Shown: piece after piece, positions 1 through 64,000 of the stretch
How positions within the stretch are numbered: the first letter of the stretch is position 1
How the letters are laid out: each line of letters opens with the position of its first letter
From: Mycolicibacterium neworleansense
GTDB lineage: Bacteria > Actinomycetota > Actinomycetes > Mycobacteriales > Mycobacteriaceae
Assembly: GCF_001245615.1 (NCBI RefSeq)
Contig: NZ_CWKH01000001.1
Location: 1,736,001-1,800,000, forward strand
Direction of reading: 5' to 3'
DNA: 64,000 bases
Made by a program: the position numbers and the translations under genes
The notes under the pieces: generated by a model
What the model saw: only the letters and a program-made list of their open reading frames with translations
Database searches by the model: none
Told to the model about the DNA's origin: nothing

Positions 1-413
1 CCGAAGTTCGCGCCGGCAGGAACCGAGTACGTGGTGACGATGTTCCAGGCCAGACGCCCCCCGGAGAGGCGGTCGAGGGTGAGCAGACGATGAGCCAGCT
101 CGACCGGGTCGTTGAAGGTGGAGGACAACGTTCCGATCAGGCCGAGGTGCTCGGTCTCGGCGGCCACCGATGCCAGGATGACGGTCGGCTCCAGCGCCTG
201 CGACGGGCGCAGCGCGGGGTGCTCACGCAGCGCCGGTCCGTCGGCCAGGAACAACGCGTCCAGCTTTCCCCGCTCGGCGAGCTTCGCCATCCGCACGTAG
301 TAACCGGGATCGGCGAACGCGGTCGGCGGCTCGCTGGTGCGCCGCCATGCACCGGTGTGGATGCCGAGGTTGAGCACGTTCACGTTCAGGATCAGTTGGC
401 CTGCTTGGGTCAC
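1..413 (-). CDS. NtaA/SnaA/DszA-family FMN-dependent monooxygenase (N-terminal part)
   Basis: The gene runs off the left edge, so only the first ~137 residues are visible. They read as a flavin-dependent luciferase-fold monooxygenase of the NtaA/SnaA/DszA group. Visible landmarks are an early GIHTGAWR segment, KLDALFLADGP, then LDRLSGGRLAWNIVT, a hallmark of this group near the FMN site. The family uses FMNH2 from a separate reductase to oxidise sulfur- or nitrogen-containing substrates. The start is GTG at 413, chosen because AGGAGG lies just upstream and the GTG overlaps the stop of the preceding gene as GTGA. It is therefore translationally coupled to the luciferase-like gene upstream. The substrate cannot be told from sequence. 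Confidence 0.85.
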   Translation of the reverse strand, partial: MTQAGQLILNVNVLNLGIHTGAWRRTSEPPTAFADPGYYVRMAKLAERGKLDALFLADGPALREHPALRPSQALEPTVILASVAAETEHLGLIGTLSSTFNDPVELAHRLLTLDRLSGGRLAWNIVTTYSVPAGANF

Positions 414-1372
414 AGTCGTCCTCCTGGGTTGGGCACGGTCTCGAACACCGTCGGATTGCGGCTCAGGTCGGGCGCCGCGGGTGCGGGTACGCCGAGTTGG
501 TCACGTAATGTGCCGGTCCCCCAGTCGCCCAGCAGGCCCCGTGCCCGCGCAGCGGGTAGGACCTCGCGCAATACGCGATCCAGCTCGGACGGGTGCATCC
601 TCAGCAGCACCCCGGAAACCCTGGGGTGCCCGGCAATCCGCTCGAGTGCGGCGTCGAAAGAGACGGCGGATCTCAGCCGCACCACCACCTTGCCCGCCAA
701 CGGGACCGGATCATCACCGTCCTCCACGATGAGATGGTCGGCGGCACCTGCGGCGCCGCCGCGACCGAATCCGGCCTGCCGCCACACCGGGAGATCACCC
801 TGCACCGATCCGGGCACATTGAGCGGACCGGCGATGTCATATGCGTTGTGCACGTCGGCCCGCCGGATTCTCGACACATCGGAGAACACCCCGGTGTCCA
901 GGTCGCCGACCACGGAATCCAGCGGCCAGGTACGCCACAGCGCCCGCACCGCGTCGACGGCGTCGTCGGTATGCGCCGCGTCGAGGTCGGCACCGGTCCA
1001 GGTGTCGGTACTGGCGTTGAGCGCGATGCTGTGGTCGAAGTCCAGCGCCAGCCAACCGACCCGGCCGTGCGCGGCATGATCCACCGAAACCAGCCTTCGG
1101 GCCAGGTTGTACGGATGATCGCGGTGCGCGGCAGCCGCGACAACCAGCCCCAGTCGGCTGGTATGTCGCGCGGCGATCGTGGCGAGCAGGGACGGATCGA
1201 GGCCCTCCACCGTGACGTCGTTGGTCTCACCACGGTCGGCACCGATCACCCAGTACGACACCCCGGCCGTCTCGAGGCTTCCGGCCAATCCGGCGATACC
1301 GGCTACCCCAGCATCGAGCCGACCGAGACCGTCGCCGGTCAGCTCAACTCCAACAGTGAGTGATGCCCCCAT
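410..1372 (-). CDS. Luciferase-like FMN-dependent monooxygenase
   Basis: A protein of about 320 aa with the bacterial-luciferase alpha/beta-barrel pattern: ASLTVGVELTG at the N-terminus, a strand giving SYWVIGADR, RLGLVVAAAAHRDHPYNLARRL (the usual L.L...HP...A......D segment) and RVGWLALDF. It is the first gene of a leftward pair with the NtaA-like enzyme, overlapping it by four bases. ATG at 1372 was chosen because family similarity begins there; an ATG-type start 12 codons upstream is possible and no strong ribosome site decides it. It is divergent from the ABC importer at 1500, which suggests that the transporter supplies the substrate of these enzymes. Exact reaction unknown. Confidence 0.8.
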   Translation of the reverse strand: MGASLTVGVELTGDGLGRLDAGVAGIAGLAGSLETAGVSYWVIGADRGETNDVTVEGLDPSLLATIAARHTSRLGLVVAAAAHRDHPYNLARRLVSVDHAAHGRVGWLALDFDHSIALNASTDTWTGADLDAAHTDDAVDAVRALWRTWPLDSVVGDLDTGVFSDVSRIRRADVHNAYDIAGPLNVPGSVQGDLPVWRQAGFGRGGAAGAADHLIVEDGDDPVPLAGKVVVRLRSAVSFDAALERIAGHPRVSGVLLRMHPSELDRVLREVLPAARARGLLGDWGTGTLRDQLGVPAPAAPDLSRNPTVFETVPNPGGRL

Positions 1373-1451
1373 GAGCACCACGGTGATGCACCGTTCCGCG
1401 CAGGACAACGGTTGCGATCACGGATACTCCAATTGCCCACGGAGGCAACAG

Positions 1452-1478
1452 TTAAGCTGAACTGAACGGTCGGCTTAA
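1452..1478. promoter_or_regulatory. Inverted repeat in divergent promoter region
   Basis: TTAAGC, 15 bases, then GCTTAA lies midway between the leftward monooxygenase pair and the rightward ABC operon. The size and interrupted dyad fit a LysR- or TetR-type operator. The right half, CGGCTTAAT, recurs at 10796-10804 upstream of the TauD-like gene, hinting at shared control. The operator role is inference. Confidence 0.4.
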
Positions 1479-1499
1479 TGTTCCTAAAGGTACGAATGA

Positions 1500-2495
1500 T
1501 TGCCGCGCCCGCGCCGCCGCCCTAGCGTTCCAACGGTGTTGAACTTCACCCTGCGGCGGATTGGCCAGTCGATCATCGTGATCGTATTGGCCTACACTGC
1601 AGTGTTTTTCGTGCTCAACGTCTTGCCGGGCGACCCGATCGAGACGCAGATCTCCAATCCGGAGAACCCGATCTCCGATAAAGATGCGCAGGTCCTGCGC
1701 GACTATTACCGGCTCAGCGAACCGGCGATCGTCCAGTTCGGGGTATCGGTGCAGCGGTTGTTCACCGGGGATCTCGGATACTCGCTCAACAGCGGACAAT
1801 CCGTGGCCCGACTGATGGAGCACGCCCTGCCCTCGACGCTGGCGTTGGCCGGTGTGGCCTTCGTGCTGGCCGCACTGCTGGGCTTCGTCATCGCCTTGGC
1901 CGCGGTTTTCGCGCCATGGTCACCGGTGCGCGAGTTCGCGCGGGTTCTGCCGCCGGTGTTCCTTTCCATTCCGGTGTTCGTCACCGGACTCGTGGCGCTG
2001 CAATGGTTGTCGTTCAGCCTCGGATGGGTATCGGCTGTCCGTGACGAGGGGCTGCGCTCGACGGTGCTGGCCGCCCTGCCGCTGGCACTGCCGGTCGCCG
2101 CGCCGATCGCCCAGGTGCTGATCCAAGGCCTGAGCAACGCGGCCGCCGAGCCCTACGTCGAAGTACTACGGGCCAAAGGGCTCGACGACAGGCGCATCGT
2201 CTTCGGCCATCTGATCAAGAACGGCTCGATTCCCACGGTCACCATCGTTGCCATCACGGTCGGTGAGCTGCTGGCCGGATCGGTCATCACCGAAACAATC
2301 TTCAACCGCACCGGGATCGGATATCTCACCGAAACGGCGGTCCGCAACCAGGACACGCCCATCATCCAGGCAGTGGTGATCACGGTGTCGGTCACGTTCG
2401 TCCTGGTCAATCTCGTGGTGGATGTCGTCTACCCGCTGATCGACCCACGCATCGACAGATCCACCACTCCGAGAGGCGCGCTGGTGCCCGCATGA
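1500..2495 (+). CDS. Oligopeptide/nickel-type ABC transporter permease (DppB-like)
   Basis: An inner-membrane permease of 331 aa with about six hydrophobic segments, beginning with the DppB-type start FTLRRIGQSIIVIVLAYTAV followed by LPGDPIETQI. The EAA-type loop is visible around residues 217-240 (EPYVEVLRAKGLDDRRI) and contacts the ATPase. The family imports peptides, nickel, opines and other solutes. The start is uncertain: TTG at 1500 has an AAAGG nine bases upstream, and GTG at 1536 is the alternative. It overlaps the next permease gene by four bases (ATGA) and is first in a five-gene operon. Confidence 0.9.
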   Translation: MPRPRRRPSVPTVLNFTLRRIGQSIIVIVLAYTAVFFVLNVLPGDPIETQISNPENPISDKDAQVLRDYYRLSEPAIVQFGVSVQRLFTGDLGYSLNSGQSVARLMEHALPSTLALAGVAFVLAALLGFVIALAAVFAPWSPVREFARVLPPVFLSIPVFVTGLVALQWLSFSLGWVSAVRDEGLRSTVLAALPLALPVAAPIAQVLIQGLSNAAAEPYVEVLRAKGLDDRRIVFGHLIKNGSIPTVTIVAITVGELLAGSVITETIFNRTGIGYLTETAVRNQDTPIIQAVVITVSVTFVLVNLVVDVVYPLIDPRIDRSTTPRGALVPA

Positions 2496-3340
2496 TCCCG
2501 ACCGATGCACTGTCCGCGGTGCCCCTGCCCAGACTGCCCCGGCGGGTCAGCGTCAACCCGTGGGATGTCCCACCGGTTCTGTTGCTGCTGCTGGTCGCGG
2601 CGATGATCGTCGCGCCCACCGCGATCGCTCCCTACGATCCACTTCAGGAGAATCCAGATCTGCCGCTGGCGGGGCCGAGTTACTCGCACCCGTTCGGTAC
2701 CGACTACATCGGCCGCGACCTGCTCAGCCGGGTGATCGCCGGCACCGGCGCCACCATCGCCGGGTCGTTCATCGCCGTGGTGATCGGACTGCTGGTGGGA
2801 ACGATCCTCGGGTTGCTGGCGGCCTACTTCGGGCGGATCACTGACAGCATCATCGGCCGGATCATCGACGTGCTGCTGTCGATCCCCACTCTGCTGCTGT
2901 CGATCACCATCATCATGGCCCTCGGCTTCGGCACGGTGAATGCGGCCATCGCCGTGGGAATCTCGTCCATCGCCGTATTCGCCCGCCTGGCGCGATCCGA
3001 GGTGCTGGCTGTGCGGAACCTGCCCTTCGTGGAAGCCAGTGCGCACCTGGGCGCCGGCCATCTCACCCTGTTGTTCCGGCACATCCTGCCGAATTCCTAT
3101 TCCTCCGTGCTGGCGCTGGCGGCCCTGCAGTTCGGTGCGGCGATCCTGGCGATCGCGTCGCTGAGCTTCCTGGGCTACGGAGCACAGCCGCCCGAACCGG
3201 AGTGGGGGCTGCTCATCTCGGAGGGACGCAACTACATCAACTCCGCGCCCGGCCTGGTGTTCTTCCCGGCATTGGCGATCGTGTTGACCGTGATGAGCCT
3301 GTCACGGCTCGCCCATATCATCCGAGAGAAGGTCGGCTGA
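2492..3340 (+). CDS. Oligopeptide/nickel-type ABC transporter permease (DppC-like)
   Basis: The second permease, 282 aa. It shows the DppC hallmarks: a first membrane segment, then IAPYDPL, then HPFGTDYIGRDLLSRVIAGT before the transmembrane core, and the ATPase-contact loop FVEASAHLGAGHLTLLFRHI. It forms the membrane heterodimer with the DppB-like protein. Start ATG overlaps the upstream stop (ATGA), so the two are probably translated together. The stop is two bases before the ATPase gene's ATG. Confidence 0.92.
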   Translation: MIPTDALSAVPLPRLPRRVSVNPWDVPPVLLLLLVAAMIVAPTAIAPYDPLQENPDLPLAGPSYSHPFGTDYIGRDLLSRVIAGTGATIAGSFIAVVIGLLVGTILGLLAAYFGRITDSIIGRIIDVLLSIPTLLLSITIIMALGFGTVNAAIAVGISSIAVFARLARSEVLAVRNLPFVEASAHLGAGHLTLLFRHILPNSYSSVLALAALQFGAAILAIASLSFLGYGAQPPEPEWGLLISEGRNYINSAPGLVFFPALAIVLTVMSLSRLAHIIREKVG

Positions 3341-3341
3341 A

Positions 3342-4940
3342 ATGAATTCCCCTGCACTGCTGTCACTTTCCGGTCTGACCATCGAGTACGCGAGCCGTGG
3401 TGAGGTCATCCGCGATGTCTCGTTCGATATCGGGGCAGGCGAGGTGGTTGCCCTGGTCGGTCAGTCCGGATCGGGCAAGTCAACCATCGCACGCGCGGTG
3501 CAGGGCCTGCTGCCCGGCAACGGGCGGGTAACCGCGGGAGACATCCTCGTGAACGGTCACGTGGTCACGCAGCTGCCGCAACGCCGGTGGCGCACGCTTC
3601 GCGGCAGCACCGTCGGTTTCGTTCCACAGGACCCGCTGGGTTCACTTGATCCCCTCAAACCGGTCGGTGACCAGATCGCCGAAGTGCTACGGGTGCACCG
3701 GATCACCGATCGGGCCGGTGCCCGACGCCGGGCCGTCGAGCTGCTCGAGCACGTCGGGATCGCCGACGCGAGCCGCCGGTCCGGTGACTACCCGCACCAG
3801 CTTTCCGGCGGGCAGTTACAGCGCGTGCTCATCGCGATCGCCATAGCGGGCGAACCCCGGCTGCTGATCGCCGACGAGCCCACCTCCGCACTCGATGTCA
3901 CCGTGCAGCGGCGAATCCTCGAGCTGCTCGACGAGTTGCGCGTCGAGCATGGTCTCGGCGTCTTGTTCATCACCCACGACCTCGCGCTGGCCGAGCAGCA
4001 CAGTGACACCGTGGTGGTGTTGTGCGACGGCGAGGTACGCGAGACCGGCCCCACCGCAAGCGTGCTCAGCACACCAAAGGACGAGTACACCCGGCAGCTG
4101 ATCGCGGCGGCACCGGCGCTGGCGCCGGACAAGTACGCACACCGGCCGACAGCGGCGGCGACCGCCGAACCGATCCTGCGCGTGGATCGGCTGGTGAAAC
4201 GCTACGGCGAGACCCGCGCACTGGACACCGTGTCGTTCGATGTCAGGACCGGGTCGATCCATGCCCTGGTGGGTGAATCCGGCTCGGGCAAGACCACCGC
4301 GGCCAGGGTGCTGGCGGGGCTCACCGATTTCGATTCGGGCGAGGTCCGGGTGAACGGATCCCTGCGCGCCGCGCAATCACCGCTGGGAGCCGCGCAGCAG
4401 CGCGCGCAGGCGCGGATACTGCAGCTGGTACACCAGAATCCGCTGGCCGCCCTCGATCCCCGGTTCACCATCGGCGAGGCGATCGCAGAGCCGTTGCGGA
4501 TCAACCGCATCGGGTCCCCTGCTCAGCGCCGCCATGAGGTCGGTGAGGTACTCGACCGCGTCGGGTTGCCTGCCGGTTTGGCCGACCGTAAGCCGCGAGA
4601 GATCTCCGGGGGTCAACGCCAGCGGGTCGGGTTGGCCCGCGCCTTGGTGCTGCACCCGGCCATCCTCGTGCTCGACGAGCCGACCTCCGCACTGGATGTC
4701 CACGTGCAGGCGCAGGTGGTGGATCTGCTGATCGATCTGCAACAGGAACTCGAACTGACGTACCTGTTCATCTCCCACGACCTCAGCCTGGTCCGCCAGA
4801 TCGCCGACCACGTGAGCGTGCTCGAACATGGACGTCTGGTCGAGACCGGCGCCACGGCAGATATTTTCGCCGCGCCCTCGGCGGCCTACACCCGTCGCCT
4901 GCTCGATGCGGTCCCCGGCGTCCCGGCGCGTGCGGCGTGA
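3342..4940 (+). CDS. Fused double ATPase of peptide-type ABC transporter (DppD-DppF fusion)
   Basis: One 532-aa chain carries both nucleotide-binding domains that are separate DppD and DppF proteins in many bacteria. First half: Walker A GQSGSGKST, signature LSGGQLQR, Walker B LLIADEPTSALD. Second half, from about residue 270: Walker A GESGSGKTT, signature ISGGQRQR, Walker B ILVLDEPTSALD, and switch histidine in FISHD. All catalytic motifs are intact in both copies. It energises import through the two permeases encoded just upstream. The same fused arrangement is common in actinobacterial importers of this class. Confidence 0.92.
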   Translation: MNSPALLSLSGLTIEYASRGEVIRDVSFDIGAGEVVALVGQSGSGKSTIARAVQGLLPGNGRVTAGDILVNGHVVTQLPQRRWRTLRGSTVGFVPQDPLGSLDPLKPVGDQIAEVLRVHRITDRAGARRRAVELLEHVGIADASRRSGDYPHQLSGGQLQRVLIAIAIAGEPRLLIADEPTSALDVTVQRRILELLDELRVEHGLGVLFITHDLALAEQHSDTVVVLCDGEVRETGPTASVLSTPKDEYTRQLIAAAPALAPDKYAHRPTAAATAEPILRVDRLVKRYGETRALDTVSFDVRTGSIHALVGESGSGKTTAARVLAGLTDFDSGEVRVNGSLRAAQSPLGAAQQRAQARILQLVHQNPLAALDPRFTIGEAIAEPLRINRIGSPAQRRHEVGEVLDRVGLPAGLADRKPREISGGQRQRVGLARALVLHPAILVLDEPTSALDVHVQAQVVDLLIDLQQELELTYLFISHDLSLVRQIADHVSVLEHGRLVETGATADIFAAPSAAYTRRLLDAVPGVPARAA

Positions 4941-6580
4941 TGCTCCGACGTGTGGTCGCCGCGGTGACCGCCGCACTGATCGCCTCTGGCGGCGTGAGCG
5001 CCTGTGGCGACACCGAACATCCGCCGACCGGGTCACCCGGTGCTCGCGGTGGTGACCTGACCTACCTGGACGCCGAGGCACCGGCCTCGCTGCAGATCCA
5101 GGTCAGCTACTGGCAGAACAGTCTGCTCAAGGACCAGATGCTGGACCGCCTGGTCTACCAGGACCCCAAGACCTTCGATTTCGTGCCGTGGATCGCACAG
5201 AAGTGGACCGTCGACCCGTCCAAACGCATCTATGAATTCACCATCCGCGACGGAGCCAGCTACAGCAACGGCCAACCGGTCGACGCCGAGTCGGTACGCC
5301 GCAACCTGGAATGGGAAGCGAACGGAGACAAGGACAAAGGCATCACCCGCAACAGCTATTTCCCGGAGGTCGACTCCATCACGGCCGACCCCGCGCGCCG
5401 CACCGTCCGCGTCACCCTCCGAAAGCCGTATGCGCCGTTCATCGCGGTGCTGTCGTTGAACACTTCCGGCCTCGTCGCCGACGCCACGATCGATGCCAGC
5501 AAGGAACAGCAGTCCGTGGTCACCAACCTGATCGGGTCCGGGCCGTTCGTCGCCACCTCGGAGGTCCCGGACAAGCAGATCGTGCTGTCCAAACGCCGGG
5601 GCTACGACTGGGCACCGGCGACCGCACCGCACCAGGGTGAGGCGTATCTCGACACGGTCACCGTCATCCCGGTGACCGAGGACAGCGTCCGGGTGGGGGC
5701 ACTGCGGGCCGGCCAAGCCGACGCCATCCGCTATTCCCAGCCACCGGATGAGGGCCTGCTGACCAGGGAAGGCTTCGATGTGCGCGGACTGCGCACTCCA
5801 GGTCTGGCCAACACGCTAGACGTCCGCCAGTCGGCTCCATTCATGCGGGACATCAACGTGCGCAAGGCGATCGGCTTCGGAATCGACCGCAACGAGATCC
5901 TGCACACCCTCTACACCGACAACTGGAAACCCGCTCAGAACATCGTCACCAGGAACTTCCCCGGTTTCACCGACCGCAGCGACGCCGTCCGCCACGACCC
6001 GGACGAGGCGATCCGGCGGTTGGAAGCCTCCGGCTGGACCCACCTCAACGCGGACGGCTACCGGGTCAAGGACGGGCACGAGTTGGCCGTGAAGATCTAT
6101 GTGGACGTCTACGACCACACAGCCAAGCCGATGTACGAACTGATCCAGCGGCAGTTGCGCCGCATCGGTATCCGGTTGGTCATCCGCCAGACCGACTTCG
6201 CCAACTACCCCACCGCCAGCATCGAGGATTCGGTGGGCCTGCGCCGCAATGGCTGGCCCACTGCCGATCCGGTGCGGTTGTGGCAGAACTACGACAGCAA
6301 GGGCGGTGACCTGTACGCCCTGGACGGCGCCGATCCCGCTATCGACCGCATGCTGCATGCCCAGATCGAAGCGACCGATCAAGCCCAACGGCTGAAAGTG
6401 CTTGAGGGATACAACAACTACGTGATCGACAACGCGTATTCCATCCCGTTGCTCGAAGACACCCAGATTTTCGCCGTCGCCCCACGGGTGCGGGGATTCG
6501 CAAACGCGGCCAATTCGGTGCCCTGGTTCTACGACACCTGGATCGACGACAGCTCGGCCGCAACCACCGGAAAGGATTGA
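4940..6580 (+). CDS. Extracellular solute-binding lipoprotein, family 5
   Basis: A 546-aa SBP_bac_5 protein. The N-terminus is a lipoprotein signal peptide ending in a lipobox GVSAC, so the mature protein is anchored outside the membrane. Family landmarks follow: LVYQDPKTFDFVPWIAQKW, the FTIRDGASYSNGQPVDAESV segment (the usual LR.GV.FSDG..ltA.DV), and DINVRKAIGFGIDRNEI. ATG at 4940 was chosen over GTG at 4937 because it overlaps the upstream stop as TGATG and starts a better signal peptide. It captures the substrate for this importer. Peptides are the family default, but the neighbouring monooxygenases suggest a small organic compound instead. Confidence 0.92.
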   Translation: MLRRVVAAVTAALIASGGVSACGDTEHPPTGSPGARGGDLTYLDAEAPASLQIQVSYWQNSLLKDQMLDRLVYQDPKTFDFVPWIAQKWTVDPSKRIYEFTIRDGASYSNGQPVDAESVRRNLEWEANGDKDKGITRNSYFPEVDSITADPARRTVRVTLRKPYAPFIAVLSLNTSGLVADATIDASKEQQSVVTNLIGSGPFVATSEVPDKQIVLSKRRGYDWAPATAPHQGEAYLDTVTVIPVTEDSVRVGALRAGQADAIRYSQPPDEGLLTREGFDVRGLRTPGLANTLDVRQSAPFMRDINVRKAIGFGIDRNEILHTLYTDNWKPAQNIVTRNFPGFTDRSDAVRHDPDEAIRRLEASGWTHLNADGYRVKDGHELAVKIYVDVYDHTAKPMYELIQRQLRRIGIRLVIRQTDFANYPTASIEDSVGLRRNGWPTADPVRLWQNYDSKGGDLYALDGADPAIDRMLHAQIEATDQAQRLKVLEGYNNYVIDNAYSIPLLEDTQIFAVAPRVRGFANAANSVPWFYDTWIDDSSAATTGKD

Positions 6581-6585
6581 CACCG

Positions 6586-7800
6586 ATGACCACCGACTCG
6601 GTACTGACGGCGCGGGCCGTTCCGCGGGGACAACAGCTCCAGGAGGTGCTGGAAACGATCGCCGCCGACTACCGCCGGCGCCTGGACGAGGGCGGGCACG
6701 AACCTCCCGGGCGCGCGCTGAGCCTGGTGCGTGAGCATCGGCTGGGCGCGGCGCGATTGGCCGGTGACCTCGGCGGCGGTGATTTCACCGTGCCCGAGTT
6801 CTTCGAACTGGCGATCCGGCTGGCTCAGGCCGACCCGGACCTGACCCATATCCTGCGCGTGCACTACGCGACAGTCGAGGAGCTGCAGCGTGTTCCGGGC
6901 AGCCGGGCCAAGGATCGGTGGCTGTCGGTGGTGGCCGAAGGTCACCTGATCGGCGGGGTGAGCTCGGAGCTGACCAGCGCCCGAGTGGGTGGGCAGGCTT
7001 ATGACACGAAGCTGGTGCGCACGGCGGGCGGGCTGCGGCTGACCGGGCGCAAGTTCTACAGCACGGGCGCTCAGTTCTCCGACTACGTGCGGGCCACCGC
7101 CGAGGACGAGGCTGGGGCGCCGGTCGCCGCGGTGGTTCCGGCCGACCGGGCCGGCATCATCCACGCGGACGACTGGGACGGCATCGGCCAGCGTCATACC
7201 GGCAGTGGGACAACCATATTCGAGGACGTCGCGGTACACGATGACGAGGTGTTGCCGATCGGCACGAATGTGGGCGTGGACCGGGCTCGCGGCGCGTTGG
7301 TGCAGCTGTACCTGCACGCGATCGCCGCCGGAGTCCTGCACACGCTGACCGCCGACGCTGCCGCGCTGGTGCGTGATCGCCACCGCACCTACACCTTCGC
7401 CACCACCGACACCCCCTCGTCGGACCCACAGCTGTTGGAGATCGTCGGCGAGATCGACGCGGTGGCCTACACCGCCGAGGCGTTGGTGCTGCGGGCGGCG
7501 ACCGAGTTGGCGCCGGCGCTGGACACCGCGCGGGTCAGCGGGATCGACGCCCGCTTGGAGGATCAGGGCGCAGTGGCCGCCGCGCGGGTCAAAGTGGCGA
7601 TCGAACAGCCTGCGCTGCGGGCGGCCTCACGCATATTCGATGCCGGTGGCGCCTCGTCGGTGCGGTCGGCGTCGCATCTGGACCGGCACTGGCGCAATCT
7701 GCGTACTCTGTTCTCCCACAACCCCACCGTCTACAAGGCGCGGGTGCTGGGAGACATCGCGGTCAACGGTGCGGCGCTGCCCGACAGCGGATTCTTCTGA
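6586..7800 (+). CDS. Acyl-CoA-dehydrogenase-fold flavin monooxygenase (DszC/SfnB-like)
   Basis: About 404 aa with the acyl-CoA dehydrogenase fold: helical N-domain, a beta domain with GLRLTGRKFYSTGAQFSDYV (flavin-contact region typical of DszC/SfnB-type enzymes), and a C-terminal helical bundle ending in RHWRNLRTLFSHNPTVYKAR, which is diagnostic for DszC/SfnB-like proteins rather than beta-oxidation enzymes. Members use reduced flavin and oxygen to hydroxylate sulfur or nitrogen centres. ATG at 6586 is preferred to TTG at 6577 because AAAGGA sits nine bases ahead. As last gene of the importer operon it supports an organosulfur (or related) scavenging role. Confidence 0.85.
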   Translation: MTTDSVLTARAVPRGQQLQEVLETIAADYRRRLDEGGHEPPGRALSLVREHRLGAARLAGDLGGGDFTVPEFFELAIRLAQADPDLTHILRVHYATVEELQRVPGSRAKDRWLSVVAEGHLIGGVSSELTSARVGGQAYDTKLVRTAGGLRLTGRKFYSTGAQFSDYVRATAEDEAGAPVAAVVPADRAGIIHADDWDGIGQRHTGSGTTIFEDVAVHDDEVLPIGTNVGVDRARGALVQLYLHAIAAGVLHTLTADAAALVRDRHRTYTFATTDTPSSDPQLLEIVGEIDAVAYTAEALVLRAATELAPALDTARVSGIDARLEDQGAVAAARVKVAIEQPALRAASRIFDAGGASSVRSASHLDRHWRNLRTLFSHNPTVYKARVLGDIAVNGAALPDSGFF

Positions 7801-7816
7801 CGGCGTGTCCCGAGGT

Positions 7817-7866
7817 TTGTCACGCTGGCGTGGCCGTCGAAGCCGAGAGCCACGCCAGCGTGACAA
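7817..7866. terminator. Large inverted repeat, bidirectional terminator
   Basis: Two perfect 18-base arms (7817-7834 and 7849-7866) surround a 14-base loop, placed exactly between the convergent flavoprotein and nitroreductase genes. Position and stem strength fit a bidirectional terminator. No long T-run follows, as usual in mycobacteria. Confidence 0.7.
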
Positions 7867-7870
7867 GAGA

Positions 7871-8668
7871 TCAGCGCGAGGGCAGGCCCAGGCGCTCCAA
7901 TTGTTCGCGCAACCGGTGTCGCCCGGACAGCGAATGCGGACCGGCGAGCCGGCTCAGCACCCGCTCACTCCAACTGCCCGACAACCCGTAGCGGTTGTTG
8001 TAGACCGCCAGCCGTTCGTCGTAGGCGGGCACATGCGCATCCGCCGCCTGCGCGTCGTAACGTTCGCGGTGCAGTACCGCATCCCGGGGCAGGCGCGGCT
8101 TGATCCCGGCGTTCTCCGTCGGGTCAGGGGTACCGACAGCGAGGCCGAAGGTCGCCACTGCGTGTGGCGGCAGCCCCAGCTCAGCCGCCACCTCTTCGGG
8201 GTGGTTGCGGATGGCACCGACGAAAACCGTTCCCAGCCCCAGTGATTCGGCGGCCACCACGGCATTCTGCGCGGCCAGCGCGGTATCGACGAATCCGATG
8301 ATCGTGGTTTCCAGGTAATCCGCACCGTCCAGTGCGGCCCCTGCCCGCTGCGCCAGCCGGCGGGCGCGCCCCAGATCGGCCACCCAGACCAAAAACAGCG
8401 GTGCCTCGTTTATGAACCGCTGATTGTTGGCCAGCGTTGCCAGCCGCGCCTTGCGTTCAGGATCACGGACGGCGATCACGCTCCAGGGCTGGAGGTTCGA
8501 GCTGGTAGCCGCCGACTGGGCGGCGGCGACCAGTGCCGAGAGCTGTTCATCGGACACCGGCTCCCCGGTGAACTTCCGCACCGACCGGTGTGCGATTTGC
8601 AGCGCCAGCGTCTCGTTGTGCACCTTCAGCACAGCATCGATGTCGCCGTAGCGGGCGATAACGGTCAT
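7871..8668 (-). CDS. NfsA-like FMN nitroreductase family protein
   Basis: 265 aa, nitroreductase fold. The N-terminal FMN site HRSVRKFT is followed by SSNLQPWSVIAV, and the GLGTVFVGAIRNHPEE stretch is the usual flavin-binding segment of NfsA/FRP-type NADPH oxidoreductases. Such enzymes reduce quinones and nitro compounds, and some supply FMNH2 to two-component monooxygenases. That makes it a candidate partner for the flavin monooxygenases at the left edge, although it is in a separate leftward unit. Start ATG 8668 overlaps the aldo/keto reductase stop by four bases. Confidence 0.85.
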   Translation of the reverse strand: MTVIARYGDIDAVLKVHNETLALQIAHRSVRKFTGEPVSDEQLSALVAAAQSAATSSNLQPWSVIAVRDPERKARLATLANNQRFINEAPLFLVWVADLGRARRLAQRAGAALDGADYLETTIIGFVDTALAAQNAVVAAESLGLGTVFVGAIRNHPEEVAAELGLPPHAVATFGLAVGTPDPTENAGIKPRLPRDAVLHRERYDAQAADAHVPAYDERLAVYNNRYGLSGSWSERVLSRLAGPHSLSGRHRLREQLERLGLPSR

Positions 8669-9684
8669 GAGGCGGCCGCAACCGGGGCCTCGACCCCGAG
8701 GTGCTCGGGACGGATCGAACGATGTCCGCCGACCTGACCGGCGATGGCTTCCAGTTGACCGAGGTGTTCAGCACCAAGGTCCACCGTCAGGGCACCGAGG
8801 TTTTCCCGCAGGTGCTCCGGATGGCGCGTTCCCGGGATCGGCACCACATCCTGACCACGAGAGAGCACCCACGCGAGTGCGACCTGGCTGGGTTCTACGC
8901 AGATCTGACCCGCAATCTCGACGACGGTGTCGGCCAACGCCCGGTTGTGGTCGAACACGTCGGCACCGAAACGCGGGTGGCGGCTCTGCACCCCCTTCAC
9001 GTCCTCGGCGCTGCGCACGCGACCGGTCAGCCAACCGCGGCCCAATGGCGAGTAGGGCACGATGCCGATGCCCAGTTCGCGGGCGACCGGTACGGTGTCG
9101 GCCTCGATGTCCCGGGTGAACAGCGACCATTCGTTCTGGATGGCGGCGATCGGGTGCACCGCGTGGGCACGGCGCAGAGTTTGGGGCCCCGGCTCGGACA
9201 GCCCGATGTAACGGACCTTGCCGGCCTCGACCAGTTCAGCCAAGGCCCCCACGGTGTCCTCGATCGGCACCTCGGGGTCGACGCGGTGCTGGTAGTACAG
9301 ATCCACGTGGTCCACCCCGAGGCGACGCAGCGAGCCCTCGATCGCGGTGCGCACGTATTCGGGTCTGCCGTCCAGTGCCCGGGCGTCGGGGTTGGTGTCC
9401 CGGTCCAGCGCGTTGCCGAATTTGGTGGCGATGGTCAGCGAATCACGTCGGCCCCGGATCGCCTTCCCGAGCAGAATCTCACTGAACTCCGGCCCGTACA
9501 CGTCGGCGGTGTCGAACAGGGTGATGCCCAGATCGATCGCCTCGGCGACCAGGTTGGTCGCCTGCTTTTCGTCCTCGGCTCCGGCAGAGGTCCGAAAGCC
9601 CATGAACCCCAGACCGATTGCCGACACTTCCGGCCCGGTACTGCCGAGTCTGCGATGCTCGATCCGCGGTGATGCGTGTGTCAT
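8665..9684 (-). CDS. Aldo/keto reductase
   Basis: About 339 aa. NADPH-dependent AKR barrel with GLGFMGF near the N-terminus, catalytic Asp and Tyr in LFDTADVYGPEF, the Lys of IATKFG and the His of LYYQHRVD. The C-terminal cofactor motif VVPIPGTRHPEHLREN is present. It reduces aldehydes or ketones of unknown identity. The start was set at ATG 9684, where AGGAAG lies 9 bases upstream. It lies between the dioxygenase and nitroreductase genes, all leftward, and overlaps the latter. Confidence 0.9.
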   Translation of the reverse strand: MTHASPRIEHRRLGSTGPEVSAIGLGFMGFRTSAGAEDEKQATNLVAEAIDLGITLFDTADVYGPEFSEILLGKAIRGRRDSLTIATKFGNALDRDTNPDARALDGRPEYVRTAIEGSLRRLGVDHVDLYYQHRVDPEVPIEDTVGALAELVEAGKVRYIGLSEPGPQTLRRAHAVHPIAAIQNEWSLFTRDIEADTVPVARELGIGIVPYSPLGRGWLTGRVRSAEDVKGVQSRHPRFGADVFDHNRALADTVVEIAGQICVEPSQVALAWVLSRGQDVVPIPGTRHPEHLRENLGALTVDLGAEHLGQLEAIAGQVGGHRSIRPEHLGVEAPVAAAS

Positions 9685-9716
9685 GGTTGGCTGCTTCCTG
9701 TTGCCTAGTTGGGGGA

Positions 9717-10670
9717 TCAGGATCCGTAGAACGGCTCGCCGGAGACCGATTCGGACGTCCGTCCGTCGACCCCGACGGGAACGTCGCCTTCGAGGGTGAC
9801 GCGGTAGAGCACGCGGTCGTAGTCGAGGTGGCCGGCATCGGCGATGGCCAGGTGCGCGGTGGCCCGGTTGTCCCAGAACGCGATACTGCCCGGAGCCCAG
9901 CGGAACCGGACCGTGTACTCGGTGCGCGTCGCCTCGTCCCACAGCAGTTTGAGGATCGCCTCACTCTGTGTCGGTGTGTAACCGCGGATCTCACGGGCAC
10001 CGCGGGTGAACCCGGGGCTCACGAACAACGCGCGCTCCCCCGTCACCGGATGCACCCGGACGGCGGGGTGATAGGTCACCAGGTTGGCCTCCCGCACCTT
10101 GCGGTCCCGCTGGCTGCCTGCCACCGCACGGGCATTGAACTGGTGCTTGATGTCGAGTTTGTCGGCGAACTCGCGCAACTCCTTGGGCAGGTTCTCATAC
10201 GCCGCAACAAGATTGGTCCACGCGGTGTCACCCCCGTACGGCGGCAGAATGTGTGCCCGCAGGATGGAGGCGGCGGGCGGGTTGACCAGCGCGGTGACAT
10301 CGGTGTGCCAGCTGTTGTCGTAGGAGGTGCGCTTGCGGCCCAGGTGGCGTTCGTAGCGGCGGCTGTCGATCGGCAGGATCTCGGGGAACCCCTCCGGCGG
10401 CTCCTCCTCGTGCGGGTGCGCCGGGGTGACCTTGCCGAACTGCCGGGCGAACGCGATCTGCTCGGCGTGGCCGATCTCCTGGTCGCGGAAGAAGATCACC
10501 TTGTAGGTGTGCAGCGCGTCGCGGATCTCGTCGACGACGCCGACGTCAAGCTCGCCGCGCAGGTCGACACCGCGAATCTCGGCGCCGATGTAGCCCGCCA
10601 CAGGCACGACGTCCAGTCCCGTATCGGTGAGAGAGGTTGATTCCCTGGTTTTTTCGCTGATATCTGTCAT
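9717..10670 (-). CDS. TauD/TfdA-family Fe(II)/2-oxoglutarate dioxygenase
   Basis: 317 aa. The metal triad is visible as HTD (in NSWHTDVTALVNPP) and a late histidine before LDYDRVLYRVTLEG, which holds the 2-oxoglutarate-binding Arg. An early VAGYIGAEIRGVDL and the VIFFRDQEI segment are typical of TauD-type alkylsulfonate and sulfate-ester dioxygenases. It would release sulfite or sulfate from an organosulfur substrate, in line with the other genes of this stretch, though TfdA-like herbicide substrates cannot be excluded. ATG 10670 has a GGGAG ribosome site. Confidence 0.88.
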   Translation of the reverse strand: MTDISEKTRESTSLTDTGLDVVPVAGYIGAEIRGVDLRGELDVGVVDEIRDALHTYKVIFFRDQEIGHAEQIAFARQFGKVTPAHPHEEEPPEGFPEILPIDSRRYERHLGRKRTSYDNSWHTDVTALVNPPAASILRAHILPPYGGDTAWTNLVAAYENLPKELREFADKLDIKHQFNARAVAGSQRDRKVREANLVTYHPAVRVHPVTGERALFVSPGFTRGAREIRGYTPTQSEAILKLLWDEATRTEYTVRFRWAPGSIAFWDNRATAHLAIADAGHLDYDRVLYRVTLEGDVPVGVDGRTSESVSGEPFYGS

Positions 10671-10969
10671 TTGTGGACTCCCTTGTCTTAGCTCGGCGAT
10701 GGGCTGGCGAGACGGGTCTGTCTGTCTCGCACTGGCTAGCGTCAGCGCGCGGGTTGCGACGAACAACAGTCTTTGGCTACCGGAACCTTTCAGTCCGGCT
10801 TAATCTCGCAGGCGACGCCGCACTGACGCGAGAATTACAACCGCGGTGATTCCTGCCACCGTCCCGCCGCAAAGTCCTGTTCAGAGCCCTGAGTGGAGAC
10901 GGGGGCGAAATCCTCGGCCCTTCACCGGTGCTCATAACGATGCGACGATCACTTCGCAGGAGGTGCATG
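10671..10969. promoter_or_regulatory. Divergent promoter region, TauD-like / LysR genes
   Basis: About 300 non-coding bases separate the leftward dioxygenase from the rightward LysR gene. They contain CGGCTTAAT at 10796-10804, the same nine bases as half of the inverted repeat at 1452-1478. AGGAGG at 10958-10963 is the LysR ribosome site. No other structure was recognised. Confidence 0.4.
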
Positions 10970-11902
10970 ATGCTGGACTTACGCCGGATGATGCTGTTAG
11001 CCGATCTGGCCGACCTCGGCTCGGTCACCGCGGTGGCCGAACATCGCAATATCACGAGTTCTGCAGTCTCCCAACAGCTTCGCGTCCTGGAAGAAGAAGC
11101 AGGGGCGGTGCTGTTCCGTCGAGACGGACGCACCCTCGGGCTGACTCGCAGCGGCCAGGTCCTTGCTGAGCATGTCCGCCGCGTCCTGATCGCTGTCGAC
11201 GAGGCCATGAGCGCGGTGGCCGAAACCCGGGACCGGGTGGCCGGGCAGGTCGCCATCGCCACGTTCAACATGGGGATTCCGACGCTGGCCGTTCCGCTGA
11301 TGCAACGGCTGAGCACCGAGGAGCCGAACCTGCGGGTACAGGTCCAGCAGGATACGAGTGCGGCCGCTCTCCGGCTGCTGCGCCAGGGCGAGGTCGATAT
11401 CGCGATCACCTGCCAGTATGACTTCCTCGGTCCTGATTCGACAGGCGGCCTGACTACCGTGCCGCTGCTGTTCGAGCCGCTGGTATTGCTGGCCCCCACG
11501 CACTCGCATCTGCGAATTCGCAATCAGGGCCTCTCCGCGCTGGCGGACGGATTCTGGGTCACCGGCCCGCAAAACTACGGTTTGGGGATCGCCGCCATTC
11601 ATGCCTGCGAGAGCGCCGGTTTCACCCCGCAGATCAAACACCGGCTGATCGGGGCGCAGAACATCTGCGAGCTCGCGGCCACTGAGATCGCGTCGGCGAT
11701 CGTGCCCAGGCTGTCGGTGCCGGCCAATCTGGAAAACCTGATCGTCGAGGGCATCGAACTCGGCGGGCGGGCTATCGGCGCCGTTGTCCGCGCCGGCAGG
11801 CAACGCGATCCTAACGTCGCAGTGATCCTGCGAACGTTGCAGGCCATCGCGGGTCAAGCGCTACCCGGAGGCGCCGAAAAACGTTTGGAGGTCGCGTCGT
11901 GA
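10970..11902 (+). CDS. LysR-family transcriptional regulator
   Basis: 310 aa. An N-terminal winged helix-turn-helix (LADLGSVTAVAEHRNITSSAVSQQLRVLEEE) is followed by an effector domain with periplasmic-binding fold (VAIATFNMGIPTLAVPLMQRL onward). ATG 10970 is chosen over earlier in-frame starts because AGGAGG sits six bases before it. Divergent from the TauD-like gene, it is the natural candidate regulator of that leftward enzyme set, possibly acting also at the related site near 1473. The effector is unknown. Confidence 0.88.
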   Translation: MLDLRRMMLLADLADLGSVTAVAEHRNITSSAVSQQLRVLEEEAGAVLFRRDGRTLGLTRSGQVLAEHVRRVLIAVDEAMSAVAETRDRVAGQVAIATFNMGIPTLAVPLMQRLSTEEPNLRVQVQQDTSAAALRLLRQGEVDIAITCQYDFLGPDSTGGLTTVPLLFEPLVLLAPTHSHLRIRNQGLSALADGFWVTGPQNYGLGIAAIHACESAGFTPQIKHRLIGAQNICELAATEIASAIVPRLSVPANLENLIVEGIELGGRAIGAVVRAGRQRDPNVAVILRTLQAIAGQALPGGAEKRLEVAS

Positions 11903-11927
11903 CGCCGGGCACGCCGGAGCGTCCCGA

Positions 11928-12161
11928 ATTCCTCTGGTACATCCGGACACCCAGGTCGAAACCGACTGGTTCAACGGGGAAATCGTGTTTCAGGCCCGGC
12001 TGCACGGATTGGGGGCCCCGGTCAACGAGCTGATCCAACGGGCCACCGCCGAACATGCTCGGGTGGGACGTCCGCTGCGTTCACTGGATGCGGCGGCCGC
12101 TCTCAAGAAGCTCAACAAGGGCGCTAGGCTGCCGCACTCCACGCAACCGGCAGATGTTTGA
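11928..12161 (+). pseudogene. Remnant of a ketopantoate reductase (PanE/ApbA-like) C-terminus
   Basis: An open stretch without a start codon encodes a segment matching the helical C-terminal domain of PanE/ApbA-type reductases: TQVETDWFNGEIVFQARLHG, then GAPVNELIQRATAEH. In intact family members the corresponding E.D...G.IV..A...G...P segment carries substrate-binding residues. The N-terminal Rossmann domain is absent, because the frame meets the LysR gene. The 3' end overlaps the convergent P450 gene. It is read as a decayed gene end left by deletion. Confidence 0.55.
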
Positions 12162-13425
12162 CACCATGTACGAACGCCGAACGCAGGATGGCGGGTTCAC
12201 CGATCGCCACGATGTCGGGCACCTGACGATGCAACTCGTCGAAGGCCACCCGGATCTCCCGCCGGGCAAGGTTGGCGCCCAGGCAGAAGTGCACCCCGCC
12301 ACCGCCGAACCCGATGTGCGGATTGGGGTTTCGCAATACATCGAAGCGCCACGGATCGGCGAAGGTCTGCTCGTCACGGTTGGCCGAGTTGTACCACATC
12401 GAGACCTTGTCCCCCGCCTTCATCTGAACGCCGCTTCGTTCGAGATCCTGGGTCAGGGTGCGCCGCATGAAGATGATCGGTGACGCCCACCGCACGATCT
12501 CCTCCACGGCCGTCGGCGACACGGCGTCGAAGTCATTCCACCATTTCTCACGTTCGTCGGGATAGCGGCTCAGCGCCACCATGCCATGGCTGATGGCATT
12601 GCGGGTCGTATCGTTGCCGGCGGCCGTCAACAGGATGAAGAACGACGCGATCTCGTTGGACGACAAGCGTTCTCCGTCGACTTCGGCCTCGACGAGACTG
12701 GTTGTGAGATCGTCACCGGGATGCTCGCGCCGCTGCTCGGCCAACTCGACACCGTACCCGGCCAGTTCTGTGGCTACCTGCAGATAGTCGCCGAAGTCGT
12801 CGGGTGACACCTCGTCGTCGCCCGCCCCCATGATGACCGAAGTCCAGTGGAACAGCTTGGCCTGATCGTCCTCCGGCACGCCCATAATGTCGCAGATGAT
12901 CTGAAGCGGCAGCGGTGATGCCACTTCTTCGACGAAATCCGCGGTGCCGTCCGGATGTGCGTCCACCATCTCCGATACCAGCCGATGGGCGCGATCCCGC
13001 ACGCTCTGCTCGATCCGCGCGATCACCTTGGGCGTGAAGGCCCGATTGACGATGCACCGCAACCGGGTATGACGAGGATCGTCCAGGGTGATCATCGACC
13101 CGAAGAATTCGGCGATCTCGGCGGGGACGTCGTTGAGTGTGGTGCTGGTCGGGCGGGAGCTGAACAGCTCGGGGTGCCGGCTGACGAAGTGCACGTCCTC
13201 ATAGCGGGTCATCGCCCAGTGCCCGGCGCCCCCGGGGAACCCGGCGAACTCGGCCACCTCGAAGAAGGAGATCGGGGCGTCGTGTCGGAGAGTGGCGAAG
13301 GCGCCGTCGCGCACATCGTCGTCACGTGCCCAGAAATCGAGTGATCCGAGGTCGATGTCGGCGAGTGGCACCGTCGGCGGCGCTGCGCCGTTGTTGCGGT
13401 GGGCGATGCCGGTGATTGCTGTCAT
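12124..13425 (-). CDS. Cytochrome P450
   Basis: 433 aa, full length. The heme-ligand loop FGGGGVHFCLGANLAR, the I-helix oxygen-activation motif AGNDTTRN, and the K-helix ExxR (EEIVRW) are all present. The sequence style (DFWARDDDVRDGAFATLR, MITLDDPRHTRLR, SPIIFMRRT) resembles the mycobacterial CYP124/125/142 group that oxidises sterol and lipid side chains; that substrate is inference. The start ATG 13425 follows GGGGAGGA. No ferredoxin gene is adjacent. Confidence 0.92.
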   Translation of the reverse strand: MTAITGIAHRNNGAAPPTVPLADIDLGSLDFWARDDDVRDGAFATLRHDAPISFFEVAEFAGFPGGAGHWAMTRYEDVHFVSRHPELFSSRPTSTTLNDVPAEIAEFFGSMITLDDPRHTRLRCIVNRAFTPKVIARIEQSVRDRAHRLVSEMVDAHPDGTADFVEEVASPLPLQIICDIMGVPEDDQAKLFHWTSVIMGAGDDEVSPDDFGDYLQVATELAGYGVELAEQRREHPGDDLTTSLVEAEVDGERLSSNEIASFFILLTAAGNDTTRNAISHGMVALSRYPDEREKWWNDFDAVSPTAVEEIVRWASPIIFMRRTLTQDLERSGVQMKAGDKVSMWYNSANRDEQTFADPWRFDVLRNPNPHIGFGGGGVHFCLGANLARREIRVAFDELHRQVPDIVAIGEPAILRSAFVHGVKHLPVAWSAAA

Positions 13426-13559
13426 CGTGGTCCTCCCCGAGCTCCGGGCGAGGCACACCGCCGGTCATCGGCCCCGCCGCCCTACCGCAGTGTGACATCT
13501 CTCACAGCACCGGTCCAGGATTGCGGGGCCAATCGTGCTGCAGCTATTGGCCTTCGCAA

Positions 13560-14414
13560 TCAATCCACCTGGATCGCGGCGATCTCATCGCTGGTCGTCA
13601 ACCACGCATCGGGTTGCGCCGCGAAGTACCCCAGGACCTGATCGAGATACTTGTGCCGGAAGGGTTGCCCGATGACGAACGGGTGCAACGCCAACGCCAA
13701 CACCCGCCCACTGGCAGCCGAATCCGCGTGCAGCTGCTCGTACTGGTCGATCACCATCTGCACGAACTCTGGACCGGTGAAACCCTTCCCGAAGATCAGC
13801 AGGTCGTTGAGTTCCACCGAATACGGCACGCTGAGCATGCCCGGGACGGTGAGCGGGTAGGGCCGGTCATCGTTGGTCCAGTCGAGAACATAGCGAAAAC
13901 CCAGTTCCGCCAACAGCTCCGGGGTGTGAGCGGTTTCAGTCAGGCCGGGACCCATCCACCCCTGAGGGCGCCGGCCGGTGGCCTCGGTGATGTCGTCGGC
14001 GATCCCGGCGAGAATCCGGCGCTCCTCGTCGACGGCCAGTCCGGTGTGCAGAATAGAGTTGGTCTGCCCGTGCGCCAGCCAGGTCCAGTTCCGTTCCACA
14101 CCGGCGGCCACGATCTGCGGATGGTGCTCGATGACCGCAGAGTTCAGCAGCACGCTGGGCCGGATGCCGTGCCGGTCGAGCGCCTCGATGGTGCGCCAGA
14201 TGCCCACTCGGGCGCCGTAATCCCGCCACCCGTAGTTGAGCGCATCGGGGGTCAGCTCCGCGGTCCCCGGCCAGATACTCGTCGAGGGCCGGTCGGCGAG
14301 GAAGTGCTCGACGTTGAGCCCGATGTACACCGCCACTCGCGCCCCGCCGGGCCAATGGATGGGCGGGCGTTCGGTGATCGGACTGTAGGTGAAAGGTGGC
14401 TGCGCTGTGGTCAT
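13560..14414 (-). CDS. Polysaccharide-deacetylase-fold (NodB-like) hydrolase
   Basis: 284 aa without signal peptide. It shows the carbohydrate-esterase-4 scaffold of the cytosolic PuuE/allantoinase-like branch: WPGGARVAVYIGLNVEHF at the N-terminus, YGARVGIWR, the HGQTN segment, GWMGPGLTET and a late ALHPFVIGQPFRH. These enzymes are metal-dependent amidases or deacetylases on small molecules. The substrate cannot be inferred. Divergent from a MerR-type regulator with a dyad between them. Confidence 0.8.
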   Translation of the reverse strand: MTTAQPPFTYSPITERPPIHWPGGARVAVYIGLNVEHFLADRPSTSIWPGTAELTPDALNYGWRDYGARVGIWRTIEALDRHGIRPSVLLNSAVIEHHPQIVAAGVERNWTWLAHGQTNSILHTGLAVDEERRILAGIADDITEATGRRPQGWMGPGLTETAHTPELLAELGFRYVLDWTNDDRPYPLTVPGMLSVPYSVELNDLLIFGKGFTGPEFVQMVIDQYEQLHADSAASGRVLALALHPFVIGQPFRHKYLDQVLGYFAAQPDAWLTTSDEIAAIQVD

Positions 14415-14430
14415 GCCGAACCGTACGAGC

Positions 14431-14444
14431 TGACACCAATGTCA
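14431..14444. promoter_or_regulatory. MerR-type operator dyad
   Basis: The perfect dyad TGACACCAATGTCA lies between the deacetylase-fold gene and the MerR gene. On the minus strand it sits between a TTGACC hexamer and a downstream TACGGT. That wide spacing, with the dyad in the spacer, is the classical layout of promoters activated by MerR regulators through DNA untwisting. Regulation of the deacetylase-fold gene is inference. Confidence 0.55.
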
Positions 14445-14473
14445 GGGTCAAGTCGCGTCGGTATAACTGGCAT

Positions 14474-14830
14474 ATGCGTATTGGCGAACTCGCGCGCCGC
14501 ACCGGGGTCAGCCAACGGTCGCTGCGCTATTACGAGCAGCAGGGCCTGTTGACCTCAGAGCGCACCCCCGGCGGGCAACGTGAGTATCCGGAGAAGGCCG
14601 TCGACCGAGTGATCCGCATCCAGGAGCTCTACGCCGCCGGGCTGCACAGCCGCACCATCTCGTCGCTTCTGCCCTGTATGCGAGACACCGACGGCGGACC
14701 TGCCCCGCAGGCCACGCCACGCCTGCTCACCGAGCTGTCTGCCGAACGCAACCGGCTCGAGCAGGCGATCCGCGACTTGTCGACCTCACGCCAGATCCTC
14801 GACGGCGTCATCGACGCGGCATCGGGGTGA
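14474..14830 (+). CDS. MerR-family transcriptional regulator
   Basis: 118 aa. It begins MRIGELARRTGVSQRSLRYY, the MerR winged helix, followed by QEYPEKAV-like wing residues and a dimerisation helix that ends shortly after. The short C-terminus contains only one cysteine and no metal-site pair, so a metal sensor is unlikely. ATG 14474 is the only start that gives the standard MerR N-terminus. The dyad upstream is its probable binding site. Confidence 0.9.
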   Translation: MRIGELARRTGVSQRSLRYYEQQGLLTSERTPGGQREYPEKAVDRVIRIQELYAAGLHSRTISSLLPCMRDTDGGPAPQATPRLLTELSAERNRLEQAIRDLSTSRQILDGVIDAASG

Positions 14831-14838
14831 GATGAGCC

Positions 14839-15243
14839 CTACAGGCTGTCGAGCGCTGCCTGCAGGCGCCGGCCCACCTCCGCTGCGATGTCGACCAGGG
14901 CCGGCTCGTCGGTGACCTCGGCCATCAGGTTCGGATTCATCGCCTCTACGACAACCACCGAGTCACCGTCGCGACCGGTGCGCAACACCACGTTGCACGG
15001 CAACAACACGCCGATCTGAGGAAGCGCCTTGAGCGCCTGCTGAGCGAACTGTGGGTTGCAGGCACCCATGATGAGGTAGTCCCCCAGCTCTTCACCGGCA
15101 CCATCACCCAGCTTGGCGTTGAGCGTGGACCTGATATCGATCTCGGTCAACACGCCGAACCCCTGGTCGGCCAGCGCTTCTCGGGTGCGAGCCGCAGCCT
15201 CGCCGAACGGACCTCGTGTGGTGGCCACCAATGCGATGTCCAT
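14839..15243 (-). CDS. DUF302 family protein
   Basis: 134 aa. It carries the DUF302 pattern: an amphipathic region FGEAAARTREALADQGFGVL, TEIDIRSTLNAKLG, YLIMGACNPQFAQQAL and a central PCNVVLR. The conserved Cys residues (GACNP and PCN) are present. The biochemical role of the family is unknown, though genes often sit near sulfur- and redox-related loci. ATG 15243 follows AAAGGAG. It diverges from the thioredoxin gene across a CsoR-like palindrome. Confidence 0.85.
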   Translation of the reverse strand: MDIALVATTRGPFGEAAARTREALADQGFGVLTEIDIRSTLNAKLGDGAGEELGDYLIMGACNPQFAQQALKALPQIGVLLPCNVVLRTGRDGDSVVVVEAMNPNLMAEVTDEPALVDIAAEVGRRLQAALDSL

Positions 15244-15349
15244 ATCTGGCTCCTTTCGCCCTGTCATCGCACGCCGGGCGAGCGCACATCCTCGTGCCAC
15301 GGTACCCGCGGCGCAATAACCCCGAGCCGAAAAACTGAAAGGGGAATAT

Positions 15350-15365
15350 ATACCCCTAGGGGTAT
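15350..15365. promoter_or_regulatory. CsoR/CstR-like operator palindrome
   Basis: ATACCCCTAGGGGTAT is a perfect 16-base palindrome between the divergent DUF302 and thioredoxin genes. Operators of the CsoR/CstR/FrmR family are typically of the form TACCCC-centre-GGGGTA. The regulator itself is not in this window. Copper, persulfide or aldehyde sensing are the family options. Confidence 0.65.
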
Positions 15366-15449
15366 GTTGAGGGAATCAGATGCGCCGGACGACGGCCGGT
15401 ACGCAAACTCGTTCCGCCCGTGAGGAACTCGCGCAAAAAGGAGAACTCA

Positions 15450-15833
15450 ATGTCCACCCGCAACATCGGCTATGCGGATTTCGAATCAACGATCCGCGAC
15501 AACGACATCGTGCTCATCGATTTCTGGGCTTCCTGGTGTGGTCCGTGCCAGGCTTTCGCCCCGATCTTCGAGCGGTCTGCTGCCCGCCACCCCGAGATCG
15601 TGCATGCCAAGGTCGACACCGAGCAGGAGAGTGAGCTTGCCGCTCTGATGAACATCCGATCGATCCCCACTCTCGCGGCCTTCCGCGAGGGAGTCCTGGT
15701 GTTCAGCCAACCCGGGGTGCTGCCGCCGGCCGCACTCGACAATGTCATCTCGCAGGTCGCAGCACTCGACATGGACGAGGTCCGAGCCGAGATCGCGGCC
15801 CGTAAGGCCAAGAGTTCGACGACCGCGAACTGA
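15450..15833 (+). CDS. Thioredoxin
   Basis: 127 aa. The redox-active site is WCGPC in VLIDFWASWCGPC, followed by the usual KVDTEQ strand and the cis-proline loop RSIPTL. ATG 15450 follows AAAAAGGAG. Compared with housekeeping TrxA, it has a C-terminal extension of about 20 residues. The palindrome upstream suggests control by a CsoR-family sensor and thus a stress-induced role, for example under persulfide or copper stress; that is inference. Confidence 0.92.
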   Translation: MSTRNIGYADFESTIRDNDIVLIDFWASWCGPCQAFAPIFERSAARHPEIVHAKVDTEQESELAALMNIRSIPTLAAFREGVLVFSQPGVLPPAALDNVISQVAALDMDEVRAEIAARKAKSSTTAN

Positions 15834-15857
15834 CCGCGCCAGCCGTGGGGAAGAATC

Positions 15858-16580
15858 GTGGCCAGCATGACTGACGACGACGCCCCCGCCCCCAACCGGC
15901 GACCGCACATCCTGCGGCTGGTCGCCTTCGCGGCGTTTCTGCTCGGCTTGTTCTATCTGGTGGCCGTCGCCCGCGTCATCGATATCGACGCCGTCCGTGG
16001 CGTGGTCATGTCCGCCGGTCCGGCAGCGCCGCTGGCGTACATCGTGGTGTCGGCATGTCTGGGCGCGCTGTTCGTGCCCGGCCCGATCCTGGCCGCAGGA
16101 AGCGGCGTGTTGTTCGGCCCGGTGCTGGGCACGTTCGTGACCCTGGGCGCGACGGTGGGCACCGCCGTGGTGGCCAGCCTGATCGGCCGCCGCGCCGGAC
16201 GGGACAGCGCCCGGGCCCTGCTCGGGGCACAACGTGCGGATCGGCTGGACCACCAGATCCAGCGGGGCGGCCTATGGGCCGTGGTCGGGCAGCGTTTCGT
16301 CCCCGGATTGTCCGACGCTCTGGCGTCCTATGCCTTCGGCGCGTTCGGCGTGCCGCTATGGCAGATGGCGGCCGGGGCGTTCATCGGCTCGGTGCCACGC
16401 GCGTTCGTCTACACCGCACTGGGCGCCTCGATCGGTGACCTCTCGGCACCGTTGGCCTATACCGCGATCGGCGTGTGGTGTGTCACGGCCGTGATCGGGG
16501 CTTTCGCCGCCCACCGCGGCTACCGGTCCTGGCGCCGCCACCACTCCGGGGCCGATCCGGCCCCGGAGCAAACCACGTAA
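15858..16580 (+). CDS. TVP38/TMEM64 (DedA-like) membrane protein
   Basis: 240 aa, about five to six hydrophobic segments. It has the SNARE-associated/DedA-type core: re-entrant segment FGPVLGTFVTLGATVGTAVV, a GRRAGRD loop, then FVPGLSDALASYAFGAFGVP and GAFIGSVPRAFVYTALGAS. Family members are membrane proteins with lipid-scramblase- or transport-like roles; no specific function can be given. GTG 15858 is chosen because GGGGAAG precedes it at normal spacing; ATG 15867 is the alternative. It lies just downstream of the thioredoxin gene and may be co-transcribed. Confidence 0.8.
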   Translation: MASMTDDDAPAPNRRPHILRLVAFAAFLLGLFYLVAVARVIDIDAVRGVVMSAGPAAPLAYIVVSACLGALFVPGPILAAGSGVLFGPVLGTFVTLGATVGTAVVASLIGRRAGRDSARALLGAQRADRLDHQIQRGGLWAVVGQRFVPGLSDALASYAFGAFGVPLWQMAAGAFIGSVPRAFVYTALGASIGDLSAPLAYTAIGVWCVTAVIGAFAAHRGYRSWRRHHSGADPAPEQTT

Positions 16581-16583
16581 TCG

Positions 16584-18986
16584 CTACTTGCCGAACCCGG
16601 CGTTGCGCAGCGCCTCGGCCATCGAGCCCATCGGCTGATTCGAGTCCCGACGACCGGAGTTGTTGCCGCGGTTCTGGTTTCGCCGATCCCCGCCGCGGCC
16701 CTGATTCGCGCCGCCGCGGCCTTGGTTGCCGCCGCCGTCCCGCCGGTTCTGGCCGCCCTGGCCGCCGCGTTCGGGGCGCTTGCCCTGTTGCGGGGTGTCG
16801 TTGAGCCGCAGGGTCAGCCCGATCCGCTGTCGTTCCACATCGACATCGACGACCTTCACCTTGACCACCTGCCCGGACTTCACCACCTCGTGCGGGTCGG
16901 AGATGAACCGGTCGGCCATCGCCGAGACATGCACCAGACCGTCCTGGTGCACACCCACGTCGACGAAGGCACCGAAGGCGGCCACGTTGGTCACCACACC
17001 CTCGAGCACCATGCCCACCTTGAGGTCGGCGACCTTCTCGACGCCGGCGGCAAAGGTGGCGGTGGAGAACGCCGGACGCGGGTCACGGCCGGGCTTTTCC
17101 AGTTCGGCCAGGATGTCGGTGACGGTGGGGACACCGAACCGCTCATCGGCGAAGTCGGTGGGCTTGAGGGACCGCAGCGTGCGCTCGTCACCGATCAGCT
17201 CGGCCAGCGTCACGCCGGAGCGGTCCAGGATGCGTCGGACCACCGGGTAGGACTCGGGGTGCACCCCGGACGCGTCCAGCGGGTCCTCCCCGTCACGGAT
17301 CCGCAGGAAGCCCGCGCACTGTTCGAAGGCCTTAGGGCCCAGCCGCGGAACATCCAGCAGGGCCTTGCGGCTGCGGAAGGCACCGGCGCTCTCGCGGTAC
17401 GCCACGATGGCCTCGGCCAGGGATTCGGTGACTCCCGACACTCGGGCCAGCAGCGGCACCGAGGCCGTGTTGAGGTCCACGCCCACCGCGTTCACGGCGT
17501 CTTCGACGACCGCGTCGAGGCTGCGCGCCAGCGAGCCCGGTGTCACGTCGTGCTGGTACTGCCCCACGCCGATCGACTTGGGATCGATCTTGACCAGCTC
17601 GGCCAGCGGGTCCTGCAGCCGGCGGGCGATCGATACCGCGCCACGCAACGTCACGTCGAGGTTCGGCATTTCTCGGGCCGCGTACTCGGAGGCGGAGTAC
17701 ACCGACGCGCCGGCCTCGCTGACCATGGCCTTTGCCGGCGCCTTGGCCCCGGCCGTGCGGATGTCGGCGATCAGCTCCGCGGCCAGCGCATCGGTCTCGC
17801 GTGAGGCAGTGCCGTTGCCGACGGCGATCAACTCGACGTTGTGCCGGGCGATCAGCGCCGCCAGGGTGGCCTTGGCCTGGTCCCACTGTTTCTGCGGCTG
17901 GTGCGGGAAGATCGCGCACGTGTCGACGACCTTGCCGGTGCCGTCGACGACGGCGACCTTGACCCCGGTGCGGAAACCCGGATCGAGGCCGAGGGTCGCC
18001 CGGGTGCCGGCCGGCGCGGCCAGCAGCAGGTCCTTGAGGTTGCGGGCGAACACCGCAACCGCCTCCTCCTCGGCGCGCTGACGCAGGCGGACCCGCGCGT
18101 CGACGGCGGCCGAGATCATCAGCTTGGCCCGCCAGGCCAGTCGCACGGTGGTGGCCAGCCACGGGGTGGCCGGCGCCTTGGAAGCCATGTCGATTCCGAG
18201 GGACTGGGCGATCATCGCCTGGTACTGCTCGTCCTCACCGCCGTCGAAGTTGAGCGACAACGCCTGTTCCTTCTCGCCGCGCAGCACCGCGAGCACGCGG
18301 TGCGACGGCATGTTCTCCAGCGGCTCGGAGAACTCGAAGTAATCCCGGAACTTCTGCGCGGCAGGGCTTTTCGCGGCTTCCTCAGACCACGGCGCGGTGC
18401 GCAGGGAGCCGTCGGCCCAGAACTTCTCACGGGTGGCGCCCACCAGCTCGGCATCCTCGGCGGCCCGCTCGATGATGATGTGCCGGGCGCCTTCCAGGGC
18501 CGCGGACGCCTCGGCGACGTCGTCGTTGAGGAACTCGGCCGCCACCTCGTCGGGAACCAGCGTCGGATCGGCCAGCAGGCGGTCGGCCAGCGGTTCCAGC
18601 CCGGCTTCCTTGGCGATCTGGGCCTTGGTGCGGCGCTTGGGCTTGTACGGCAGGTAGATGTCCTCGACCCGGGCCTTCGTCTCGGCCGCCATCAGGGCGG
18701 CCCTCAACTCATCGGTGAGCTTGCCCTGCTCCTCGATCGATGCCAGCACGGCCTCGCGACGCTGATCGAGCTCACGCAGGTAGCCCAGGCGTTCCTCCAG
18801 GGTGCGCAGCTGGCCGTCGTCGAGGCCGCCGGTGACCTCCTTGCGGTACCGGGCGATGAACGGGACGGTCGAGCCCTCGTCCAGTAGCGCCACCGTGGCG
18901 GCGACCTGCCCCTCGCCCACGGCGAGTTCCTCGGCCAGACGGGCGGTTACGGATTTGATGGTTCCGACGGTCACGCTCTGAGTCAC
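16584..18986 (-). CDS. tex: Tex, RNA-binding transcriptional accessory protein
   Basis: About 800 aa. Domain order matches Tex: helical N-terminus with FIARYRKE, the YqgF/RNase-H-like core (TLGLDPGFRTGVKVAVVD), helix-hairpin-helix motifs (VGVDLNTASVPLLARVSGV), and a C-terminal S1 domain (LKVGMVLEGVVTNVAAFGAF). After the S1 domain comes a disordered tail rich in Gly, Arg, Asn and Gln (about residues 740-785), probably strengthening nucleic-acid binding. Tex associates with RNA polymerase and ribonucleoprotein complexes. GTG 18986 is the preferred start; the frame stays open upstream only by running through the tRNA-Val gene. Confidence 0.92.
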   Translation of the reverse strand: MTQSVTVGTIKSVTARLAEELAVGEGQVAATVALLDEGSTVPFIARYRKEVTGGLDDGQLRTLEERLGYLRELDQRREAVLASIEEQGKLTDELRAALMAAETKARVEDIYLPYKPKRRTKAQIAKEAGLEPLADRLLADPTLVPDEVAAEFLNDDVAEASAALEGARHIIIERAAEDAELVGATREKFWADGSLRTAPWSEEAAKSPAAQKFRDYFEFSEPLENMPSHRVLAVLRGEKEQALSLNFDGGEDEQYQAMIAQSLGIDMASKAPATPWLATTVRLAWRAKLMISAAVDARVRLRQRAEEEAVAVFARNLKDLLLAAPAGTRATLGLDPGFRTGVKVAVVDGTGKVVDTCAIFPHQPQKQWDQAKATLAALIARHNVELIAVGNGTASRETDALAAELIADIRTAGAKAPAKAMVSEAGASVYSASEYAAREMPNLDVTLRGAVSIARRLQDPLAELVKIDPKSIGVGQYQHDVTPGSLARSLDAVVEDAVNAVGVDLNTASVPLLARVSGVTESLAEAIVAYRESAGAFRSRKALLDVPRLGPKAFEQCAGFLRIRDGEDPLDASGVHPESYPVVRRILDRSGVTLAELIGDERTLRSLKPTDFADERFGVPTVTDILAELEKPGRDPRPAFSTATFAAGVEKVADLKVGMVLEGVVTNVAAFGAFVDVGVHQDGLVHVSAMADRFISDPHEVVKSGQVVKVKVVDVDVERQRIGLTLRLNDTPQQGKRPERGGQGGQNRRDGGGNQGRGGANQGRGGDRRNQNRGNNSGRRDSNQPMGSMAEALRNAGFGK

Positions 18987-19090
18987 GTCGGAGGACCCTA
19001 CCGAATCGGGCGGACAACACCGGGGCACGGTGAAGTGTGTGTCCTGCCACGAAAAAACGGCCCCGGATAATCCGAAGCCGTTGGTGGTGA

Positions 19091-19165
19091 TGGTGGTCCC
19101 GGCTGGGTTCGAACCAGCGACCTTCCGCGTGTGAGGCGGACGCTCTCCCACTGAGCTACGAGACC
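19091..19165 (-). tRNA. tRNA-Val (CAC)
   Basis: Reading the minus strand gives a complete cloverleaf: acceptor GGTCTCG paired with CGGGACC, anticodon loop CTCACAC (anticodon CAC, valine), T-arm GGTTCGAACCC, and an encoded CCA end. Confidence 0.95.
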
Positions 19166-19283
19166 GTGGGAACGACGTCGAACACTAGCACGCATACCGG
19201 GCCAGACCCGAATCGGTATCCACCCGATCGACTTGTTTGATTTGCCAAATATGCACGCCGATGCGGGCGTATGGTCACCCGTC

Positions 19284-19787
19284 ATGGTTCACCTGCGGGT
19301 CCGCTTGCCGGCGGTCGGCGGCGCAGTTTTTGCTGCTTGTGTGCTGTTTTCGGGCTGCCACAGCGCCCCGGCCCCCATGACAGATCGGACTTCCGCCGTA
19401 ACGCCGAGTGTTCAGGGCGTCTCCAGGTTGGTGAACCGGCAGGTCAAGGAGCTGACCAGGTTCACCTCGCCGTCCGGCAACGTGGGGTGCTATCTCGACA
19501 CCTCTATGGCGCGCTGCGACATCGCCGAACGTAACTGGGCCCCGCCGCTGCGGCCGGCCAGTTGTGAGTTCGCTTACGGCCAAGGCATGACGCTGCGTCC
19601 CGGCCGGCCGGCGGAGTTCGTCTGCGCCGGCGACACGGCGCTGGGCGCGGGTGGCGAACTGGGCTACGGGGATTCGATCACCGCCGGCACCCTGCGCTGC
19701 GAAAGTGCCGACACCGGCATCACCTGCCGCGACACCAAGACCCGCCACGGATTCGCTCTCTCACGCGAGGCCTATCACCTGTTCTGA
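19284..19787 (+). CDS. Putative lipoprotein of unknown function
   Basis: 167 aa. A hydrophobic signal peptide ends in the lipobox-like LFSGC, so the mature protein is probably a cell-surface lipoprotein. Six cysteines follow the lipobox Cys (NVGCYL, ARCDIA, ASCEFA, FVCAG, LRCES, ITCRD), spaced to allow disulfides. The pattern SPSGNVGCYL...ARCDI is seen in secreted mycobacterial proteins of the DUF6636 type. ATG 19284 starts the signal peptide. No operon partner: it lies alone between two tRNA loci. Confidence 0.7.
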   Translation: MVHLRVRLPAVGGAVFAACVLFSGCHSAPAPMTDRTSAVTPSVQGVSRLVNRQVKELTRFTSPSGNVGCYLDTSMARCDIAERNWAPPLRPASCEFAYGQGMTLRPGRPAEFVCAGDTALGAGGELGYGDSITAGTLRCESADTGITCRDTKTRHGFALSREAYHLF

Positions 19788-19827
19788 AACACCGTTTTTG
19801 GCCAGTCTTTGCCCTCCCGTAATGGGG

Positions 19828-19970
19828 ATTTGTGTCTGCGCGCATCGGTGGACTAATGTTCTGCATCGCGACGGGCGACGATCTCGCTCGTGGCGCGCGG
19901 ATGTAGCGCAGTTGGTAGCGCATCACCTTGCCAAGGTGAGGGTCGCGGGTTCGAATCCCGTCATCCGCTC
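19828..19970 (+). repeat. Direct repeat copy 1 (tRNA-Gly plus promoter)
   Basis: 143 bases repeated at 26395-26537 with three mismatches, all in the part upstream of the tRNA. The repeat covers about 69 bases of 5' flank (including a TAATGT that may be the -10) and the whole tRNA-Gly gene. Copy 1 is probably the native one, because it is followed by tRNA-Cys and tRNA-Val. Confidence 0.9.
19897..19969 (+). tRNA. tRNA-Gly (GCC), copy 1
   Basis: A 73-base cloverleaf: acceptor GCGGATG with CATCCGC, anticodon loop containing GCC, and T-arm GGGTTCGAATCCC. CCA is not encoded. First of a Gly-Cys-Val tRNA cluster. Confidence 0.95.
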
Positions 19971-19999
19971 GAAGGTGCGATTGTGGCATCAACCCCAGC

Positions 20000-20073
20000 G
20001 GTGGAGTGGCCGAGTGGTGAGGCAACGGCCTGCAAAGCCGTGCACACGGGTTCGATTCCCGTCTCCACCTCCA
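20000..20073 (+). tRNA. tRNA-Cys (GCA)
   Basis: Acceptor GGTGGAG pairs with CTCCACC. The anticodon loop CTGCAAA gives GCA (cysteine). T-arm GGGTTCGATTCCC is present and CCA is encoded at 20071-20073. Confidence 0.95.
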
Positions 20074-20090
20074 AGAAAGAGTTTCAACCC

Positions 20091-20165
20091 GCGCGATTAG
20101 CTCAGCGGGAGAGCGCTTCCCTGACACGGAAGAGGTCACTGGTTCAATCCCAGTATCGCGCACCA
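20091..20165 (+). tRNA. tRNA-Val (GAC)
   Basis: Acceptor GCGCGAT pairs with ATCGCGC. The anticodon loop CTGACAC gives GAC (valine). T-arm TGGTTCAATCCCA is present and CCA is encoded at 20163-20165. Confidence 0.95.
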
Positions 20166-20280
20166 CAATCTTTGCAGGTCAAAGGCAGTTTTTAGTCCCG
20201 AATTCGGGCCGCATGACCTCAACATGACCTCGCGGTAGCAATCGGCAAGCTAGCAGCCCACCGTGAGAGGTAGCTAGCCA

Positions 20281-20718
20281 ATGCACCACACCCCCGCCAC
20301 CGCTGCAGCCGACCCCGCATGGGCCGATCCAGCTTGGCAACTCGACAGCACTACCCGCACATGCTGCGGCGGGATCGGCTCGCACACACGCGATTGCACC
20401 GCGCCCGAACACCTGGCAGCAATCCCGGTACCCGCCGACGCGCAGCACGTAGAGGACTGGATCGACTGGAACAACACCGGCGACTACGAGCGCCACATGC
20501 ACGGCACCCGCCGTGCCGTCGCCGGGGTAGAAATCCGCATCGCCGGTTTCCAGCAGGCCGACGGCATCATCAACCGGCACGCCACAGTTTGGGCGACCGA
20601 CACCTACCTCGACGCCACGGCATTGCGCCAGCTCGCCGCCGCCGCCCTCACCGCTGCCGACGAACTCGACGAGCTCGGCCCGATCGCCTACACGCTCACT
20701 GACCGGCTCGACTCGTAA
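20281..20718 (+). CDS. Hypothetical protein of mobile-element type
   Basis: 145 aa, not recognised. The N-terminus is rich in Ala, Pro and Thr with a CCGGIGSHTRDC cysteine cluster. The C-terminal half (DATALRQLAAAALTAADELDEL) resembles the end of small proteins often carried by mycobacterial prophages and integrated elements. It starts 115 bases after tRNA-Val and is followed by a strong terminator, so it is probably a single transcription unit. Function unknown. Confidence 0.6.
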   Translation: MHHTPATAAADPAWADPAWQLDSTTRTCCGGIGSHTRDCTAPEHLAAIPVPADAQHVEDWIDWNNTGDYERHMHGTRRAVAGVEIRIAGFQQADGIINRHATVWATDTYLDATALRQLAAAALTAADELDELGPIAYTLTDRLDS

Positions 20719-20725
20719 CGACGAG

Positions 20726-20755
20726 CGCCCCCGCACATTTCGACGTGCGGGGGCG
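20726..20755 (+). terminator. Rho-independent-type hairpin
   Basis: An 11-bp perfect stem (CGCCCCCGCAC with GTGCGGGGGCG), an 8-base loop and a following TTTCGTCGTT lie just after the stop of the 145-aa gene. Confidence 0.75.
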
Positions 20756-21582
20756 TTTCGTCGTTATCGCAGAGCCCGACGCAACCCAGCCTGCGCGTAG
20801 TAGCCCAGTCCCCCGCCTGCACCGAGGGCCGCACCCGTGACGACTGATCACCGACCGGCGTGCGCCACAGCTCAGCCACGCGCCCACCAGCGCGGGGCTA
20901 CTTGTCGCGGCCGAGAACGAATATGGGGCAAATGGTTTCGGGGTTGTTTGGGGAGGGGTTACACCAACCAGCACCCCGTAGGGGTTACATCGACCCGACC
21001 ACGACGGGCAGTGAACCACGAAGGTCTGTCAGCATCGTTCCAAGGCATGGCAGGGCTGGGCGGGCCCGCGCAGCTAAGGCGAGCACTGTCATCGCAATTC
21101 GCGCAGAACGCTATCCTGCGATTCATCGAATCGCCGAGAACCACTCTGATCGGACATCCCGCCACCGCCGCACTTACGGACAATCCGCCAGAACCAGACC
21201 CGTCCTAGCGCGAATGCCCGAATCAGGTCGTCTCGGCTACAACGACATCCGCAACATCCGCGGAGCCTGCGAGCACCCCGACATCCCCGACCCTGAAACG
21301 ACGGCTTCTTCGCAATCGAACCAGTATGTCGGCCGGGAACTTCCTGGTGGGCGGAGCGCCTACGAACAACCCGGCTAACACTGCAGTCGCACGAAGTTGC
21401 GGAGTCACTCTCATACGAGTTGCACACCGTTCCCTGCTACGTCGAAGCGCTGATCTCGCTCCTCCCGGTCAGCTGTGCCCTCTGGGCACCTATTGCGTTC
21501 CACCGACAATCCGCGCATAAGGAGGCTGCCGCCGGCGGGTAATTTAACCGTGTAGCTAACACTGCTTGCTGAGGGGGAAGCA
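20756..21582. other. 827-bp region without a recognisable gene
   Basis: Several overlapping open frames exist on both strands, but none has a good ribosome site, recognisable motifs or consistent codon usage. The stretch looks like degenerate accessory DNA. The last ~45 bases hold the probable promoter of the ESX cassette (GTAGCTAACACT), and GAGGGGG precedes its ATG. Confidence 0.5.
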
Positions 21583-21891
21583 ATGTCGCAATCGCTGAAA
21601 TTTGATCCGGCAGACCTGTTCATGTCGGCTGATCACCTCGATAGGCATGAGGCCGATCACACCCAGGGCCACCAGTCGGCAAACGCCGATATTGCGGCAG
21701 CAGGTTCGGGATGGGTCGGTTCATCAGGTGCTGCTCTGAAGGGCAAGCTGAGTCACCTTCAAACCGTCGCAGACCACATCAGTACCGAACTGACCCACCA
21801 CCGCGATGCATTCCGCCACATCGGCAAGCAGTACGACACCATCGACCAAGACTCAGCGGTCGATTTGCTCCGCATCCGCCAGAACCTCTGA
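21583..21891 (+). CDS. WXG100-like ESX partner protein
   Basis: 102 aa with the size and helix-turn-helix layout of WXG100 proteins: a helix, then SGWVGSSGAALKGKL with the W-x-G turn at residues 44-46, then a second helix. It lacks a Sec signal, as expected for type VII (ESX) substrates. The start has GAGGGGG ahead. Its stop overlaps the next ATG (TGATG), implying a co-translated heterodimer partner for the larger protein downstream. Charged His/Asp-rich segments (RHEADHTQGH) are unusual for canonical EsxA/EsxB. Confidence 0.8.
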   Translation: MSQSLKFDPADLFMSADHLDRHEADHTQGHQSANADIAAAGSGWVGSSGAALKGKLSHLQTVADHISTELTHHRDAFRHIGKQYDTIDQDSAVDLLRIRQNL

Positions 21892-23276
21892 TGTCACTGA
21901 CTCTTGCCGATGTCGAGCGGTGGAATTCTGGCGATGTCCGCGAAGTGTCGACAGCGCTGGACGCCACATCCACTTCGATGGATGGGGTCAAGGAAGGCCT
22001 CCGAGATCTCCCGATCCTGGGCACCTGGAGCGGCCAAGCCGCCGATGCCGCCAACGACAGCCTCGACAAACTCGGCGCCTACCTGTCGAGCCACGTCGCC
22101 GCGCGTCAAGAGGCGTCAAAGATCATCTCCAAGTCCGCCGATGAGATCGACGGCCTCAAATCGTTTCTGCAGAACGTGCAGGAAATGGCGCGCGGCAAGT
22201 TCGACATCAACCTCGAAACCGGCACCGTTACGCCGCTGACCGATGACGTCAACCAGGACGATCTCGACTACATCACCACCACACTGAAGCAGCTTCTAGC
22301 GTCTGCCGAAATGATCGACCGAGAACTGGCGCACGGCCTCAACCTGCTCGACGGCACGGACGAGCCAGGCAATCCGCCCACCGTCCCGATCAACCAGAAC
22401 GACGAGCGGTCGCGTAATCAGATCGAAGCGTTCAAGAGGGTCTACGGTCGTGAGCCGGTCACTGCAAACGATTGGCGGATGGCTGCTGGACTGGATCCCC
22501 ACAGCTACAACCCGAAGAACCATGGAAAACCTGCCAGGATCGTGGCTGGCAGGTTCACTCCGCAGCCAGGCAAAGGCGTGGTCCGCTCCAACTGGTTCAT
22601 CCCCGCGGCCGAGGTGCAGAATCTGCCAAAGGACTTGCAGGACCTAGCCGACCTACGGCTGCTTCCGAAGAATTTCGGGGATAACCGCGGCCCTAGCGCC
22701 ACCATCGATCCCGAGCACTCTCGGGTATCACTGTTCGTGGACTACGAGAACGGTATTGTCGCCGTCCGGCAGAACCCCACCACAACTGTCGACGGGGCAC
22801 GCGGCGGCGCCGACACCGCACCACCCCAGGTCCACGTCGTCGAAGCCCCTGACGGACGAATGACGATCGACTACAACACCTGGGATGCCTATGAGTTTTC
22901 GGGAGCCGTCGCGCTAGATATGACGGTCCACGGCCGGATCACGCTGGACCCGCTAGACAATGGCACAGTCAACCTCGGCGGTAACACAATGATCTACCCC
23001 AGCATGGAGACGTACCAGTATCGCGAAGGGATACCACCGGAGGTGCTGCAATGGACTCCCGCGAACTCGGGCAGTGACCTCGGCCCGGCAACCAGCCTGA
23101 TACGCGAGCATTGGATCGGCGACGCCTCACTCCCACCCGTGCGCCCCGGCATCCCGGACTGGCGGTGGCAACTAGAGAACGCTATTCCGTTCGCGCCGGA
23201 CCCGTTCACGCAGCACACCACGAAGCTCACTGATCCCTCAGAAGGCCTGATTCCCAAAGTAAGTGAGGGACGATGA
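21891..23276 (+). CDS. Probable ESX-secreted protein with WXG-like N-domain and unrecognised C-domain
   Basis: 461 aa. Residues 1-100 form a helical WXG-like domain (W-S-G at 46-48 in LGTWSGQAADAAND) typical of type VII substrates. About residues 100-180 are a helical linker. From about 190 to the end is a separate, beta-rich domain with no motif I recognise. No signal peptide. The layout, a WXG-like head on a variable C-terminal domain with a small membrane protein directly downstream, is that of polymorphic type VII toxins with immunity protein; the toxin role is inference. Overlaps both neighbours. Confidence 0.7.
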   Translation: MSLTLADVERWNSGDVREVSTALDATSTSMDGVKEGLRDLPILGTWSGQAADAANDSLDKLGAYLSSHVAARQEASKIISKSADEIDGLKSFLQNVQEMARGKFDINLETGTVTPLTDDVNQDDLDYITTTLKQLLASAEMIDRELAHGLNLLDGTDEPGNPPTVPINQNDERSRNQIEAFKRVYGREPVTANDWRMAAGLDPHSYNPKNHGKPARIVAGRFTPQPGKGVVRSNWFIPAAEVQNLPKDLQDLADLRLLPKNFGDNRGPSATIDPEHSRVSLFVDYENGIVAVRQNPTTTVDGARGGADTAPPQVHVVEAPDGRMTIDYNTWDAYEFSGAVALDMTVHGRITLDPLDNGTVNLGGNTMIYPSMETYQYREGIPPEVLQWTPANSGSDLGPATSLIREHWIGDASLPPVRPGIPDWRWQLENAIPFAPDPFTQHTTKLTDPSEGLIPKVSEGR

Positions 23277-23602
23277 TCACATTCTCCAAGCCGACCAAGC
23301 GACGTGTTCTTCGGTCGCTGGCGGCAGTGGTGCTAGCGAGTTGCGTACTGACTGGTATCGCGGTCTGCGTCGGGTTCATCGTCAACCACGAGGGCGAGCC
23401 GGTAGGGGGCGGTGAGTATGTGCGCCTGGCACTGCTTAGTCTGACGCTATGGGGACCGATGTACCTAGTCATCGCCTGGCCGCTTAGCGTTCCACTCATC
23501 GCCGGCATCACAGCCCTCGTCGCCTATACCCACGTACGCGACGACGACGCCACACGGTCTGGTGACCCGAAAGTCACCTTGCCAGAGGACGATCCCGAGT
23601 AG
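23273..23602 (+). CDS. Small membrane protein, candidate immunity protein
   Basis: 109 aa with two or three hydrophobic segments (about residues 14-36, 51-70 and 72-86) and an acidic C-terminal tail. Its ATG overlaps the stop of the ESX-type protein (ATGA), so it is translated with it. No family was recognised. A membrane immunity protein for the upstream effector is the simplest hypothesis. Confidence 0.6.
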   Translation: MITFSKPTKRRVLRSLAAVVLASCVLTGIAVCVGFIVNHEGEPVGGGEYVRLALLSLTLWGPMYLVIAWPLSVPLIAGITALVAYTHVRDDDATRSGDPKVTLPEDDPE

Positions 23603-24187
23603 CGGCCACTCCTCGGGAGCCTGAACGTGAAGAAGTTGACTAATCGCCGTCAGGCATGGACGTCAAAATCCTGACGAGTTCGGCGGTCGGCTTCGCCCAA
23701 TAAGGGCGCGCATCGTAGTTGTCCAGGAGGTTGGCGAGCCTGAGCGCAACTTGGAATAGCCACGGCACGTCTTCGATCACTGGCCCGACGAGTTCGGCTT
23801 GCAATGCCGCCTCAACCGGTCCGCAGTCGGGGTCATCAAGTATTGCTCCCCACGCTTCTCAGCCCGCACCCACCTCGCCCAAGGCGTCGTTTGCGGCCAC
23901 CACGAACGAGGCAGGCGTTCAGGCCGAAGATTCGGTCTCGGGTACGCACCGTCTCGAGACTCGTTCTGGCCAGACAGTAGGCATGTGCGCGCATGGTCGG
24001 CGCGTCCATCAGCGTGGGTGCTCACAGTGTGGAGCGACCACGCAGTCTGTCGCGACTACCACGTGTTCTGAATCCGTCGTATTCTGAACAACTTTGCTCG
24101 CGACACCAGGGGTTCCCATGACTTGCTCACACACCGTCGGCGTCCCACCCGGACATCAGCCGGGTGCACCGCCGACAGGAGCGTGCC
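23603..24187. other. 585-bp region, probable gene remnant on the minus strand
   Basis: No intact gene. On the minus strand, 23640-23858 is open and encodes a plausible soluble segment (PWLFQVALRLANLLDNYDAR, then a short Pro/Thr stretch and MPDGD). Upstream in the same frame, another plausible piece (SFVVAANDALGEV) is cut off by a TGA. This reads as a small gene decayed by stop mutations. Family unknown. Confidence 0.35.
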
Positions 24188-24475
24188 TTGAGCAAGACCG
24201 ACAAGACCAAGCCGTTCTGGGTCAAGTTGATGCACGGCGACCTCGCAACCGAGGAGCAGCACGACCACATTGACGGGAATTGCGACCTGCCTCCGATCGG
24301 AGATGCGACCGCATTCATCTACGGCACAACCCAATGCCGGCGCGCATTCGTCTACACCGGCATCCGCCCATGCTGTTGCAAGCTCTGCCAGGACTACGGA
24401 TGGGACATCCGCCCCGGAAAGCGTCAACGCATCGAATCAGGCCGCATGTGCCGCGACTGGCAGCGCAACTACTGA
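24188..24475 (+). CDS. Cys-rich small hypothetical protein
   Basis: 95 aa. It starts SKTDKTKPFWVKLMHG, as in a group of small mycobacterial proteins known to me only as hypotheticals. Seven cysteines (GNCDLPP, TTQCRR, PCCCKLC, GRMCRDW) and His residues suggest a zinc-binding fold. TTG 24188 is chosen because AGGAG lies six bases upstream; GTG at 24164 is an alternative. It stands alone between the gene remnant and the convergent kinase gene. Function unknown. Confidence 0.6.
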   Translation: MSKTDKTKPFWVKLMHGDLATEEQHDHIDGNCDLPPIGDATAFIYGTTQCRRAFVYTGIRPCCCKLCQDYGWDIRPGKRQRIESGRMCRDWQRNY

Positions 24476-24541
24476 CGTGGCGAACCGCGAAGAACAACAC
24501 ACGTATCGGTTGCGGTCTTCGCAGGTCTGTGAGGCGGCCAC

Positions 24542-26281
24542 CTATGCCGGCGGCGGGGGCGGTGGCGCCGGTGGCACAGGTCCAACAGGCGGGGCGGGGT
24601 TCGGCACGATCGGCCCGACTGACGGCGGCGGGAGTACCGGCGGGGCCGGCGGCAGTGGAGCGGGTGGCAGCGGCGGCGCGGGAACCGGAGGGCCTGCCGG
24701 CACCGGCGGGGGCAATTGTGGAGCGGGCGGCAGCAGGTCCGGGACGGCGGCTGGATCGGCGACCGGGCTCCCCGGCGGAACGTCTTCGAGCCGGGTGGCG
24801 TGGACGGGCACGGTGATCACCGCGCCCTGCAGCCCGCACTCGTTGGATTGGATCGTGGTGGTTTGGGCTCCGGCCAGCGTGCCGTCGGGCTGCGGTGTCA
24901 ATGCCAATGCCGTATCCGTGGCCTGTGCTTGCCCGACGATCGGCGCCTCGCACGGCAGCGAGCCCCTCCCCGGATCGCCCTGCCACGAATTGTTGGTGAG
25001 CCGGAATACGGCAGTCATGCCGCCGCCTTCGGTGTATGGCACGGCATGGTTGGAACCATCCATGCGCGTCGAGGTCGCCACACACCCCGAGGGTTTGCAG
25101 GCCGATCGGAATGCCCACCAGTAGCTTGCGATTTGGTTGCCCGCCCCCGGCCACGGATTGCCGTTGAGGGTGGCGTGGGGGTTGTCGTAGTCGAGGCGAT
25201 AGAGGCCGTCGAAGACCGGGGTGCTCGGCAGCGGGGTGATCGCCGCGTTCGTGGCGTTCACAGCGGCTGCACTCGGCGCCGGGCTCGGCGGCTCACTGGC
25301 CGCGGCGTCCGGGGACGGCCACAGCTGCCACAGGCCGACACCGGCGACGACCGCGACAGCGGCGAGCGCCGCTGCCGGCACCCAACGCGGCTGCTCGGGC
25401 AACCGAAGGCCGCCACCGGGTGGCGCCGGTGCGGCCGGTAGCGGGTCCAATGTCAGTGTGGGCATCGGGGTTTCATCGGCCAGCGCGTGCGCGAAAGCGC
25501 CACAGCTGGCGAAGCGGTCGGCCGGATTCTTGGCTAGGGCCTTGGCCAGCACCGCGTCGAGGACGGCCAACTCGGGCTGGGTGTCGGCCAGCGCCGGCGG
25601 CTTGGAGTTGACGTGGCGGCTGACCATCACGGCGGCATTGGGATGCGCGAACAGTTGTGTCCCGGTCAGAAGGTGATACGCGGTGCAGGCCAGGGCGTAC
25701 TGGTCTGCACGGCCGTCGACGTCCTCTCCCACCAGTTGTTCGGGTGCCGCGTAGCCGGGGTCGGTGGCTGTCGAGCCGCCGATGTCGCCGGCGGCACCAA
25801 GGTCGACCAGAACGGCGCGCGGCTCCACCTCACCGTCGGCCTCGGTCAGGATGATAGTGGCCGGCCTGACGTCGCGGTGCACCACACCGTGCTTGTGTGC
25901 GTAATCGAGTGCCCCGGCAACCGCCATGACAATCCGGAAAACCTGTTCGCGCGGCAGGCCGTTGGGGTATCGCTGCTCGAGGAGACCGGCAAGATCGCTG
26001 CCGGCGACGAAGTCCGTGGATATCCAGAGCCGGCCGTCGTGTTCTCCGTGACCTCGCACCCTGGCGATGCTGGGATGCCACAGCGCGGCGACCACATCGG
26101 CCTCACGGCCGAACCGCTCCCGGTACTCGGCGTCGGCGGACCTGTCTTCTGGCAGCACCGTCAGGGCCTCCTGGCCGGCACGCCTGGGATGCTGCGCGAG
26201 GTAGACCTCCCCCGCCCCGCCTGACCCCAGCACTCGAACGATCCGGAACACGGAGAACGTCTCACCGACGTTGAGCGGCAT
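24542..26281 (-). CDS. Membrane Ser/Thr protein kinase homologue, likely pseudokinase
   Basis: 579 aa with PknH-like architecture: an N-terminal kinase-fold domain (about 10-270), a juxtamembrane stretch, one membrane helix near residue 310, an extracytoplasmic domain with paired cysteines (SACKPSGC...LPCEAP...NECGLQG) and a Pro-rich tail of about 60 residues. The glycine loop GSGGAGEVY is intact. The VAIK lysine, however, is Thr (ALTVL, residue 41), the HRDxKPxxN motif reads HRDVRPAT (Arg 139, Thr 142) and DFG reads DLG. Loss of the ATP-anchoring Lys and metal-binding Asn argues for a pseudokinase acting as a sensor or scaffold. Convergent with the Cys-rich gene. Confidence 0.85.
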   Translation of the reverse strand: MPLNVGETFSVFRIVRVLGSGGAGEVYLAQHPRRAGQEALTVLPEDRSADAEYRERFGREADVVAALWHPSIARVRGHGEHDGRLWISTDFVAGSDLAGLLEQRYPNGLPREQVFRIVMAVAGALDYAHKHGVVHRDVRPATIILTEADGEVEPRAVLVDLGAAGDIGGSTATDPGYAAPEQLVGEDVDGRADQYALACTAYHLLTGTQLFAHPNAAVMVSRHVNSKPPALADTQPELAVLDAVLAKALAKNPADRFASCGAFAHALADETPMPTLTLDPLPAAPAPPGGGLRLPEQPRWVPAAALAAVAVVAGVGLWQLWPSPDAAASEPPSPAPSAAAVNATNAAITPLPSTPVFDGLYRLDYDNPHATLNGNPWPGAGNQIASYWWAFRSACKPSGCVATSTRMDGSNHAVPYTEGGGMTAVFRLTNNSWQGDPGRGSLPCEAPIVGQAQATDTALALTPQPDGTLAGAQTTTIQSNECGLQGAVITVPVHATRLEDVPPGSPVADPAAVPDLLPPAPQLPPPVPAGPPVPAPPLPPAPLPPAPPVLPPPSVGPIVPNPAPPVGPVPPAPPPPPPA

Positions 26282-26394
26282 CCACGAATCCTACGAACTG
26301 CCCTCTGACGCCTGCCGCCGGCATCCGGATCACCGGCGCTGCTCCGCTGCTCCCCATCGTTTACGTTGCCCCGCAATGCAAGTCAAACCGAGGA

Positions 26395-26537
26395 ATTTGT
26401 GTCTGCGCGCATCGGTGGGCTAATGTTCTGCTCCGCGACGGGCGACGATCTCGCTCGTGGCGCGCGGATGTAGCGCAGTTGGTAGCGCATCACCTTGCCA
26501 AGGTGAGGGTCGCGGGTTCGAATCCCGTCATCCGCTC
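26395..26537 (+). repeat. Direct repeat copy 2 (tRNA-Gly plus promoter)
   Basis: Matches 19828-19970 over 143 bases with three mismatches, all upstream of the tRNA. It marks the junction between the ESX/kinase stretch and the contractile-injection locus. Confidence 0.9.
26464..26536 (+). tRNA. tRNA-Gly (GCC), copy 2
   Basis: Identical in all 73 bases to the tRNA-Gly at 19897-19969. CCA is not encoded. The last nine bases overlap the stop end of the 1931-aa gene on the opposite strand. Confidence 0.95.
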
Positions 26538-29500
26538 TTCAGGGTCACCGTGCGCACACCGAGTTTGCCGTCGTTGTCACGAATCTTGAGCAACCACGTG
26601 ATCGGTGGGACCGCCGGGGGCGTCGGCGCGTCAGGCGGTACCGGTGGCGGTGGCGCGATCGTGACGGTGACGGTGGTTCCGGCGATGCCGACGCGGGCGC
26701 GTGAGGCATCAGGCGGGTCGTCGACGAGCTCGAACGGCCCACTCCCCCCGCTTATCGTCAGTTCGAGCGGCGCCGCAGGGGTCACCTCGGCGGACGCGGC
26801 GTCCAAGGTGAAGTTCGGGTTGACCGTGATGGTGAACTTCCGTTCGACACCGGTTCCGAACCGCACCACCACGTCGACGTTCTGTGCGGACTCCACGAAT
26901 TTGTCCTTTGCGGCGGTGAACCTCCAGCGTTGCCCCCGCGGAGCGACGTCGCCCTCAAGCTTGGCTCGCAACAGGTTTCCGGCCGGGATGATGCTGGCCG
27001 GTCCGGCCACCTTGATCGGCAGCTCGAGATCGAAGGAACCGGCCGCTGTCATCGTCGCCGTGCCACCGCCGGGCGGCAGCGCGGGCAGGTCCGTGGCGGT
27101 GATCAGGAAGTCGCGCACCGGAATCCAGAACTCGTCGTCGATATAGGTGCGTTTGCCGGCCAGCGTCGGGACGTCAGGGTGGTCGAGGTCGAACAGGTCT
27201 GCATCGGTGGGCCGGATGGGCGCCCAGATGCGGACCCGCACATCGGTCGGCAGGGTCGCGCCGGCCGCCGGCGGGTCGACGGTCAGGTCCCACCCGGCCC
27301 CGGCAGGGCGTGCGGTGACGGTGACCCCAGCGCCCGCGGCGGCTTGCCAGGCAGTGGTGTTGCGGCCGGCAACCTTGAGAGTCTGCTTCTCGGTGATGAA
27401 CCGCGCGATCCCTGGCCCGGCCGGCGCGGCGCCGCTGGCCGCGGGGGTGCTCCAGGCCACCGGATCGTCACCGAGGGTGACGGTGGAATCGATGGTGATG
27501 ATGGCGATGTCGGTGTTTGCCCGGTCGTCGGACGGAGTAGCGGGCAGCGGAAGCCGCGCGGGCGGAACGTTCGCCTGCCAGGCGCCCGGCCCCGCGGGCA
27601 GCAGGTAGCACCCGAGCCCGCTGAATACCCGCGGCGGGATGGGCACGATGGCCCGCAGGCGCGGCCGCATGATGGTGCCGGCCGGGACCTCGAGAAGTTC
27701 GGTGACGACCGGGGCACCGCCCCCCGCTACCGGCGGTCCGTCCACCCGCAGCGTCGTCGGCGCTGTGCCTCTTACCGTTTCATAGAGGTCGGCTGGCAAC
27801 AACGCTGTGCCGGCGGCCGGCGTGAATTGCAGGATGCCGTAGAAATCGGAGCTGTCGTAGTAATCGATGCAGGTGACCAGGCCGGAGCCGTCGGCGTCGC
27901 AGCGGCCCATCGCGGTGTTCCGGCTCTGCCAACCGTCGTAGAAGGACATCAGCCGAACGGCATCCCCCAACGGGGCTGTGACATTCGCATCGGCAATATC
28001 GGTCATGTTGGTCAGGTCGGCGTTGAACTTGTCATCGACGGAAAGGATGTTCGAGTACAGGTTGCCACTCTTGCGGCTCGCCTGCTGTTCGAGGAAGTTT
28101 CGCTCGCTGTCGGGAAGAATCAGCTTGATGAACCCCACCAGCGGGGTCCATGCCTTCAGATCCAGCGCCCTGGTCAGCAACCGGCCCAGCACCACCCGCC
28201 AATCCTTCGACTCGTCGTCAGAAGCGCGCACCTCGGGGATCGAGTTGATGATCGCCTGGTTGAGCGGATTGAACACCGCCGCCCAGTCGTCGAAGTTGGT
28301 GGCGAGGATCGCCTTTCGCGCGTCGTCGTCGGGCAGCGCCGGGCCCAGGATCACGAAGCTCCAGATGATCTGCATCAGACCGCCGATGCTGACCAGCTCG
28401 AACCAGTTGGTATCGAGCCCGCTGACGTCGTCGTCCACGTCGGCCGGCCCGTGGTCCATCCAGCTGACGTCTTCATGATCCGCATCGTTGGCGACCAGGA
28501 CGTCGCGGATACTGCGGAACACTCCTTGCAGCGGCAGCGCGCCGAGTATCGGTCCCCACCATGTGTTCTGCAACGTGTGCACGAGTTCGTGATCGGCCAG
28601 GGCGTCGGCCATGGTCCAACGGGCTCGCGGCTCCTCGGGTACCTGCACCTCCCCGGGGAAGGCGAACACCTTCCCGCCGCCGGCATCCGGGCGGGTCACC
28701 GCCGACTTGACGAACCCCCGCACCACCAAATGGAACGCACCGGTGGCGTCCGGCGTGATCTGCTGCCGGTACCGCCGGGGGCGATCGTCGAAAGCATCTG
28801 GCTCCCAATAGAACCGGCCGTCCTCCTCGACGATTTTCAGCTGTGAGGACAACAGCCAGTAGTGACTCCCGGCGACCGTCACCGGCTGCCAGTAATCGTT
28901 GAAGTCGGGGTGCATCGCGGCCGGTCGCGGAGTCGCCTGCAGGAAGAAGCGCCAGCCGCTGGGCTGCCGGGCGAGGCTGTAGTTACCCGAACCGGTCCCG
29001 TCCACCGGCACCACACCCATGATCGACGCCGGCCACGCGCCGTAGGCGGAGGGCAGGTCGCCGCCGGTGTGCCGGATGAACCGGGCCGCGGACATCTTGG
29101 TGCCGATCGTGGAGCCCTCCGGCGTATACCTGGTCAGGGTGAACGGCCCGGTTCCGATCAGCGGATCGACAGTGTCGACGCTGACTGTACCGATCGCCGA
29201 GATCTCCCGAACCCGTCGGTCTGCACCATCTTCGATGAGCACCGGTTGCTTGGCCGACATCAATGCGGTGGAGGTGACCTTGACGGTCAGCACATCACCC
29301 GCCTGCGTTGTCCCGGTGCCCTTGTCGATGTCCCGGTTGGTTTCCTTCAACCGAGCCACCCGGACAGCGCCGACGGGCATCCCGGTGAGCGGTTCATCCA
29401 GGGTGATCGACGCCAGGACCGCCGCGGCGCCCGGTGTCCCATCCGGCCCCGGCGGGCCGGCCGGGACTGCCGCATCGACCTTGCTCACCCGGCCGTACCC

Positions 29501-32323
29501 GGAGGCCGTACCCGAGATGACTTGGACCAGATCACCGACAGCGAACGGCTGATCGCCGCTGAACGTCAGCTGCGCCGGGTGATCCGGTGGACCGGGATAC
29601 TGCCCGTTGGCCGCGGCACCTTCGGGTGCCAGCCGGTAGAGGGTGGCCCCGGCCACGGCGGCGCCGCCAAGGGTCGGTGCCACCGTGACCGCGACCGACA
29701 CGGCTTCCACCTGGGTGTACGCGTCGGCGCGTTCGGGGGTTGCCGGGTCGGGTGTTGTTGGTGCACAGCGGAATACATCTCCGACGGCCACGGTGTGGCC
29801 GGGCGCGGCGAGATCGATCTGCTGGGTGCCCGCCGCGCCCGGCCGAATCCCCCACCCGGCGCTGCTGGCCGTCGATGCGGTCAGAATCTGCACTTTGATG
29901 TCACCCCGCAAGTCTGGACTGGCCGTGGTGAACCTGTTGGGCAGATCGTGGTCGAGGATCGCGACCGGATGTGCGCCCGGAACGACGGTCAACACCGCGC
30001 CGTACGCCGCGGTGAGGGTGCCGGCGGAGATACCGATCACCGTGCCCGCGGTGACCCCGGAGTTGCTGGCCACGTCGATGGCGAACCACACCCGCGGGAT
30101 CAGGTCGGCGGTGCTGGTCTGGCCGCCAGCGCCCAGATATTCGTCCACCCGAAGCGTTTCGTCATCGTCGTCCTCGGTCGGCGCGGGCATCACGGGCGGC
30201 ATCGGCGCCGCCAGCACAACGGTGCCCCGCGCATGCGCCACACCGGGTTTCACGCGGTCCTCGAAGGTCTGCAACGCGCCGCGGGTGCCCACGGAGTTGC
30301 CCGGACCGCGGGTCCAGAAACTGGCATGCACCCGTTCGCGGTGGTCGTCGTCGGTGCTGGTGATCACCAGGATGGAGCCGCCGTCCTGATCGGAGAATCG
30401 CCGCGCATCCCGGCTCGGCCTGCCGTCCGCGCCGGGGGTACCGCCGATGTCGTCGAGTTCGATCATGCGGGGCCGGTCGAGCATGTGGAAGTAGTGGCGG
30501 CTCTCCCACACCACGTGCCCGATGGTGATGCAGCGGTCGCCGCTGAGACCGGTGACGCACCGCGGCCAGAACCCGTTGAGTGCCAGGGCCGCGGTGGCCA
30601 GCCGGCTGCTGCCGCTGAGCCCGCGCAGATCGAACATCGAGTGCTGCGGCCAGACCAGGCCGAAGAGGTTGATGATCTCGAAGTAGAAATTCAGCGGGGC
30701 GAACAGGAACACCGACAGCGAGGTGAGGGGCGCACCCCAGGTGGGTCCCAGGACGAGGGTCAGGAAGAAGTTCCATCCCGAGAAGTGGCCGTCGCAGTCC
30801 GGCCGCCCCAGTGGGTCGTACTGGCTCAGCGCATAGGCGTGCACACCGGCGGCTGGCATCTCGACCGGCAGCGTCGCAGCGGGCCGGCCCGCAAGCCGAC
30901 GGGGATCGTCAGGGTCGCCGTGCCAGGGGTCGGGTGTCAGGAAGCTGCCGGTCTCGGGATCCAATTCGCGTGCCCCGAAACAGATCAGGCCACTGTGGCC
31001 GTCGGCGATGTGCCCGAACAGGGTCGGCCGCCATCCGGCCCCGATCGCCACCGCGCCGAACGGCGGCTGCATCGCATCCTCGAATCGCCAGTCCGCGGCC
31101 ACGCTCGCCACCCCGAGCAACGTGCCGAGCGGATCGGTGAAATAGACCTCGTCGATCTCATCCTCGGCATCGCAACGGGCGATCACCCGGCCGTTCCACC
31201 ACAGGAATCGGCACACCGGGTCCCCCAAGGCGGTGGTGACCGACCACAGCCGGCCCGTCGGGTCGCGATGCTCGCGATACTCAACGCTGTCCGCGGTGAC
31301 CGAGATCCGTCGACCCAGCCCATCCCAGTCGTACTCGACGGTGCGCTCCGGCATGATGACCGCCCGCAGCTGACCCAGCGCATCGTACCGGTAATCGGTG
31401 CGGTGTCCGCGGCAGGTCCGGGCGGTGCGCCGGCCGTTCGCGTCGTAGTCGTAGGTCACGGTGTGCTGTGGCCCGATCAGCTTGCGGACCCGGCCGCCGT
31501 CGTCGGAGCGGACCACGGTGCGGACACCGTCGGTGACCCAGCCGCACAGTTCCGCACCGCAGTACTGCCTGGTATGGGTTATCCGTTGCACCGCAGTGCT
31601 TTCCGTCCAACCTGACAGGGCACCCCGCCCGTCCCGGGAATAGTCGATGGTCCGCCCGCCGTGCCAGGTCCGACGGGTGATGCGGCCACATAGATCGAAT
31701 TCGACATCGGCAAGCGGTGTTTCGTCCGCACCTGACAAACGCGTGCCACGTTCGGCGGCCCGTTCCGACCATCGCAGCGCTGTCGTCTCAAAGCTCACCG
31801 CATCGGGCGATTCCGCGATGGTCAACAAGGTTGGACCGTCGAGCCGCTGCAGCATCCAGTGGCCGTCAGACCACCGGCAGATCAGATCGTCGTAGCCGGG
31901 CGCGGTGATCCGGCGGGGCCGGCCCTGGTCGTCGGCGTCGATGCGCAACACCGCCGCACCGCGCTGCACCCGCACAGTGCGTTCAGCGAGTTCGGTGCGG
32001 GTGACCCCGCCCGGATCCGTTGCGGTCAACCGGTGGGTCCGGTCGATCTCGGCAGCCTGGGCCGGGGTCAACCCCATGGTGCGCAGCGCGGCGGGCACCA
32101 TGGCACCGCCGGCCGCCAGTCCGATGAGTGGAACCCCGTCGTCGCCCACGATGCTCAGCGTCCCGTTGGCGTCGTCGCGGTGCACGGTCAGTGACGTACC
32201 GTCGGCGAGTTCGACCCGCACGGGGTGCCCGTCCCGGCCGCGCCACAGGCGTCGCTGTCCCCGCGCCGGGTCGTCGAGTACTTCGATGAGATCCTGGCGT
32301 GCTCGGTAATCCGTCGTCGTCAT
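26528..32323 (-). CDS. Giant Rhs/YD-repeat protein with HELVH zincin motif, candidate injection-system effector or tip protein
   Basis: 1931 aa, last gene of the contractile locus. Residues ~200-460 carry YD repeats (YDYDANGRR, YRYDALGQL, YDWDGLGRR) closing with the Rhs core signature LDPETGSFLTPDPW near 460. A strongly hydrophobic stretch lies at ~515-560. The middle is beta-rich. Near residue 1245 is DHELVHTLQ, an HExxH zincin motif resembling the HELTHxxQ of DUF4157 proteins found in many eCIS loci. The C-terminal ~250 residues look like Ig-like repeats. There is no signal peptide. The Rhs part is far shorter than a full Rhs cage. A payload or tail-tip role is inferred from locus position. 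The stop lies inside tRNA-Gly copy 2. Confidence 0.8.
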   Translation of the reverse strand: MTTTDYRARQDLIEVLDDPARGQRRLWRGRDGHPVRVELADGTSLTVHRDDANGTLSIVGDDGVPLIGLAAGGAMVPAALRTMGLTPAQAAEIDRTHRLTATDPGGVTRTELAERTVRVQRGAAVLRIDADDQGRPRRITAPGYDDLICRWSDGHWMLQRLDGPTLLTIAESPDAVSFETTALRWSERAAERGTRLSGADETPLADVEFDLCGRITRRTWHGGRTIDYSRDGRGALSGWTESTAVQRITHTRQYCGAELCGWVTDGVRTVVRSDDGGRVRKLIGPQHTVTYDYDANGRRTARTCRGHRTDYRYDALGQLRAVIMPERTVEYDWDGLGRRISVTADSVEYREHRDPTGRLWSVTTALGDPVCRFLWWNGRVIARCDAEDEIDEVYFTDPLGTLLGVASVAADWRFEDAMQPPFGAVAIGAGWRPTLFGHIADGHSGLICFGARELDPETGSFLTPDPWHGDPDDPRRLAGRPAATLPVEMPAAGVHAYALSQYDPLGRPDCDGHFSGWNFFLTLVLGPTWGAPLTSLSVFLFAPLNFYFEIINLFGLVWPQHSMFDLRGLSGSSRLATAALALNGFWPRCVTGLSGDRCITIGHVVWESRHYFHMLDRPRMIELDDIGGTPGADGRPSRDARRFSDQDGGSILVITSTDDDHRERVHASFWTRGPGNSVGTRGALQTFEDRVKPGVAHARGTVVLAAPMPPVMPAPTEDDDDETLRVDEYLGAGGQTSTADLIPRVWFAIDVASNSGVTAGTVIGISAGTLTAAYGAVLTVVPGAHPVAILDHDLPNRFTTASPDLRGDIKVQILTASTASSAGWGIRPGAAGTQQIDLAAPGHTVAVGDVFRCAPTTPDPATPERADAYTQVEAVSVAVTVAPTLGGAAVAGATLYRLAPEGAAANGQYPGPPDHPAQLTFSGDQPFAVGDLVQVISGTASGYGRVSKVDAAVPAGPPGPDGTPGAAAVLASITLDEPLTGMPVGAVRVARLKETNRDIDKGTGTTQAGDVLTVKVTSTALMSAKQPVLIEDGADRRVREISAIGTVSVDTVDPLIGTGPFTLTRYTPEGSTIGTKMSAARFIRHTGGDLPSAYGAWPASIMGVVPVDGTGSGNYSLARQPSGWRFFLQATPRPAAMHPDFNDYWQPVTVAGSHYWLLSSQLKIVEEDGRFYWEPDAFDDRPRRYRQQITPDATGAFHLVVRGFVKSAVTRPDAGGGKVFAFPGEVQVPEEPRARWTMADALADHELVHTLQNTWWGPILGALPLQGVFRSIRDVLVANDADHEDVSWMDHGPADVDDDVSGLDTNWFELVSIGGLMQIIWSFVILGPALPDDDARKAILATNFDDWAAVFNPLNQAIINSIPEVRASDDESKDWRVVLGRLLTRALDLKAWTPLVGFIKLILPDSERNFLEQQASRKSGNLYSNILSVDDKFNADLTNMTDIADANVTAPLGDAVRLMSFYDGWQSRNTAMGRCDADGSGLVTCIDYYDSSDFYGILQFTPAAGTALLPADLYETVRGTAPTTLRVDGPPVAGGGAPVVTELLEVPAGTIMRPRLRAIVPIPPRVFSGLGCYLLPAGPGAWQANVPPARLPLPATPSDDRANTDIAIITIDSTVTLGDDPVAWSTPAASGAAPAGPGIARFITEKQTLKVAGRNTTAWQAAAGAGVTVTARPAGAGWDLTVDPPAAGATLPTDVRVRIWAPIRPTDADLFDLDHPDVPTLAGKRTYIDDEFWIPVRDFLITATDLPALPPGGGTATMTAAGSFDLELPIKVAGPASIIPAGNLLRAKLEGDVAPRGQRWRFTAAKDKFVESAQNVDVVVRFGTGVERKFTITVNPNFTLDAASAEVTPAAPLELTISGGSGPFELVDDPPDASRARVGIAGTTVTVTIAPPPPVPPDAPTPPAVPPITWLLKIRDNDGKLGVRTVTLKSG

Positions 32324-32330
32324 CTGGACC

Positions 32331-35300
32331 TCATCCCACGCTCACACTCACACTTGCCCCCTCGGAGATCCGGGACAGTTCGTCGAGCAGCGCCTTCCAC
32401 TCACGTTCAACACCGTCGAGCACCGCGGTGAAGGTCTGCCTGAGCTCGTCGACCACTCCGAGGGCGAACTGCAGATCGATGGCGGCGATGGTGTCCAGCG
32501 CCGTCCCGAACGACTCGGTCTTGTCGACCAGCGGGGCCAGCACCGCGCTGGGCCGCATGGTTGCCAATTGCGCCTTGATCGGCACGAACGGATCGGCGCC
32601 GGCGAACAAGGCTGCCGGCGACAACGACCGCAGTTGCGCGATACAGGTATCGAACACGTGCCCGAGTTCAGCTGCCAACGCCGCCGGTGAGTGCAGACCG
32701 AGCAGGGAGATCGCAGCGCGGATGACGCCACGCACCGCGTCCTCGACCGCGGCCGGGTCGAGGACCTCGACACTGGCCAACACCCGGTCCAGCCCGGCCT
32801 GCAGCCGGCCGATCACCGACTCCGGCATCAACGGCTCGATCCCGGCGAACAGGCCGTCGACGAGTTTGAACAAACCGTTGGCCAGCTCGTCGCCCAGCGC
32901 CACGAACCGGGCCTCGATACGGGCGCCGATGGCGTCGAGTTGATCGGCCAGCGTGCTCGGGTCGATCCGATCGAACACCGCATCCAGGAATGCCGCCGTC
33001 GCGGTCGTCGGGTCCAGACTTCCCGACACCAATTCATCCGGAAGCGCCGCGTCGAGTGCGCGGGCCAGCACCCGGATGCTGCGCCCCAACGTGGCCGAGT
33101 CCGATGTCTGCCGCAGCCGCGCGGCGTGCTGAGCGACGTCTGTATCGGTCGCCGCGCTGACCCGGGTGTCGAACTGGACATTCCCGGCAGCCGTGTTCAG
33201 CTGAACGCCCGCCGCGGCGTCGACATCCAGGACGGCCACCGCCAGCCGGAACGACTCCAGGTCACGGCGCAGCCGCGCCAGCGGGCCGTCACCGGCGTTG
33301 GGGTCCAGCCAGGTCAGCCGCGCGTCGAGCGCATCGCCGAGCTGGACCGCGAATCCGGTGGCCGGGTCGGTCAGCGCGCGCAAACCCCTTGTCGCCGTGG
33401 CAAGTCCGGCCAGTGCAGGTTCCAGAGCATCCCCGGCAAGGTCTGCCAGCCGGTCCCGCACCTCACCGAGAAACAGCGCCAGCGGGCGCAAGACGTCGCC
33501 GAGCTGGAAACCGTCACCGGCCACCGGCGCCGGGGCCGCGCCGGAGACACCGGAGGCCAGCCGCTGCCCCAACCGGCTGGACATCTGGTGAGGCATGTCG
33601 GCCAGCCCGCCCAACGCGGCTCGCAGCGTGGCCGCAATATCGATGCGGTCCAACAGGTCTCGCAAAGCCTGGTACGCCGCCCGCATCGGGGCGAACAGCG
33701 GCGCCGGGTCCAGTGCGGCGGTCAAGCCGTCGATCAGATCCTGGAACCTGTCCTCCAGCGGCGCGATCAGGGTGCGCGGGTCGGCACGGTCGAGCTGGGC
33801 GATCACATCGTCGAACAGCCGCTGCGCGGCATCGATCAAAGGTTGCAGGCTGAGCCGGTCCACCGCAGCGGCCAGTTCCTCGTAGGGCGGATCGAGTTCG
33901 GCGATCAGCGCGGACGGCGTGGCCTTGGCAAGTGCGTCACCGGCCACCTGCCAGATTCCCTCGACAGGGGCGATCAGGGCGCCGACATCGATGGCCAGGA
34001 CGGCCTTGTCGAACGGGGTCGAGATCTCGGCGGCGATGTTCATCTCACGCAACACCGCCGCAGCCGTGGCCACGGCGACCTTGACCGGCTCCGGGACGTC
34101 TCCACCACCGACCGCCTCGACGACCTGATTTCGAATGCCGTGCAGCAGGTCCAGGGTCGCGGTCCCCGCTGCGTCGAAATCGATGCCATTCAGTTGATCG
34201 ACGATGCGGGCGAGCTGCGCGGCGATTTCCTGCACGAACGGCACCAGCCGATCCACGATGTCGCCGAGCGGTTCGATGACGGCATCGACCGCGTCGCGGA
34301 TCGGTGCGACATCGATGTCGGTGAGCAGTCCGTTCACCTGCGCCACCACAGCAGCGATCCCGCCGGTGACGGTCGACGGATCAAGTGAGGCGATCGTGGC
34401 GTTCAGCTCCCGGATCGGCGCGACCGCCTCGTCGAGGAAGCCGAACCCGTCGAACGTCAGCACCTTCTGCTGGGCGGCGACCACCGCGGCCACCGCGTCG
34501 TCGCGCAGCCCGCGTACCGGCAATCGGTCCAAAACCTTTGCAGCTTCGTCGAACCCGCGGTCCAACTCGGACAGCAGATCGTCCAGCCGATCCAGCCCGG
34601 AAGCCGCCAGCAGTTCGTCCTTCATCGCCGCCATGGCCGCTGTCACAGCGTCCGGGGTGAGTTGTTCGAGCGCGTCGGCCATCCCGTCCAACGACTCGAC
34701 GAGCTGGCGGGGAATGTCCTCACCGGGCAGTGGCAGCGCAGCCGCCAGCCGGTCCAGCGAGGCGGCCAGATTCAGGTCGGGCAGCGCGTTGGCGGCGGTG
34801 CGCAGATCGGTGGCCAGCCCGGCCGCGAAACCGGGCATCGCGACGGCCACGGCATCGACGGCGGCGCCGACCTCATCGATAATCGCCAGCAGGGCAGGAA
34901 CATCCGGTGCCGGCGCGGCCATCAGTGCGTAGCCGGCGTCCAGCCGCACGCCGACGGCAGTCACGGCCGCCTGCAGCGGTCCCGCATCGCCGGCGCCGGT
35001 CACCAGCGTCAAGGCGCGCTCGGCTCCGTTCAGCAGCTGCTGCACCGCGGCCAGATCCAGCCCGGTCAGCACAGTGCCCAGGATGTCGAGGAGTTCCGCC
35101 GGATCCGGGTCGCCGGCCAGCGCCGACAACGCCTGTAACGGGCCGGTGAACTCGTCGGGAATGTCGATCTGCAGTGTGTGCGCGGCCTGGTCGGTGATCT
35201 CTCGCAGCATTGTCTCGAGGTTCAGCGAACCTCCCAGCGCGGCGAAGATCCGGTCCAGCACCACTGCGCCGTCACCGCCACCGCCGAATGCCTCGGCCAG

Positions 35301-35612
35301 TACGATCAGCCGCTCGGTGGTCACCTCGAACCCGCCGACAATCTCTGCGATGCCACGCAGATCAGGTAGGTCGATCAACTCGGACAATGCTTGGAGTGCC
35401 TGCCCGCCAAGATCATTGACGACGGCCGGGTCCAGCTTCACCGCACCGGCCGCGGTCAGGGCCGACCCCAGGTCACCGAGTAGGACCGTGGGGTCGAGGT
35501 CTGCCACCGACAGCTGCTGGGCCTGCTCGAATGCGTTTCTGGCCCGGGTGAGGGCACTGTCGATCGCCGCGAAGTCCAGGGCGTTGATCTCGGCTTCGAA
35601 GGTGGCCATCAT
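32331..35612 (-). CDS. 1093-aa helical protein, candidate tape measure
   Basis: 1093 aa, almost entirely Ala/Leu/Asp-rich amphipathic helix, with loosely repeated units of about 35-45 residues built on a LIAPLExxFxxLIDxL-like pattern broken by Asp-Pro pairs. No catalytic motif or signal peptide was seen. It is the only long helical protein in the locus, so it is the best candidate for the length-setting tape measure. At about 0.15 nm per helical residue it would span roughly 160 nm; both role and length are inference. Start ATG overlaps the upstream stop (ATGA), and the stop lies seven bases before the Rhs gene. Confidence 0.6.
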   Translation of the reverse strand: MMATFEAEINALDFAAIDSALTRARNAFEQAQQLSVADLDPTVLLGDLGSALTAAGAVKLDPAVVNDLGGQALQALSELIDLPDLRGIAEIVGGFEVTTERLIVLAEAFGGGGDGAVVLDRIFAALGGSLNLETMLREITDQAAHTLQIDIPDEFTGPLQALSALAGDPDPAELLDILGTVLTGLDLAAVQQLLNGAERALTLVTGAGDAGPLQAAVTAVGVRLDAGYALMAAPAPDVPALLAIIDEVGAAVDAVAVAMPGFAAGLATDLRTAANALPDLNLAASLDRLAAALPLPGEDIPRQLVESLDGMADALEQLTPDAVTAAMAAMKDELLAASGLDRLDDLLSELDRGFDEAAKVLDRLPVRGLRDDAVAAVVAAQQKVLTFDGFGFLDEAVAPIRELNATIASLDPSTVTGGIAAVVAQVNGLLTDIDVAPIRDAVDAVIEPLGDIVDRLVPFVQEIAAQLARIVDQLNGIDFDAAGTATLDLLHGIRNQVVEAVGGGDVPEPVKVAVATAAAVLREMNIAAEISTPFDKAVLAIDVGALIAPVEGIWQVAGDALAKATPSALIAELDPPYEELAAAVDRLSLQPLIDAAQRLFDDVIAQLDRADPRTLIAPLEDRFQDLIDGLTAALDPAPLFAPMRAAYQALRDLLDRIDIAATLRAALGGLADMPHQMSSRLGQRLASGVSGAAPAPVAGDGFQLGDVLRPLALFLGEVRDRLADLAGDALEPALAGLATATRGLRALTDPATGFAVQLGDALDARLTWLDPNAGDGPLARLRRDLESFRLAVAVLDVDAAAGVQLNTAAGNVQFDTRVSAATDTDVAQHAARLRQTSDSATLGRSIRVLARALDAALPDELVSGSLDPTTATAAFLDAVFDRIDPSTLADQLDAIGARIEARFVALGDELANGLFKLVDGLFAGIEPLMPESVIGRLQAGLDRVLASVEVLDPAAVEDAVRGVIRAAISLLGLHSPAALAAELGHVFDTCIAQLRSLSPAALFAGADPFVPIKAQLATMRPSAVLAPLVDKTESFGTALDTIAAIDLQFALGVVDELRQTFTAVLDGVEREWKALLDELSRISEGASVSVSVG

Positions 35613-37186
35613 GTCCCCCGTGGGTAGCTGAGCCGGGCGTCGGTGATCTCGACGGTGCAGAACAGGGCGCTGGCCAACACCGGCGCCCCTGCGAGGTACG
35701 CCTCGGCCGGCAGTCCGACGCGCACGGCGGTGATCGTCGGCTGATCGACGGTCAGCAAGGTATGACCGCCCAGCCGGATCGGGCGGGCCGCGGGGTCGGG
35801 GTCGAGTACCACGATGCGCACCAATGGATCTGGGTCGGCAACCCAGTACAGCGTGCCGGTGCCGGCGCTGACCTCGATCGCGGCGGCTTCCTCGACGCGC
35901 ACCGGCTGCGGAAGGTCGATCCAGATCACGCCGACCGCGGTGGACGGATCGACGGTGACGGTGCCGGGCTCGCCGAGGGCATCCGCGGCCGTTCCGGACG
36001 GGATGGGGGTCGCCGCCACCAGCCGGACAAGCAGCTCGGTCCGCTGCGGGCAGTAGCCAACCAGGCCGATACGGCTGATCTGCTCACCGCGCAATGCCAG
36101 CGGCGGCAGGACCCGCAGCACCCGGTCCTGCCGGACCACCGCGCCATGCTGCGCACCGGGGGCCGGCATCGGATCGGATACGTCTGCCAGCCGACAGCCG
36201 TTGTAGGTGACCCGCACATCGGCCAGCACCGAGGCCGGCGCGGCCAGTGGCAACGGGGAATCCACGGGCAACGCGACCGGTTCCCCGGACAGTTCGACAG
36301 TGGTGGTGCCGGAGAGCTCACGGATCAGCTCGCCGGCCACCGGGGTCAGCCGGAACCGCACCTGGCACGGATATTTGCTCGTGAGCTTGACGCTGCCGGC
36401 TACCGGGCCACCCGCGGCGCGCAATTGCTCGACCGCGGCGGCCAACGCCACCGTGACGTCCTGTCGCTGCTCGGTGCCCTCGGGCAACGGGCCCGGAAAG
36501 CTCCACAACGTCGCTCCGTCCGGACCGGTCAGGGTCAGGTCCACCGGGGTCGGGGCCGCCCAACCGTAGACCCGCTGCACGGTCAACGGGCGGATCTCGA
36601 ACTCGGCAGGAGTGGCGCCCTTGACCACGGCGATGCGCAGCGGGCCGGCCAGGTCAGGCATGCGCAGCACGGCACTGTCGAAGGTGGCCCCGGTCAGCAT
36701 CGGCGGTATCGGACCGCTCCCGGCAACGGCGGGCACCGCCACCACCGGCGTCCAACCGCCACCCGGGGCGGGCTGACTGACCGCGATCCGATAACCGTTG
36801 ACTTTCAGGTCACCTACGGAACGGAAGGTGATGCCGTCGGCCTTAAGGCCGGTGAGCTTGAGCGCCCGGATCCGCCGGCCGGCCGGCACGCTCACGGTCA
36901 GTTCGTTGCCGGGCCCACTGGCGAGCTCGCCGAGGGAGTAGCCGGCGAAATCGGGCACCCGGGCCGCCTGCACCTCGACGGTCACCGGGTCGAGTTCGGC
37001 CCGGTCGGTCCCGGGTAACGCTGCCCCCCAGTCGAATTCGAAGTCCACCCCCTCGGCGGGCACTTCGACCACCGGAGGCAGCACGAGGATCTGCCCGACC
37101 CGTGCGCCGACGGCGGCGACGGTGTCCAACCGAACTGCCTTCTGGTCCGGCAAGAGCAGGGTGAGCACGTCGAGCGCGGCGATCAT
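35609..37186 (-). CDS. Unrecognised beta-rich protein of contractile locus
   Basis: 525 aa, no family recognised. The sequence is mostly short beta strands with many Val/Pro/Gly and no cysteine clusters, membrane segment or Walker motif. It resembles a multi-domain beta-sandwich structural protein, such as a fibre, collar or carbohydrate-binding part. It is coupled by four-base overlaps to both neighbours, which ties it to the particle. Confidence 0.55.
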   Translation of the reverse strand: MIAALDVLTLLLPDQKAVRLDTVAAVGARVGQILVLPPVVEVPAEGVDFEFDWGAALPGTDRAELDPVTVEVQAARVPDFAGYSLGELASGPGNELTVSVPAGRRIRALKLTGLKADGITFRSVGDLKVNGYRIAVSQPAPGGGWTPVVAVPAVAGSGPIPPMLTGATFDSAVLRMPDLAGPLRIAVVKGATPAEFEIRPLTVQRVYGWAAPTPVDLTLTGPDGATLWSFPGPLPEGTEQRQDVTVALAAAVEQLRAAGGPVAGSVKLTSKYPCQVRFRLTPVAGELIRELSGTTTVELSGEPVALPVDSPLPLAAPASVLADVRVTYNGCRLADVSDPMPAPGAQHGAVVRQDRVLRVLPPLALRGEQISRIGLVGYCPQRTELLVRLVAATPIPSGTAADALGEPGTVTVDPSTAVGVIWIDLPQPVRVEEAAAIEVSAGTGTLYWVADPDPLVRIVVLDPDPAARPIRLGGHTLLTVDQPTITAVRVGLPAEAYLAGAPVLASALFCTVEITDARLSYPRGT

Positions 37187-38082
37187 CCGGTCACCGCCAG
37201 CGGGAATCGGGCCAGTTCGATCCCGACGGAAGGGGATGCGCCGTCGTGGGCGACGTAGACCACGAGTTGGTCGTCGGCGGGCGCGGCTGGGGGCTCGTAG
37301 CGGAATTCCGCGGCGTCGTCGGCGACGGTGATCAACCGGGTACCGTCCGGCCCCACGGCCCCTCCGGACAGGCTCCCTGCGCCGGGCCGGCCACCGGCAT
37401 CGACCACCCGCACCGCGAGCTCACCGAAGGGGCTGACCGTCGGCGGGTCCTCGGTCAGCCGTGACGTGCCCGCGGCACCGACTCGAATGGTCAACGGAAC
37501 CACCGGATCCCCGGCGCGGATCAGCAGCGGCCACGGTTGCAGTGCGACGGGCAGCATCGCGGTTCGCACCAGCGCGGCGGTGATCTCCACCCCGGTCACA
37601 CCGGGCGCGTTCGGCGGCCAGAACCAACCGTCAGCACGCACCTCGACGACAGGCAGAGAATCCGGCTCACCAGGAATGACCGCAACCGACTCGGGCAGTA
37701 GGCAATCCAGGACGAACCCGGGATCACCCGGCGCGGTCAGGGCACTGGCGGTGCGCAGCTCCCGGCTGTCGAGCTCGTAGAGCAGTGCGTCCAACGCGGC
37801 CGCGGTCTGCGCGCGGGTGCCGTTGTCGGCGGGCCGGACCTCGATGCGCATCGCACAACGCAGCCGTACTACCCGCCGCGGGTCGTCGGCGCCGGGAACC
37901 TGCTCGGGTCGCCGCCCCGCGCCGAACTTCTCGGCGAGGACCTCGGCGTGGACGGCACCCACCAGCACGGCGATCTGGTTGGTGTCGGCGGGCCCCGGAG
38001 TGACGAACACCCGGCCCGCCAGCGGCGCGGTGAGCCGGCCGCCGAGCACATCGGCGAGGCGCTTCTCCAGGTCGGCGATCAT
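37183..38082 (-). CDS. Unrecognised protein of contractile locus, possible tail terminator
   Basis: 299 aa. The N-terminal ~120 residues (MIADLEKRLADVL..., RRVVRLRCAMRIEVRP, AALDALLYELDSREL) have the helix-strand-strand-helix rhythm seen in tail terminator/cap proteins and in Pvc16/DUF4255-like proteins. The C-terminal half is beta-rich with an Ig-like feel. The assignment is weak and based on size and rhythm. If right, it would cap the sheath and tube. Overlaps the 525-aa gene by four bases. Confidence 0.45.
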   Translation of the reverse strand: MIADLEKRLADVLGGRLTAPLAGRVFVTPGPADTNQIAVLVGAVHAEVLAEKFGAGRRPEQVPGADDPRRVVRLRCAMRIEVRPADNGTRAQTAAALDALLYELDSRELRTASALTAPGDPGFVLDCLLPESVAVIPGEPDSLPVVEVRADGWFWPPNAPGVTGVEITAALVRTAMLPVALQPWPLLIRAGDPVVPLTIRVGAAGTSRLTEDPPTVSPFGELAVRVVDAGGRPGAGSLSGGAVGPDGTRLITVADDAAEFRYEPPAAPADDQLVVYVAHDGASPSVGIELARFPLAVTG

Positions 38083-38091
38083 GCGTCGGCC

Positions 38092-39576
38092 CTACCGCGG
38101 CGGCCGGATGATCGGCCCCAGCACAACGCCCTGGCCCGGGTCCACTCGTGTCGTCAGCCTGGTCATCTCCGATCGCAACTGGTCGTTGTTGCGATTGAGC
38201 TCGAGCAGCATTTCCTCACGGGTGATTCCGGTTGACCGCGGCGGGATCTGACGTTGCATGTCGGCCAGCTGCCCGTCGACCCGGCGGCGTTCGGTGGCCA
38301 TCTCGGCCCGCAGGGCGGCGTCGCGGCTGTCGAGTGTGGCGTTGGTGCGCTGCTGAACGGCCGCGAGTTCGGTGTTCGTGGCGTTCAGCCCGACCTGGAT
38401 CTCGTCGAGACCGACTTGAAATGTGCTGAGCTGCTGGGTGAGCCCGCGAATCCGGTCGTCCACGGTCGCGGTGAAGGCGGCCAACAGCTCGGGGCGGGCC
38501 GCGGTGATCGCGGCGCTCACCCGGTCATCCAACGACCCTTGCAGTTCGGTGATCCGCTGATCGACGGCGGAACGCAGGGCCGAGGCCGCGGCGTCGACAC
38601 GCTCGGTCAGCGTGGCATCACTGGCCGTCTGCCCCTGCCTGATCAGCTCGGTCAGATCGGTGGTGATGGTCGCCTGCAGCTCACCGCGGAAGTCGGCGGC
38701 GGCGCTGCGGGCGGCCTGCACCGCGGACTGGGTCACCTCGTCGATGCGGGTACCGAGCTGGACCTGCATCGCCTCGGTCAGCGTCCGCGCACTGTCCTCG
38801 GCCTGGCGTTGCGCGGTGACCCTGGTCTCCTCCAGCAGCTCGGCTTTGACCGCGGCGGTCAGGCGCGCCGGCCGGCTCTTGATCGCGTCGGTGAGTTCCT
38901 GCTCGGTCACCAGAGTGGTCTGCAGTTCGGTGAGGCGGCGTTCGAATTCCGCGGCATCCAACAGCGACCCGGTCGGGGTGGTCAGGCGTTGCCGGAGCTG
39001 GTCGACCTGGTTCAGGCCATCGAGCAGGGCTGCCGGGGTGATGTCGCCGAGCCCGGTCGCGAACGAGCTGACCGCCGACACAGTCGCGCCGATGGCGTCC
39101 AGCGACGAGCGCAGCGCCGCGATCTCGTTGCGGGGGTCCTTCATTCCAGACACGGTGCGGGACAACACCGTCAGAGCCGAGGCCCGGTCCAGATCATTGG
39201 TCTCCTGCCGGCTGGTGACCGTCCGCAGATCCCGCACCTCGCGGTTCACCTCATCGAGCCGTCCGCTGACGAGGGCCGCCTGACGTTCGATCGACGTGAC
39301 CCGCGCGGCAGCCACCGGGTCGGACAGCGGCCCGCCTTCGATCAGTGTCCTCAGCCGCGGATCCAGCCAGCCGAGCGTGACCTGGTCGGGATGGTCGTGG
39401 GCGGGCACCGCGGTCTCGGTGCCGTCGGCGACGACCGCGCGGGCGACTTCCAGCAACGCGCCGACCACGGTGTTCCAGTCGGCCGCGGCGATGACTTCGC
39501 CGCGCGCCCGCGACGACAGCGGCAGCAGCCGGTCCGTGAGGGCCTTCAGCCGTTCGATGTCGGCAACGCTGGCCAT
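38092..39576 (-). CDS. Coiled-coil fibre-type protein (paralogue of the 317-aa protein)
   Basis: 494 aa. After residue ~45 it carries AADWNTVVGALLEVARAVV and then a HDHPDQV segment, also found in the 317-aa protein upstream. From about 110 to 470 it is heptad-rich helix with many Gln, Thr and Arg, typical of trimeric tail-fibre shafts, ending in a short Pro/Arg tail. No receptor-binding domain is recognisable. Probably an elongated particle component; its position after the baseplate genes supports a fibre role. Confidence 0.6.
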   Translation of the reverse strand: MASVADIERLKALTDRLLPLSSRARGEVIAAADWNTVVGALLEVARAVVADGTETAVPAHDHPDQVTLGWLDPRLRTLIEGGPLSDPVAAARVTSIERQAALVSGRLDEVNREVRDLRTVTSRQETNDLDRASALTVLSRTVSGMKDPRNEIAALRSSLDAIGATVSAVSSFATGLGDITPAALLDGLNQVDQLRQRLTTPTGSLLDAAEFERRLTELQTTLVTEQELTDAIKSRPARLTAAVKAELLEETRVTAQRQAEDSARTLTEAMQVQLGTRIDEVTQSAVQAARSAAADFRGELQATITTDLTELIRQGQTASDATLTERVDAAASALRSAVDQRITELQGSLDDRVSAAITAARPELLAAFTATVDDRIRGLTQQLSTFQVGLDEIQVGLNATNTELAAVQQRTNATLDSRDAALRAEMATERRRVDGQLADMQRQIPPRSTGITREEMLLELNRNNDQLRSEMTRLTTRVDPGQGVVLGPIIRPPR

Positions 39577-39579
39577 CGC

Positions 39580-40533
39580 CTAACTCCCCCCGAGCTTGGA
39601 GGTGCGCTGAAGGAGGCTGGTGCGCCGATAGGTGTCGAGTTCCTGGTCGGCACTCAGCGCACCGCCGCTGGCGGCGAAGGCCTGCGTGATACCGACCATG
39701 GTCTTGACGTTGTCGTTGTTCAGGAACGCGTCGGCGTCGGCGCCCTGCGCCTGCGCGATGTGCTGTACCTCGGCGGCCAGCACTGCGCCTGCATCGGCCA
39801 GTTTTGTCGAGTACTCCAGAGTGCTGCTCTGCCGGGCCAATTCGAGGTCCTCTACCCTCTGCAGGATCCGGTCGCGGTCGGCGCCGACGACTCCCCCGAC
39901 GTCGAGCACCTTGGTGGTGACCCGGCGCAGATTCTGGCTTTCGATATCGCGACGCAATTCCAGCATGCTGTTGCCGAACGACGTGATGAAGCGGCGCAGG
40001 TTGCCCTGCACCTCGTCGATCTTGGCGGCGATCTCGGGGTGGTCATGTCCGCGCGGGCTGACCAGGGAGGTGAGCTCGAGCACCGCCCCAGCCACATCCG
40101 CCACCGCGTTCACCAACTGATTCCAGTCGCCGGCGCGGATCGCCTCACCGGGTGCCTTGCCGCCGACCGCCGTCGCGCTCGTGCGGGCCGCGGTGACGGT
40201 CTGCTGAACCGGTCCCAGATCGGCATCCGGCACATCCTGGATCGGAGTGTCGCGGAAGTCATCTGGCCGGATAGGAACCGGGACGAAGGTGGGCAGTGGC
40301 ACCGGCAGCGTGGTGACCACCCCGGTGAACAACGGCGAGATCACATTGGGATGTTTGACCGCGATCTGCCACTGGCCCGGATCGAGGTCGCGGACCAGCA
40401 GGGTGCCGTCCAGGAACGGTTTACGTTCCAGCGTTTGGCCGGTGACCGGGTTGGTCAGCGTGACCACCGCGTCCCGGTTGGCCGGCGGATAGTTTTGCAG
40501 CCTGATGCTGAGGCTGCTCTTGGCGACTGGCAT
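39580..40533 (-). CDS. Baseplate-associated or fibre protein with DWN/HDHP motif
   Basis: 317 aa. An N-terminal beta-sandwich-like domain (about residues 1-95, with LERKPFLDGTLLVRDLDPG) is followed by AGDWNQLVNAVADVAGAVL, the RGHDHPEIAAKI segment, and a helical, heptad-rich region to the end. The DWN...HDHP unit is shared with the 494-aa protein, so the two are probably related parts of one fibre. Its start has an AAAGGAG site. Lies between the 167-aa and 494-aa genes. Confidence 0.6.
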   Translation of the reverse strand: MPVAKSSLSIRLQNYPPANRDAVVTLTNPVTGQTLERKPFLDGTLLVRDLDPGQWQIAVKHPNVISPLFTGVVTTLPVPLPTFVPVPIRPDDFRDTPIQDVPDADLGPVQQTVTAARTSATAVGGKAPGEAIRAGDWNQLVNAVADVAGAVLELTSLVSPRGHDHPEIAAKIDEVQGNLRRFITSFGNSMLELRRDIESQNLRRVTTKVLDVGGVVGADRDRILQRVEDLELARQSSTLEYSTKLADAGAVLAAEVQHIAQAQGADADAFLNNDNVKTMVGITQAFAASGGALSADQELDTYRRTSLLQRTSKLGGS

Positions 40534-40561
40534 CAGCGTCTCCTTTGTCTCGGTCCGGCCC

Positions 40562-41065
40562 TCAGCGGGCCAGCCACTGCAGGTCTCCGAACGGGAACTC
40601 GACTTCCCAGAACAAGGTCAGGTCGTGGTCGGCCGCCTTGGTCACCGGCGTGAAGACGACCCGGTTGTAGAGCACGTCACCGCCGGCTCTCCGGGACATC
40701 AGCGCGGCCTCGCGCAGGGTTCCGACGCCGGCCGCATTGGGCAGGGTGGCCCGCACCTTGACCAGCACCCGGCTGCGCGTCTCGTCGACCGAGGTGGTGA
40801 ACGCCTCGGCCGGAATCGCCGCGACGGTGTCGCCGGTGATCCCGGGTTGGCCGGTGCCGTCGTCGTTTCCGAGCGCAGCGACGGTTACGGCGGTGGGGTC
40901 GGCGTCACTGGTACCGACAGCCATGTGGGTGATGGGAGCGCCGGCGCCGGTGAACAACTCGGCGATCAGCTGGCCGCCGGTGCGCAACACCGTGTTGTGG
41001 GCTTGCCGGGTCTGCAGCACGGTCCCGTACCGGTCGACGAGCTCGACCTTCAACTGTGCTCGCAT
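40562..41065 (-). CDS. Phage-tail-type accessory protein (fibre-like)
   Basis: 167 aa. The pattern HNTVLRTGGQLIAELFTG, ITHMAVGTS, then a late MYNRVVF-like segment (VLYNRVVFTPVTKAADHDLT) occurs in small tail proteins next to fibres in phages and phage-like particles. ATG 41065 is used because AGGAG lies six bases upstream; a longer frame would overlap the preceding gene. Its exact place in the particle is unknown. Confidence 0.65.
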   Translation of the reverse strand: MRAQLKVELVDRYGTVLQTRQAHNTVLRTGGQLIAELFTGAGAPITHMAVGTSDADPTAVTVAALGNDDGTGQPGITGDTVAAIPAEAFTTSVDETRSRVLVKVRATLPNAAGVGTLREAALMSRRAGGDVLYNRVVFTPVTKAADHDLTLFWEVEFPFGDLQWLAR

Positions 41066-41079
41066 GTCGTCTCCTGTCC

Positions 41080-42348
41080 CTACTCGTAGGTGCTGTCGTC
41101 GTATGCCGTGACGCCGAACAGGCCGCCGGAGTCGGTCAGCCGATCGACGCCCACCGTCCCGATCTCGTGTTGCGCCATCCCGCTGATGCACGTCAGGTGA
41201 TCGAGTTGGCGTTGGCTGTCGTGCAGCGGCCGGAACCGGACCTCGGCGTCCACCCCGGCCGCGGCCAGTTCGCGGATACCGGTGCCGACCGATCCGCACA
41301 GCTGTTCGCGGGCCAGGAGGGCGTCGTCGAGCCGACCGGCGTCACTGACCAGGGCGGTGGCGTCCAAGTCGACCCGGATGGTGGCCGGACGCCGCTCGAA
41401 CCAGCTCAGGTCCAGGTAGGCGGCCGGATCCAGATAGAACAGTGCGTGATCGAATTGGGATGTGTCCCAACGCCCCTCGGTCAGATCAAGCCCGGCCAGC
41501 GCCAGCAGCGCGCGGTCCAATCCTGGGGCGTCGAAATGGGCGACCGGCAGGAACCACAGATCGTTGGGTCCGGGCCGCAGCGTCAGTGCCCGTGGCTCGC
41601 CGACATCGGCCGGCGTCCAGGTGGTGCCGGGGACGACCTGGCGGATGCCGTGCAGCTTGGCGGTGACGTCGGATCGGTTGAGCTGCGCGGTGATCGAGCC
41701 GTCGGGCCGGGCCCGCAGCCACAACCGATCACCGAGGCGCAGCTCGCCGAGGTAGGCCAGTCCCTCGCCGGTGGTCGCGTTGACCAGTACGGGCACGTAT
41801 TCACTGTGTTCACCACCGACGCAAAGCACCGACAGCGCAGCTGGATCTAAGCCGCCGTGGCAGACCTGCCGGGTCAGTGGCTCGACCGCCCCGGGACCAC
41901 CGAGCCGCACCGTGCGCAGCTGCGGCTGGTTCTCGATGAACGCATGCCCGCTGCGGGTGAATTCGGTGGCCCATGTCTCGAACGGCGGTAACACCTCGAT
42001 GTCGTTCACCCTTTCGAACTCGTCGACGTAGTGCCGGGTGAACGCCATGAGTGCGGGAACGCTGACGGCCCCGTGTTCCAGCCGCGCGGTACGCAACGCA
42101 TGCAGCCATCCGCGATACTCGCCGAGCCCCTGCCAGGGCTGCGGTGGGATGTCCAGCAACGCACCGAGCGCCGCAGCCTCCGACAGCTCGACCGTGGTGT
42201 CGAACCAGTGGGCGCGCTGGATGATCCGCGCGACCTCGTCGACGATGTCCAACTGCAGCCCGGACACTTCGGCCAGCCCGGTGACCAACTCCCCGTCCCG
42301 GTACAGGGTGGGCAGGCGGCCGGCGATGGCTTCGGCGTGCGAGGTCAT
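41080..42348 (-). CDS. gpI-like baseplate protein
   Basis: 422 aa. The N-terminal ~120 residues match the phage tail protein I type: LPTLYRDGELVTGLAEV, then LEHGAVSVPALMAFTRHYV. In P2-like tails gpI works with gpJ to link wedges and fibres. The protein is longer than P2 gpI (about 176 aa); the added C-terminal part (~200-420) is beta-rich and could hold a fibre-attachment domain. Overlaps the gpJ-like gene by four bases. Confidence 0.8.
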   Translation of the reverse strand: MTSHAEAIAGRLPTLYRDGELVTGLAEVSGLQLDIVDEVARIIQRAHWFDTTVELSEAAALGALLDIPPQPWQGLGEYRGWLHALRTARLEHGAVSVPALMAFTRHYVDEFERVNDIEVLPPFETWATEFTRSGHAFIENQPQLRTVRLGGPGAVEPLTRQVCHGGLDPAALSVLCVGGEHSEYVPVLVNATTGEGLAYLGELRLGDRLWLRARPDGSITAQLNRSDVTAKLHGIRQVVPGTTWTPADVGEPRALTLRPGPNDLWFLPVAHFDAPGLDRALLALAGLDLTEGRWDTSQFDHALFYLDPAAYLDLSWFERRPATIRVDLDATALVSDAGRLDDALLAREQLCGSVGTGIRELAAAGVDAEVRFRPLHDSQRQLDHLTCISGMAQHEIGTVGVDRLTDSGGLFGVTAYDDSTYE

Positions 42349-44069
42349 GACAGCGCCTCGTGGACGTCCAGGGTCCGCTGCCGCAACTGCTCCCCCGCGG
42401 CCACGATGTAACTACCCTGGCCGTCCAGCAATTGGACGAACTGTCCCGACGACTCGACCACAATGCCGGCCTGTTCGCGGACCACGCCGAACAGCGGGCT
42501 GGACTGCAGCGCCGACGCCACCGCGGCCAGCGTCAGCGAGGTGCCGGGACCGAGCGTGGCCAGATAGGCGTCAACCGCCAGCCGGATGGCGATCGTCGCA
42601 TCGTCGAGCGTGACGCCGGGCTGCAACTGCACCGGCAAGACCAGGTCGACGTCGCCGGTGGTCGCCACGACACCGGTCGGGGTGCGTTCGGCCTGCGGTG
42701 TCGGAAATTCGAAGGGACGCAACACATCGAGCACGTCGCCGGACTGCAGGACGACCGGCGCACCGGGTGCGGACGGGTCGGTCAGGGTGATCGCGGCGTC
42801 CACGACCAACGGGTCGGCGAGCGCTGCGGCGGTCAGAACCGCGGGTCGGATAACCGCACCGGGTTCCAGCGCGGCGAGCTTGGCCGCAACCCGTTCCTCG
42901 ACACCTCCGGTCACCCGGTTGAGTTCGGCGCCGCTGACCCCGGTGCCCGCCAGCACCAGCGTGACGTTGACCCGCACGGAACGCCGTCCTGCCGCGCGGG
43001 TGTCGACTCGGATCCCGGCCGGTCGCAGCTCGTCGATACGCCGGCGAACCTCTTTCTCGACCGCCGGATCGGGCCGGTCGTAGGCAACGGCGGCCCGGAC
43101 CACCCCGGCTTGGCCGTCCGGCCACTCGGTGAGTTCGACCGCCTTGACACCGGGGATCGACAAGATGCCGAACCGAAGTGCGTCCAGGGTGCCGCATACG
43201 CTGCCGTGCAGCGCGCCCTTGGCGCGGCGGCGCAGCGCATCGTCCGTTTCGGCCGCCGACTCCCGGTAGGCCGCAGCGGGATTGGTCACCGTCGAGATCC
43301 CGCCGATGGTGGTCTCCAACCGGTCGAGGGCACCGGCTGCGACCATGCCGGTGTCGACCGCGATTCCGGCGGCCGGCACGCTGCGGGACTGTTCGCCGGC
43401 CTCCAGCGTGAGATCGGAGATCGTTCGGTAACGCGCGGGCGGAGTCGCGGCATCGGTGATGACGGTGCCCGTGGGGATGGTGATCTTGCCACCCGTCGTC
43501 GCGTTGCGGCCGAACCGGACCTCCACCAGCGGATGGCGGGCGGGCAACCGGGTGACGCCGATGAGCGCCACCACCTTGTCCAGGGCCGCACCTTCGGCGG
43601 TGTCCAGGAACGCCGAACGGTAGATGAGATCGAGATACTGTTCTTCCTGGGCGATTTCACGGGCGAACGTCTCCAGGACGGTGCGCACCACCGAGCCGAC
43701 ATTGAGGTCGGTCAGCGGCACCGGCCTGGCGATCTGCACCGGGTAGTAGTTCACCGTCAGGGTGGTACCCGGAATCGGCTTGCGGCCGTTGTCACGGAAT
43801 ACCACGACGTCGGGTTTGCCGTCGTTGTCGGTGTCGGCGAGGTCGAAGTCGGCGTCGGTGAACCGCACCGGCACCGGTGTTCCGCCGACATCGGTGACCC
43901 CTTCGAGATGGGAGACGCGCCGAATCGGCCGCGACGCCAACCGGTCCAGCACCAGTGGGCCGGCTACCGGAGCGGTCACCGCTTCACGCACCGTCCCGCC
44001 GGTGAGCGTGGTCAGCAGGTCGCGGACGATGTCCGCATAGGGCCGCGGGGTGTACTCCAGGCCGCTCAC
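42345..44069 (-). CDS. gpJ-like baseplate wedge protein
   Basis: 574 aa with the baseplate-J family pattern: GAALDKVVALIGVTRLPARH, VEVRFGRNATTGGKITIPTG, a beta-barrel insertion, then the conserved RRAKGALHG, the SIPGVKAVEL region and VRVNVTLVL in the C-terminal half. It forms the wedge ring of contractile tails (T4 gp6 class). GTG 44069 overlaps the gp25-like stop as GTGA. Larger than P2 gpJ, as in eCIS versions. Confidence 0.9.
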   Translation of the reverse strand: MSGLEYTPRPYADIVRDLLTTLTGGTVREAVTAPVAGPLVLDRLASRPIRRVSHLEGVTDVGGTPVPVRFTDADFDLADTDNDGKPDVVVFRDNGRKPIPGTTLTVNYYPVQIARPVPLTDLNVGSVVRTVLETFAREIAQEEQYLDLIYRSAFLDTAEGAALDKVVALIGVTRLPARHPLVEVRFGRNATTGGKITIPTGTVITDAATPPARYRTISDLTLEAGEQSRSVPAAGIAVDTGMVAAGALDRLETTIGGISTVTNPAAAYRESAAETDDALRRRAKGALHGSVCGTLDALRFGILSIPGVKAVELTEWPDGQAGVVRAAVAYDRPDPAVEKEVRRRIDELRPAGIRVDTRAAGRRSVRVNVTLVLAGTGVSGAELNRVTGGVEERVAAKLAALEPGAVIRPAVLTAAALADPLVVDAAITLTDPSAPGAPVVLQSGDVLDVLRPFEFPTPQAERTPTGVVATTGDVDLVLPVQLQPGVTLDDATIAIRLAVDAYLATLGPGTSLTLAAVASALQSSPLFGVVREQAGIVVESSGQFVQLLDGQGSYIVAAGEQLRQRTLDVHEALS

Positions 44070-44611
44070 AGTGTGACCTCCAGCCCCAGCGTGACAGGGT
44101 CACCACCGGCGACGGGCACCACCGTGATCTGGACGACGAAATCGTCGAGATGCTCTCGCGCCGGGTCGAATTCGATGGCCAGCGGCTTGTCTTGAACACG
44201 GGGTTCTTCACGAACCGCCTCGAGGATGTACGCGCGGCACAATCCCCGCAGGGCTTCGGTCTTGCGCTGCCCGACCAGTTCGCCGAGCCGCGACCCGTAG
44301 CCGGCATGGCCCAGGTCGGCCAGCGCCCCCTTGGGGGTCAGCAGTCGCAGAATCATTGCCTGCGCCAAGTTTTCGGGTCCGGCAATGGTGTCCAGATCGG
44401 TCAATTCCGTGACCCCGGCCGGTTCCGGCTGCCAACCCTGTGGTCCGGCCGATGCCGGCGTGGCTGCGGCGAAACTCGGCCGGGGCGCCACGCGTTGCAC
44501 CGGCGTCGGACGGCTGCGCAGGTCCAGGCCGGCGGCATCGTGGGCAGCCATTCCGGGTGGCCCCATCACGACCCGCAGGTCGGTGCCGAGTACGGAATCG
44601 GTTGGAGTCAT
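44066..44611 (-). CDS. gp25-like baseplate wedge protein
   Basis: 181 aa. A disordered Ala/Pro-rich N-terminus (~70 residues) precedes the gp25/gpW lysozyme-like wedge fold: NLAQAMILRLLTPKGALADLGHAGYGSRLGELVGQ, followed by two strands (DKPLAIEFDP and FVVQITVVPV). The invariant EPR-type turn is present as EEPRV. This protein starts sheath assembly in contractile tails and eCIS. The long N-terminal extension is unusual. Confidence 0.9.
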   Translation of the reverse strand: MTPTDSVLGTDLRVVMGPPGMAAHDAAGLDLRSRPTPVQRVAPRPSFAAATPASAGPQGWQPEPAGVTELTDLDTIAGPENLAQAMILRLLTPKGALADLGHAGYGSRLGELVGQRKTEALRGLCRAYILEAVREEPRVQDKPLAIEFDPAREHLDDFVVQITVVPVAGGDPVTLGLEVTL

Positions 44612-44615
44612 CGGA

Positions 44616-45017
44616 TCAGCCGATCAGCACGGTGGGCACGGTGGCGACGATCTGACCGACCGGCGCCTCGGAGGGGTCGTTGCAGGTGCGGACGGGATCG
44701 CCGTTGCGGGCCGCCGGCTGCCCGCCGATCAGCACTCCGCTGCAGCCCATGTGAACGGTGCCGGTGTTGGCCGGCGGTGTCTGGAATGCGACGCCGGGCG
44801 GCGTCGGCAGGTGCGGCGGCTGGTTGACCGCGACGGAACCGACAACCGCGGCCGGTTGCCCCGCGATGAGCACGTTGTTGACGAGTCCACCGCAGAATCG
44901 CCCGCTGAACGGATGCGGCAGCGGTGTCGGGACGGGTCCGCCCGGTGTTGGCACCATCACGATGTGGGTGTCCACCGCCACGACCGTCGCGGCGCCGTTG
45001 GCTGCTGGCTGTCCCAT
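44616..45017 (-). CDS. PAAR-domain spike tip protein
   Basis: 133 aa. The PAAR repeats are visible as THIVMVPTPGG, NVLIAGQPAAVVGS, HMGCSGVLIGGQPAARNGD and PTVLIG. These build the sharp metal-stabilised tip placed on the VgrG/gp5 spike; His and Cys in HMGCSG are likely metal ligands. No extra effector domain is fused. The start overlaps the spike gene's stop as TGATG, so spike and tip are made together. Confidence 0.92.
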   Translation of the reverse strand: MGQPAANGAATVVAVDTHIVMVPTPGGPVPTPLPHPFSGRFCGGLVNNVLIAGQPAAVVGSVAVNQPPHLPTPPGVAFQTPPANTGTVHMGCSGVLIGGQPAARNGDPVRTCNDPSEAPVGQIVATVPTVLIG

Positions 45018-46345
45018 CAGTTCACCTTCATTTGAGGGGCTGAAATGCTCACCGAGCCATCGCCTTTGATGTCGATGTCGGTGGCCCGCAAGCTCAACTT
45101 CCCCGACGTCTTGAGGGCGATGTCACCGCGTCCGGTCACCGTCAGGCTGGCATCGCCGATGGTCAGTTCGATGCGGCCGCCGCCCGCCGAATCGACGGTG
45201 GCCTCCGCATCGCCGGACTTGACGTGCAACTTCGTATCGTCCGCGGTCAGCTCCACCTCGCCCATGGTGATCGTGAGCACCGGGTCTCCACCGCGCAGCA
45301 CGGCCCGGAAACTCGGATCCTGCGCGCCGGCCGGCAACGCGAAAACCACGTCGCCGTCGCCGTGTTCGGGTGGCGCGAGGTCGGCGTGATACAGCCTGCC
45401 GATCACCACGGGGGCGTTGATGTCGCCGTCGGCGAACACCACGACCACCAGGTCCCCGGCACTCGGGGTGGCGGCCTGTCCCAGGGCGGGCACCGCGATC
45501 GGCACTCGCGGCAGCACCAGCCCGGTTTCGCGAAGCTCCACGGTCACCGAATGATCGGCAGGTTCGGCAGTGCCGTCGAACACGTCGACGACCACACCGA
45601 TCGCCGCGATCGATCGGGCGGCCGCGGCAACGCGGATCGTGTGGGCGTCGGGTCCGGGCGCGGAGTCGGGCAGCGTGCCCGTGGTCTGCAGCGGGGCACG
45701 TGCATCCGACGCGTTGCCGGACGGCCCGTTGCCGGTCCACACCACCGCCGACGTGGGTGCTGCGACAGTGACGCCGAGTTCGGCGATCTCGCGGCCGTAA
45801 CGAAGCGCGACGTCGGCCGGTGGCGACGGAAACGGCCGTAACTCGACGGCGCCGTCGGCCGTGGTGGTGGCCAGTGCGCCCGCCCAGTCGGCGAGTCTGC
45901 TGATGTGTTCCCAAGTGGTGCGGCCCTGGTCGGCGGTGTAGCGGGCGAGGTCGAGATCGGCCTCGACGGTGCCGGTGGGCACTCCGGCCTCCTCGGCCAG
46001 CGCGGTGATGATCGCGCTGACACCTTGCTGTTCGAAGGTGCTGCCACTACGGGTGCCCGCCAACGCGGCGGCCGTATCGCCGCATTGCACGGTGTTCTGG
46101 TCCAGACTGCGGCGCACTCCGAGCACCGTTCCGGTGAATACCGTTGACGGCGTGGATGATTCGCCGGTGAGCGATATCGCCACCTCATCGCCGGGCGTTG
46201 CGTCGACGCGCAGGTCACGTGGCAGGCTGATCCGGGCCGAACCTACCCCGGGACCCAGCGACTGCACGATCCGGATCTGGGCGATTCCGGCGTCGTAGCG
46301 CAACGAGCCGATGGTGGCGGTGGCACCGAAACTGAGCACGGTCAT
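45017..46345 (-). CDS. VgrG/gp5-like spike protein
   Basis: 442 aa. The N-terminal part (about 1-200) is the hub domain (gp27/gpD-like), the middle carries the OB-fold typical of gp5 and gpV (AATPSAGDLVVVVFADGDINAPVVIGRLYHADLAPP), and residues ~340-442 form a beta-helix needle with repeats such as ITMGEVELTADDTKLHVKSG. It forms the central membrane-puncturing spike under the tube. No C-terminal effector domain. The reading frame is open further upstream, but ATG 46345 fits the TGATG overlap with the preceding gene. Confidence 0.92.
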   Translation of the reverse strand: MTVLSFGATATIGSLRYDAGIAQIRIVQSLGPGVGSARISLPRDLRVDATPGDEVAISLTGESSTPSTVFTGTVLGVRRSLDQNTVQCGDTAAALAGTRSGSTFEQQGVSAIITALAEEAGVPTGTVEADLDLARYTADQGRTTWEHISRLADWAGALATTTADGAVELRPFPSPPADVALRYGREIAELGVTVAAPTSAVVWTGNGPSGNASDARAPLQTTGTLPDSAPGPDAHTIRVAAAARSIAAIGVVVDVFDGTAEPADHSVTVELRETGLVLPRVPIAVPALGQAATPSAGDLVVVVFADGDINAPVVIGRLYHADLAPPEHGDGDVVFALPAGAQDPSFRAVLRGGDPVLTITMGEVELTADDTKLHVKSGDAEATVDSAGGGRIELTIGDASLTVTGRGDIALKTSGKLSLRATDIDIKGDGSVSISAPQMKVN

Positions 46346-47022
46346 CAGCCACCACCGAACAATTGACTCAGGGCTTTGGAAACCTCGGTGTAGGTACCGA
46401 CGGCCGCATCCACACCGGAGACCGCCTTGGTGAGCGGTTGCAGCGGGCCACCCACGTCGATGTCGGCCATGGCGGCCAGTGCGGTGAGCTGGTCGGCCAC
46501 CTCCATCACCGCGTCGACCGCCGCCGCGACATCGCCGGCCACCGCGGCGAGATCGCCCATGATGTCGGCGTCGAAGCCGAGGTCGCCTACCCCGAAGTCG
46601 TCGAGGCCGCCGAAGCCGCTGACTTCGGCGGGCGGTGGCAGCGGCGGACTTTCGACGAGACACAGCTCGTAGCCGACGATGCCGGTGGTCCCGGCGACAG
46701 CCTGCGCCCGCAGGTCGGTGACCACCACCTGCTCGAGTTCCAGGGCACTGGTGATGTCGGCGGAGAACGGCACCGGCGTGCCGTCTGCCGCCAGCTTCTG
46801 CAGCGCGCCCAGGTTGGCCAGTGCGGCCTCGCCCGAGAGAAGCCCGCGGATCCAGATGGCGTGCGATCCGCGGCCCGCCCGTTGCAGGACGTCGCCGTCC
46901 AGACCGGGTACCGCGATCCGCTGGAACCCGGCGCTCATCACATGGTCGATCTGCTGTACCGAACTCAGCGTGATGTCGCCGACGAGGGGCATTGGAGGTG
47001 GTGGTGTAGCGGGCGCGGTCAT
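46345..47022 (-). CDS. Baseplate hub/tube-initiator-type protein
   Basis: 225 aa. The N-terminal ~120 residues (HVMSAGFQRIAVPGLDGDV, GRGSHAIWIRGLLSG, GTPVPFSADITS) match the N-terminal domain of phage DNA-circulation/tail hub proteins, which connect tube and spike. The C-terminal ~80 residues are helical and Ala/Val/Asp-rich, with no LysM domain. Located between the Pro-rich and spike genes with overlaps at both ends. Confidence 0.7.
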   Translation of the reverse strand: MTAPATPPPPMPLVGDITLSSVQQIDHVMSAGFQRIAVPGLDGDVLQRAGRGSHAIWIRGLLSGEAALANLGALQKLAADGTPVPFSADITSALELEQVVVTDLRAQAVAGTTGIVGYELCLVESPPLPPPAEVSGFGGLDDFGVGDLGFDADIMGDLAAVAGDVAAAVDAVMEVADQLTALAAMADIDVGGPLQPLTKAVSGVDAAVGTYTEVSKALSQLFGGG

Positions 47023-48077
47023 GGCAACAGGCCTCGCAGGTCGGATTCCTCATCCAGTAGTGCGGCAACGAGATTCGCCGTGTCGAACGGATCGGCACCG
47101 GTGGCCGCGGGGGCGGCCAGCCGCTCGGCCCGGGGTGCGGTGGGGTCGTCGCGCACGACGTTCGGCGCTTCGGTGACCGCCGCCGCGGAGACCCGGTGGG
47201 CCGGTGGTTCGGTTCGCTCGTCCGAGCGCTGATCGGCGTGACCGGTAGGTGGCACCGGGCACTGGGCGGCGTGGTTGTCGACGCCCGGGCCGGCAATCGG
47301 CGGCAACCACGGGCCCGCCGCGGGCCACCCGGTTGACCCGGTCGCGCGGATCGGCACCGGAAAGGCCGGCTCCGTGGCCGGATGCGAGGCCGGCCTCTCC
47401 CCCGGTTCAGTTGTCCCAGAATGGTTGTCGTCCCGGATTTTCGGCGCCGGCCCGAGGTTCGGAACGGCGGTGCCCGGTGGCTCCGCATCCGCGTGCCGCC
47501 CCGGGATCGGAGCCGCGGTACCGGTAGCCGCGCCATCGGCAGCGGCCCGCCGAGAGCCGAGCGGTGGAACTGACTGGGTCCCGGCGTCCGCGCCGGACGG
47601 GCACGCGCTGGGCACGTCGGGGTTTGACGGTTCATCGGCTTCGGCCGCAGCGAGCCGGCCCAGCAGGTCGCCTTCGAGAATGCGCAGCGCCTCCGCGGGC
47701 GAAACCGGCTCGGGTCCGGTGGTGAGCACGATGCTCGTCCACCCGTCGACGGCACCGCCGTCGGACGCCTCGGTGGTGAGCAGGTCGATCAGATCCGCGT
47801 CGGTGTCGAAGACGGCGCGGGAATCCCAGCCCGCCGCCGTCAGCGTCGCCGGGGCGGCCGGGGACTCGGTGGCCCAGGCCAACACCGTCGCGCCGATCCG
47901 GTTGCCCCCGTTGACCGCATCGTCGACCACCCGCCACCGTTCACCGAAGCGCAGCGGCCGGATGACACGGTCGCCGACTGCCAGTCCGCCTCCGGGCCGC
48001 GGCTGCACCGCCACGGCGACACCGGCGACCCAGGCCCGGCGCGTGGCCAGGTCGAGCGCAACGATCGGATCGGCCAT
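47019..48077 (-). CDS. Proline-rich protein of contractile locus
   Basis: 352 aa. The N-terminal ~130 residues form a small folded domain (MADPIVALDLATRRAWVAG, RVIRPLRFGERWRVVDDAV). About residues 160-325 are a low-complexity Pro/Gly/Ala-rich stretch. The C-terminal end is a short acidic helix, NLVAALLDEESDLRGLLP. Between tube and hub genes one expects tail chaperones or hub parts, but no family fits clearly. ATG 48077 gives a start eight bases after the tube stop; an earlier start would overlap the tube gene. Confidence 0.6.
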   Translation of the reverse strand: MADPIVALDLATRRAWVAGVAVAVQPRPGGGLAVGDRVIRPLRFGERWRVVDDAVNGGNRIGATVLAWATESPAAPATLTAAGWDSRAVFDTDADLIDLLTTEASDGGAVDGWTSIVLTTGPEPVSPAEALRILEGDLLGRLAAAEADEPSNPDVPSACPSGADAGTQSVPPLGSRRAAADGAATGTAAPIPGRHADAEPPGTAVPNLGPAPKIRDDNHSGTTEPGERPASHPATEPAFPVPIRATGSTGWPAAGPWLPPIAGPGVDNHAAQCPVPPTGHADQRSDERTEPPAHRVSAAAVTEAPNVVRDDPTAPRAERLAAPAATGADPFDTANLVAALLDEESDLRGLLP

Positions 48078-48085
48078 ACTCAGCC

Positions 48086-48457
48086 CTACCGCATCCTGGC
48101 AGCGCTGAATGCGTAAACCGCCGAGCCCTGACCGTTGACCGACAGGTCGAACGTCTTCTCGGTCAGGCAGCAATCGTCGAAGGTGACCGTCGCCTCGGTG
48201 TCGCCATGCCGCAGGTTGGCGATGATCTGAAACAGTTGCTCGCTGCCGAGCGCATCCAGTTTTGCGCTGGCGGACGTGACCCGGATGCGGCCCTGAACCT
48301 CGTAGGCACCCGACACCACACCGACCCGTTCGGTGCTGCCGAGGGCGTAGATGTTGGTGCGCTCGTGGCGGGTCCGGTAGTCGATTCCCTGCACTCCTTC
48401 GATGGGATCCCCGTCGACGAGGACGGTGCTCTCGGAGGCGGCGTAGATGGTCGGCAT
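48086..48457 (-). CDS. Tail tube protein
   Basis: 123 aa, the size of a minimal contractile-tail tube subunit. Beta-strand pattern with VLVDGDPIEGVQGIDYRTRHERTNIYALGSTERVGVVSGAYEVQGRI and the C-terminal strand SVNGQGSAVYAFSAA, as in gpFII/gp19-type tubes. Hexamers would stack to form the inner tube. ATG 48457 follows GAGAGGAC. It comes directly after the sheath gene, the usual sheath-tube order of eCIS and phage tails. Confidence 0.85.
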   Translation of the reverse strand: MPTIYAASESTVLVDGDPIEGVQGIDYRTRHERTNIYALGSTERVGVVSGAYEVQGRIRVTSASAKLDALGSEQLFQIIANLRHGDTEATVTFDDCCLTEKTFDLSVNGQGSAVYAFSAARMR

Positions 48458-48478
48458 GGTGGAGTCCTCTCGGCCGAT

Positions 48479-50173
48479 CTAGTTCTTGACGCGGATGGTT
48501 GCGTAGACGTAGTCGATTGCCCGGACCGGCCGGACCGCGATGTCGACGCGGACGATGCCCTGCGCGAAGTCCTGCTGGGTCGAGTACACGTCGACGATGA
48601 ACGCCGGGTCGGACCCATCGGTACTCGGCACCAGCGCACCGGAGCGTTCCATTCGGGTGAAGGTCGCAATCAGCTGTTGCTTCAGGGCTTCTCGCGCGTC
48701 GGCGGAATTGAGCCGGCCGATGAAGTTCTCGCTGATCGCCTTGGTCTCCCGGATGCAGCGATCGGCCACGCGGGTGACCGAGATCTGGTCACCGATCGTG
48801 TTGATGCCCTTCAGGACGATCACCCCGCGCCCCGCACGTTGCTGTACGACGAGCAGGTTCACCGACGGGCCCAGCAGGACGTTCAGCTCGCTCTCGCGGT
48901 ACCGCGACGGCGGGATTCCGAGTAGTTGCGCCGAGGAGAAGGTGGGCGATATCTCCGGGTTGAGCCGGCCGATGAGCCCGACGACCGCGCCGGTCGCGCC
49001 GGGTGGCGCCACCAGAACGAAGCGCCGGTTACGCACCGCGGCCGCGTGGTCGCGGATCGCGTCGAGGTTGGCGGCGTCGGCCGCGCGGATCGAACCGAAC
49101 GCGATCCGTGGCGCCCCGGCGTCGCTCGCCACCAAGGCGTGCGCGAGCAGAGCCTGGTGAATCGCGATCACACCGGATGTCTCCAGCGCCGGGTCGAAGC
49201 TGGCCATCACCAGATCGATACGGGGATCGTCGGCGAGCAGGTCGATGGCGTTGCGGTAGGCGGTGATGTTGGGCGAGGATCCACCGGCGAAGGCGACGGG
49301 CGCAGGGGTGGCTCGGGGCAGCCGCAGCGCGGCAGGCAACGAACTGCGTGGCACGGCACGGATGTACCGGCTCTGCCTCGACAGCACGGCGGGCAGGTGG
49401 TTCGCCGAATCCGGGTCCATCGTGAGACTTTCGAAGATCTCCTGCCTGGCGCCGTTGCGCAGCACCTCGAGCGTGATCTCATCGTCAGCCCCGCTGATGC
49501 GCACCACCACGCCGTCGCCGCTCGCGCCGGGGATCAGCCGCAGATCCATCAGGACCGTGCCGGCGGCACCGTCCTGCTCCACCTCGGCGGTACCCGCGGC
49601 GTTGAGCGGATAGTCGCCGGGTGCCGGATCGTCGCCTTCGAAGCCGGGTTCGACCGCCACCACGTAGTTGGACTGCGCGTTGACGACCGAGAACAAGTCG
49701 AGCGGCTGGCCCGGTTCGACGATCAAGTCGTCGAATCGTTCCACTTCGGTGTTGTTCTGCAGGATCCGCAGGGTGACCCGGACGACGGCGCCGGTGGCGT
49801 TGGTCACCGTCCGCACGTCAGCGGTCAGTTGGTTTGCCCACGCCCCGGATGCCCTGGCGCGCAACCGAACCGCCGGATTGTTCTCGGAATTTACAAGGGT
49901 GGCGCTGGCCGCGGCCCCACCGGCCACCGCCGATACGACCAGCTCCCGTGCGCCGGTCGACAGCGCGGCGACGGCATCGGGCATGGACGCCAGGGTTCCG
50001 GGGCCGCAGAGATCCTGCAGTTCCGAGACGCGGGTGACGCCGACCAGACGCGGCGCGACCGGGGCCCGATCGACGATGCCGACGACACCCACGATGCCGG
50101 CCGCGGCGGGTAGCGGTGGCAGCACATCGAAGTTGGCCTCGACGGATACTCCCGGGACAACTAGAACAGGCAT
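48479..50173 (-). CDS. Contractile tail sheath protein
   Basis: 564 aa. N-terminus PVLVVPGVSVEANFDVLPPL and a C-terminal domain with RYRESELNVLLGPSVNLLVV, GVIVLKGINTIGD, RRCI-type helix (VADRCIRETKAISENFIG), FVVDVYSTQQDFAQGIVRVD and the final strand AIDYVYATIRVKN are characteristic of contractile sheath subunits. The central ~250 residues are an inserted variable domain that would face outward. A GGAGGA site lies before ATG 50173. This identifies the particle as contractile. Confidence 0.93.
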   Translation of the reverse strand: MPVLVVPGVSVEANFDVLPPLPAAAGIVGVVGIVDRAPVAPRLVGVTRVSELQDLCGPGTLASMPDAVAALSTGARELVVSAVAGGAAASATLVNSENNPAVRLRARASGAWANQLTADVRTVTNATGAVVRVTLRILQNNTEVERFDDLIVEPGQPLDLFSVVNAQSNYVVAVEPGFEGDDPAPGDYPLNAAGTAEVEQDGAAGTVLMDLRLIPGASGDGVVVRISGADDEITLEVLRNGARQEIFESLTMDPDSANHLPAVLSRQSRYIRAVPRSSLPAALRLPRATPAPVAFAGGSSPNITAYRNAIDLLADDPRIDLVMASFDPALETSGVIAIHQALLAHALVASDAGAPRIAFGSIRAADAANLDAIRDHAAAVRNRRFVLVAPPGATGAVVGLIGRLNPEISPTFSSAQLLGIPPSRYRESELNVLLGPSVNLLVVQQRAGRGVIVLKGINTIGDQISVTRVADRCIRETKAISENFIGRLNSADAREALKQQLIATFTRMERSGALVPSTDGSDPAFIVDVYSTQQDFAQGIVRVDIAVRPVRAIDYVYATIRVKN

Positions 50174-50257
50174 GAAATCCTCCGTGGGGCTTGATGTTCC
50201 GCGGGATTGCGGCTCTCGGCGGGCGGCAAGGCGCGACCGGCGATACCGACCGGTCGG

Positions 50258-50482
50258 TCACTCGGTGCGATGCTGATCATCGATGGCCTTTCCCACGACG
50301 TCCTCAATCCAGTTGCGGACTTCATCGGCCAGAGCGGAAAGCTCGGTGAAGCGGCGGCGCTGCTCCGAGATCGGATCGACGAGCTCACCCGTCACTTCCC
50401 CGTTGCCCTCGATGGCGACACGCACCACGACGACGAACTGACGTGTGGCAGAAAGCTTGTCGGCCGGGTCACCTTCCGTCAT
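50258..50482 (-). CDS. Small leader-gene protein of contractile operon
   Basis: 74 aa, not recognised. One beta-hairpin-like N-terminal half (RQFVVVVRVAIEGNGEV) and a C-terminal amphipathic helix (ALADEVRNWIEDVVGKAIDD). GAGGA precedes the ATG, and the sheath gene follows 84 bases later, so it is probably first in the structural operon. It might be a small regulator, chaperone or particle part. Confidence 0.5.
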   Translation of the reverse strand: MTEGDPADKLSATRQFVVVVRVAIEGNGEVTGELVDPISEQRRRFTELSALADEVRNWIEDVVGKAIDDQHRTE

Positions 50483-50624
50483 ATGTCCTCATAGGATTGA
50501 TTTGGCAAGTCATTTGTAGCCGTGGGCACTCAGCGGCGGATGAGACTTCGGCGCCCGAGCGGTGAGCCGGCGATGAGGTTCGGCTGAGGTTTCACTGAGG
50601 TCCGGTCGGCTGCCGCACACAGCC
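50483..50624 (-). promoter_or_regulatory. Probable promoter region of contractile operon
   Basis: About 140 non-coding bases lie between the SARP-gene terminator and the 74-aa gene. The segment near 50490-50515 is unusually AT-rich (TTGATTTGGCAAGTCATTTG on the plus strand) and could hold the -10 or SARP half-sites. No clear direct repeat typical of SARP sites was confirmed. Confidence 0.35.
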
Positions 50625-50657
50625 GAGCCGCGCATGCCTGCGTGGCATGCGCGGCTC
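50625..50657 (-). terminator. Strong hairpin after SARP gene
   Basis: A perfect 14-bp stem (GAGCCGCGCATGCC / GGCATGCGCGGCTC) with a five-base loop lies 12 bases after the stop of the SARP gene. It would separate regulator transcription from the structural operon. No T-run follows. Confidence 0.7.
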
Positions 50658-50669
50658 CGGTGAGATCGG

Positions 50670-51437
50670 CTAGATGGCGCCGGGGTCGGTGCGGATAACC
50701 GCGAACAACTGCTCGGTGGCCGGCTCGGGCACCGCGTCGAACTCGTCGGCGAGAAGCCGTCGACACACTGAGTATTGACGCAGCGCCTGCGAGCGGGCGC
50801 CCATGCGGACACAGGCCCGCATCGTCATCCGGTGAGCATCTTCGCGGCACGGATCGACCTCGAGCAGTCGCGTGGCGTACGCCAGCGCCTGCTCGTAGTT
50901 GGCCAATTCGAAGTGTGCGTCGGCCAACCGGGCCAGCGTCGCCAGGCACACCGTACGCAATCGCTCGCGCTCCAACAGGCCGGCAATACCCGACTCCGAC
51001 GACAGGTCACCGCGATAGAAGTCGACCGCACGCTCGTACGCTTCGATCGCCGCTTCGGTCGCCCCGGTCGACAGCAGGCGGTGGCCGGTGTCGACGGCGG
51101 ATTCGAACTCCAGCGAGTCGACTTTCAGCCCACCGTCCAGGTTCAGCACGTAGTGACCCTGCCGGTGCACCACCGGCGCCTGGCCGTCGAGCGCATCGGC
51201 GAACTGGGTCTTGAGCCCGTGAACCAGGGTGTTCAGGCACTGCGTCGACAGGTCCGGCGAGCTGTCCGGCCAGATCGTCTCGATCAGCGCCTCACGGCCG
51301 ATGCCGGAGCGGTGCCGAATCGCCAAGCTGCTCAGCAGCTTCTCGGCCTTCCCCCCGGACCGCAGCGGTACCGGCCTGCCCCACTTGCACACCTGGAAGG
51401 GGCCCAGCACCCGTAGCGCAACACCGACGTTGTCCAT
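50670..51437 (-). CDS. SARP/AfsR-type (BTAD) transcriptional activator
   Basis: 255 aa. The N-terminal ~95 residues form the OmpR-like winged helix of SARP regulators (LRVLGPFQVCKWGRPVPLRSGGKAEKLLSSLA, then STQCLNTLVHGLKTQ). Residues ~100-250 are the bacterial transcriptional activation domain with TPR-like helices (ALAYATRLLEVDPCREDAHRMTMRACVRMG). No ATPase or sensor domain is fused. SARPs usually activate adjacent operons, so it probably controls the contractile locus downstream. ATG 51437 starts the domain; the ribosome site is weak and a longer frame exists. Confidence 0.85.
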   Translation of the reverse strand: MDNVGVALRVLGPFQVCKWGRPVPLRSGGKAEKLLSSLAIRHRSGIGREALIETIWPDSSPDLSTQCLNTLVHGLKTQFADALDGQAPVVHRQGHYVLNLDGGLKVDSLEFESAVDTGHRLLSTGATEAAIEAYERAVDFYRGDLSSESGIAGLLERERLRTVCLATLARLADAHFELANYEQALAYATRLLEVDPCREDAHRMTMRACVRMGARSQALRQYSVCRRLLADEFDAVPEPATEQLFAVIRTDPGAI

Positions 51438-51599
51438 GACCGTCACCCACCACACACGTCGCGAACAGGTGAATGAACCGCTCGACGGTCGGCCGCCCTC
51501 GCCACCTTCATCCGCCACCCCACTCGTAGGTACTGGTCGACTGTTCGAATCATCGTCCAATGGCAGCGGCCGCAATAGAGTAGTCGTCTACTCGGAAAA

Positions 51600-51740
51600 T
51601 CAATCGTCACAGCGACAGGACCGTGCCGCCCCGTCGATGTGTACCGAATCGGACGCGTCCTCGATCGCCGCGATCTCATCGTCGCTGAAATCTTCGTCCT
51701 GCGCGGTGGCCAGGATTGCGTCGCGGTCGTCGGCGAACAT
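51600..51740 (-). CDS. Small acidic protein
   Basis: 46 aa starting MFADDRDAILATAQDEDFSD and ending in CRC-type cysteines. GGGAGGA lies about eight bases ahead of ATG 51740, which is why this short frame is accepted over a longer one. Very acidic. Position between the SARP gene and the membrane hydrolase suggests possible association with the locus. Function unknown. Confidence 0.45.
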   Translation of the reverse strand: MFADDRDAILATAQDEDFSDDEIAAIEDASDSVHIDGAARSCRCDD

Positions 51741-51769
51741 CGCGCGGATCCTCCCGTATCCGCAACGGC

Positions 51770-53437
51770 TCAGCTTCCCGCGATCGCGTCCTGCACCCGC
51801 TGGGTCAGCGCGGGATCCCATCCGCGCGGCGCCAGGATGTCGATCCACAGGTCAGCGGCGTCCGGGCCGAAGGCATGCCCGTACCCGTAGGGCACGTCGG
51901 CGGAGAAGATCATGTCCAGCGTCACCTGCCAGAACGTCACGAACGGCAGCCAGCGCATGCCCGGGTCCACATCGGGGCCCAGCGGTTCCCGCAGCCAGTC
52001 CGGGCGGTGCAACAGCAGGTCGAAGGACCACCAGGTGATGGGGTCGCTGGCGTGCTGCCAGAACACCACGCGCGGAAACTCCCACGGCCCGGCCAGATTC
52101 ACATCGGAGGTCCTGGATGCGAATCGGATGTGGCGACCCCCGTCGACCACCGGCAGCCGCTCGAGCGAACCAGCGTCCCGGTGGGCAGTGATCCTGCTCC
52201 AGGGCTGGGCGAAGTTGGGTGTGCCGACCAGCAGCGCACCGTCGGTGCGGGCGACCATATCGGCACCGGAGGCAAACGCCGACTGTCCGCCGAAGGAGCC
52301 CAGGCTCTCGCCGAACACCACGAGTTTCGGCCGCTGCACTTCCGGCAGGGCAGCCCAAACCCGGTGCACCGCCTCGAACAACGCCTGTCCGGCCTCCGGC
52401 GGGGTCTCTCGGTCGGCGATGAAAGAGAGGGCGCTGGGCAGGAATGAATACTGCATCGACGCGATCGCGGTATCCCCCGCGTTGACGTATTCGAGGGCCG
52501 CCGCCACATTCGGGTTCACCCATCCCCGGCCCGTGGTGGTCACCACGGCCAGCACCTTGCGCTCGAACGCTCTGGTGCGACGCAGTTCGGCGACCACCTG
52601 CTCGGCGATACCTTCGACGCTGCCGGCCGAGGTGCGGCCGGCGTACACCCGGATCGGGGTGAGCGCCGGGACGCCGGTCACCGCCGAGATCTGTTGGGCG
52701 CTCGGACCGCCGGCCACGAACGTGCGGCCTTCCCGTCCGAGGGTGTCCCACGCCTGCGCCGAGGCCGGCGAACCGGAACGCTCCGGCGCACCGGGCCGTA
52801 CGACGCCGTCGGCGGTGCTCTTGTCGGCCACCTTCGCCGAACGTTCGGCCATGCTCAGCAGTCCACGATGCAATGCGCCGTCGAGCCCCATCACCGCCAG
52901 CACCACCACGATCACCAGCGCGGCCAGCCGTGCCGCTGGAGCGGGTACCACCCGCCCGCCGGTCTGAGCCAAACGATTCGTGGCCCAACGTAAACCGCGC
53001 CCGACCGCGAGCAGCGCCACCGCGATGACCACCGCGATCAACAACACCACCAGGTAGAACGACCGCTCGGTGCGCGGCATCCCGATCAGGTCGCGCAGGA
53101 TCTGCTGCCACCACGACCCCAGCACCAGAAAGGCCGGGACCACCGCCGCGGTGGCGCCGGCCAACGTCCACCACCCGATCCGGCGGGTGCGTGCCGACCA
53201 CTGCGGGTTGATCCCGCACCGGCACACCGCCCACGCCGTGGCGCACCCCAACCCGTACCCGATGCCGACACTGATGCCGGTGGCAACCGCCTGCAGATAC
53301 CAGGGCCGCGGCAACAGTGACGGGGTCATCGACCAGGCGAAAAACAGCAGCGCGACGGACAGTCCGACCGGATGAAGGGTCCGCGCCGCCGACACGACGC
53401 TCGACGGGATGGGTAAGCCCCGCGAGGCTCGCAGCAC
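51770..53437 (-). CDS. Membrane-anchored alpha/beta-hydrolase family protein
   Basis: 555 aa. About four membrane helices occupy the first ~190 residues. The rest is an alpha/beta-hydrolase domain of the actinobacterial type (PF10081-like) with the nucleophile elbow GESLGSFGG, followed by DGALLVGTPNF and a late YGYGHAFG bearing a candidate catalytic histidine. Family members are membrane esterase-like proteins of unknown substrate. A paralogue group is common in mycobacteria. Transcribed toward the contractile locus but separated from it by the SARP and small genes. Confidence 0.85.
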   Translation of the reverse strand: MLRASRGLPIPSSVVSAARTLHPVGLSVALLFFAWSMTPSLLPRPWYLQAVATGISVGIGYGLGCATAWAVCRCGINPQWSARTRRIGWWTLAGATAAVVPAFLVLGSWWQQILRDLIGMPRTERSFYLVVLLIAVVIAVALLAVGRGLRWATNRLAQTGGRVVPAPAARLAALVIVVVLAVMGLDGALHRGLLSMAERSAKVADKSTADGVVRPGAPERSGSPASAQAWDTLGREGRTFVAGGPSAQQISAVTGVPALTPIRVYAGRTSAGSVEGIAEQVVAELRRTRAFERKVLAVVTTTGRGWVNPNVAAALEYVNAGDTAIASMQYSFLPSALSFIADRETPPEAGQALFEAVHRVWAALPEVQRPKLVVFGESLGSFGGQSAFASGADMVARTDGALLVGTPNFAQPWSRITAHRDAGSLERLPVVDGGRHIRFASRTSDVNLAGPWEFPRVVFWQHASDPITWWSFDLLLHRPDWLREPLGPDVDPGMRWLPFVTFWQVTLDMIFSADVPYGYGHAFGPDAADLWIDILAPRGWDPALTQRVQDAIAGS

Positions 53438-53554
53438 GAGGTACCGCCCTTCGTTCAGTTGGGTATCGAGACTGTAGTGGACCGCATGATCGCCGGCCGA
53501 TTGCTAAGGCTGGACTAACAGCTTCGGATTCCGCAGCGGGCGTTAGAGTCGAGC

Positions 53555-54121
53555 GTGCCCAGGATCAGTGCCTCATCGGTCGAAGAACACCGCGAGCTGG
53601 TCCAACAGCGCATCTTCGAGGCTTTCGCGACACTCATGGCCGAGCACAGCTTCGACGCGATCACGATGGCCAAGCTCGCCGCCGAAGCCGGCATCGGCAG
53701 GACCGCGATCTATCACCACTTCCCCGACAAGGAATCCGTGGTGATCGCCTTCGCCTCGCACGAGACGACCCGGTACCTCGACGGGTTGCGCGCCGCACTG
53801 TCCGAAGTCGACGATCCCGTCGGCCGCCTCGGGGTCTACATCCGCCATCAGCTCGAGGCCGGACAAGAGTTCCACATGGGCATGGGCATGCAGCTCTACG
53901 GCGCACTGTCGACCGAGACAATGCTGGCCATCCGCGACCATGTGGTGGCGGTCGAGGACGTGCTGCGCGACATCCTGGCCCAGGGTGTCGCCGCCGGACA
54001 GTTCGTCGTCGACGACGAGCCCGCCACCATGTCGTTGATTCATGCGTGCCTGGCGCCACGCCACCTGCCGGTCGCGGCGATCGAACGATTCGTCCTGCGT
54101 GCGCTGGGCGCCACGCCCTAG
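53555..54121 (+). CDS. TetR-family transcriptional regulator
   Basis: 188 aa. The N-terminal helix-turn-helix (ITMAKLAAEAGIGRTAIYHHFPDKESV) is standard TetR; the ligand domain is divergent and contains HMGMGMQLYG and several His residues. GTG 53555 is the start. It lies upstream of, and in the same direction as, heme oxygenase, with a strong inverted repeat in the gap, so it may be a heme-responsive or related regulator of that gene; the ligand is inference. Confidence 0.9.
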   Translation: MPRISASSVEEHRELVQQRIFEAFATLMAEHSFDAITMAKLAAEAGIGRTAIYHHFPDKESVVIAFASHETTRYLDGLRAALSEVDDPVGRLGVYIRHQLEAGQEFHMGMGMQLYGALSTETMLAIRDHVVAVEDVLRDILAQGVAAGQFVVDDEPATMSLIHACLAPRHLPVAAIERFVLRALGATP

Positions 54122-54191
54122 CCGCGACCAACCCGCCACACCGCGCGGGAAACGTAACCCCCCGAACCCGTCGGCACCGTGTTAGGTTTCC

Positions 54192-54224
54192 GACAGGTTG
54201 TCAGCATCATCCTGACAACCTGTC
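54192..54224. promoter_or_regulatory. Inverted repeat operator before heme oxygenase
   Basis: Perfect 13-base arms GACAGGTTGTCAG and CTGACAACCTGTC separated by seven bases, 30 bases before the heme oxygenase start. Size and symmetry fit a TetR-family site; the TetR gene just upstream is the likely owner. Confidence 0.65.
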
Positions 54225-54254
54225 AAAGTTGAGCCCTACCAAGTGGAGCCGAGA

Positions 54255-54911
54255 ATGCCGCCGAGCGCCGTCGCAACCGAGTCCGTCCGATCGCTGTCCG
54301 CGGCGATGCGCCAGGACTCGACCGATCAGCACGATGCCGCCGAGCAGTCGCCGTTCGTCACCGAACTTCTGAGCGGCCGGGTCAACGAGCAGGGCTACAT
54401 CGACTACCTGTTGCGCTTGCGCGCGATCTACCACGCGCTGGAGAGCGCCGTCCGGGAACACCGCGACGACCCGCTCGTCGGCGCCGTGTACGACCCCGCC
54501 CTTGAGCGGTTGGGCGCCATCGACGCCGATCTGGCCCACTGGGCGCCCGGTGCGGATCGCGACGTCGACTCACCGGCGGTGCGCGCCTACTGCGCCCGGT
54601 TCACCGATTCGCCCTGGGGCGGAACACTTGTCGCGCATCACTACACCCGCTACCTCGGCGACCTCTCCGGCGGCCAGGTCATCGGCCGCATGCTGGGGCG
54701 CTCGTTCGATCTCGACGGTGCGGGGCTGGCGTTCTACGACTTCCCGATGCGCCCCAAGCCGTACAAGGACGCCTACCGCGACCGCCTCGACGGGCTGGAC
54801 CTGGATGAGGACGAGGTTGATCGCGTGGTCGACGAGGTGAAACTGGCCTTCGGCCTCAACCAGCGAGTCTTCGATGAGCTCGCCGAGAACCTGCCCGCCT
54901 ACCGGCGCTGA
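54255..54911 (+). CDS. Heme oxygenase (biliverdin-producing)
   Basis: About 218 aa, HO-1-type fold. The proximal heme ligand lies in STDQHDAAEQSPF, and the distal-helix signature GDLSGGQVIGR is intact, so it is expected to open heme to biliverdin, CO and iron. ATG 54255 is chosen; GTG 54243 is an alternative. The TetR gene and dyad upstream suggest regulation by heme or iron, and an iron box lies 68 bases after the stop, before the PPE gene. Together this points to heme-iron use. Confidence 0.93.
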   Translation: MPPSAVATESVRSLSAAMRQDSTDQHDAAEQSPFVTELLSGRVNEQGYIDYLLRLRAIYHALESAVREHRDDPLVGAVYDPALERLGAIDADLAHWAPGADRDVDSPAVRAYCARFTDSPWGGTLVAHHYTRYLGDLSGGQVIGRMLGRSFDLDGAGLAFYDFPMRPKPYKDAYRDRLDGLDLDEDEVDRVVDEVKLAFGLNQRVFDELAENLPAYRR

Positions 54912-54978
54912 GCCAGCCCGAACCCGAATTGACGATTCCGGCAATACATAGGAAGTTCATACCCCAAATCGGTTGAAG

Positions 54979-54997
54979 TTAGCTTATGCTAACCATA
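54979..54997. promoter_or_regulatory. IdeR-like iron box
   Basis: TTAGCTTATGCTAACCATA matches 15 of 19 positions of the mycobacterial IdeR consensus TTAGGTTAGGCTAACCTAA. It lies about 155 bases before the PPE gene and suggests iron repression of that gene. Confidence 0.65.
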
Positions 54998-55150
54998 GTT
55001 ATTCGGTGGGGGAGCCAAGCGATCGAGAGGAGACGCCGGGCCGCCTGCATGCACTGCACCCCGGACAACGCCGATGAGAATCTGCACCCCGAACCCCAAT
55101 GCAGCACATAGCGACACCCCGCCGTCGAGCGCCCGTTCAGGCGGTGCGCG

Positions 55151-56702
55151 ATGACCGCCCCGGTCTGGATGGCCGTACCTCCCGAAGTGCACTCGGCGCT
55201 GCTGAGCAGCGGCCCCGGACCCGGACCGCTACTGGCCGCCGCCGGCGCCTGGAGCTCCTTGAGCACCGAATACTCCTCAGCGGCAACCGAATTGAGCGCA
55301 CTGATGGGTACGGTGCAGGCCGGAGCCTGGGAGGGCCCCAGCGCCGAGCAGTACACCGCAGCACACCTGCCCTACCTGGCCTGGCTGAGCCACACGAGCG
55401 CCACCAGCGCCGGGGTGGCCGCCCAGATCGAAACCGCGGCTGCCTCCTATTCGGCCGCGCTGGCCGCCATGCCGACACTGGCCGAGTTGGCCGCCAACCG
55501 GACGACCCTCGGCGTCCTGGTCGCCACCAACTTCTTCGGCATCAACACCGTGCCCATCGCCGTCAACGAGGCCGACTACGTCCGCATGTGGATTCAGGCC
55601 GCGACCACGATGACCGTCTACCAGGCCGCCTCCGAGGTGGCGGTCACGGCCGCACCGCAGTCGACCGCAGCACCCGTGCTCCTGGCCCCGGGCGTCGGGG
55701 AAGCCGGATCCGGGTCGGCCACCATGATGCAGTCTGCGACCGTCGCCCGAGCCGCCGAATCCGGCTCATCCCTCAGCCTGAGCGACCTGATCAGTTCCTA
55801 CGAGGAGTTCGTCAAATGGGTCGAGGCCAACGATCCGATCGGGAACTGGCTGGCCGGCCAATCTGAGCATTTCTATGGGATGTACGACCAGCTACGGGAA
55901 TTCATCCTCGAGCCCTGGCGCATTCCGCAGGTCCTCGCCGAGATCATCGCCGACCCGTCGCTGCTGTTCACCACGTATATCAACGTGTTCTTCCTCGGTG
56001 CGTACGCAGCCGTCTTCGCGGTGCTGGGCACCCCGCTGTATGCCGCGGCGGTCGCAGCGGCCTCGCCGGCGATGCTCGGCCTGCTCGGCATCGTCGGACT
56101 GGCGCAGGCCTACGACATTCCGATCGACGCGCCCGCCCCCGAACCGGTCAGCCCGCCCGCCGAGCACCCGGCCCGCGGCGGCGCCGACACCCGGTGCCAC
56201 ACCGGTCACTCCGGCGCCCTCCCCCGCACCGATGGCCACCGGCGCCGAAACCAGCATGTATGCGGTCCCCGGCGCAGGTCCCGGTTTCGGCTTCGGCCCG
56301 ACCATGCGCCACAGTGCCACCGCCCAGGCCTCGGACTCCGTCGGCGCATCCGCCGCGGCCGCCGCGACGGCGGCCGCGGTCGACAAACGACGAGCACAGG
56401 CCCGCAAGCGGCGCGGCGGGACGGCCAAGGACCGCGGTTACCGCTACGAATTCATGACGGCCGACCCAGACACCACCGCGCCGCCGCCCGGGCAACCCGC
56501 CGCCACCAGCGCCTCCGGCAGCGGTGCCGGCGACCTCGGGTTCACCGGCACCGCAGTGAAATCCGCTGTCGCCGGGCCGGCCGGGTTGACCACGCTGGCC
56601 GATGACACGTTCGGCAGCGGCACCACGACACCGATGATGCCGGGAAGCTGGCAGACCGAGGTCGATGACCGACCGGACCGCGAGCACGAGGCCGGCGTCT
56701 AA
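55151..56702 (+). CDS. PPE family protein, reading frame shifted in 3' third
   Basis: The first ~340 residues are an intact PPE domain: [15 protein letters not shown], the W-x-G turn [22 protein letters not shown] and a helical body. From about 56150-56185 the frame must change by one base: the following frame (stop at 56700-56702) encodes a typical PPE tail with Ala/Pro linker, [23 protein letters not shown] and PMMPGSW. In the original frame the tail is Arg-rich noise ending at 56605. A single-base indel in a GC-rich run is the simplest cause: real mutation or sequencing error. PPE proteins are exported through ESX systems; the iron box upstream suggests iron control. Confidence 0.85.
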
Positions 56703-56821
56703 CCGATCTGTGTTGAGGCCGTGAACAATTCATGAGAGTTGGCGTTAGCGGCCCGCCCGGCGCACCCGGTTCCCGGGGCCGCACGGCAATATTGGTGATT
56801 CCCGGCAGAAGGGAACACCGC

Positions 56822-57634
56822 ATGACCAGTGACACCGTGCGACAGCCAGATTCATGGGCCGGCACGCTGCCGCAGTTCTCCACGGTGGAGAAGCACGGCC
56901 GCATCACGGTGCCGATCATCCGAATTTCGGAGACACTTCGGTTCTTCGCCGGGGTCACCTTCGTGCTGTGGGCGCTCGTCGCCGTCGGCGCAGCGTTCTG
57001 GTGTCACAGCATGCAGACCCTCAACCCATCGCCATGGCTGGGCTTCGCAACGGTCCTGGGCTCGTTCCTGCCCGCCATCCTCGCGACCATCGTTGCCGAC
57101 AGGGCTCGCGACACGTTCGGGCAGCGGTGGACCGCCAACTGGATCGCTCTGATACCCGCATTGTCCGGCGTCGCGGTCGGGTTGCTCGGCGCCGCCCTCT
57201 GGTTCCGGGATTTCACCGGCGGAGTCATCGCGCTGGCCAGCGCCGTGTGCTCGGCCGGCACGGCGATCGCCGTACTCGCGGCATGGCGGGGCGTGCGTTA
57301 CACCCGGCGGCGCCAAGCCTGGCTGGCGGCGCTGCGCAACCACGGCGTCCGGTCACAGGGCGAGCTGCGCGACGTGAAATTCCTGAAACGCTGGACCGCA
57401 GACGACCCGCAGTTCACCGTCACCGTCGCATTCGAGGCTCCGACCGGACGTCGGGTGGTGACCGCGAACATGGTCGCCGAGCACGCCCGCGTCCCTCTGG
57501 CGGGGTCACGCGTCGTCGTCTTCAGTGCGGCTCACGACCCCGGCGACGACGTCCTCATCGAGCTCGATCCGGCCTGCCCACCCGAGTTCGACCGTGATCC
57601 CGGCGGCCGGTACCGCAAGCCGAGTGGCAGTTAG
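56822..57634 (+). CDS. Four-helix membrane protein of unknown function
   Basis: 270 aa. Four hydrophobic segments (about residues 38-58, 70-90, 102-120 and 126-146) are followed by a soluble domain rich in beta strands (FTVTVAFEAPTGRRVVTANM). No family recognised. GAAGGGAAC precedes ATG 56822. It may be co-transcribed with the PPE gene; its stop overlaps the convergent aroG-like gene by four bases. Confidence 0.7.
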   Translation: MTSDTVRQPDSWAGTLPQFSTVEKHGRITVPIIRISETLRFFAGVTFVLWALVAVGAAFWCHSMQTLNPSPWLGFATVLGSFLPAILATIVADRARDTFGQRWTANWIALIPALSGVAVGLLGAALWFRDFTGGVIALASAVCSAGTAIAVLAAWRGVRYTRRRQAWLAALRNHGVRSQGELRDVKFLKRWTADDPQFTVTVAFEAPTGRRVVTANMVAEHARVPLAGSRVVVFSAAHDPGDDVLIELDPACPPEFDRDPGGRYRKPSGS

Positions 57635-58689
57635 CCGTTGCGACGGGCGAGCTCCCGCAGCACCAGATCGGTGGCATCCCAATCCATGCACTTGTCGGTG
57701 ACCGACTGACCGTAGGTCAGCGGCCGCGCCTCAGGCGACTGGGCACCGGCCACCAGGAAGCTCTCCAGCATCACGCCGCTGATCGGCATCCCGTCACGAA
57801 CCAGCTGCGCCACCTCTGCGGCCACCGAGGCCTGGCGAACATGGTCCTTGCCGGAATTGGCGTGGCTGCAATCGATCACGACGCGAGCGGGCAGCCCGGC
57901 ACCGGTGAGCTTCGCCGCCGCATCGGACACCGAGTCGGCGCCGTAATTCGGCCCGTCGGTGCCGCCGCGCAGGATCACGTGGCAGTCCTCGTTGCCTTCG
58001 GTGCTCACCACCGCACCGCGGCCCATGTCGTCCATCCCGAAGAAGACATGCTCGGCGGCAGCGGCTTTCACACCGTCGACCGCGACCTGGATGTTGCCGT
58101 CGGTGCCGTTCTTGAACCCGACCGGCATCGACAGGCCCGACGCCAGCTGGCGGTGCACCTGCGACTCGGTGGTCCTGGCGCCGATCGCACCCCACGCCAC
58201 GGCGTCGGCGATGTACTGCGGGCTGGTCGGTTCCAGGAACTCGCACCCGACCGGCAGCCCGATGTCGATGATGTCGAGCAGCAGTTGCCGGGCCACCCGG
58301 AGGCCACGTGCGACATCGTAGGTGCCGTCCATGCCCGGGTCGTTGATCAGGCCCTTCCAGCCGATGGTGGTGCGCGGCTTCTCGAAGTACACCCGCATCA
58401 CGATCTTGAGGTGGTCGGACAGCTCGTCGGCGACCTTGACCAGCCGACTGGCGTATTCCAGCGCAGCCGCGGGATCGTGTACCGAACAGGGGCCGACGAC
58501 CACCAGCAGCCGGTCATCACGACCGGCCAGGATGTCGGCGATCTCGTCGCGGTCGCGGGCCACCCGCTCAGCCCGGCGCTCCCCCAGCGGGAACTCCGTC
58601 AGCACGTCGTGCGGGCTGGGAATCGCGCTGAAACTGCGGACCCGTCGGTCCGATGTGGCGGGGACGTTGGCGATCTGCGCCAAGTTCAT
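57631..58689 (-). CDS. Class I DAHP synthase (AroG/AroF-type)
   Basis: 352 aa. Condenses phosphoenolpyruvate and erythrose 4-phosphate to DAHP, the first step to aromatic amino acids. Landmarks: VVVGPCSVHDP, MRVYFEKPRTTIGWKGL, the ARTTESQVHRQLASGLSMPVGFKNGTDG core and IDCSHANSGKDH with metal ligands. This is the microbial class I enzyme; mycobacteria typically also have a class II enzyme. ATG 58689 follows AGGAAGGCACC. A leader with peptide and hairpins lies upstream. Confidence 0.95.
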   Translation of the reverse strand: MNLAQIANVPATSDRRVRSFSAIPSPHDVLTEFPLGERRAERVARDRDEIADILAGRDDRLLVVVGPCSVHDPAAALEYASRLVKVADELSDHLKIVMRVYFEKPRTTIGWKGLINDPGMDGTYDVARGLRVARQLLLDIIDIGLPVGCEFLEPTSPQYIADAVAWGAIGARTTESQVHRQLASGLSMPVGFKNGTDGNIQVAVDGVKAAAAEHVFFGMDDMGRGAVVSTEGNEDCHVILRGGTDGPNYGADSVSDAAAKLTGAGLPARVVIDCSHANSGKDHVRQASVAAEVAQLVRDGMPISGVMLESFLVAGAQSPEARPLTYGQSVTDKCMDWDATDLVLRELARRNG

Positions 58690-58753
58690 TTTTCAGGTGC
58701 CTTCCTGGTGGTGGGCACCTGAACAAAGGATCCGGCGCCCTGTAACGACGAAA

Positions 58754-58776
58754 GGCAGCGACCGATGGTCACTGCC
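58754..58776 (-). terminator. Attenuator terminator hairpin before DAHP synthase
   Basis: On the minus strand, GGCAGTGACC pairs with GGTCGCTGCC around a three-base loop (one G-T pair), followed by TTTCGTCGTT. It lies between the leader peptide stop and the DAHP synthase start, the right place for a regulated terminator. Confidence 0.7.
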
Positions 58777-58798
58777 TGGGCTCCGGGTGGATGCGTGC

Positions 58799-58873
58799 TT
58801 AGTGCTGCGCTTTATCGGCTCCGCCCGGAGCCTTGATAAAGCGCCAATAGCTGGCACACACACCGATAGTCAC
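58799..58873 (-). CDS. Aromatic amino-acid leader peptide
   Basis: A 24-codon frame starting GTG reads VTIGVCASYWRFIKAPGG and on to a TAA. Tyr, Trp and Phe codons stand within four positions (YWRF), as expected for a peptide that senses aromatic tRNA charging. The hairpin at 58807-58844 overlaps its 3' half and a terminator follows. No clear ribosome site precedes the GTG, so the exact start is uncertain. Too short for ordinary gene calling. Confidence 0.7.
   Translation of the reverse strand: MTIGVCASYWRFIKAPGGADKAQH
58807..58844 (-). promoter_or_regulatory. Leader hairpin of DAHP synthase attenuator
   Basis: GCGCTTTATC pairs with GATAAAGCGC (10 bp), enclosing an inner GGCTCC/GGAGCC stem with a two-base bulge. 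A ribosome stalled at the Tyr-Trp-Phe codons would cover or free this hairpin and so decide whether the downstream terminator forms. Confidence 0.65.
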
Positions 58874-58960
58874 GTCGGCCAGGCTACACCACCGCCGATG
58901 CGGGGCCACAACCGGTGCGTTCACAACCGCGGATTGTGACCACGACCTACGATCCTGGAC

Positions 58961-59908
58961 ATGCCGCTCAGTACCCGGATGCCCGAGCTGGCAGCGTTCG
59001 AGGTGCTGCTGGCGATCGCGCGGACCGGCAGCCTCGGAGCCGCCGGGCGTGAGCTGGGTCTCACCCAGCAGGCGGTGTCTGCCCGGCTGGCCTCCATCGA
59101 ATCGCAGACCGGAGTGAGGCTGGTGCAGCGCAGCCCCCGCGGATCACGGCTGACCGCCGCCGGCGCGGTGGTCGCCGAGTGGGCCGACCAATTGCTCGAT
59201 GTGGCAGGACGCGTCGACGCCGGGCTGGCCGCGATGCGCAGCGAAAGCCACAGCCGGATCACCGTCGCGGCGAGTCTGACCATCGCCGAGCAACTCATGC
59301 CGAGGTGGCTGGTATCCCTGCAGGCTGAAGCGGCACGCCGCAATACGGTGGCTCCCCAGGTCATCCTCACCGCAGCCAACAGCGATCAGGTGATCGCCGC
59401 GGTGCACGACGGCTCCGCCGACCTCGGTTTCATCGAATCCCCCGGTACGCCGGCCGGTTTGCACAGCCGGGTGATCGCCCATGACGAACTGGTCACCGTG
59501 GTGCCCCCGGGGCACAAGTGGGCCCGCCGATCGGCCCCCGTCGACCCCGGCGAACTGAACGCTACCGCCCTGGTGTCCCGGGAAACCGGTTCGGGCACAA
59601 GGGAAGCCCTCAGCTCTGCGCTGCGGGGCGCACTGGGACAGTCGAGCCGGCAGGCCGACCCGGTGATCGAATTGTCCTCGGCGGCCGCGATGCGCGCGGC
59701 GGTACTGGCCGGCGCCGGGCCGGCCGTGATGAGCCGGCTTGCCGTCGAAGACGACCTCACCCTGGGCCGGTTGCGGGAAATACCCGTCGCCGGGCTGGAT
59801 CTGCGCCGCGAGTTGCGCGCCATCTGGTCGGGTGGCCGCACGCCGCCGGCCGGTGCGGTACGCGAGCTGCTCAGCCACATCGCCTCGAACAACCATCGCC
59901 GAGAGTGA
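58961..59908 (+). CDS. LysR-family transcriptional regulator
   Basis: 315 aa. HTH at residues ~10-65 (ARTGSLGAAGRELGLTQQAVSARLASIE), then an effector domain (ITVAASLTIAEQLMPRWLVSLQ, LGFIESPG). ATG 58961 is followed closely by a second Met codon. It converges on the TDT transporter gene, which is its most likely target by proximity; LysR/TDT pairing is common but the regulon is inference. Confidence 0.88.
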   Translation: MPLSTRMPELAAFEVLLAIARTGSLGAAGRELGLTQQAVSARLASIESQTGVRLVQRSPRGSRLTAAGAVVAEWADQLLDVAGRVDAGLAAMRSESHSRITVAASLTIAEQLMPRWLVSLQAEAARRNTVAPQVILTAANSDQVIAAVHDGSADLGFIESPGTPAGLHSRVIAHDELVTVVPPGHKWARRSAPVDPGELNATALVSRETGSGTREALSSALRGALGQSSRQADPVIELSSAAAMRAAVLAGAGPAVMSRLAVEDDLTLGRLREIPVAGLDLRRELRAIWSGGRTPPAGAVRELLSHIASNNHRRE

Positions 59909-59972
59909 CGCAAAGGTCGTTTCCACACCGGGTTGACGACCATGACGTCGCACTCGACGCGAGCGCCGAGCC

Positions 59973-61133
59973 TCAGCCGCGCAGCAGCCGGCCGGACCGC
60001 ACACCGCGCACGGTGTTGGTGGCGACCGTCGCCCATGCGCCGAGCAACAACACGTACAACGCGACCGCCAGCCAGGAGATCGCCACCGCACCCGTGGCCG
60101 CACCCAACGCGGACGCACCCGTCACGCAGGTACCCACCGGAAAGGTGAAGCTCCACCAGGTCAGGCTGAACGACAACCCGCGCCGCGCGGCGTGCACGGT
60201 CAGTGCCGCGGCGAGGCAGAACACGAAGGCCCCGAATCCACCCATCACCAGGCCGTAGACGATGCCGAAGGCATGTAGCGCCGACACCGTCGCAGCATCG
60301 GCGAGCACCGAACCCGCATGCGAGGCCAGCAGATTGGCGGCGGTGATCGACTGACCGACGACACCGAGCACGATCCACACCGTGGGAATCGCCTGCACCT
60401 GGCTGAACCCGCCGTGCATCAGGCGTGAGTACACCATCGTGGTGGTGATCAGGCCGGCCAGCAGGCTCAAGCCGAACATCGCGTAGCAAGCCACCAGCAA
60501 GGTCGTCCCCGCCTGCCCCGGCCCGAGGTGTGACAGCAGCAGGGCGCCGGTGGAGGCCGACACCATGGGTGACACCACCGGCATCATCCAGGCCGGGACC
60601 GCCTCCACATCGGTGTGGTCCTCACGGGTGATCATCGCGAACGGAAGCCACAGGGCGACAACCAAACCCAGCACAGTACCGGCGGTCCACAGCACCACGT
60701 CCACGGCCAGCGCGGCCGACGGGCCGATGATCGGAGGCCCGAGCAGCAGCGCGCCCGCGCCGACCGTGAGCAGCGCCATGGCCGGGGCTCCGTAGAACTG
60801 ACCCACCACCTGGTGCGCGGCATAGGCTTTCGCCTGGTCGCGGTGCCGGATCCAATGCGTGGCGAACGCCGCGGCGAGAACCACCAACACCGTGCCGGCC
60901 AAAATCCATACCGCAGTGGCGAATTCGTGCAATCCCGGCAGGTGCAGCGGCAGGGTGGCCGCGGCAGTCGCGACGATTCCGGTGCCCATCACCGAGGCGA
61001 ACCAGTTCGGCGTGATGTGCCGGAAGGCCGAACCCGCACTGTCCAATTCGGCCAGCAGGGCGGTGTGGAACGGCCTCTGCGCCGTATAGGCGGCTGCGTA
61101 GGTGGTCACCTCACCAATGGTGGTGCGCTGCAC
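59973..61133 (-). CDS. TDT-family transporter (tellurite-resistance/dicarboxylate type)
   Basis: 386 aa, about ten hydrophobic segments. The SLAC1/TehA-type fold is indicated by PNWFASVMGTGIVATAAAT at the first helix and by repeated Ser/Gly/Pro-rich helices (SFTFPVGTCVTGASALGAAT). Family members are anion or dicarboxylate channels and transporters. Convergent with a LysR gene, 64 bases apart. Confidence 0.85.
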   Translation of the reverse strand: MQRTTIGEVTTYAAAYTAQRPFHTALLAELDSAGSAFRHITPNWFASVMGTGIVATAAATLPLHLPGLHEFATAVWILAGTVLVVLAAAFATHWIRHRDQAKAYAAHQVVGQFYGAPAMALLTVGAGALLLGPPIIGPSAALAVDVVLWTAGTVLGLVVALWLPFAMITREDHTDVEAVPAWMMPVVSPMVSASTGALLLSHLGPGQAGTTLLVACYAMFGLSLLAGLITTTMVYSRLMHGGFSQVQAIPTVWIVLGVVGQSITAANLLASHAGSVLADAATVSALHAFGIVYGLVMGGFGAFVFCLAAALTVHAARRGLSFSLTWWSFTFPVGTCVTGASALGAATGAVAISWLAVALYVLLLGAWATVATNTVRGVRSGRLLRG

Positions 61134-61185
61134 CGGTCACCGGTAGGCGCCACAATGTTGTGGGGTCACAAGCCACGTTTGTGGC

Positions 61186-62439
61186 TCAGACGTAGCGGTT
61201 ACGCCCGGCCAGCGCACCGGCCACCATCTGCACCAGGTAGACCACCAGCACCATGACAAACGGCGCAGTCCAGCCGGCGGTCATGTCGTGGAGCAGGCCG
61301 AACGAGAACGGGCCCACACCGGCGAGCAGATAGCCGAAGCCCTGCGCCATCCCGGACAGCCGCGCGGTGTCCTCGGCATTGCGTGCCCGCAGCGCGATCA
61401 CCGTGAGCGCCAGAGAGAACACGCTCATCCCGATGCCGACGAAGAAGCTCCACAACAGCGGCGCCGCACCCGGATTGACCAGCAGGCCGATCATGCCGAC
61501 CATCCCGATCACGCCGAGTCCGACGATCCATCCGCTCTGGTTCTTCTGCTTGGCGGCCAGCGGCGGCACGATCAGGCTGATCGGCACCGCGAGGATCGAC
61601 ACCAGCCCCAGCAGCAGCCCGGCGTCGGTCTTGCTGACCCCGCTGTCGATGAACACCTCGGGCAGCCAGCCCATCACGACGTAGGCCAGGAACGACTGGC
61701 AGCCGAAGAACAACGTGATCGTCCAGGCCAGCGGGCTACGCAGCAGGGACCGTCCAGATCCATCCGAGGTCGCCGCCTCGGTGCGGGCCTGGCTGATACC
61801 CCGAGCGCCCACCACCCAGAACAGCAGCGCGACGATGGCGACCAACGCCCAGGAACTCAGCGCCCCGCGCCAGCCGCCGAGCAGCGGCTCCAGCGGCGGA
61901 GTGACCGCGGAGCCGAGTGCCCCGCCGCCCTGCAGGGCCGCGGTGTACACACCGGTCATCAGACCGATCTGAGCCGGGAAGGAGCCCTTGATCACCACCG
62001 GGATGAGCACGTTGACCAGCGCGATGCCTCCCGTGGCCACCAGCGTTCCGCCGATCACCACATACGGGCCGTCCAACACCCGCACGACCAGGCCGATGCT
62101 CAGGATCACCAGGGCGACCGAGATAGCCCGGCCCAACCCGATCCGGCGGGCCAACCACGGCGCCGTCAGACCCGCCGCGGCAAAGCACAGTCCCGGCAGG
62201 GTGGTCAGCACACCGGCCCAGACTGCCGAGGCGCCGAGCGATTCACGCATCTCTCCGAGTACCGGTCCGATGCTGGTGATCGCCGGACGCAGGTTCAGTG
62301 CGGTCAGGATCACCGCCACGACCAGCAGGGCCCCGCCCGCCGCCATCGTCCCGGGACGGACCTCTACGGCACCGTCCAGCTCGAGCTCCAGATCGTGCTC
62401 GTAACCGTTCAGGGATTCGTTGCGCAGGGACCGACTCAC
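61186..62439 (-). CDS. CynX/NimT-type MFS transporter
   Basis: 417 aa, twelve predicted membrane segments. The N-terminal NLRPAITSIGPVLGEMRESLG motif and the conserved LTTLPGLCFAAAGLTAPWLARRIG are typical of the CynX/NimT (cyanate, 2-nitroimidazole) branch. Substrate unknown. Divergent from a GntR regulator across a 47-base gap with an inverted repeat. Confidence 0.88.
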   Translation of the reverse strand: MSRSLRNESLNGYEHDLELELDGAVEVRPGTMAAGGALLVVAVILTALNLRPAITSIGPVLGEMRESLGASAVWAGVLTTLPGLCFAAAGLTAPWLARRIGLGRAISVALVILSIGLVVRVLDGPYVVIGGTLVATGGIALVNVLIPVVIKGSFPAQIGLMTGVYTAALQGGGALGSAVTPPLEPLLGGWRGALSSWALVAIVALLFWVVGARGISQARTEAATSDGSGRSLLRSPLAWTITLFFGCQSFLAYVVMGWLPEVFIDSGVSKTDAGLLLGLVSILAVPISLIVPPLAAKQKNQSGWIVGLGVIGMVGMIGLLVNPGAAPLLWSFFVGIGMSVFSLALTVIALRARNAEDTARLSGMAQGFGYLLAGVGPFSFGLLHDMTAGWTAPFVMVLVVYLVQMVAGALAGRNRYV

Positions 62440-62456
62440 CCGGCTATAGTGCCATA

Positions 62457-62473
62457 CATCCCATGATTGGATG
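62457..62473. promoter_or_regulatory. Inverted repeat, candidate GntR operator
   Basis: CATCC-CATGATT-GGATG lies in the short gap between the divergent MFS and GntR genes and would cover both promoters. Size fits a GntR/FadR site. Confidence 0.45.
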
Positions 62474-62486
62474 AAAGGACTTCAGC

Positions 62487-63149
62487 GTGCCGCTCGCCAC
62501 AACGCGACGCACCGGCCTGGTCGACCAGGTCATCGAGCAGCTGCGCAGCCTGGTCACCTCCGGCGAGTGGCCGGTCGACAGCCGCATCCCCACCGAGCCC
62601 GAGTTGGTCGAGGCGCTCGGCGTAGGGCGCAACACCGTGCGCGAAGCGATCCGGGCGTTGGCCCACAACGGCATCTTCGAAGTACGACAGGGGGCCGGCA
62701 CTTACGTGCGCGCCACCAGCGAGGTATCGGGCGCACTGCGCCGGCTCTGCGGAACCGAGCTGCGCGATGTACTCCAGGTCCGGCGCTGCCTCGAAGTGGA
62801 GGGGGCCCGCCTGGCCGCCGCCGCACGCACCGAGGCAGACCTCGCCGAACTACGCGCCCACCTGGCCCACACCGATACCACCGACCACGCGGAGTTCACC
62901 CGTTCCGACACCGAGTTCCACCTGGCCGTCGTCCGGGCATCACACAACCCGGTACTGATCGAGATCTACCGCGGGCTGCTCGAGATGATCACCGCCAGCG
63001 TCGCGACCATGAGCGCCGCGCCCGGCGGCATGTTCCCGCACGACGAGCTGGTCGAGGCCATCGCCGCCGGCGATGTGGAGCGCGCCGGCCGCGAGGCCGC
63101 GGGCTTCCTCGACGAGCTCCTGGCCAGGACGCCGGCGCCGGACTGCTGA
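62487..63149 (+). CDS. GntR-family (FadR/FCD) transcriptional regulator
   Basis: 220 aa. Winged HTH PVDSRIPTEPELVEALGVGR and NTVREAIRALAHNGIFEVRQ; C-terminal FCD domain with metal-binding His pattern (SDTEFHLAVVRASHNPV). GTG 62487 follows GAAAGGA. Probably controls the divergent MFS gene in response to a small acid. Confidence 0.9.
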   Translation: MPLATTRRTGLVDQVIEQLRSLVTSGEWPVDSRIPTEPELVEALGVGRNTVREAIRALAHNGIFEVRQGAGTYVRATSEVSGALRRLCGTELRDVLQVRRCLEVEGARLAAAARTEADLAELRAHLAHTDTTDHAEFTRSDTEFHLAVVRASHNPVLIEIYRGLLEMITASVATMSAAPGGMFPHDELVEAIAAGDVERAGREAAGFLDELLARTPAPDC

Positions 63150-63159
63150 CGTCCCGAAC

Positions 63160-64000
63160 CTAGAACGGCGCGTCCTCCATGCGCGCCCGGGTCAGCGGCA
63201 GCCGCAACAACAGCCGTGCTCCGCCGAGTGGACTTTCCGTCAAAGCAGCTGTGCCGCCGTGCAATTCAGCCTGCTGAGCAACAAGGGCCAGACCCAGACC
63301 CGACCCCGACCGCGACGCGGTCGACCCGCGGGCGAACCGCTCGAACACCTCGGCCCGTTCAGCCTCGGGTACGCCAGAACCGTTGTCGTCCACCACGATC
63401 TGCACGTCGTCGGCCGAACTGACCGCACTGAGCCGGATTTCGGTGGCACCACCGTGCTTGACCGCGTTGGCGATCGCGTTGTCGATCACCAGGCGCAGGC
63501 CGGCAGGCATACCGAGCATCAACACCGTCGGCGACGGCATCAGGGTGGCCCGCAAGCCCGGATAGGTGCGCAGCGCGTCGTGCGCCGCGCGGTCGAGCAG
63601 CTCGGTGACATCCATCGGCACGAAATCCTCGACCGTGGTCAGCTCCCCCTGCGCCAACCGCTCCAGGGCGGTCAGGGTGCCCTCGATCCGGCTCTGCGTA
63701 CGCAGCACATCGCCGATCACCTCCTGCCGCTGCTCGGCAGTCATGTCGAGGGTGGACAGCACTTCCAGGTTGGTGCGCATCGCGGTCAGTGGGGTGCGCA
63801 ATTCATGGGAGGCCACCGCGGCGAAATCGCGGGCCGACTCGAGCGCGGCCTTGGTGCGCTCCTGTTCATTTCCGATGCGCGCGAGCATGCCCTCGACCGC
63901 TTCGGCGATCTGCACGGCCTCGCGGACACCGCGCACCTGCACCTCGTCGGGCTTGGACTGGGCGTTGATGGCGCGGGCCTGCTGAGCCAGCAGGCGGAAC
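63160..64000 (-). CDS. prrB: Two-component sensor histidine kinase PrrB-like (C-terminal part)
   Basis: The gene runs off the right edge; its last ~280 residues are visible. Order: end of HAMP-type linker, phospho-acceptor H box SHELRTPLTAMRTNLEVL, TQSRIEGTLTALERLAQGEL, N box DNAIANAVKHGG, G1 DDNGSGVP, and G2 SGLGLALVAQQ. The run of motifs, especially ERLAQGEL and SRSGSGLGLALVAQQAELHGG, resembles mycobacterial PrrB closely. It would signal to PrrA, which is expected to lie beyond the edge. Confidence 0.85.
   Translation of the reverse strand, partial: FRLLAQQARAINAQSKPDEVQVRGVREAVQIAEAVEGMLARIGNEQERTKAALESARDFAAVASHELRTPLTAMRTNLEVLSTLDMTAEQRQEVIGDVLRTQSRIEGTLTALERLAQGELTTVEDFVPMDVTELLDRAAHDALRTYPGLRATLMPSPTVLMLGMPAGLRLVIDNAIANAVKHGGATEIRLSAVSSADDVQIVVDDNGSGVPEAERAEVFERFARGSTASRSGSGLGLALVAQQAELHGGTAALTESPLGGARLLLRLPLTRARMEDAPF

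What the first reader, a model, noticed from the sequence alone, without database searches (positions are those of the whole stretch)
26528..50482. Complete contractile injection-system locus in a mycobacterium-like genome
Seen directly: sheath, tube, hub, VgrG/gp5 spike, PAAR, gp25, gpJ, gpI and fibre-type genes on one strand, most overlapping by 1-4 bases or separated by short gaps, with no capsid, portal, terminase, integrase or lysis gene. Established: this gene set defines phage-tail-like particles such as eCIS and R-type tailocins. Inference: it is a dedicated injection apparatus. I know of no characterised contractile system in mycobacteria.
Basis: partly seen in the sequence, partly recalled or inferred. 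Interest (0 to 1): 0.95.

Follow-up and report, generated by a model that had tools for sequence, protein, structure and literature searches.

The report
ATPase-less contractile injection locus in mycobacteria
A mycobacterium carries a 17-gene set, most of it shared in the same order with bacteria of several other phyla, that is predicted to build a spring-loaded phage-tail-like syringe with a likely protein-cutting payload, with no sign nearby of the ATPase gene that known syringes of this kind carry, and in this genome the syringe's hub gene is cut short.

Summary
The observation mostly holds: 17 minus-strand genes (50482-26528) encode a headless contractile tail. Sheath, hub/spike, PAAR, gp25 and gpJ match profiles; predicted folds make gene 2 a tail tube and gene 13 a tail terminator. 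The unnamed last gene (1931 aa) has RHS/YD repeats and the HExxHxxQ signature of the PVC/eCIS metallopeptidase; it ends the cluster in 18 of 18 relatives followed to that end (at least 4 phyla), signature included. No listed AAA+ ATPase match lies within 30 kb in 15 of 15 genomes tested, whereas 5 of 5 Pvc16 loci tested have one within 30 kb. No terminase-like match lies at the locus in 19 genomes. So it is neither a prophage nor a textbook eCIS, but an ATPase-less, horizontally spread CIS lineage that a 2025 census rule would likely discard. It is rare in the family (2 of 401 genomes). This copy is probably crippled: about 340 bp are missing, fusing hub to spike and removing the hub C-terminus; another M. 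neworleansense record has a full-length hub. Payload, loading and firing are inferred. A contractile cluster in Mycobacterium (sp. JLS) was already listed in 2014.

The parts
50670..51575 (-). SARP-type regulator (BTAD domain), upstream and co-directional
   Evidence: PF03704 99.7 bits; homologue upstream of the sheath in M. senegalense, M. agri, MAG RBC062, Agromyces; BTAD is an eCIS 'shell' domain in PMC8213781 (passage)
50258..50482 (-). gene 0, 74 aa, unknown, first gene of the run
   Evidence: open frame; homologues in 4 close relatives; no Pfam or PHROG match
48479..50173 (-). contractile sheath, 564 aa
   Evidence: PF17482, phrog_279; wide profile matches the haloarchaeal CIS sheath 9EZM at 9.2e-7
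48086..48457 (-). tail tube, 123 aa (by predicted fold)
   Evidence: predicted fold matches tail tubes incl. diffocin 8v3t TMq 0.75 and phiCD508 9gb1 TMq 0.76; best PHROG is labelled major head protein, 1.6e-6; beside the sheath in most loci
47019..48077 (-). gene 3, 352 aa, fast-evolving; place of a tail assembly chaperone (inferred)
   Evidence: dN/dS 0.63 against M. senegalense; no profile
46345..47022 (-). gene 4, 225 aa, probable tube initiator/baseplate protein (inferred)
   Evidence: weak DUF6046 here; DUF6046 3.4e-5 and Dit-like 0.023 in the Syntrophus orthologue, below cut-offs
45017..46345 (-). hub-spike fusion, 442 aa: hub N-terminal part joined to the spike (OB domain and beta-helix); hub C-terminus lost
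   Evidence: PF04717 over cut-off, PF22255 just below; two genes in M. senegalense, M. agri, RBC062, Agromyces; gene-4-to-PAAR span 1,654-1,938 bp in 18 of 18 relatives measured against 1,328 here; 0 of 34 homologues is 442 aa long
44616..45017 (-). PAAR spike tip, 133 aa
   Evidence: PF05488 37.5 bits
44066..44611 (-). gp25-like sheath initiator/baseplate wedge, 181 aa
   Evidence: phrog_975 5e-16; Syntrophus orthologue PF10934 1.6e-5, below cut-off
42345..44069 (-). baseplate J-like wedge, 574 aa (GTG start)
   Evidence: phrog_6 2.6e-42; PF04865 6.3e-21 in the Syntrophus orthologue; profile matches solved phage wedges and 8v3w TRI-2 at 1.8e-9
41080..42348 (-). gpI-position baseplate protein, 422 aa
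   Evidence: position and conservation only; no profile
40562..41065 (-). gene 10, 167 aa, phage family of unknown function
   Evidence: phrog_5417 1.7e-17
39580..40533 (-). gene 11, 317 aa, fibre/shaft candidate (inferred)
   Evidence: shares a DWN...HDHP module with gene 12; no profile
38092..39576 (-). gene 12, 494 aa, fibre candidate (inferred; coiled coil by eye)
   Evidence: no Pfam over cut-off
37183..38082 (-). tail terminator fold (residues 1-165) with an Ig-like C-terminal domain, 299 aa
35609..37186 (-). gene 14, 525 aa, unknown
   Evidence: homologue in 18 of 18 relatives; no profile
32331..35612 (-). gene 15, 1093 aa, tape-measure candidate (inferred)
   Evidence: length 1,014-1,104 aa in 18 relatives at 21-83% identity
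26528..32323 (-). gene 16, 1931 aa: RHS/YD repeats plus HExxHxxQ metallopeptidase signature (from residue 1245), predicted payload
   Evidence: PF05593 31 bits, cut-off 22; signature in 18 of 18 relatives; PF13699 eCIS_core over cut-off in the C. gelida orthologue fragment

Best explanation
The locus encodes the parts of a headless contractile tail (sheath, baseplate and PAAR-tipped spike by profile, predicted tube and terminator by fold) ending in a gene for an RHS protein with a metallopeptidase signature, and it would likely assemble into a particle whose contraction drives the spike and that predicted payload into another cell, probably without an AAA+ ATPase. Shown by sequence or predicted fold: the parts and their order, conservation across phyla, purifying selection on most genes, and no AAA+ ATPase or terminase found nearby. 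Inferred: gene 15 sets tail length and gene 13 caps the tail in place of a head. Inferred: gene 16 rides on or behind the spike, and its metallopeptidase cuts itself free or cuts a target protein. Inferred: a SARP regulator switches the run on, and particles leave by cell lysis from another source or act at the envelope. In this genome the hub is truncated, so this copy probably does not make working particles, while relatives should.
For: Profiles for sheath, hub/spike, PAAR, gp25, gpJ. Tube fold and terminator fold. The wide sheath profile finds only the haloarchaeal CIS sheath 9EZM in the PDB. Gene 16 is the last gene of the cluster in 18 of 18 relatives followed to that end, 16 of them on one contig; HExxHxxQ in all 18 and in the window; PF13699 eCIS_core over cut-off in 1 of 4 orthologue fragments sent. 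dN/dS 0.03-0.29 for 14 of 15 genes compared with M. senegalense, gene 3 being 0.63. No listed PF00004 match within 30 kb in 15 of 15 genomes tested against 5 of 5 Pvc16 places tested in 4 control genomes. No terminase-like match at the locus in 19 genomes. The gpJ tree mixes phyla. DUF4157 (now eCIS_core) proteins are more abundant in the secretome of wild-type H. borinquense than of its sheath mutant (PMC11566945, passages); RHS repeats followed by a PVC-metallopeptidase is a known toxin layout (PMC3482391, passages).
Against: No particle has been seen. The window's own gene 16 has no PF13699 match, 3 of 4 orthologue fragments stay below its cut-off or do not match, and the final glutamate of the published HExxHxxQ-E signature is not clear in the mycobacterial copies. 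Gene 16 is evenly conserved to its end (0.76-0.98 identity per 100 aa with M. senegalense), unlike polymorphic toxins, so it could be structural. The tube's best PHROG is labelled head protein. Three more distant sheath relatives (Plesiocystis, a Proteobacteria MAG, a Blastocatellia MAG) have no gene 13 match, so the full set is not universal. No immunity gene or receptor-binding fibre was recognised. The hub here is truncated. The AAA test lists only stronger matches (for G000, 10 of 29).
Confidence: 0.6

Rival explanations
1. A conventional eCIS whose AAA+ ATPase is encoded elsewhere in the genome and works in trans.
For: All 15 genomes tested encode other AAA proteins; the eCIS-type metallopeptidase signature is present.
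Against: No listed AAA match is within 30 kb in 15 of 15 genomes, whereas 5 of 5 Pvc16 places tested have one within 30 kb. Pvc16_N has no match in G000. Sheath, tube and gpJ find no BLAST match in eight stretches fetched around Pvc16 places, though those stretches may not hold the whole loci.
Confidence: 0.13
2. An R-type tailocin: a particle that kills related bacteria by piercing the membrane, with no delivered protein.
For: No AAA+ ATPase near it; tube fold and gpJ profile lie nearest to diffocin and phage structures.
Against: PAAR tip present, which PMC4122934 says pyocin clusters lack; no lysis family among the 17 genes; a conserved metallopeptidase-signature gene of 1,721-2,251 aa ends the cluster in 18 of 18 relatives.
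Confidence: 0.12
3. Gene 16 is a structural or adhesion part (cap, whisker or receptor-binding shell) rather than a payload.
For: Evenly conserved along its length with its closest relative; present in 18 of 18 loci like a core gene.
Against: HExxHxxQ kept in 18 of 18, expected of an enzyme; eCIS_core family match in one orthologue.
Confidence: 0.25
4. A decaying prophage tail module in this strain.
For: The hub is truncated here; the locus lies next to a duplicated tRNA-Gly; gene 2 has a head-labelled PHROG match.
Against: The other genes are open, and 14 of 15 compared are under purifying selection; phage records almost never match the sheath; no terminase-like match at the locus in 19 genomes.
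Confidence: 0.08

Closest known systems
eCIS / PLTS (Afp, PVC, Streptomyces CIS; PMC4122934, PMC8213781)
   Same: sheath, tube fold, hub/spike, PAAR, gp25, gpJ, a Pvc16-like terminator fold, PVC-metallopeptidase signature, BTAD regulator; no head or lysis genes recognised
   Different: no AAA+ ATPase found near it, no Pvc16_N family match, no LysM match, one tube gene recognised; sheath finds no BLAST match in the Pvc16 stretches fetched
Haloarchaeal CIS/T6SS of Halogeometricum borinquense (PMC11566945, passages)
   Same: only PDB sheath found by the wide profile is 9EZM; DUF4157 proteins as released effectors
   Different: hosts and gene content differ, its Fig. 1 legend explains the label ATPase, and no membrane anchor was identified here
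R-type tailocins (diffocin, pyocin R2)
   Same: tube fold near diffocin, gpJ profile matches 8v3w TRI-2 (diffocin by recall), terminator like the R2 collar; no ATPase near
   Different: PAAR and a conserved metallopeptidase-signature gene present; no lysis family recognised
RHS polymorphic toxins with a PVC-metallopeptidase (PMC3482391, passages)
   Same: RHS repeats followed by HExxHxxQ metallopeptidase
   Different: here the gene ends one conserved tail cluster and its C-terminus is not swapped between close relatives

Membership tests
eCIS/PLTS | contractile sheath | tested here: met
   PF17482, phrog_279; 9EZM
eCIS/PLTS | tail tube | tested here: met
   predicted fold matches tail tubes; no profile support and a head-labelled PHROG; one copy recognised, not two
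eCIS/PLTS | intact hub and spike | tested here: not met
   this copy is a truncated fusion; separate hub and spike genes in the 4 close relatives read
eCIS/PLTS | PAAR, gp25 and baseplate J | tested here: met
eCIS/PLTS | P2-gpI homologue | tested here: inconclusive
   position only; no profile
eCIS/PLTS | AAA+ ATPase ('always' present, PMC4122934) | tested here: not met
   no AAA family in the 17 genes at E up to 1; no listed PF00004 match within 30 kb in 15 of 15 genomes tested, of 19 with full loci (list cut near E 4e-13); control 5 of 5 places tested, of 12 found
eCIS/PLTS | Pvc16/DUF4255 terminator | tested here: inconclusive
eCIS/PLTS | LysM protein before the hub | tested here: not met
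   no LysM match in genes 3, 4, 5 at E up to 1
eCIS/PLTS | HExxHxxQ-E PVC-metallopeptidase / eCIS_core domain | tested here: inconclusive
   HExxHxxQ in window and 18 of 18 relatives, final E unclear; PF13699 over cut-off in 1 of 4 orthologue fragments, none in the window protein
eCIS/PLTS | released particle delivering protein | not testable with these tools
   needs culture work
R-type tailocin | lysis cassette | tested here: not met
   no lysis family among the 17 genes or 12 flanking ORFs (Pfam only)
R-type tailocin | no PAAR tip | tested here: not met
   PAAR present; absent from pyocin clusters per PMC4122934
Prophage | capsid/terminase linked | tested here: not met
T6SS i-iii | membrane complex and ClpV | tested here: not met
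   no protein among the 17 with more than one hydrophobic 19-residue stretch over threshold; no AAA match near

The most novel reading that the evidence does not exclude
A horizontally travelling third kind of bacterial injection particle, built like a tailocin but armed like an eCIS: it needs no loading or recycling ATPase because its one constant passenger, an RHS-shelled metallopeptidase, packs itself and is fired once, and it has stayed out of eCIS censuses because their filters throw away ATPase-less clusters.
Probability: 0.33. Interest if true: 0.8.

Novelty: new variant of a known kind. Interest (0 to 1): 0.6.

Why it matters
It would split 'protein-delivering contractile particle' from 'AAA+ ATPase', a link treated as universal in PMC4122934 and used as a filter in a 2025 census (PMC12210884, passages), so a whole lineage, found with sheath, tube and terminal genes in at least four phyla, may be uncounted. 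It offers a natural test of what the eCIS ATPase is for, in tractable environmental hosts (Cellulomonas, Humibacillus, Variovorax), and shows a rare acquisition in mycobacteria.

Tried and rejected
Island boundaries: the gene 16 stop overlaps the 3' end of tRNA-Gly(gcc) 26464-26537 and an identical copy stands at 19897, but no matching repeat was found at the far side and no integrase family among 12 flanking ORFs; left open. Looking for an empty site through the flanking genes in 16 relatives gave only distant homologues (best full-length matches 45% for the hydrolase, 51% for the kinase), so no empty site was shown.

A Walker-motif regular expression found one hit in 100 loci and the window and only one in 8 control stretches; dropped as insensitive and replaced by the PF00004 searches, which list only stronger matches. 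One search was given 15 of the 19 genomes with full loci (left out: Nanopelagicales, Co_bin.359, Agromyces, Occultella). One search tested 4 of the 7 genomes, 5 of the 12 places, with Pvc16_N.

A close-relative sheath profile's only PDB match was a designed PPR protein at 1.5e-6, taken as spurious; a single-sequence search gave none; the wider profile gave 9EZM only. Plasmid records: no sheath match in 72,556. Prevalence: sheath in 2 of 100 relatives, own genome included, and 2 of 401; Pvc16_N in 4 of 201, none in the window's genus among those drawn. NCBIfam (10 of the 17 proteins sent) gave sub-cut-off VgrG, T6SS and RHS-core matches, and the YD repeat over its cut-off.

Rows dropped: one search found 91 relatives and kept 80; I sought gene 13 in 23 distinct genomes of these (24 handles, one a duplicate): 20 have it, 3 do not; 18 were fetched, 2 left out because the contig ends there. 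The other loci were not followed to their ends.

Not-in-print claim: within the held open library, searches showed me no paper describing this lineage. Seen: listings, plus section 4 part 1 and passages of PMC4122934, and passages of PMC8213781, PMC12067865, PMC9230969, PMC12923769, PMC11566945, PMC3482391, PMC12210884. The 2019 eCIS database paper (631 loci) was not seen. The M. sp. JLS cluster was not fetched or compared.
Full report
What is there. The span 50482-26528 holds 17 minus-strand ORFs, all open, 99% coding, with 7 of 16 junctions overlapping by 1-4 nt and only one gap over 28 nt. G+C is 0.67-0.72 against 0.62-0.71 around it. A SARP-type regulator (50670-51575) precedes it; further out lie an alpha/beta hydrolase, TetR, haem oxygenase, a PPE gene and DAHP synthase on one side and a Ser/Thr kinase on the other. 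The PPE gene and the closest proteins mark a mycobacterium; a hub homologue from Mycolicibacterium neworleansense is 100% identical over the 55% of the window protein that aligns, so the window is that species or very near it.

The last gene. Gene 16 (1931 aa) has RHS repeats over cut-off and, from residue 1245, HELVHTLQ, which fits the HExxHxxQ part of the PVC-metallopeptidase signature HExxHxxQ-E (PMC3482391, passages). HExxHxxQ stands in 18 of 18 orthologues; G and P five and six residues after the Q are kept in 19 of 19 rows. Of four orthologue fragments sent to Pfam, the C. gelida one passes the eCIS_core cut-off (23.0 against 22 bits), two match below it and one does not match. Identity to M. 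senegalense is even along the protein (0.76-0.98 per 100 aa), so this is not a polymorphic toxin with a swapped tail. Among 31 homologues of its residues 1100-1500, two carry PF00264 (one named tyrosinase by its source) and one carries PF13091 (phospholipase-D-like by recall).

Lineage. One scan of genome contigs with a sheath alignment gave 91 relatives, 80 kept. Gene 13 was sought in 23 distinct genomes of these: 20 have it; Plesiocystis and two MAGs (Proteobacteria, Blastocatellia) do not. Eighteen of the 20 were followed past gene 13; all 18 have sheath, tube and genes 13-16, gene 16 last. Two of the 18 (Agromyces, Occultella) are split over contigs; PAAR gave no match in Phytomonospora, and in Occultella the contig ends before it. 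By the names shown they are Actinomycetota (11, two of them by recall), Pseudomonadota (4), Nitrospinota (1), Thermodesulfobacteriota (1) and one unnamed bacterium. In the gpJ tree Variovorax pairs with an Acidobacteriota genome (100/100) and Syntrophus with an Alteromonadaceae genome (100/99), so the cluster has likely travelled between phyla. In the family it is rare: 2 of 401 genomes drawn, the window's own included. Against M. senegalense, dN/dS is 0.03-0.29 for 14 of 15 genes compared and 0.63 for gene 3; the hub, gene 12 and the SARP were not compared with it.

Not a phage, not a textbook eCIS. Only 10 of 50,697 phage records match the sheath, none over 80% of it; 0 of 72,556 plasmids. 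Matches to phrog_2 (terminase by recall) were found in 15 of 19 genomes and none lies at the locus: other contigs, or about 1 Mb off in M. senegalense; for Agromyces the sheath contig's number is not known, so there I can only say the match is not on the two contigs bearing gene 13. Four genomes have none. PF00004 matches were sought in 15 lineage genomes: none listed lies within 30 kb of the locus (nearest about 41 kb in M. senegalense, 52 kb in the window's genome), the list ending near E 4e-13. As a control, 5 Pvc16_N places in four genomes each have an AAA match at E 1.5e-22 or better on the same contig 2-30 kb away; that these form one operon was not checked, and 7 further places were not tested. 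In eight stretches around Pvc16 places, which may not hold whole loci, the sheath, tube and gpJ of the window find nothing at E 0.01; only the hub, marginally gene 4, and the neighbouring kinase do. The wide sheath profile's only PDB match is the H. borinquense CIS sheath 9EZM, while gpJ finds phage wedges and 8v3w TRI-2.

The window's copy. From the end of gene 4 to the start of PAAR is 1,654-1,938 bp in 18 of 18 relatives measured (not quite the same 18) and 1,328 here. In the four close relatives read, hub (339-340 aa) and spike (about 220 aa) are separate genes; here one 442-aa ORF joins roughly the hub's first 243 residues to most of the spike. Of 34 hub homologues none is 442 aa long; one distant 552-aa protein from Cyanobium carries both hub and spike families, so fusions as such exist. 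It is a strain-level deletion or an assembly fault; either way this copy should not be used as the type of the system, and intact copies exist.

How it likely works. By analogy with contractile systems: baseplate and tube form around the ruler, the sheath is stacked and capped by gene 13, and contraction drives tube, spike and payload outward. Gene 16 is the best payload candidate because proteins with its kind of metallopeptidase domain depend on the sheath for release in H. borinquense (PMC11566945, passages) and occur in RHS toxins (PMC3482391, passages). Without an ATPase the payload would have to load by binding the spike or tube during assembly. Targets, release and immunity are unknown.

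Novelty. Contractile clusters in Mycobacterium were listed in 2014 (PMC4122934), so mycobacterial presence alone is not new. What I did not find in the held library is this ATPase-less, RHS-metallopeptidase-ended lineage; the 2025 census removed clusters with fibre and tape-measure genes but lacking the ATPase (in one passage also the spike plug) to avoid phages and tailocins (PMC12210884, passages), though whether its searches would have seen this lineage's genes at all was not tested.

Noticed in passing
window 19897-19970 and 26464-26537 (+): Two identical tRNA-Gly(gcc) genes (74/74) in direct orientation bracket a low-G+C stretch and a kinase; the gene 16 stop overlaps the second by 10 nt. 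M. senegalense has a similar layout (L083) and the Occultella locus also ends near a Gly-Cys-Val tRNA cluster.
   Followed up: partly
window 21711-23276 (+): 521-aa protein with weak, sub-cut-off WXG100/T7SS-signal matches in the low-G+C stretch, perhaps a type VII secreted protein.
   Followed up: no
window 50612-50670: 27-nt inverted repeat (81% complementary, 5-nt loop) at the SARP stop, terminator-like by eye.
   Followed up: no
L036, L037, L039, L041, L043, L046, L048-L050, L057, L058, L061, L066, L072, L080: More distant sheath genes (about 33-45% identity) in archaea such as Nitrososphaeria, Bathyarchaeota, Thermoplasmatota and Altiarchaeales, most with the tube beside them.
   Followed up: no
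L038, L042, L052, L069, L074 and their genomes: Proteobacterial and myxobacterial genomes with a distant sheath relative also carry Pvc16_N genes, so two contractile systems may coexist; two archaeal genomes tested (L041, L058) have none.
   Followed up: partly
P0181, P0184, P0185: Homologues of the gene 16 metallopeptidase region carrying PF13091 (P0181) or PF00264, tyrosinase (P0184, P0185).
   Followed up: no
L025/L093 (Phytomonospora): Lineage member without a PAAR match and with the shortest gene 16 (1721 aa).
   Followed up: no
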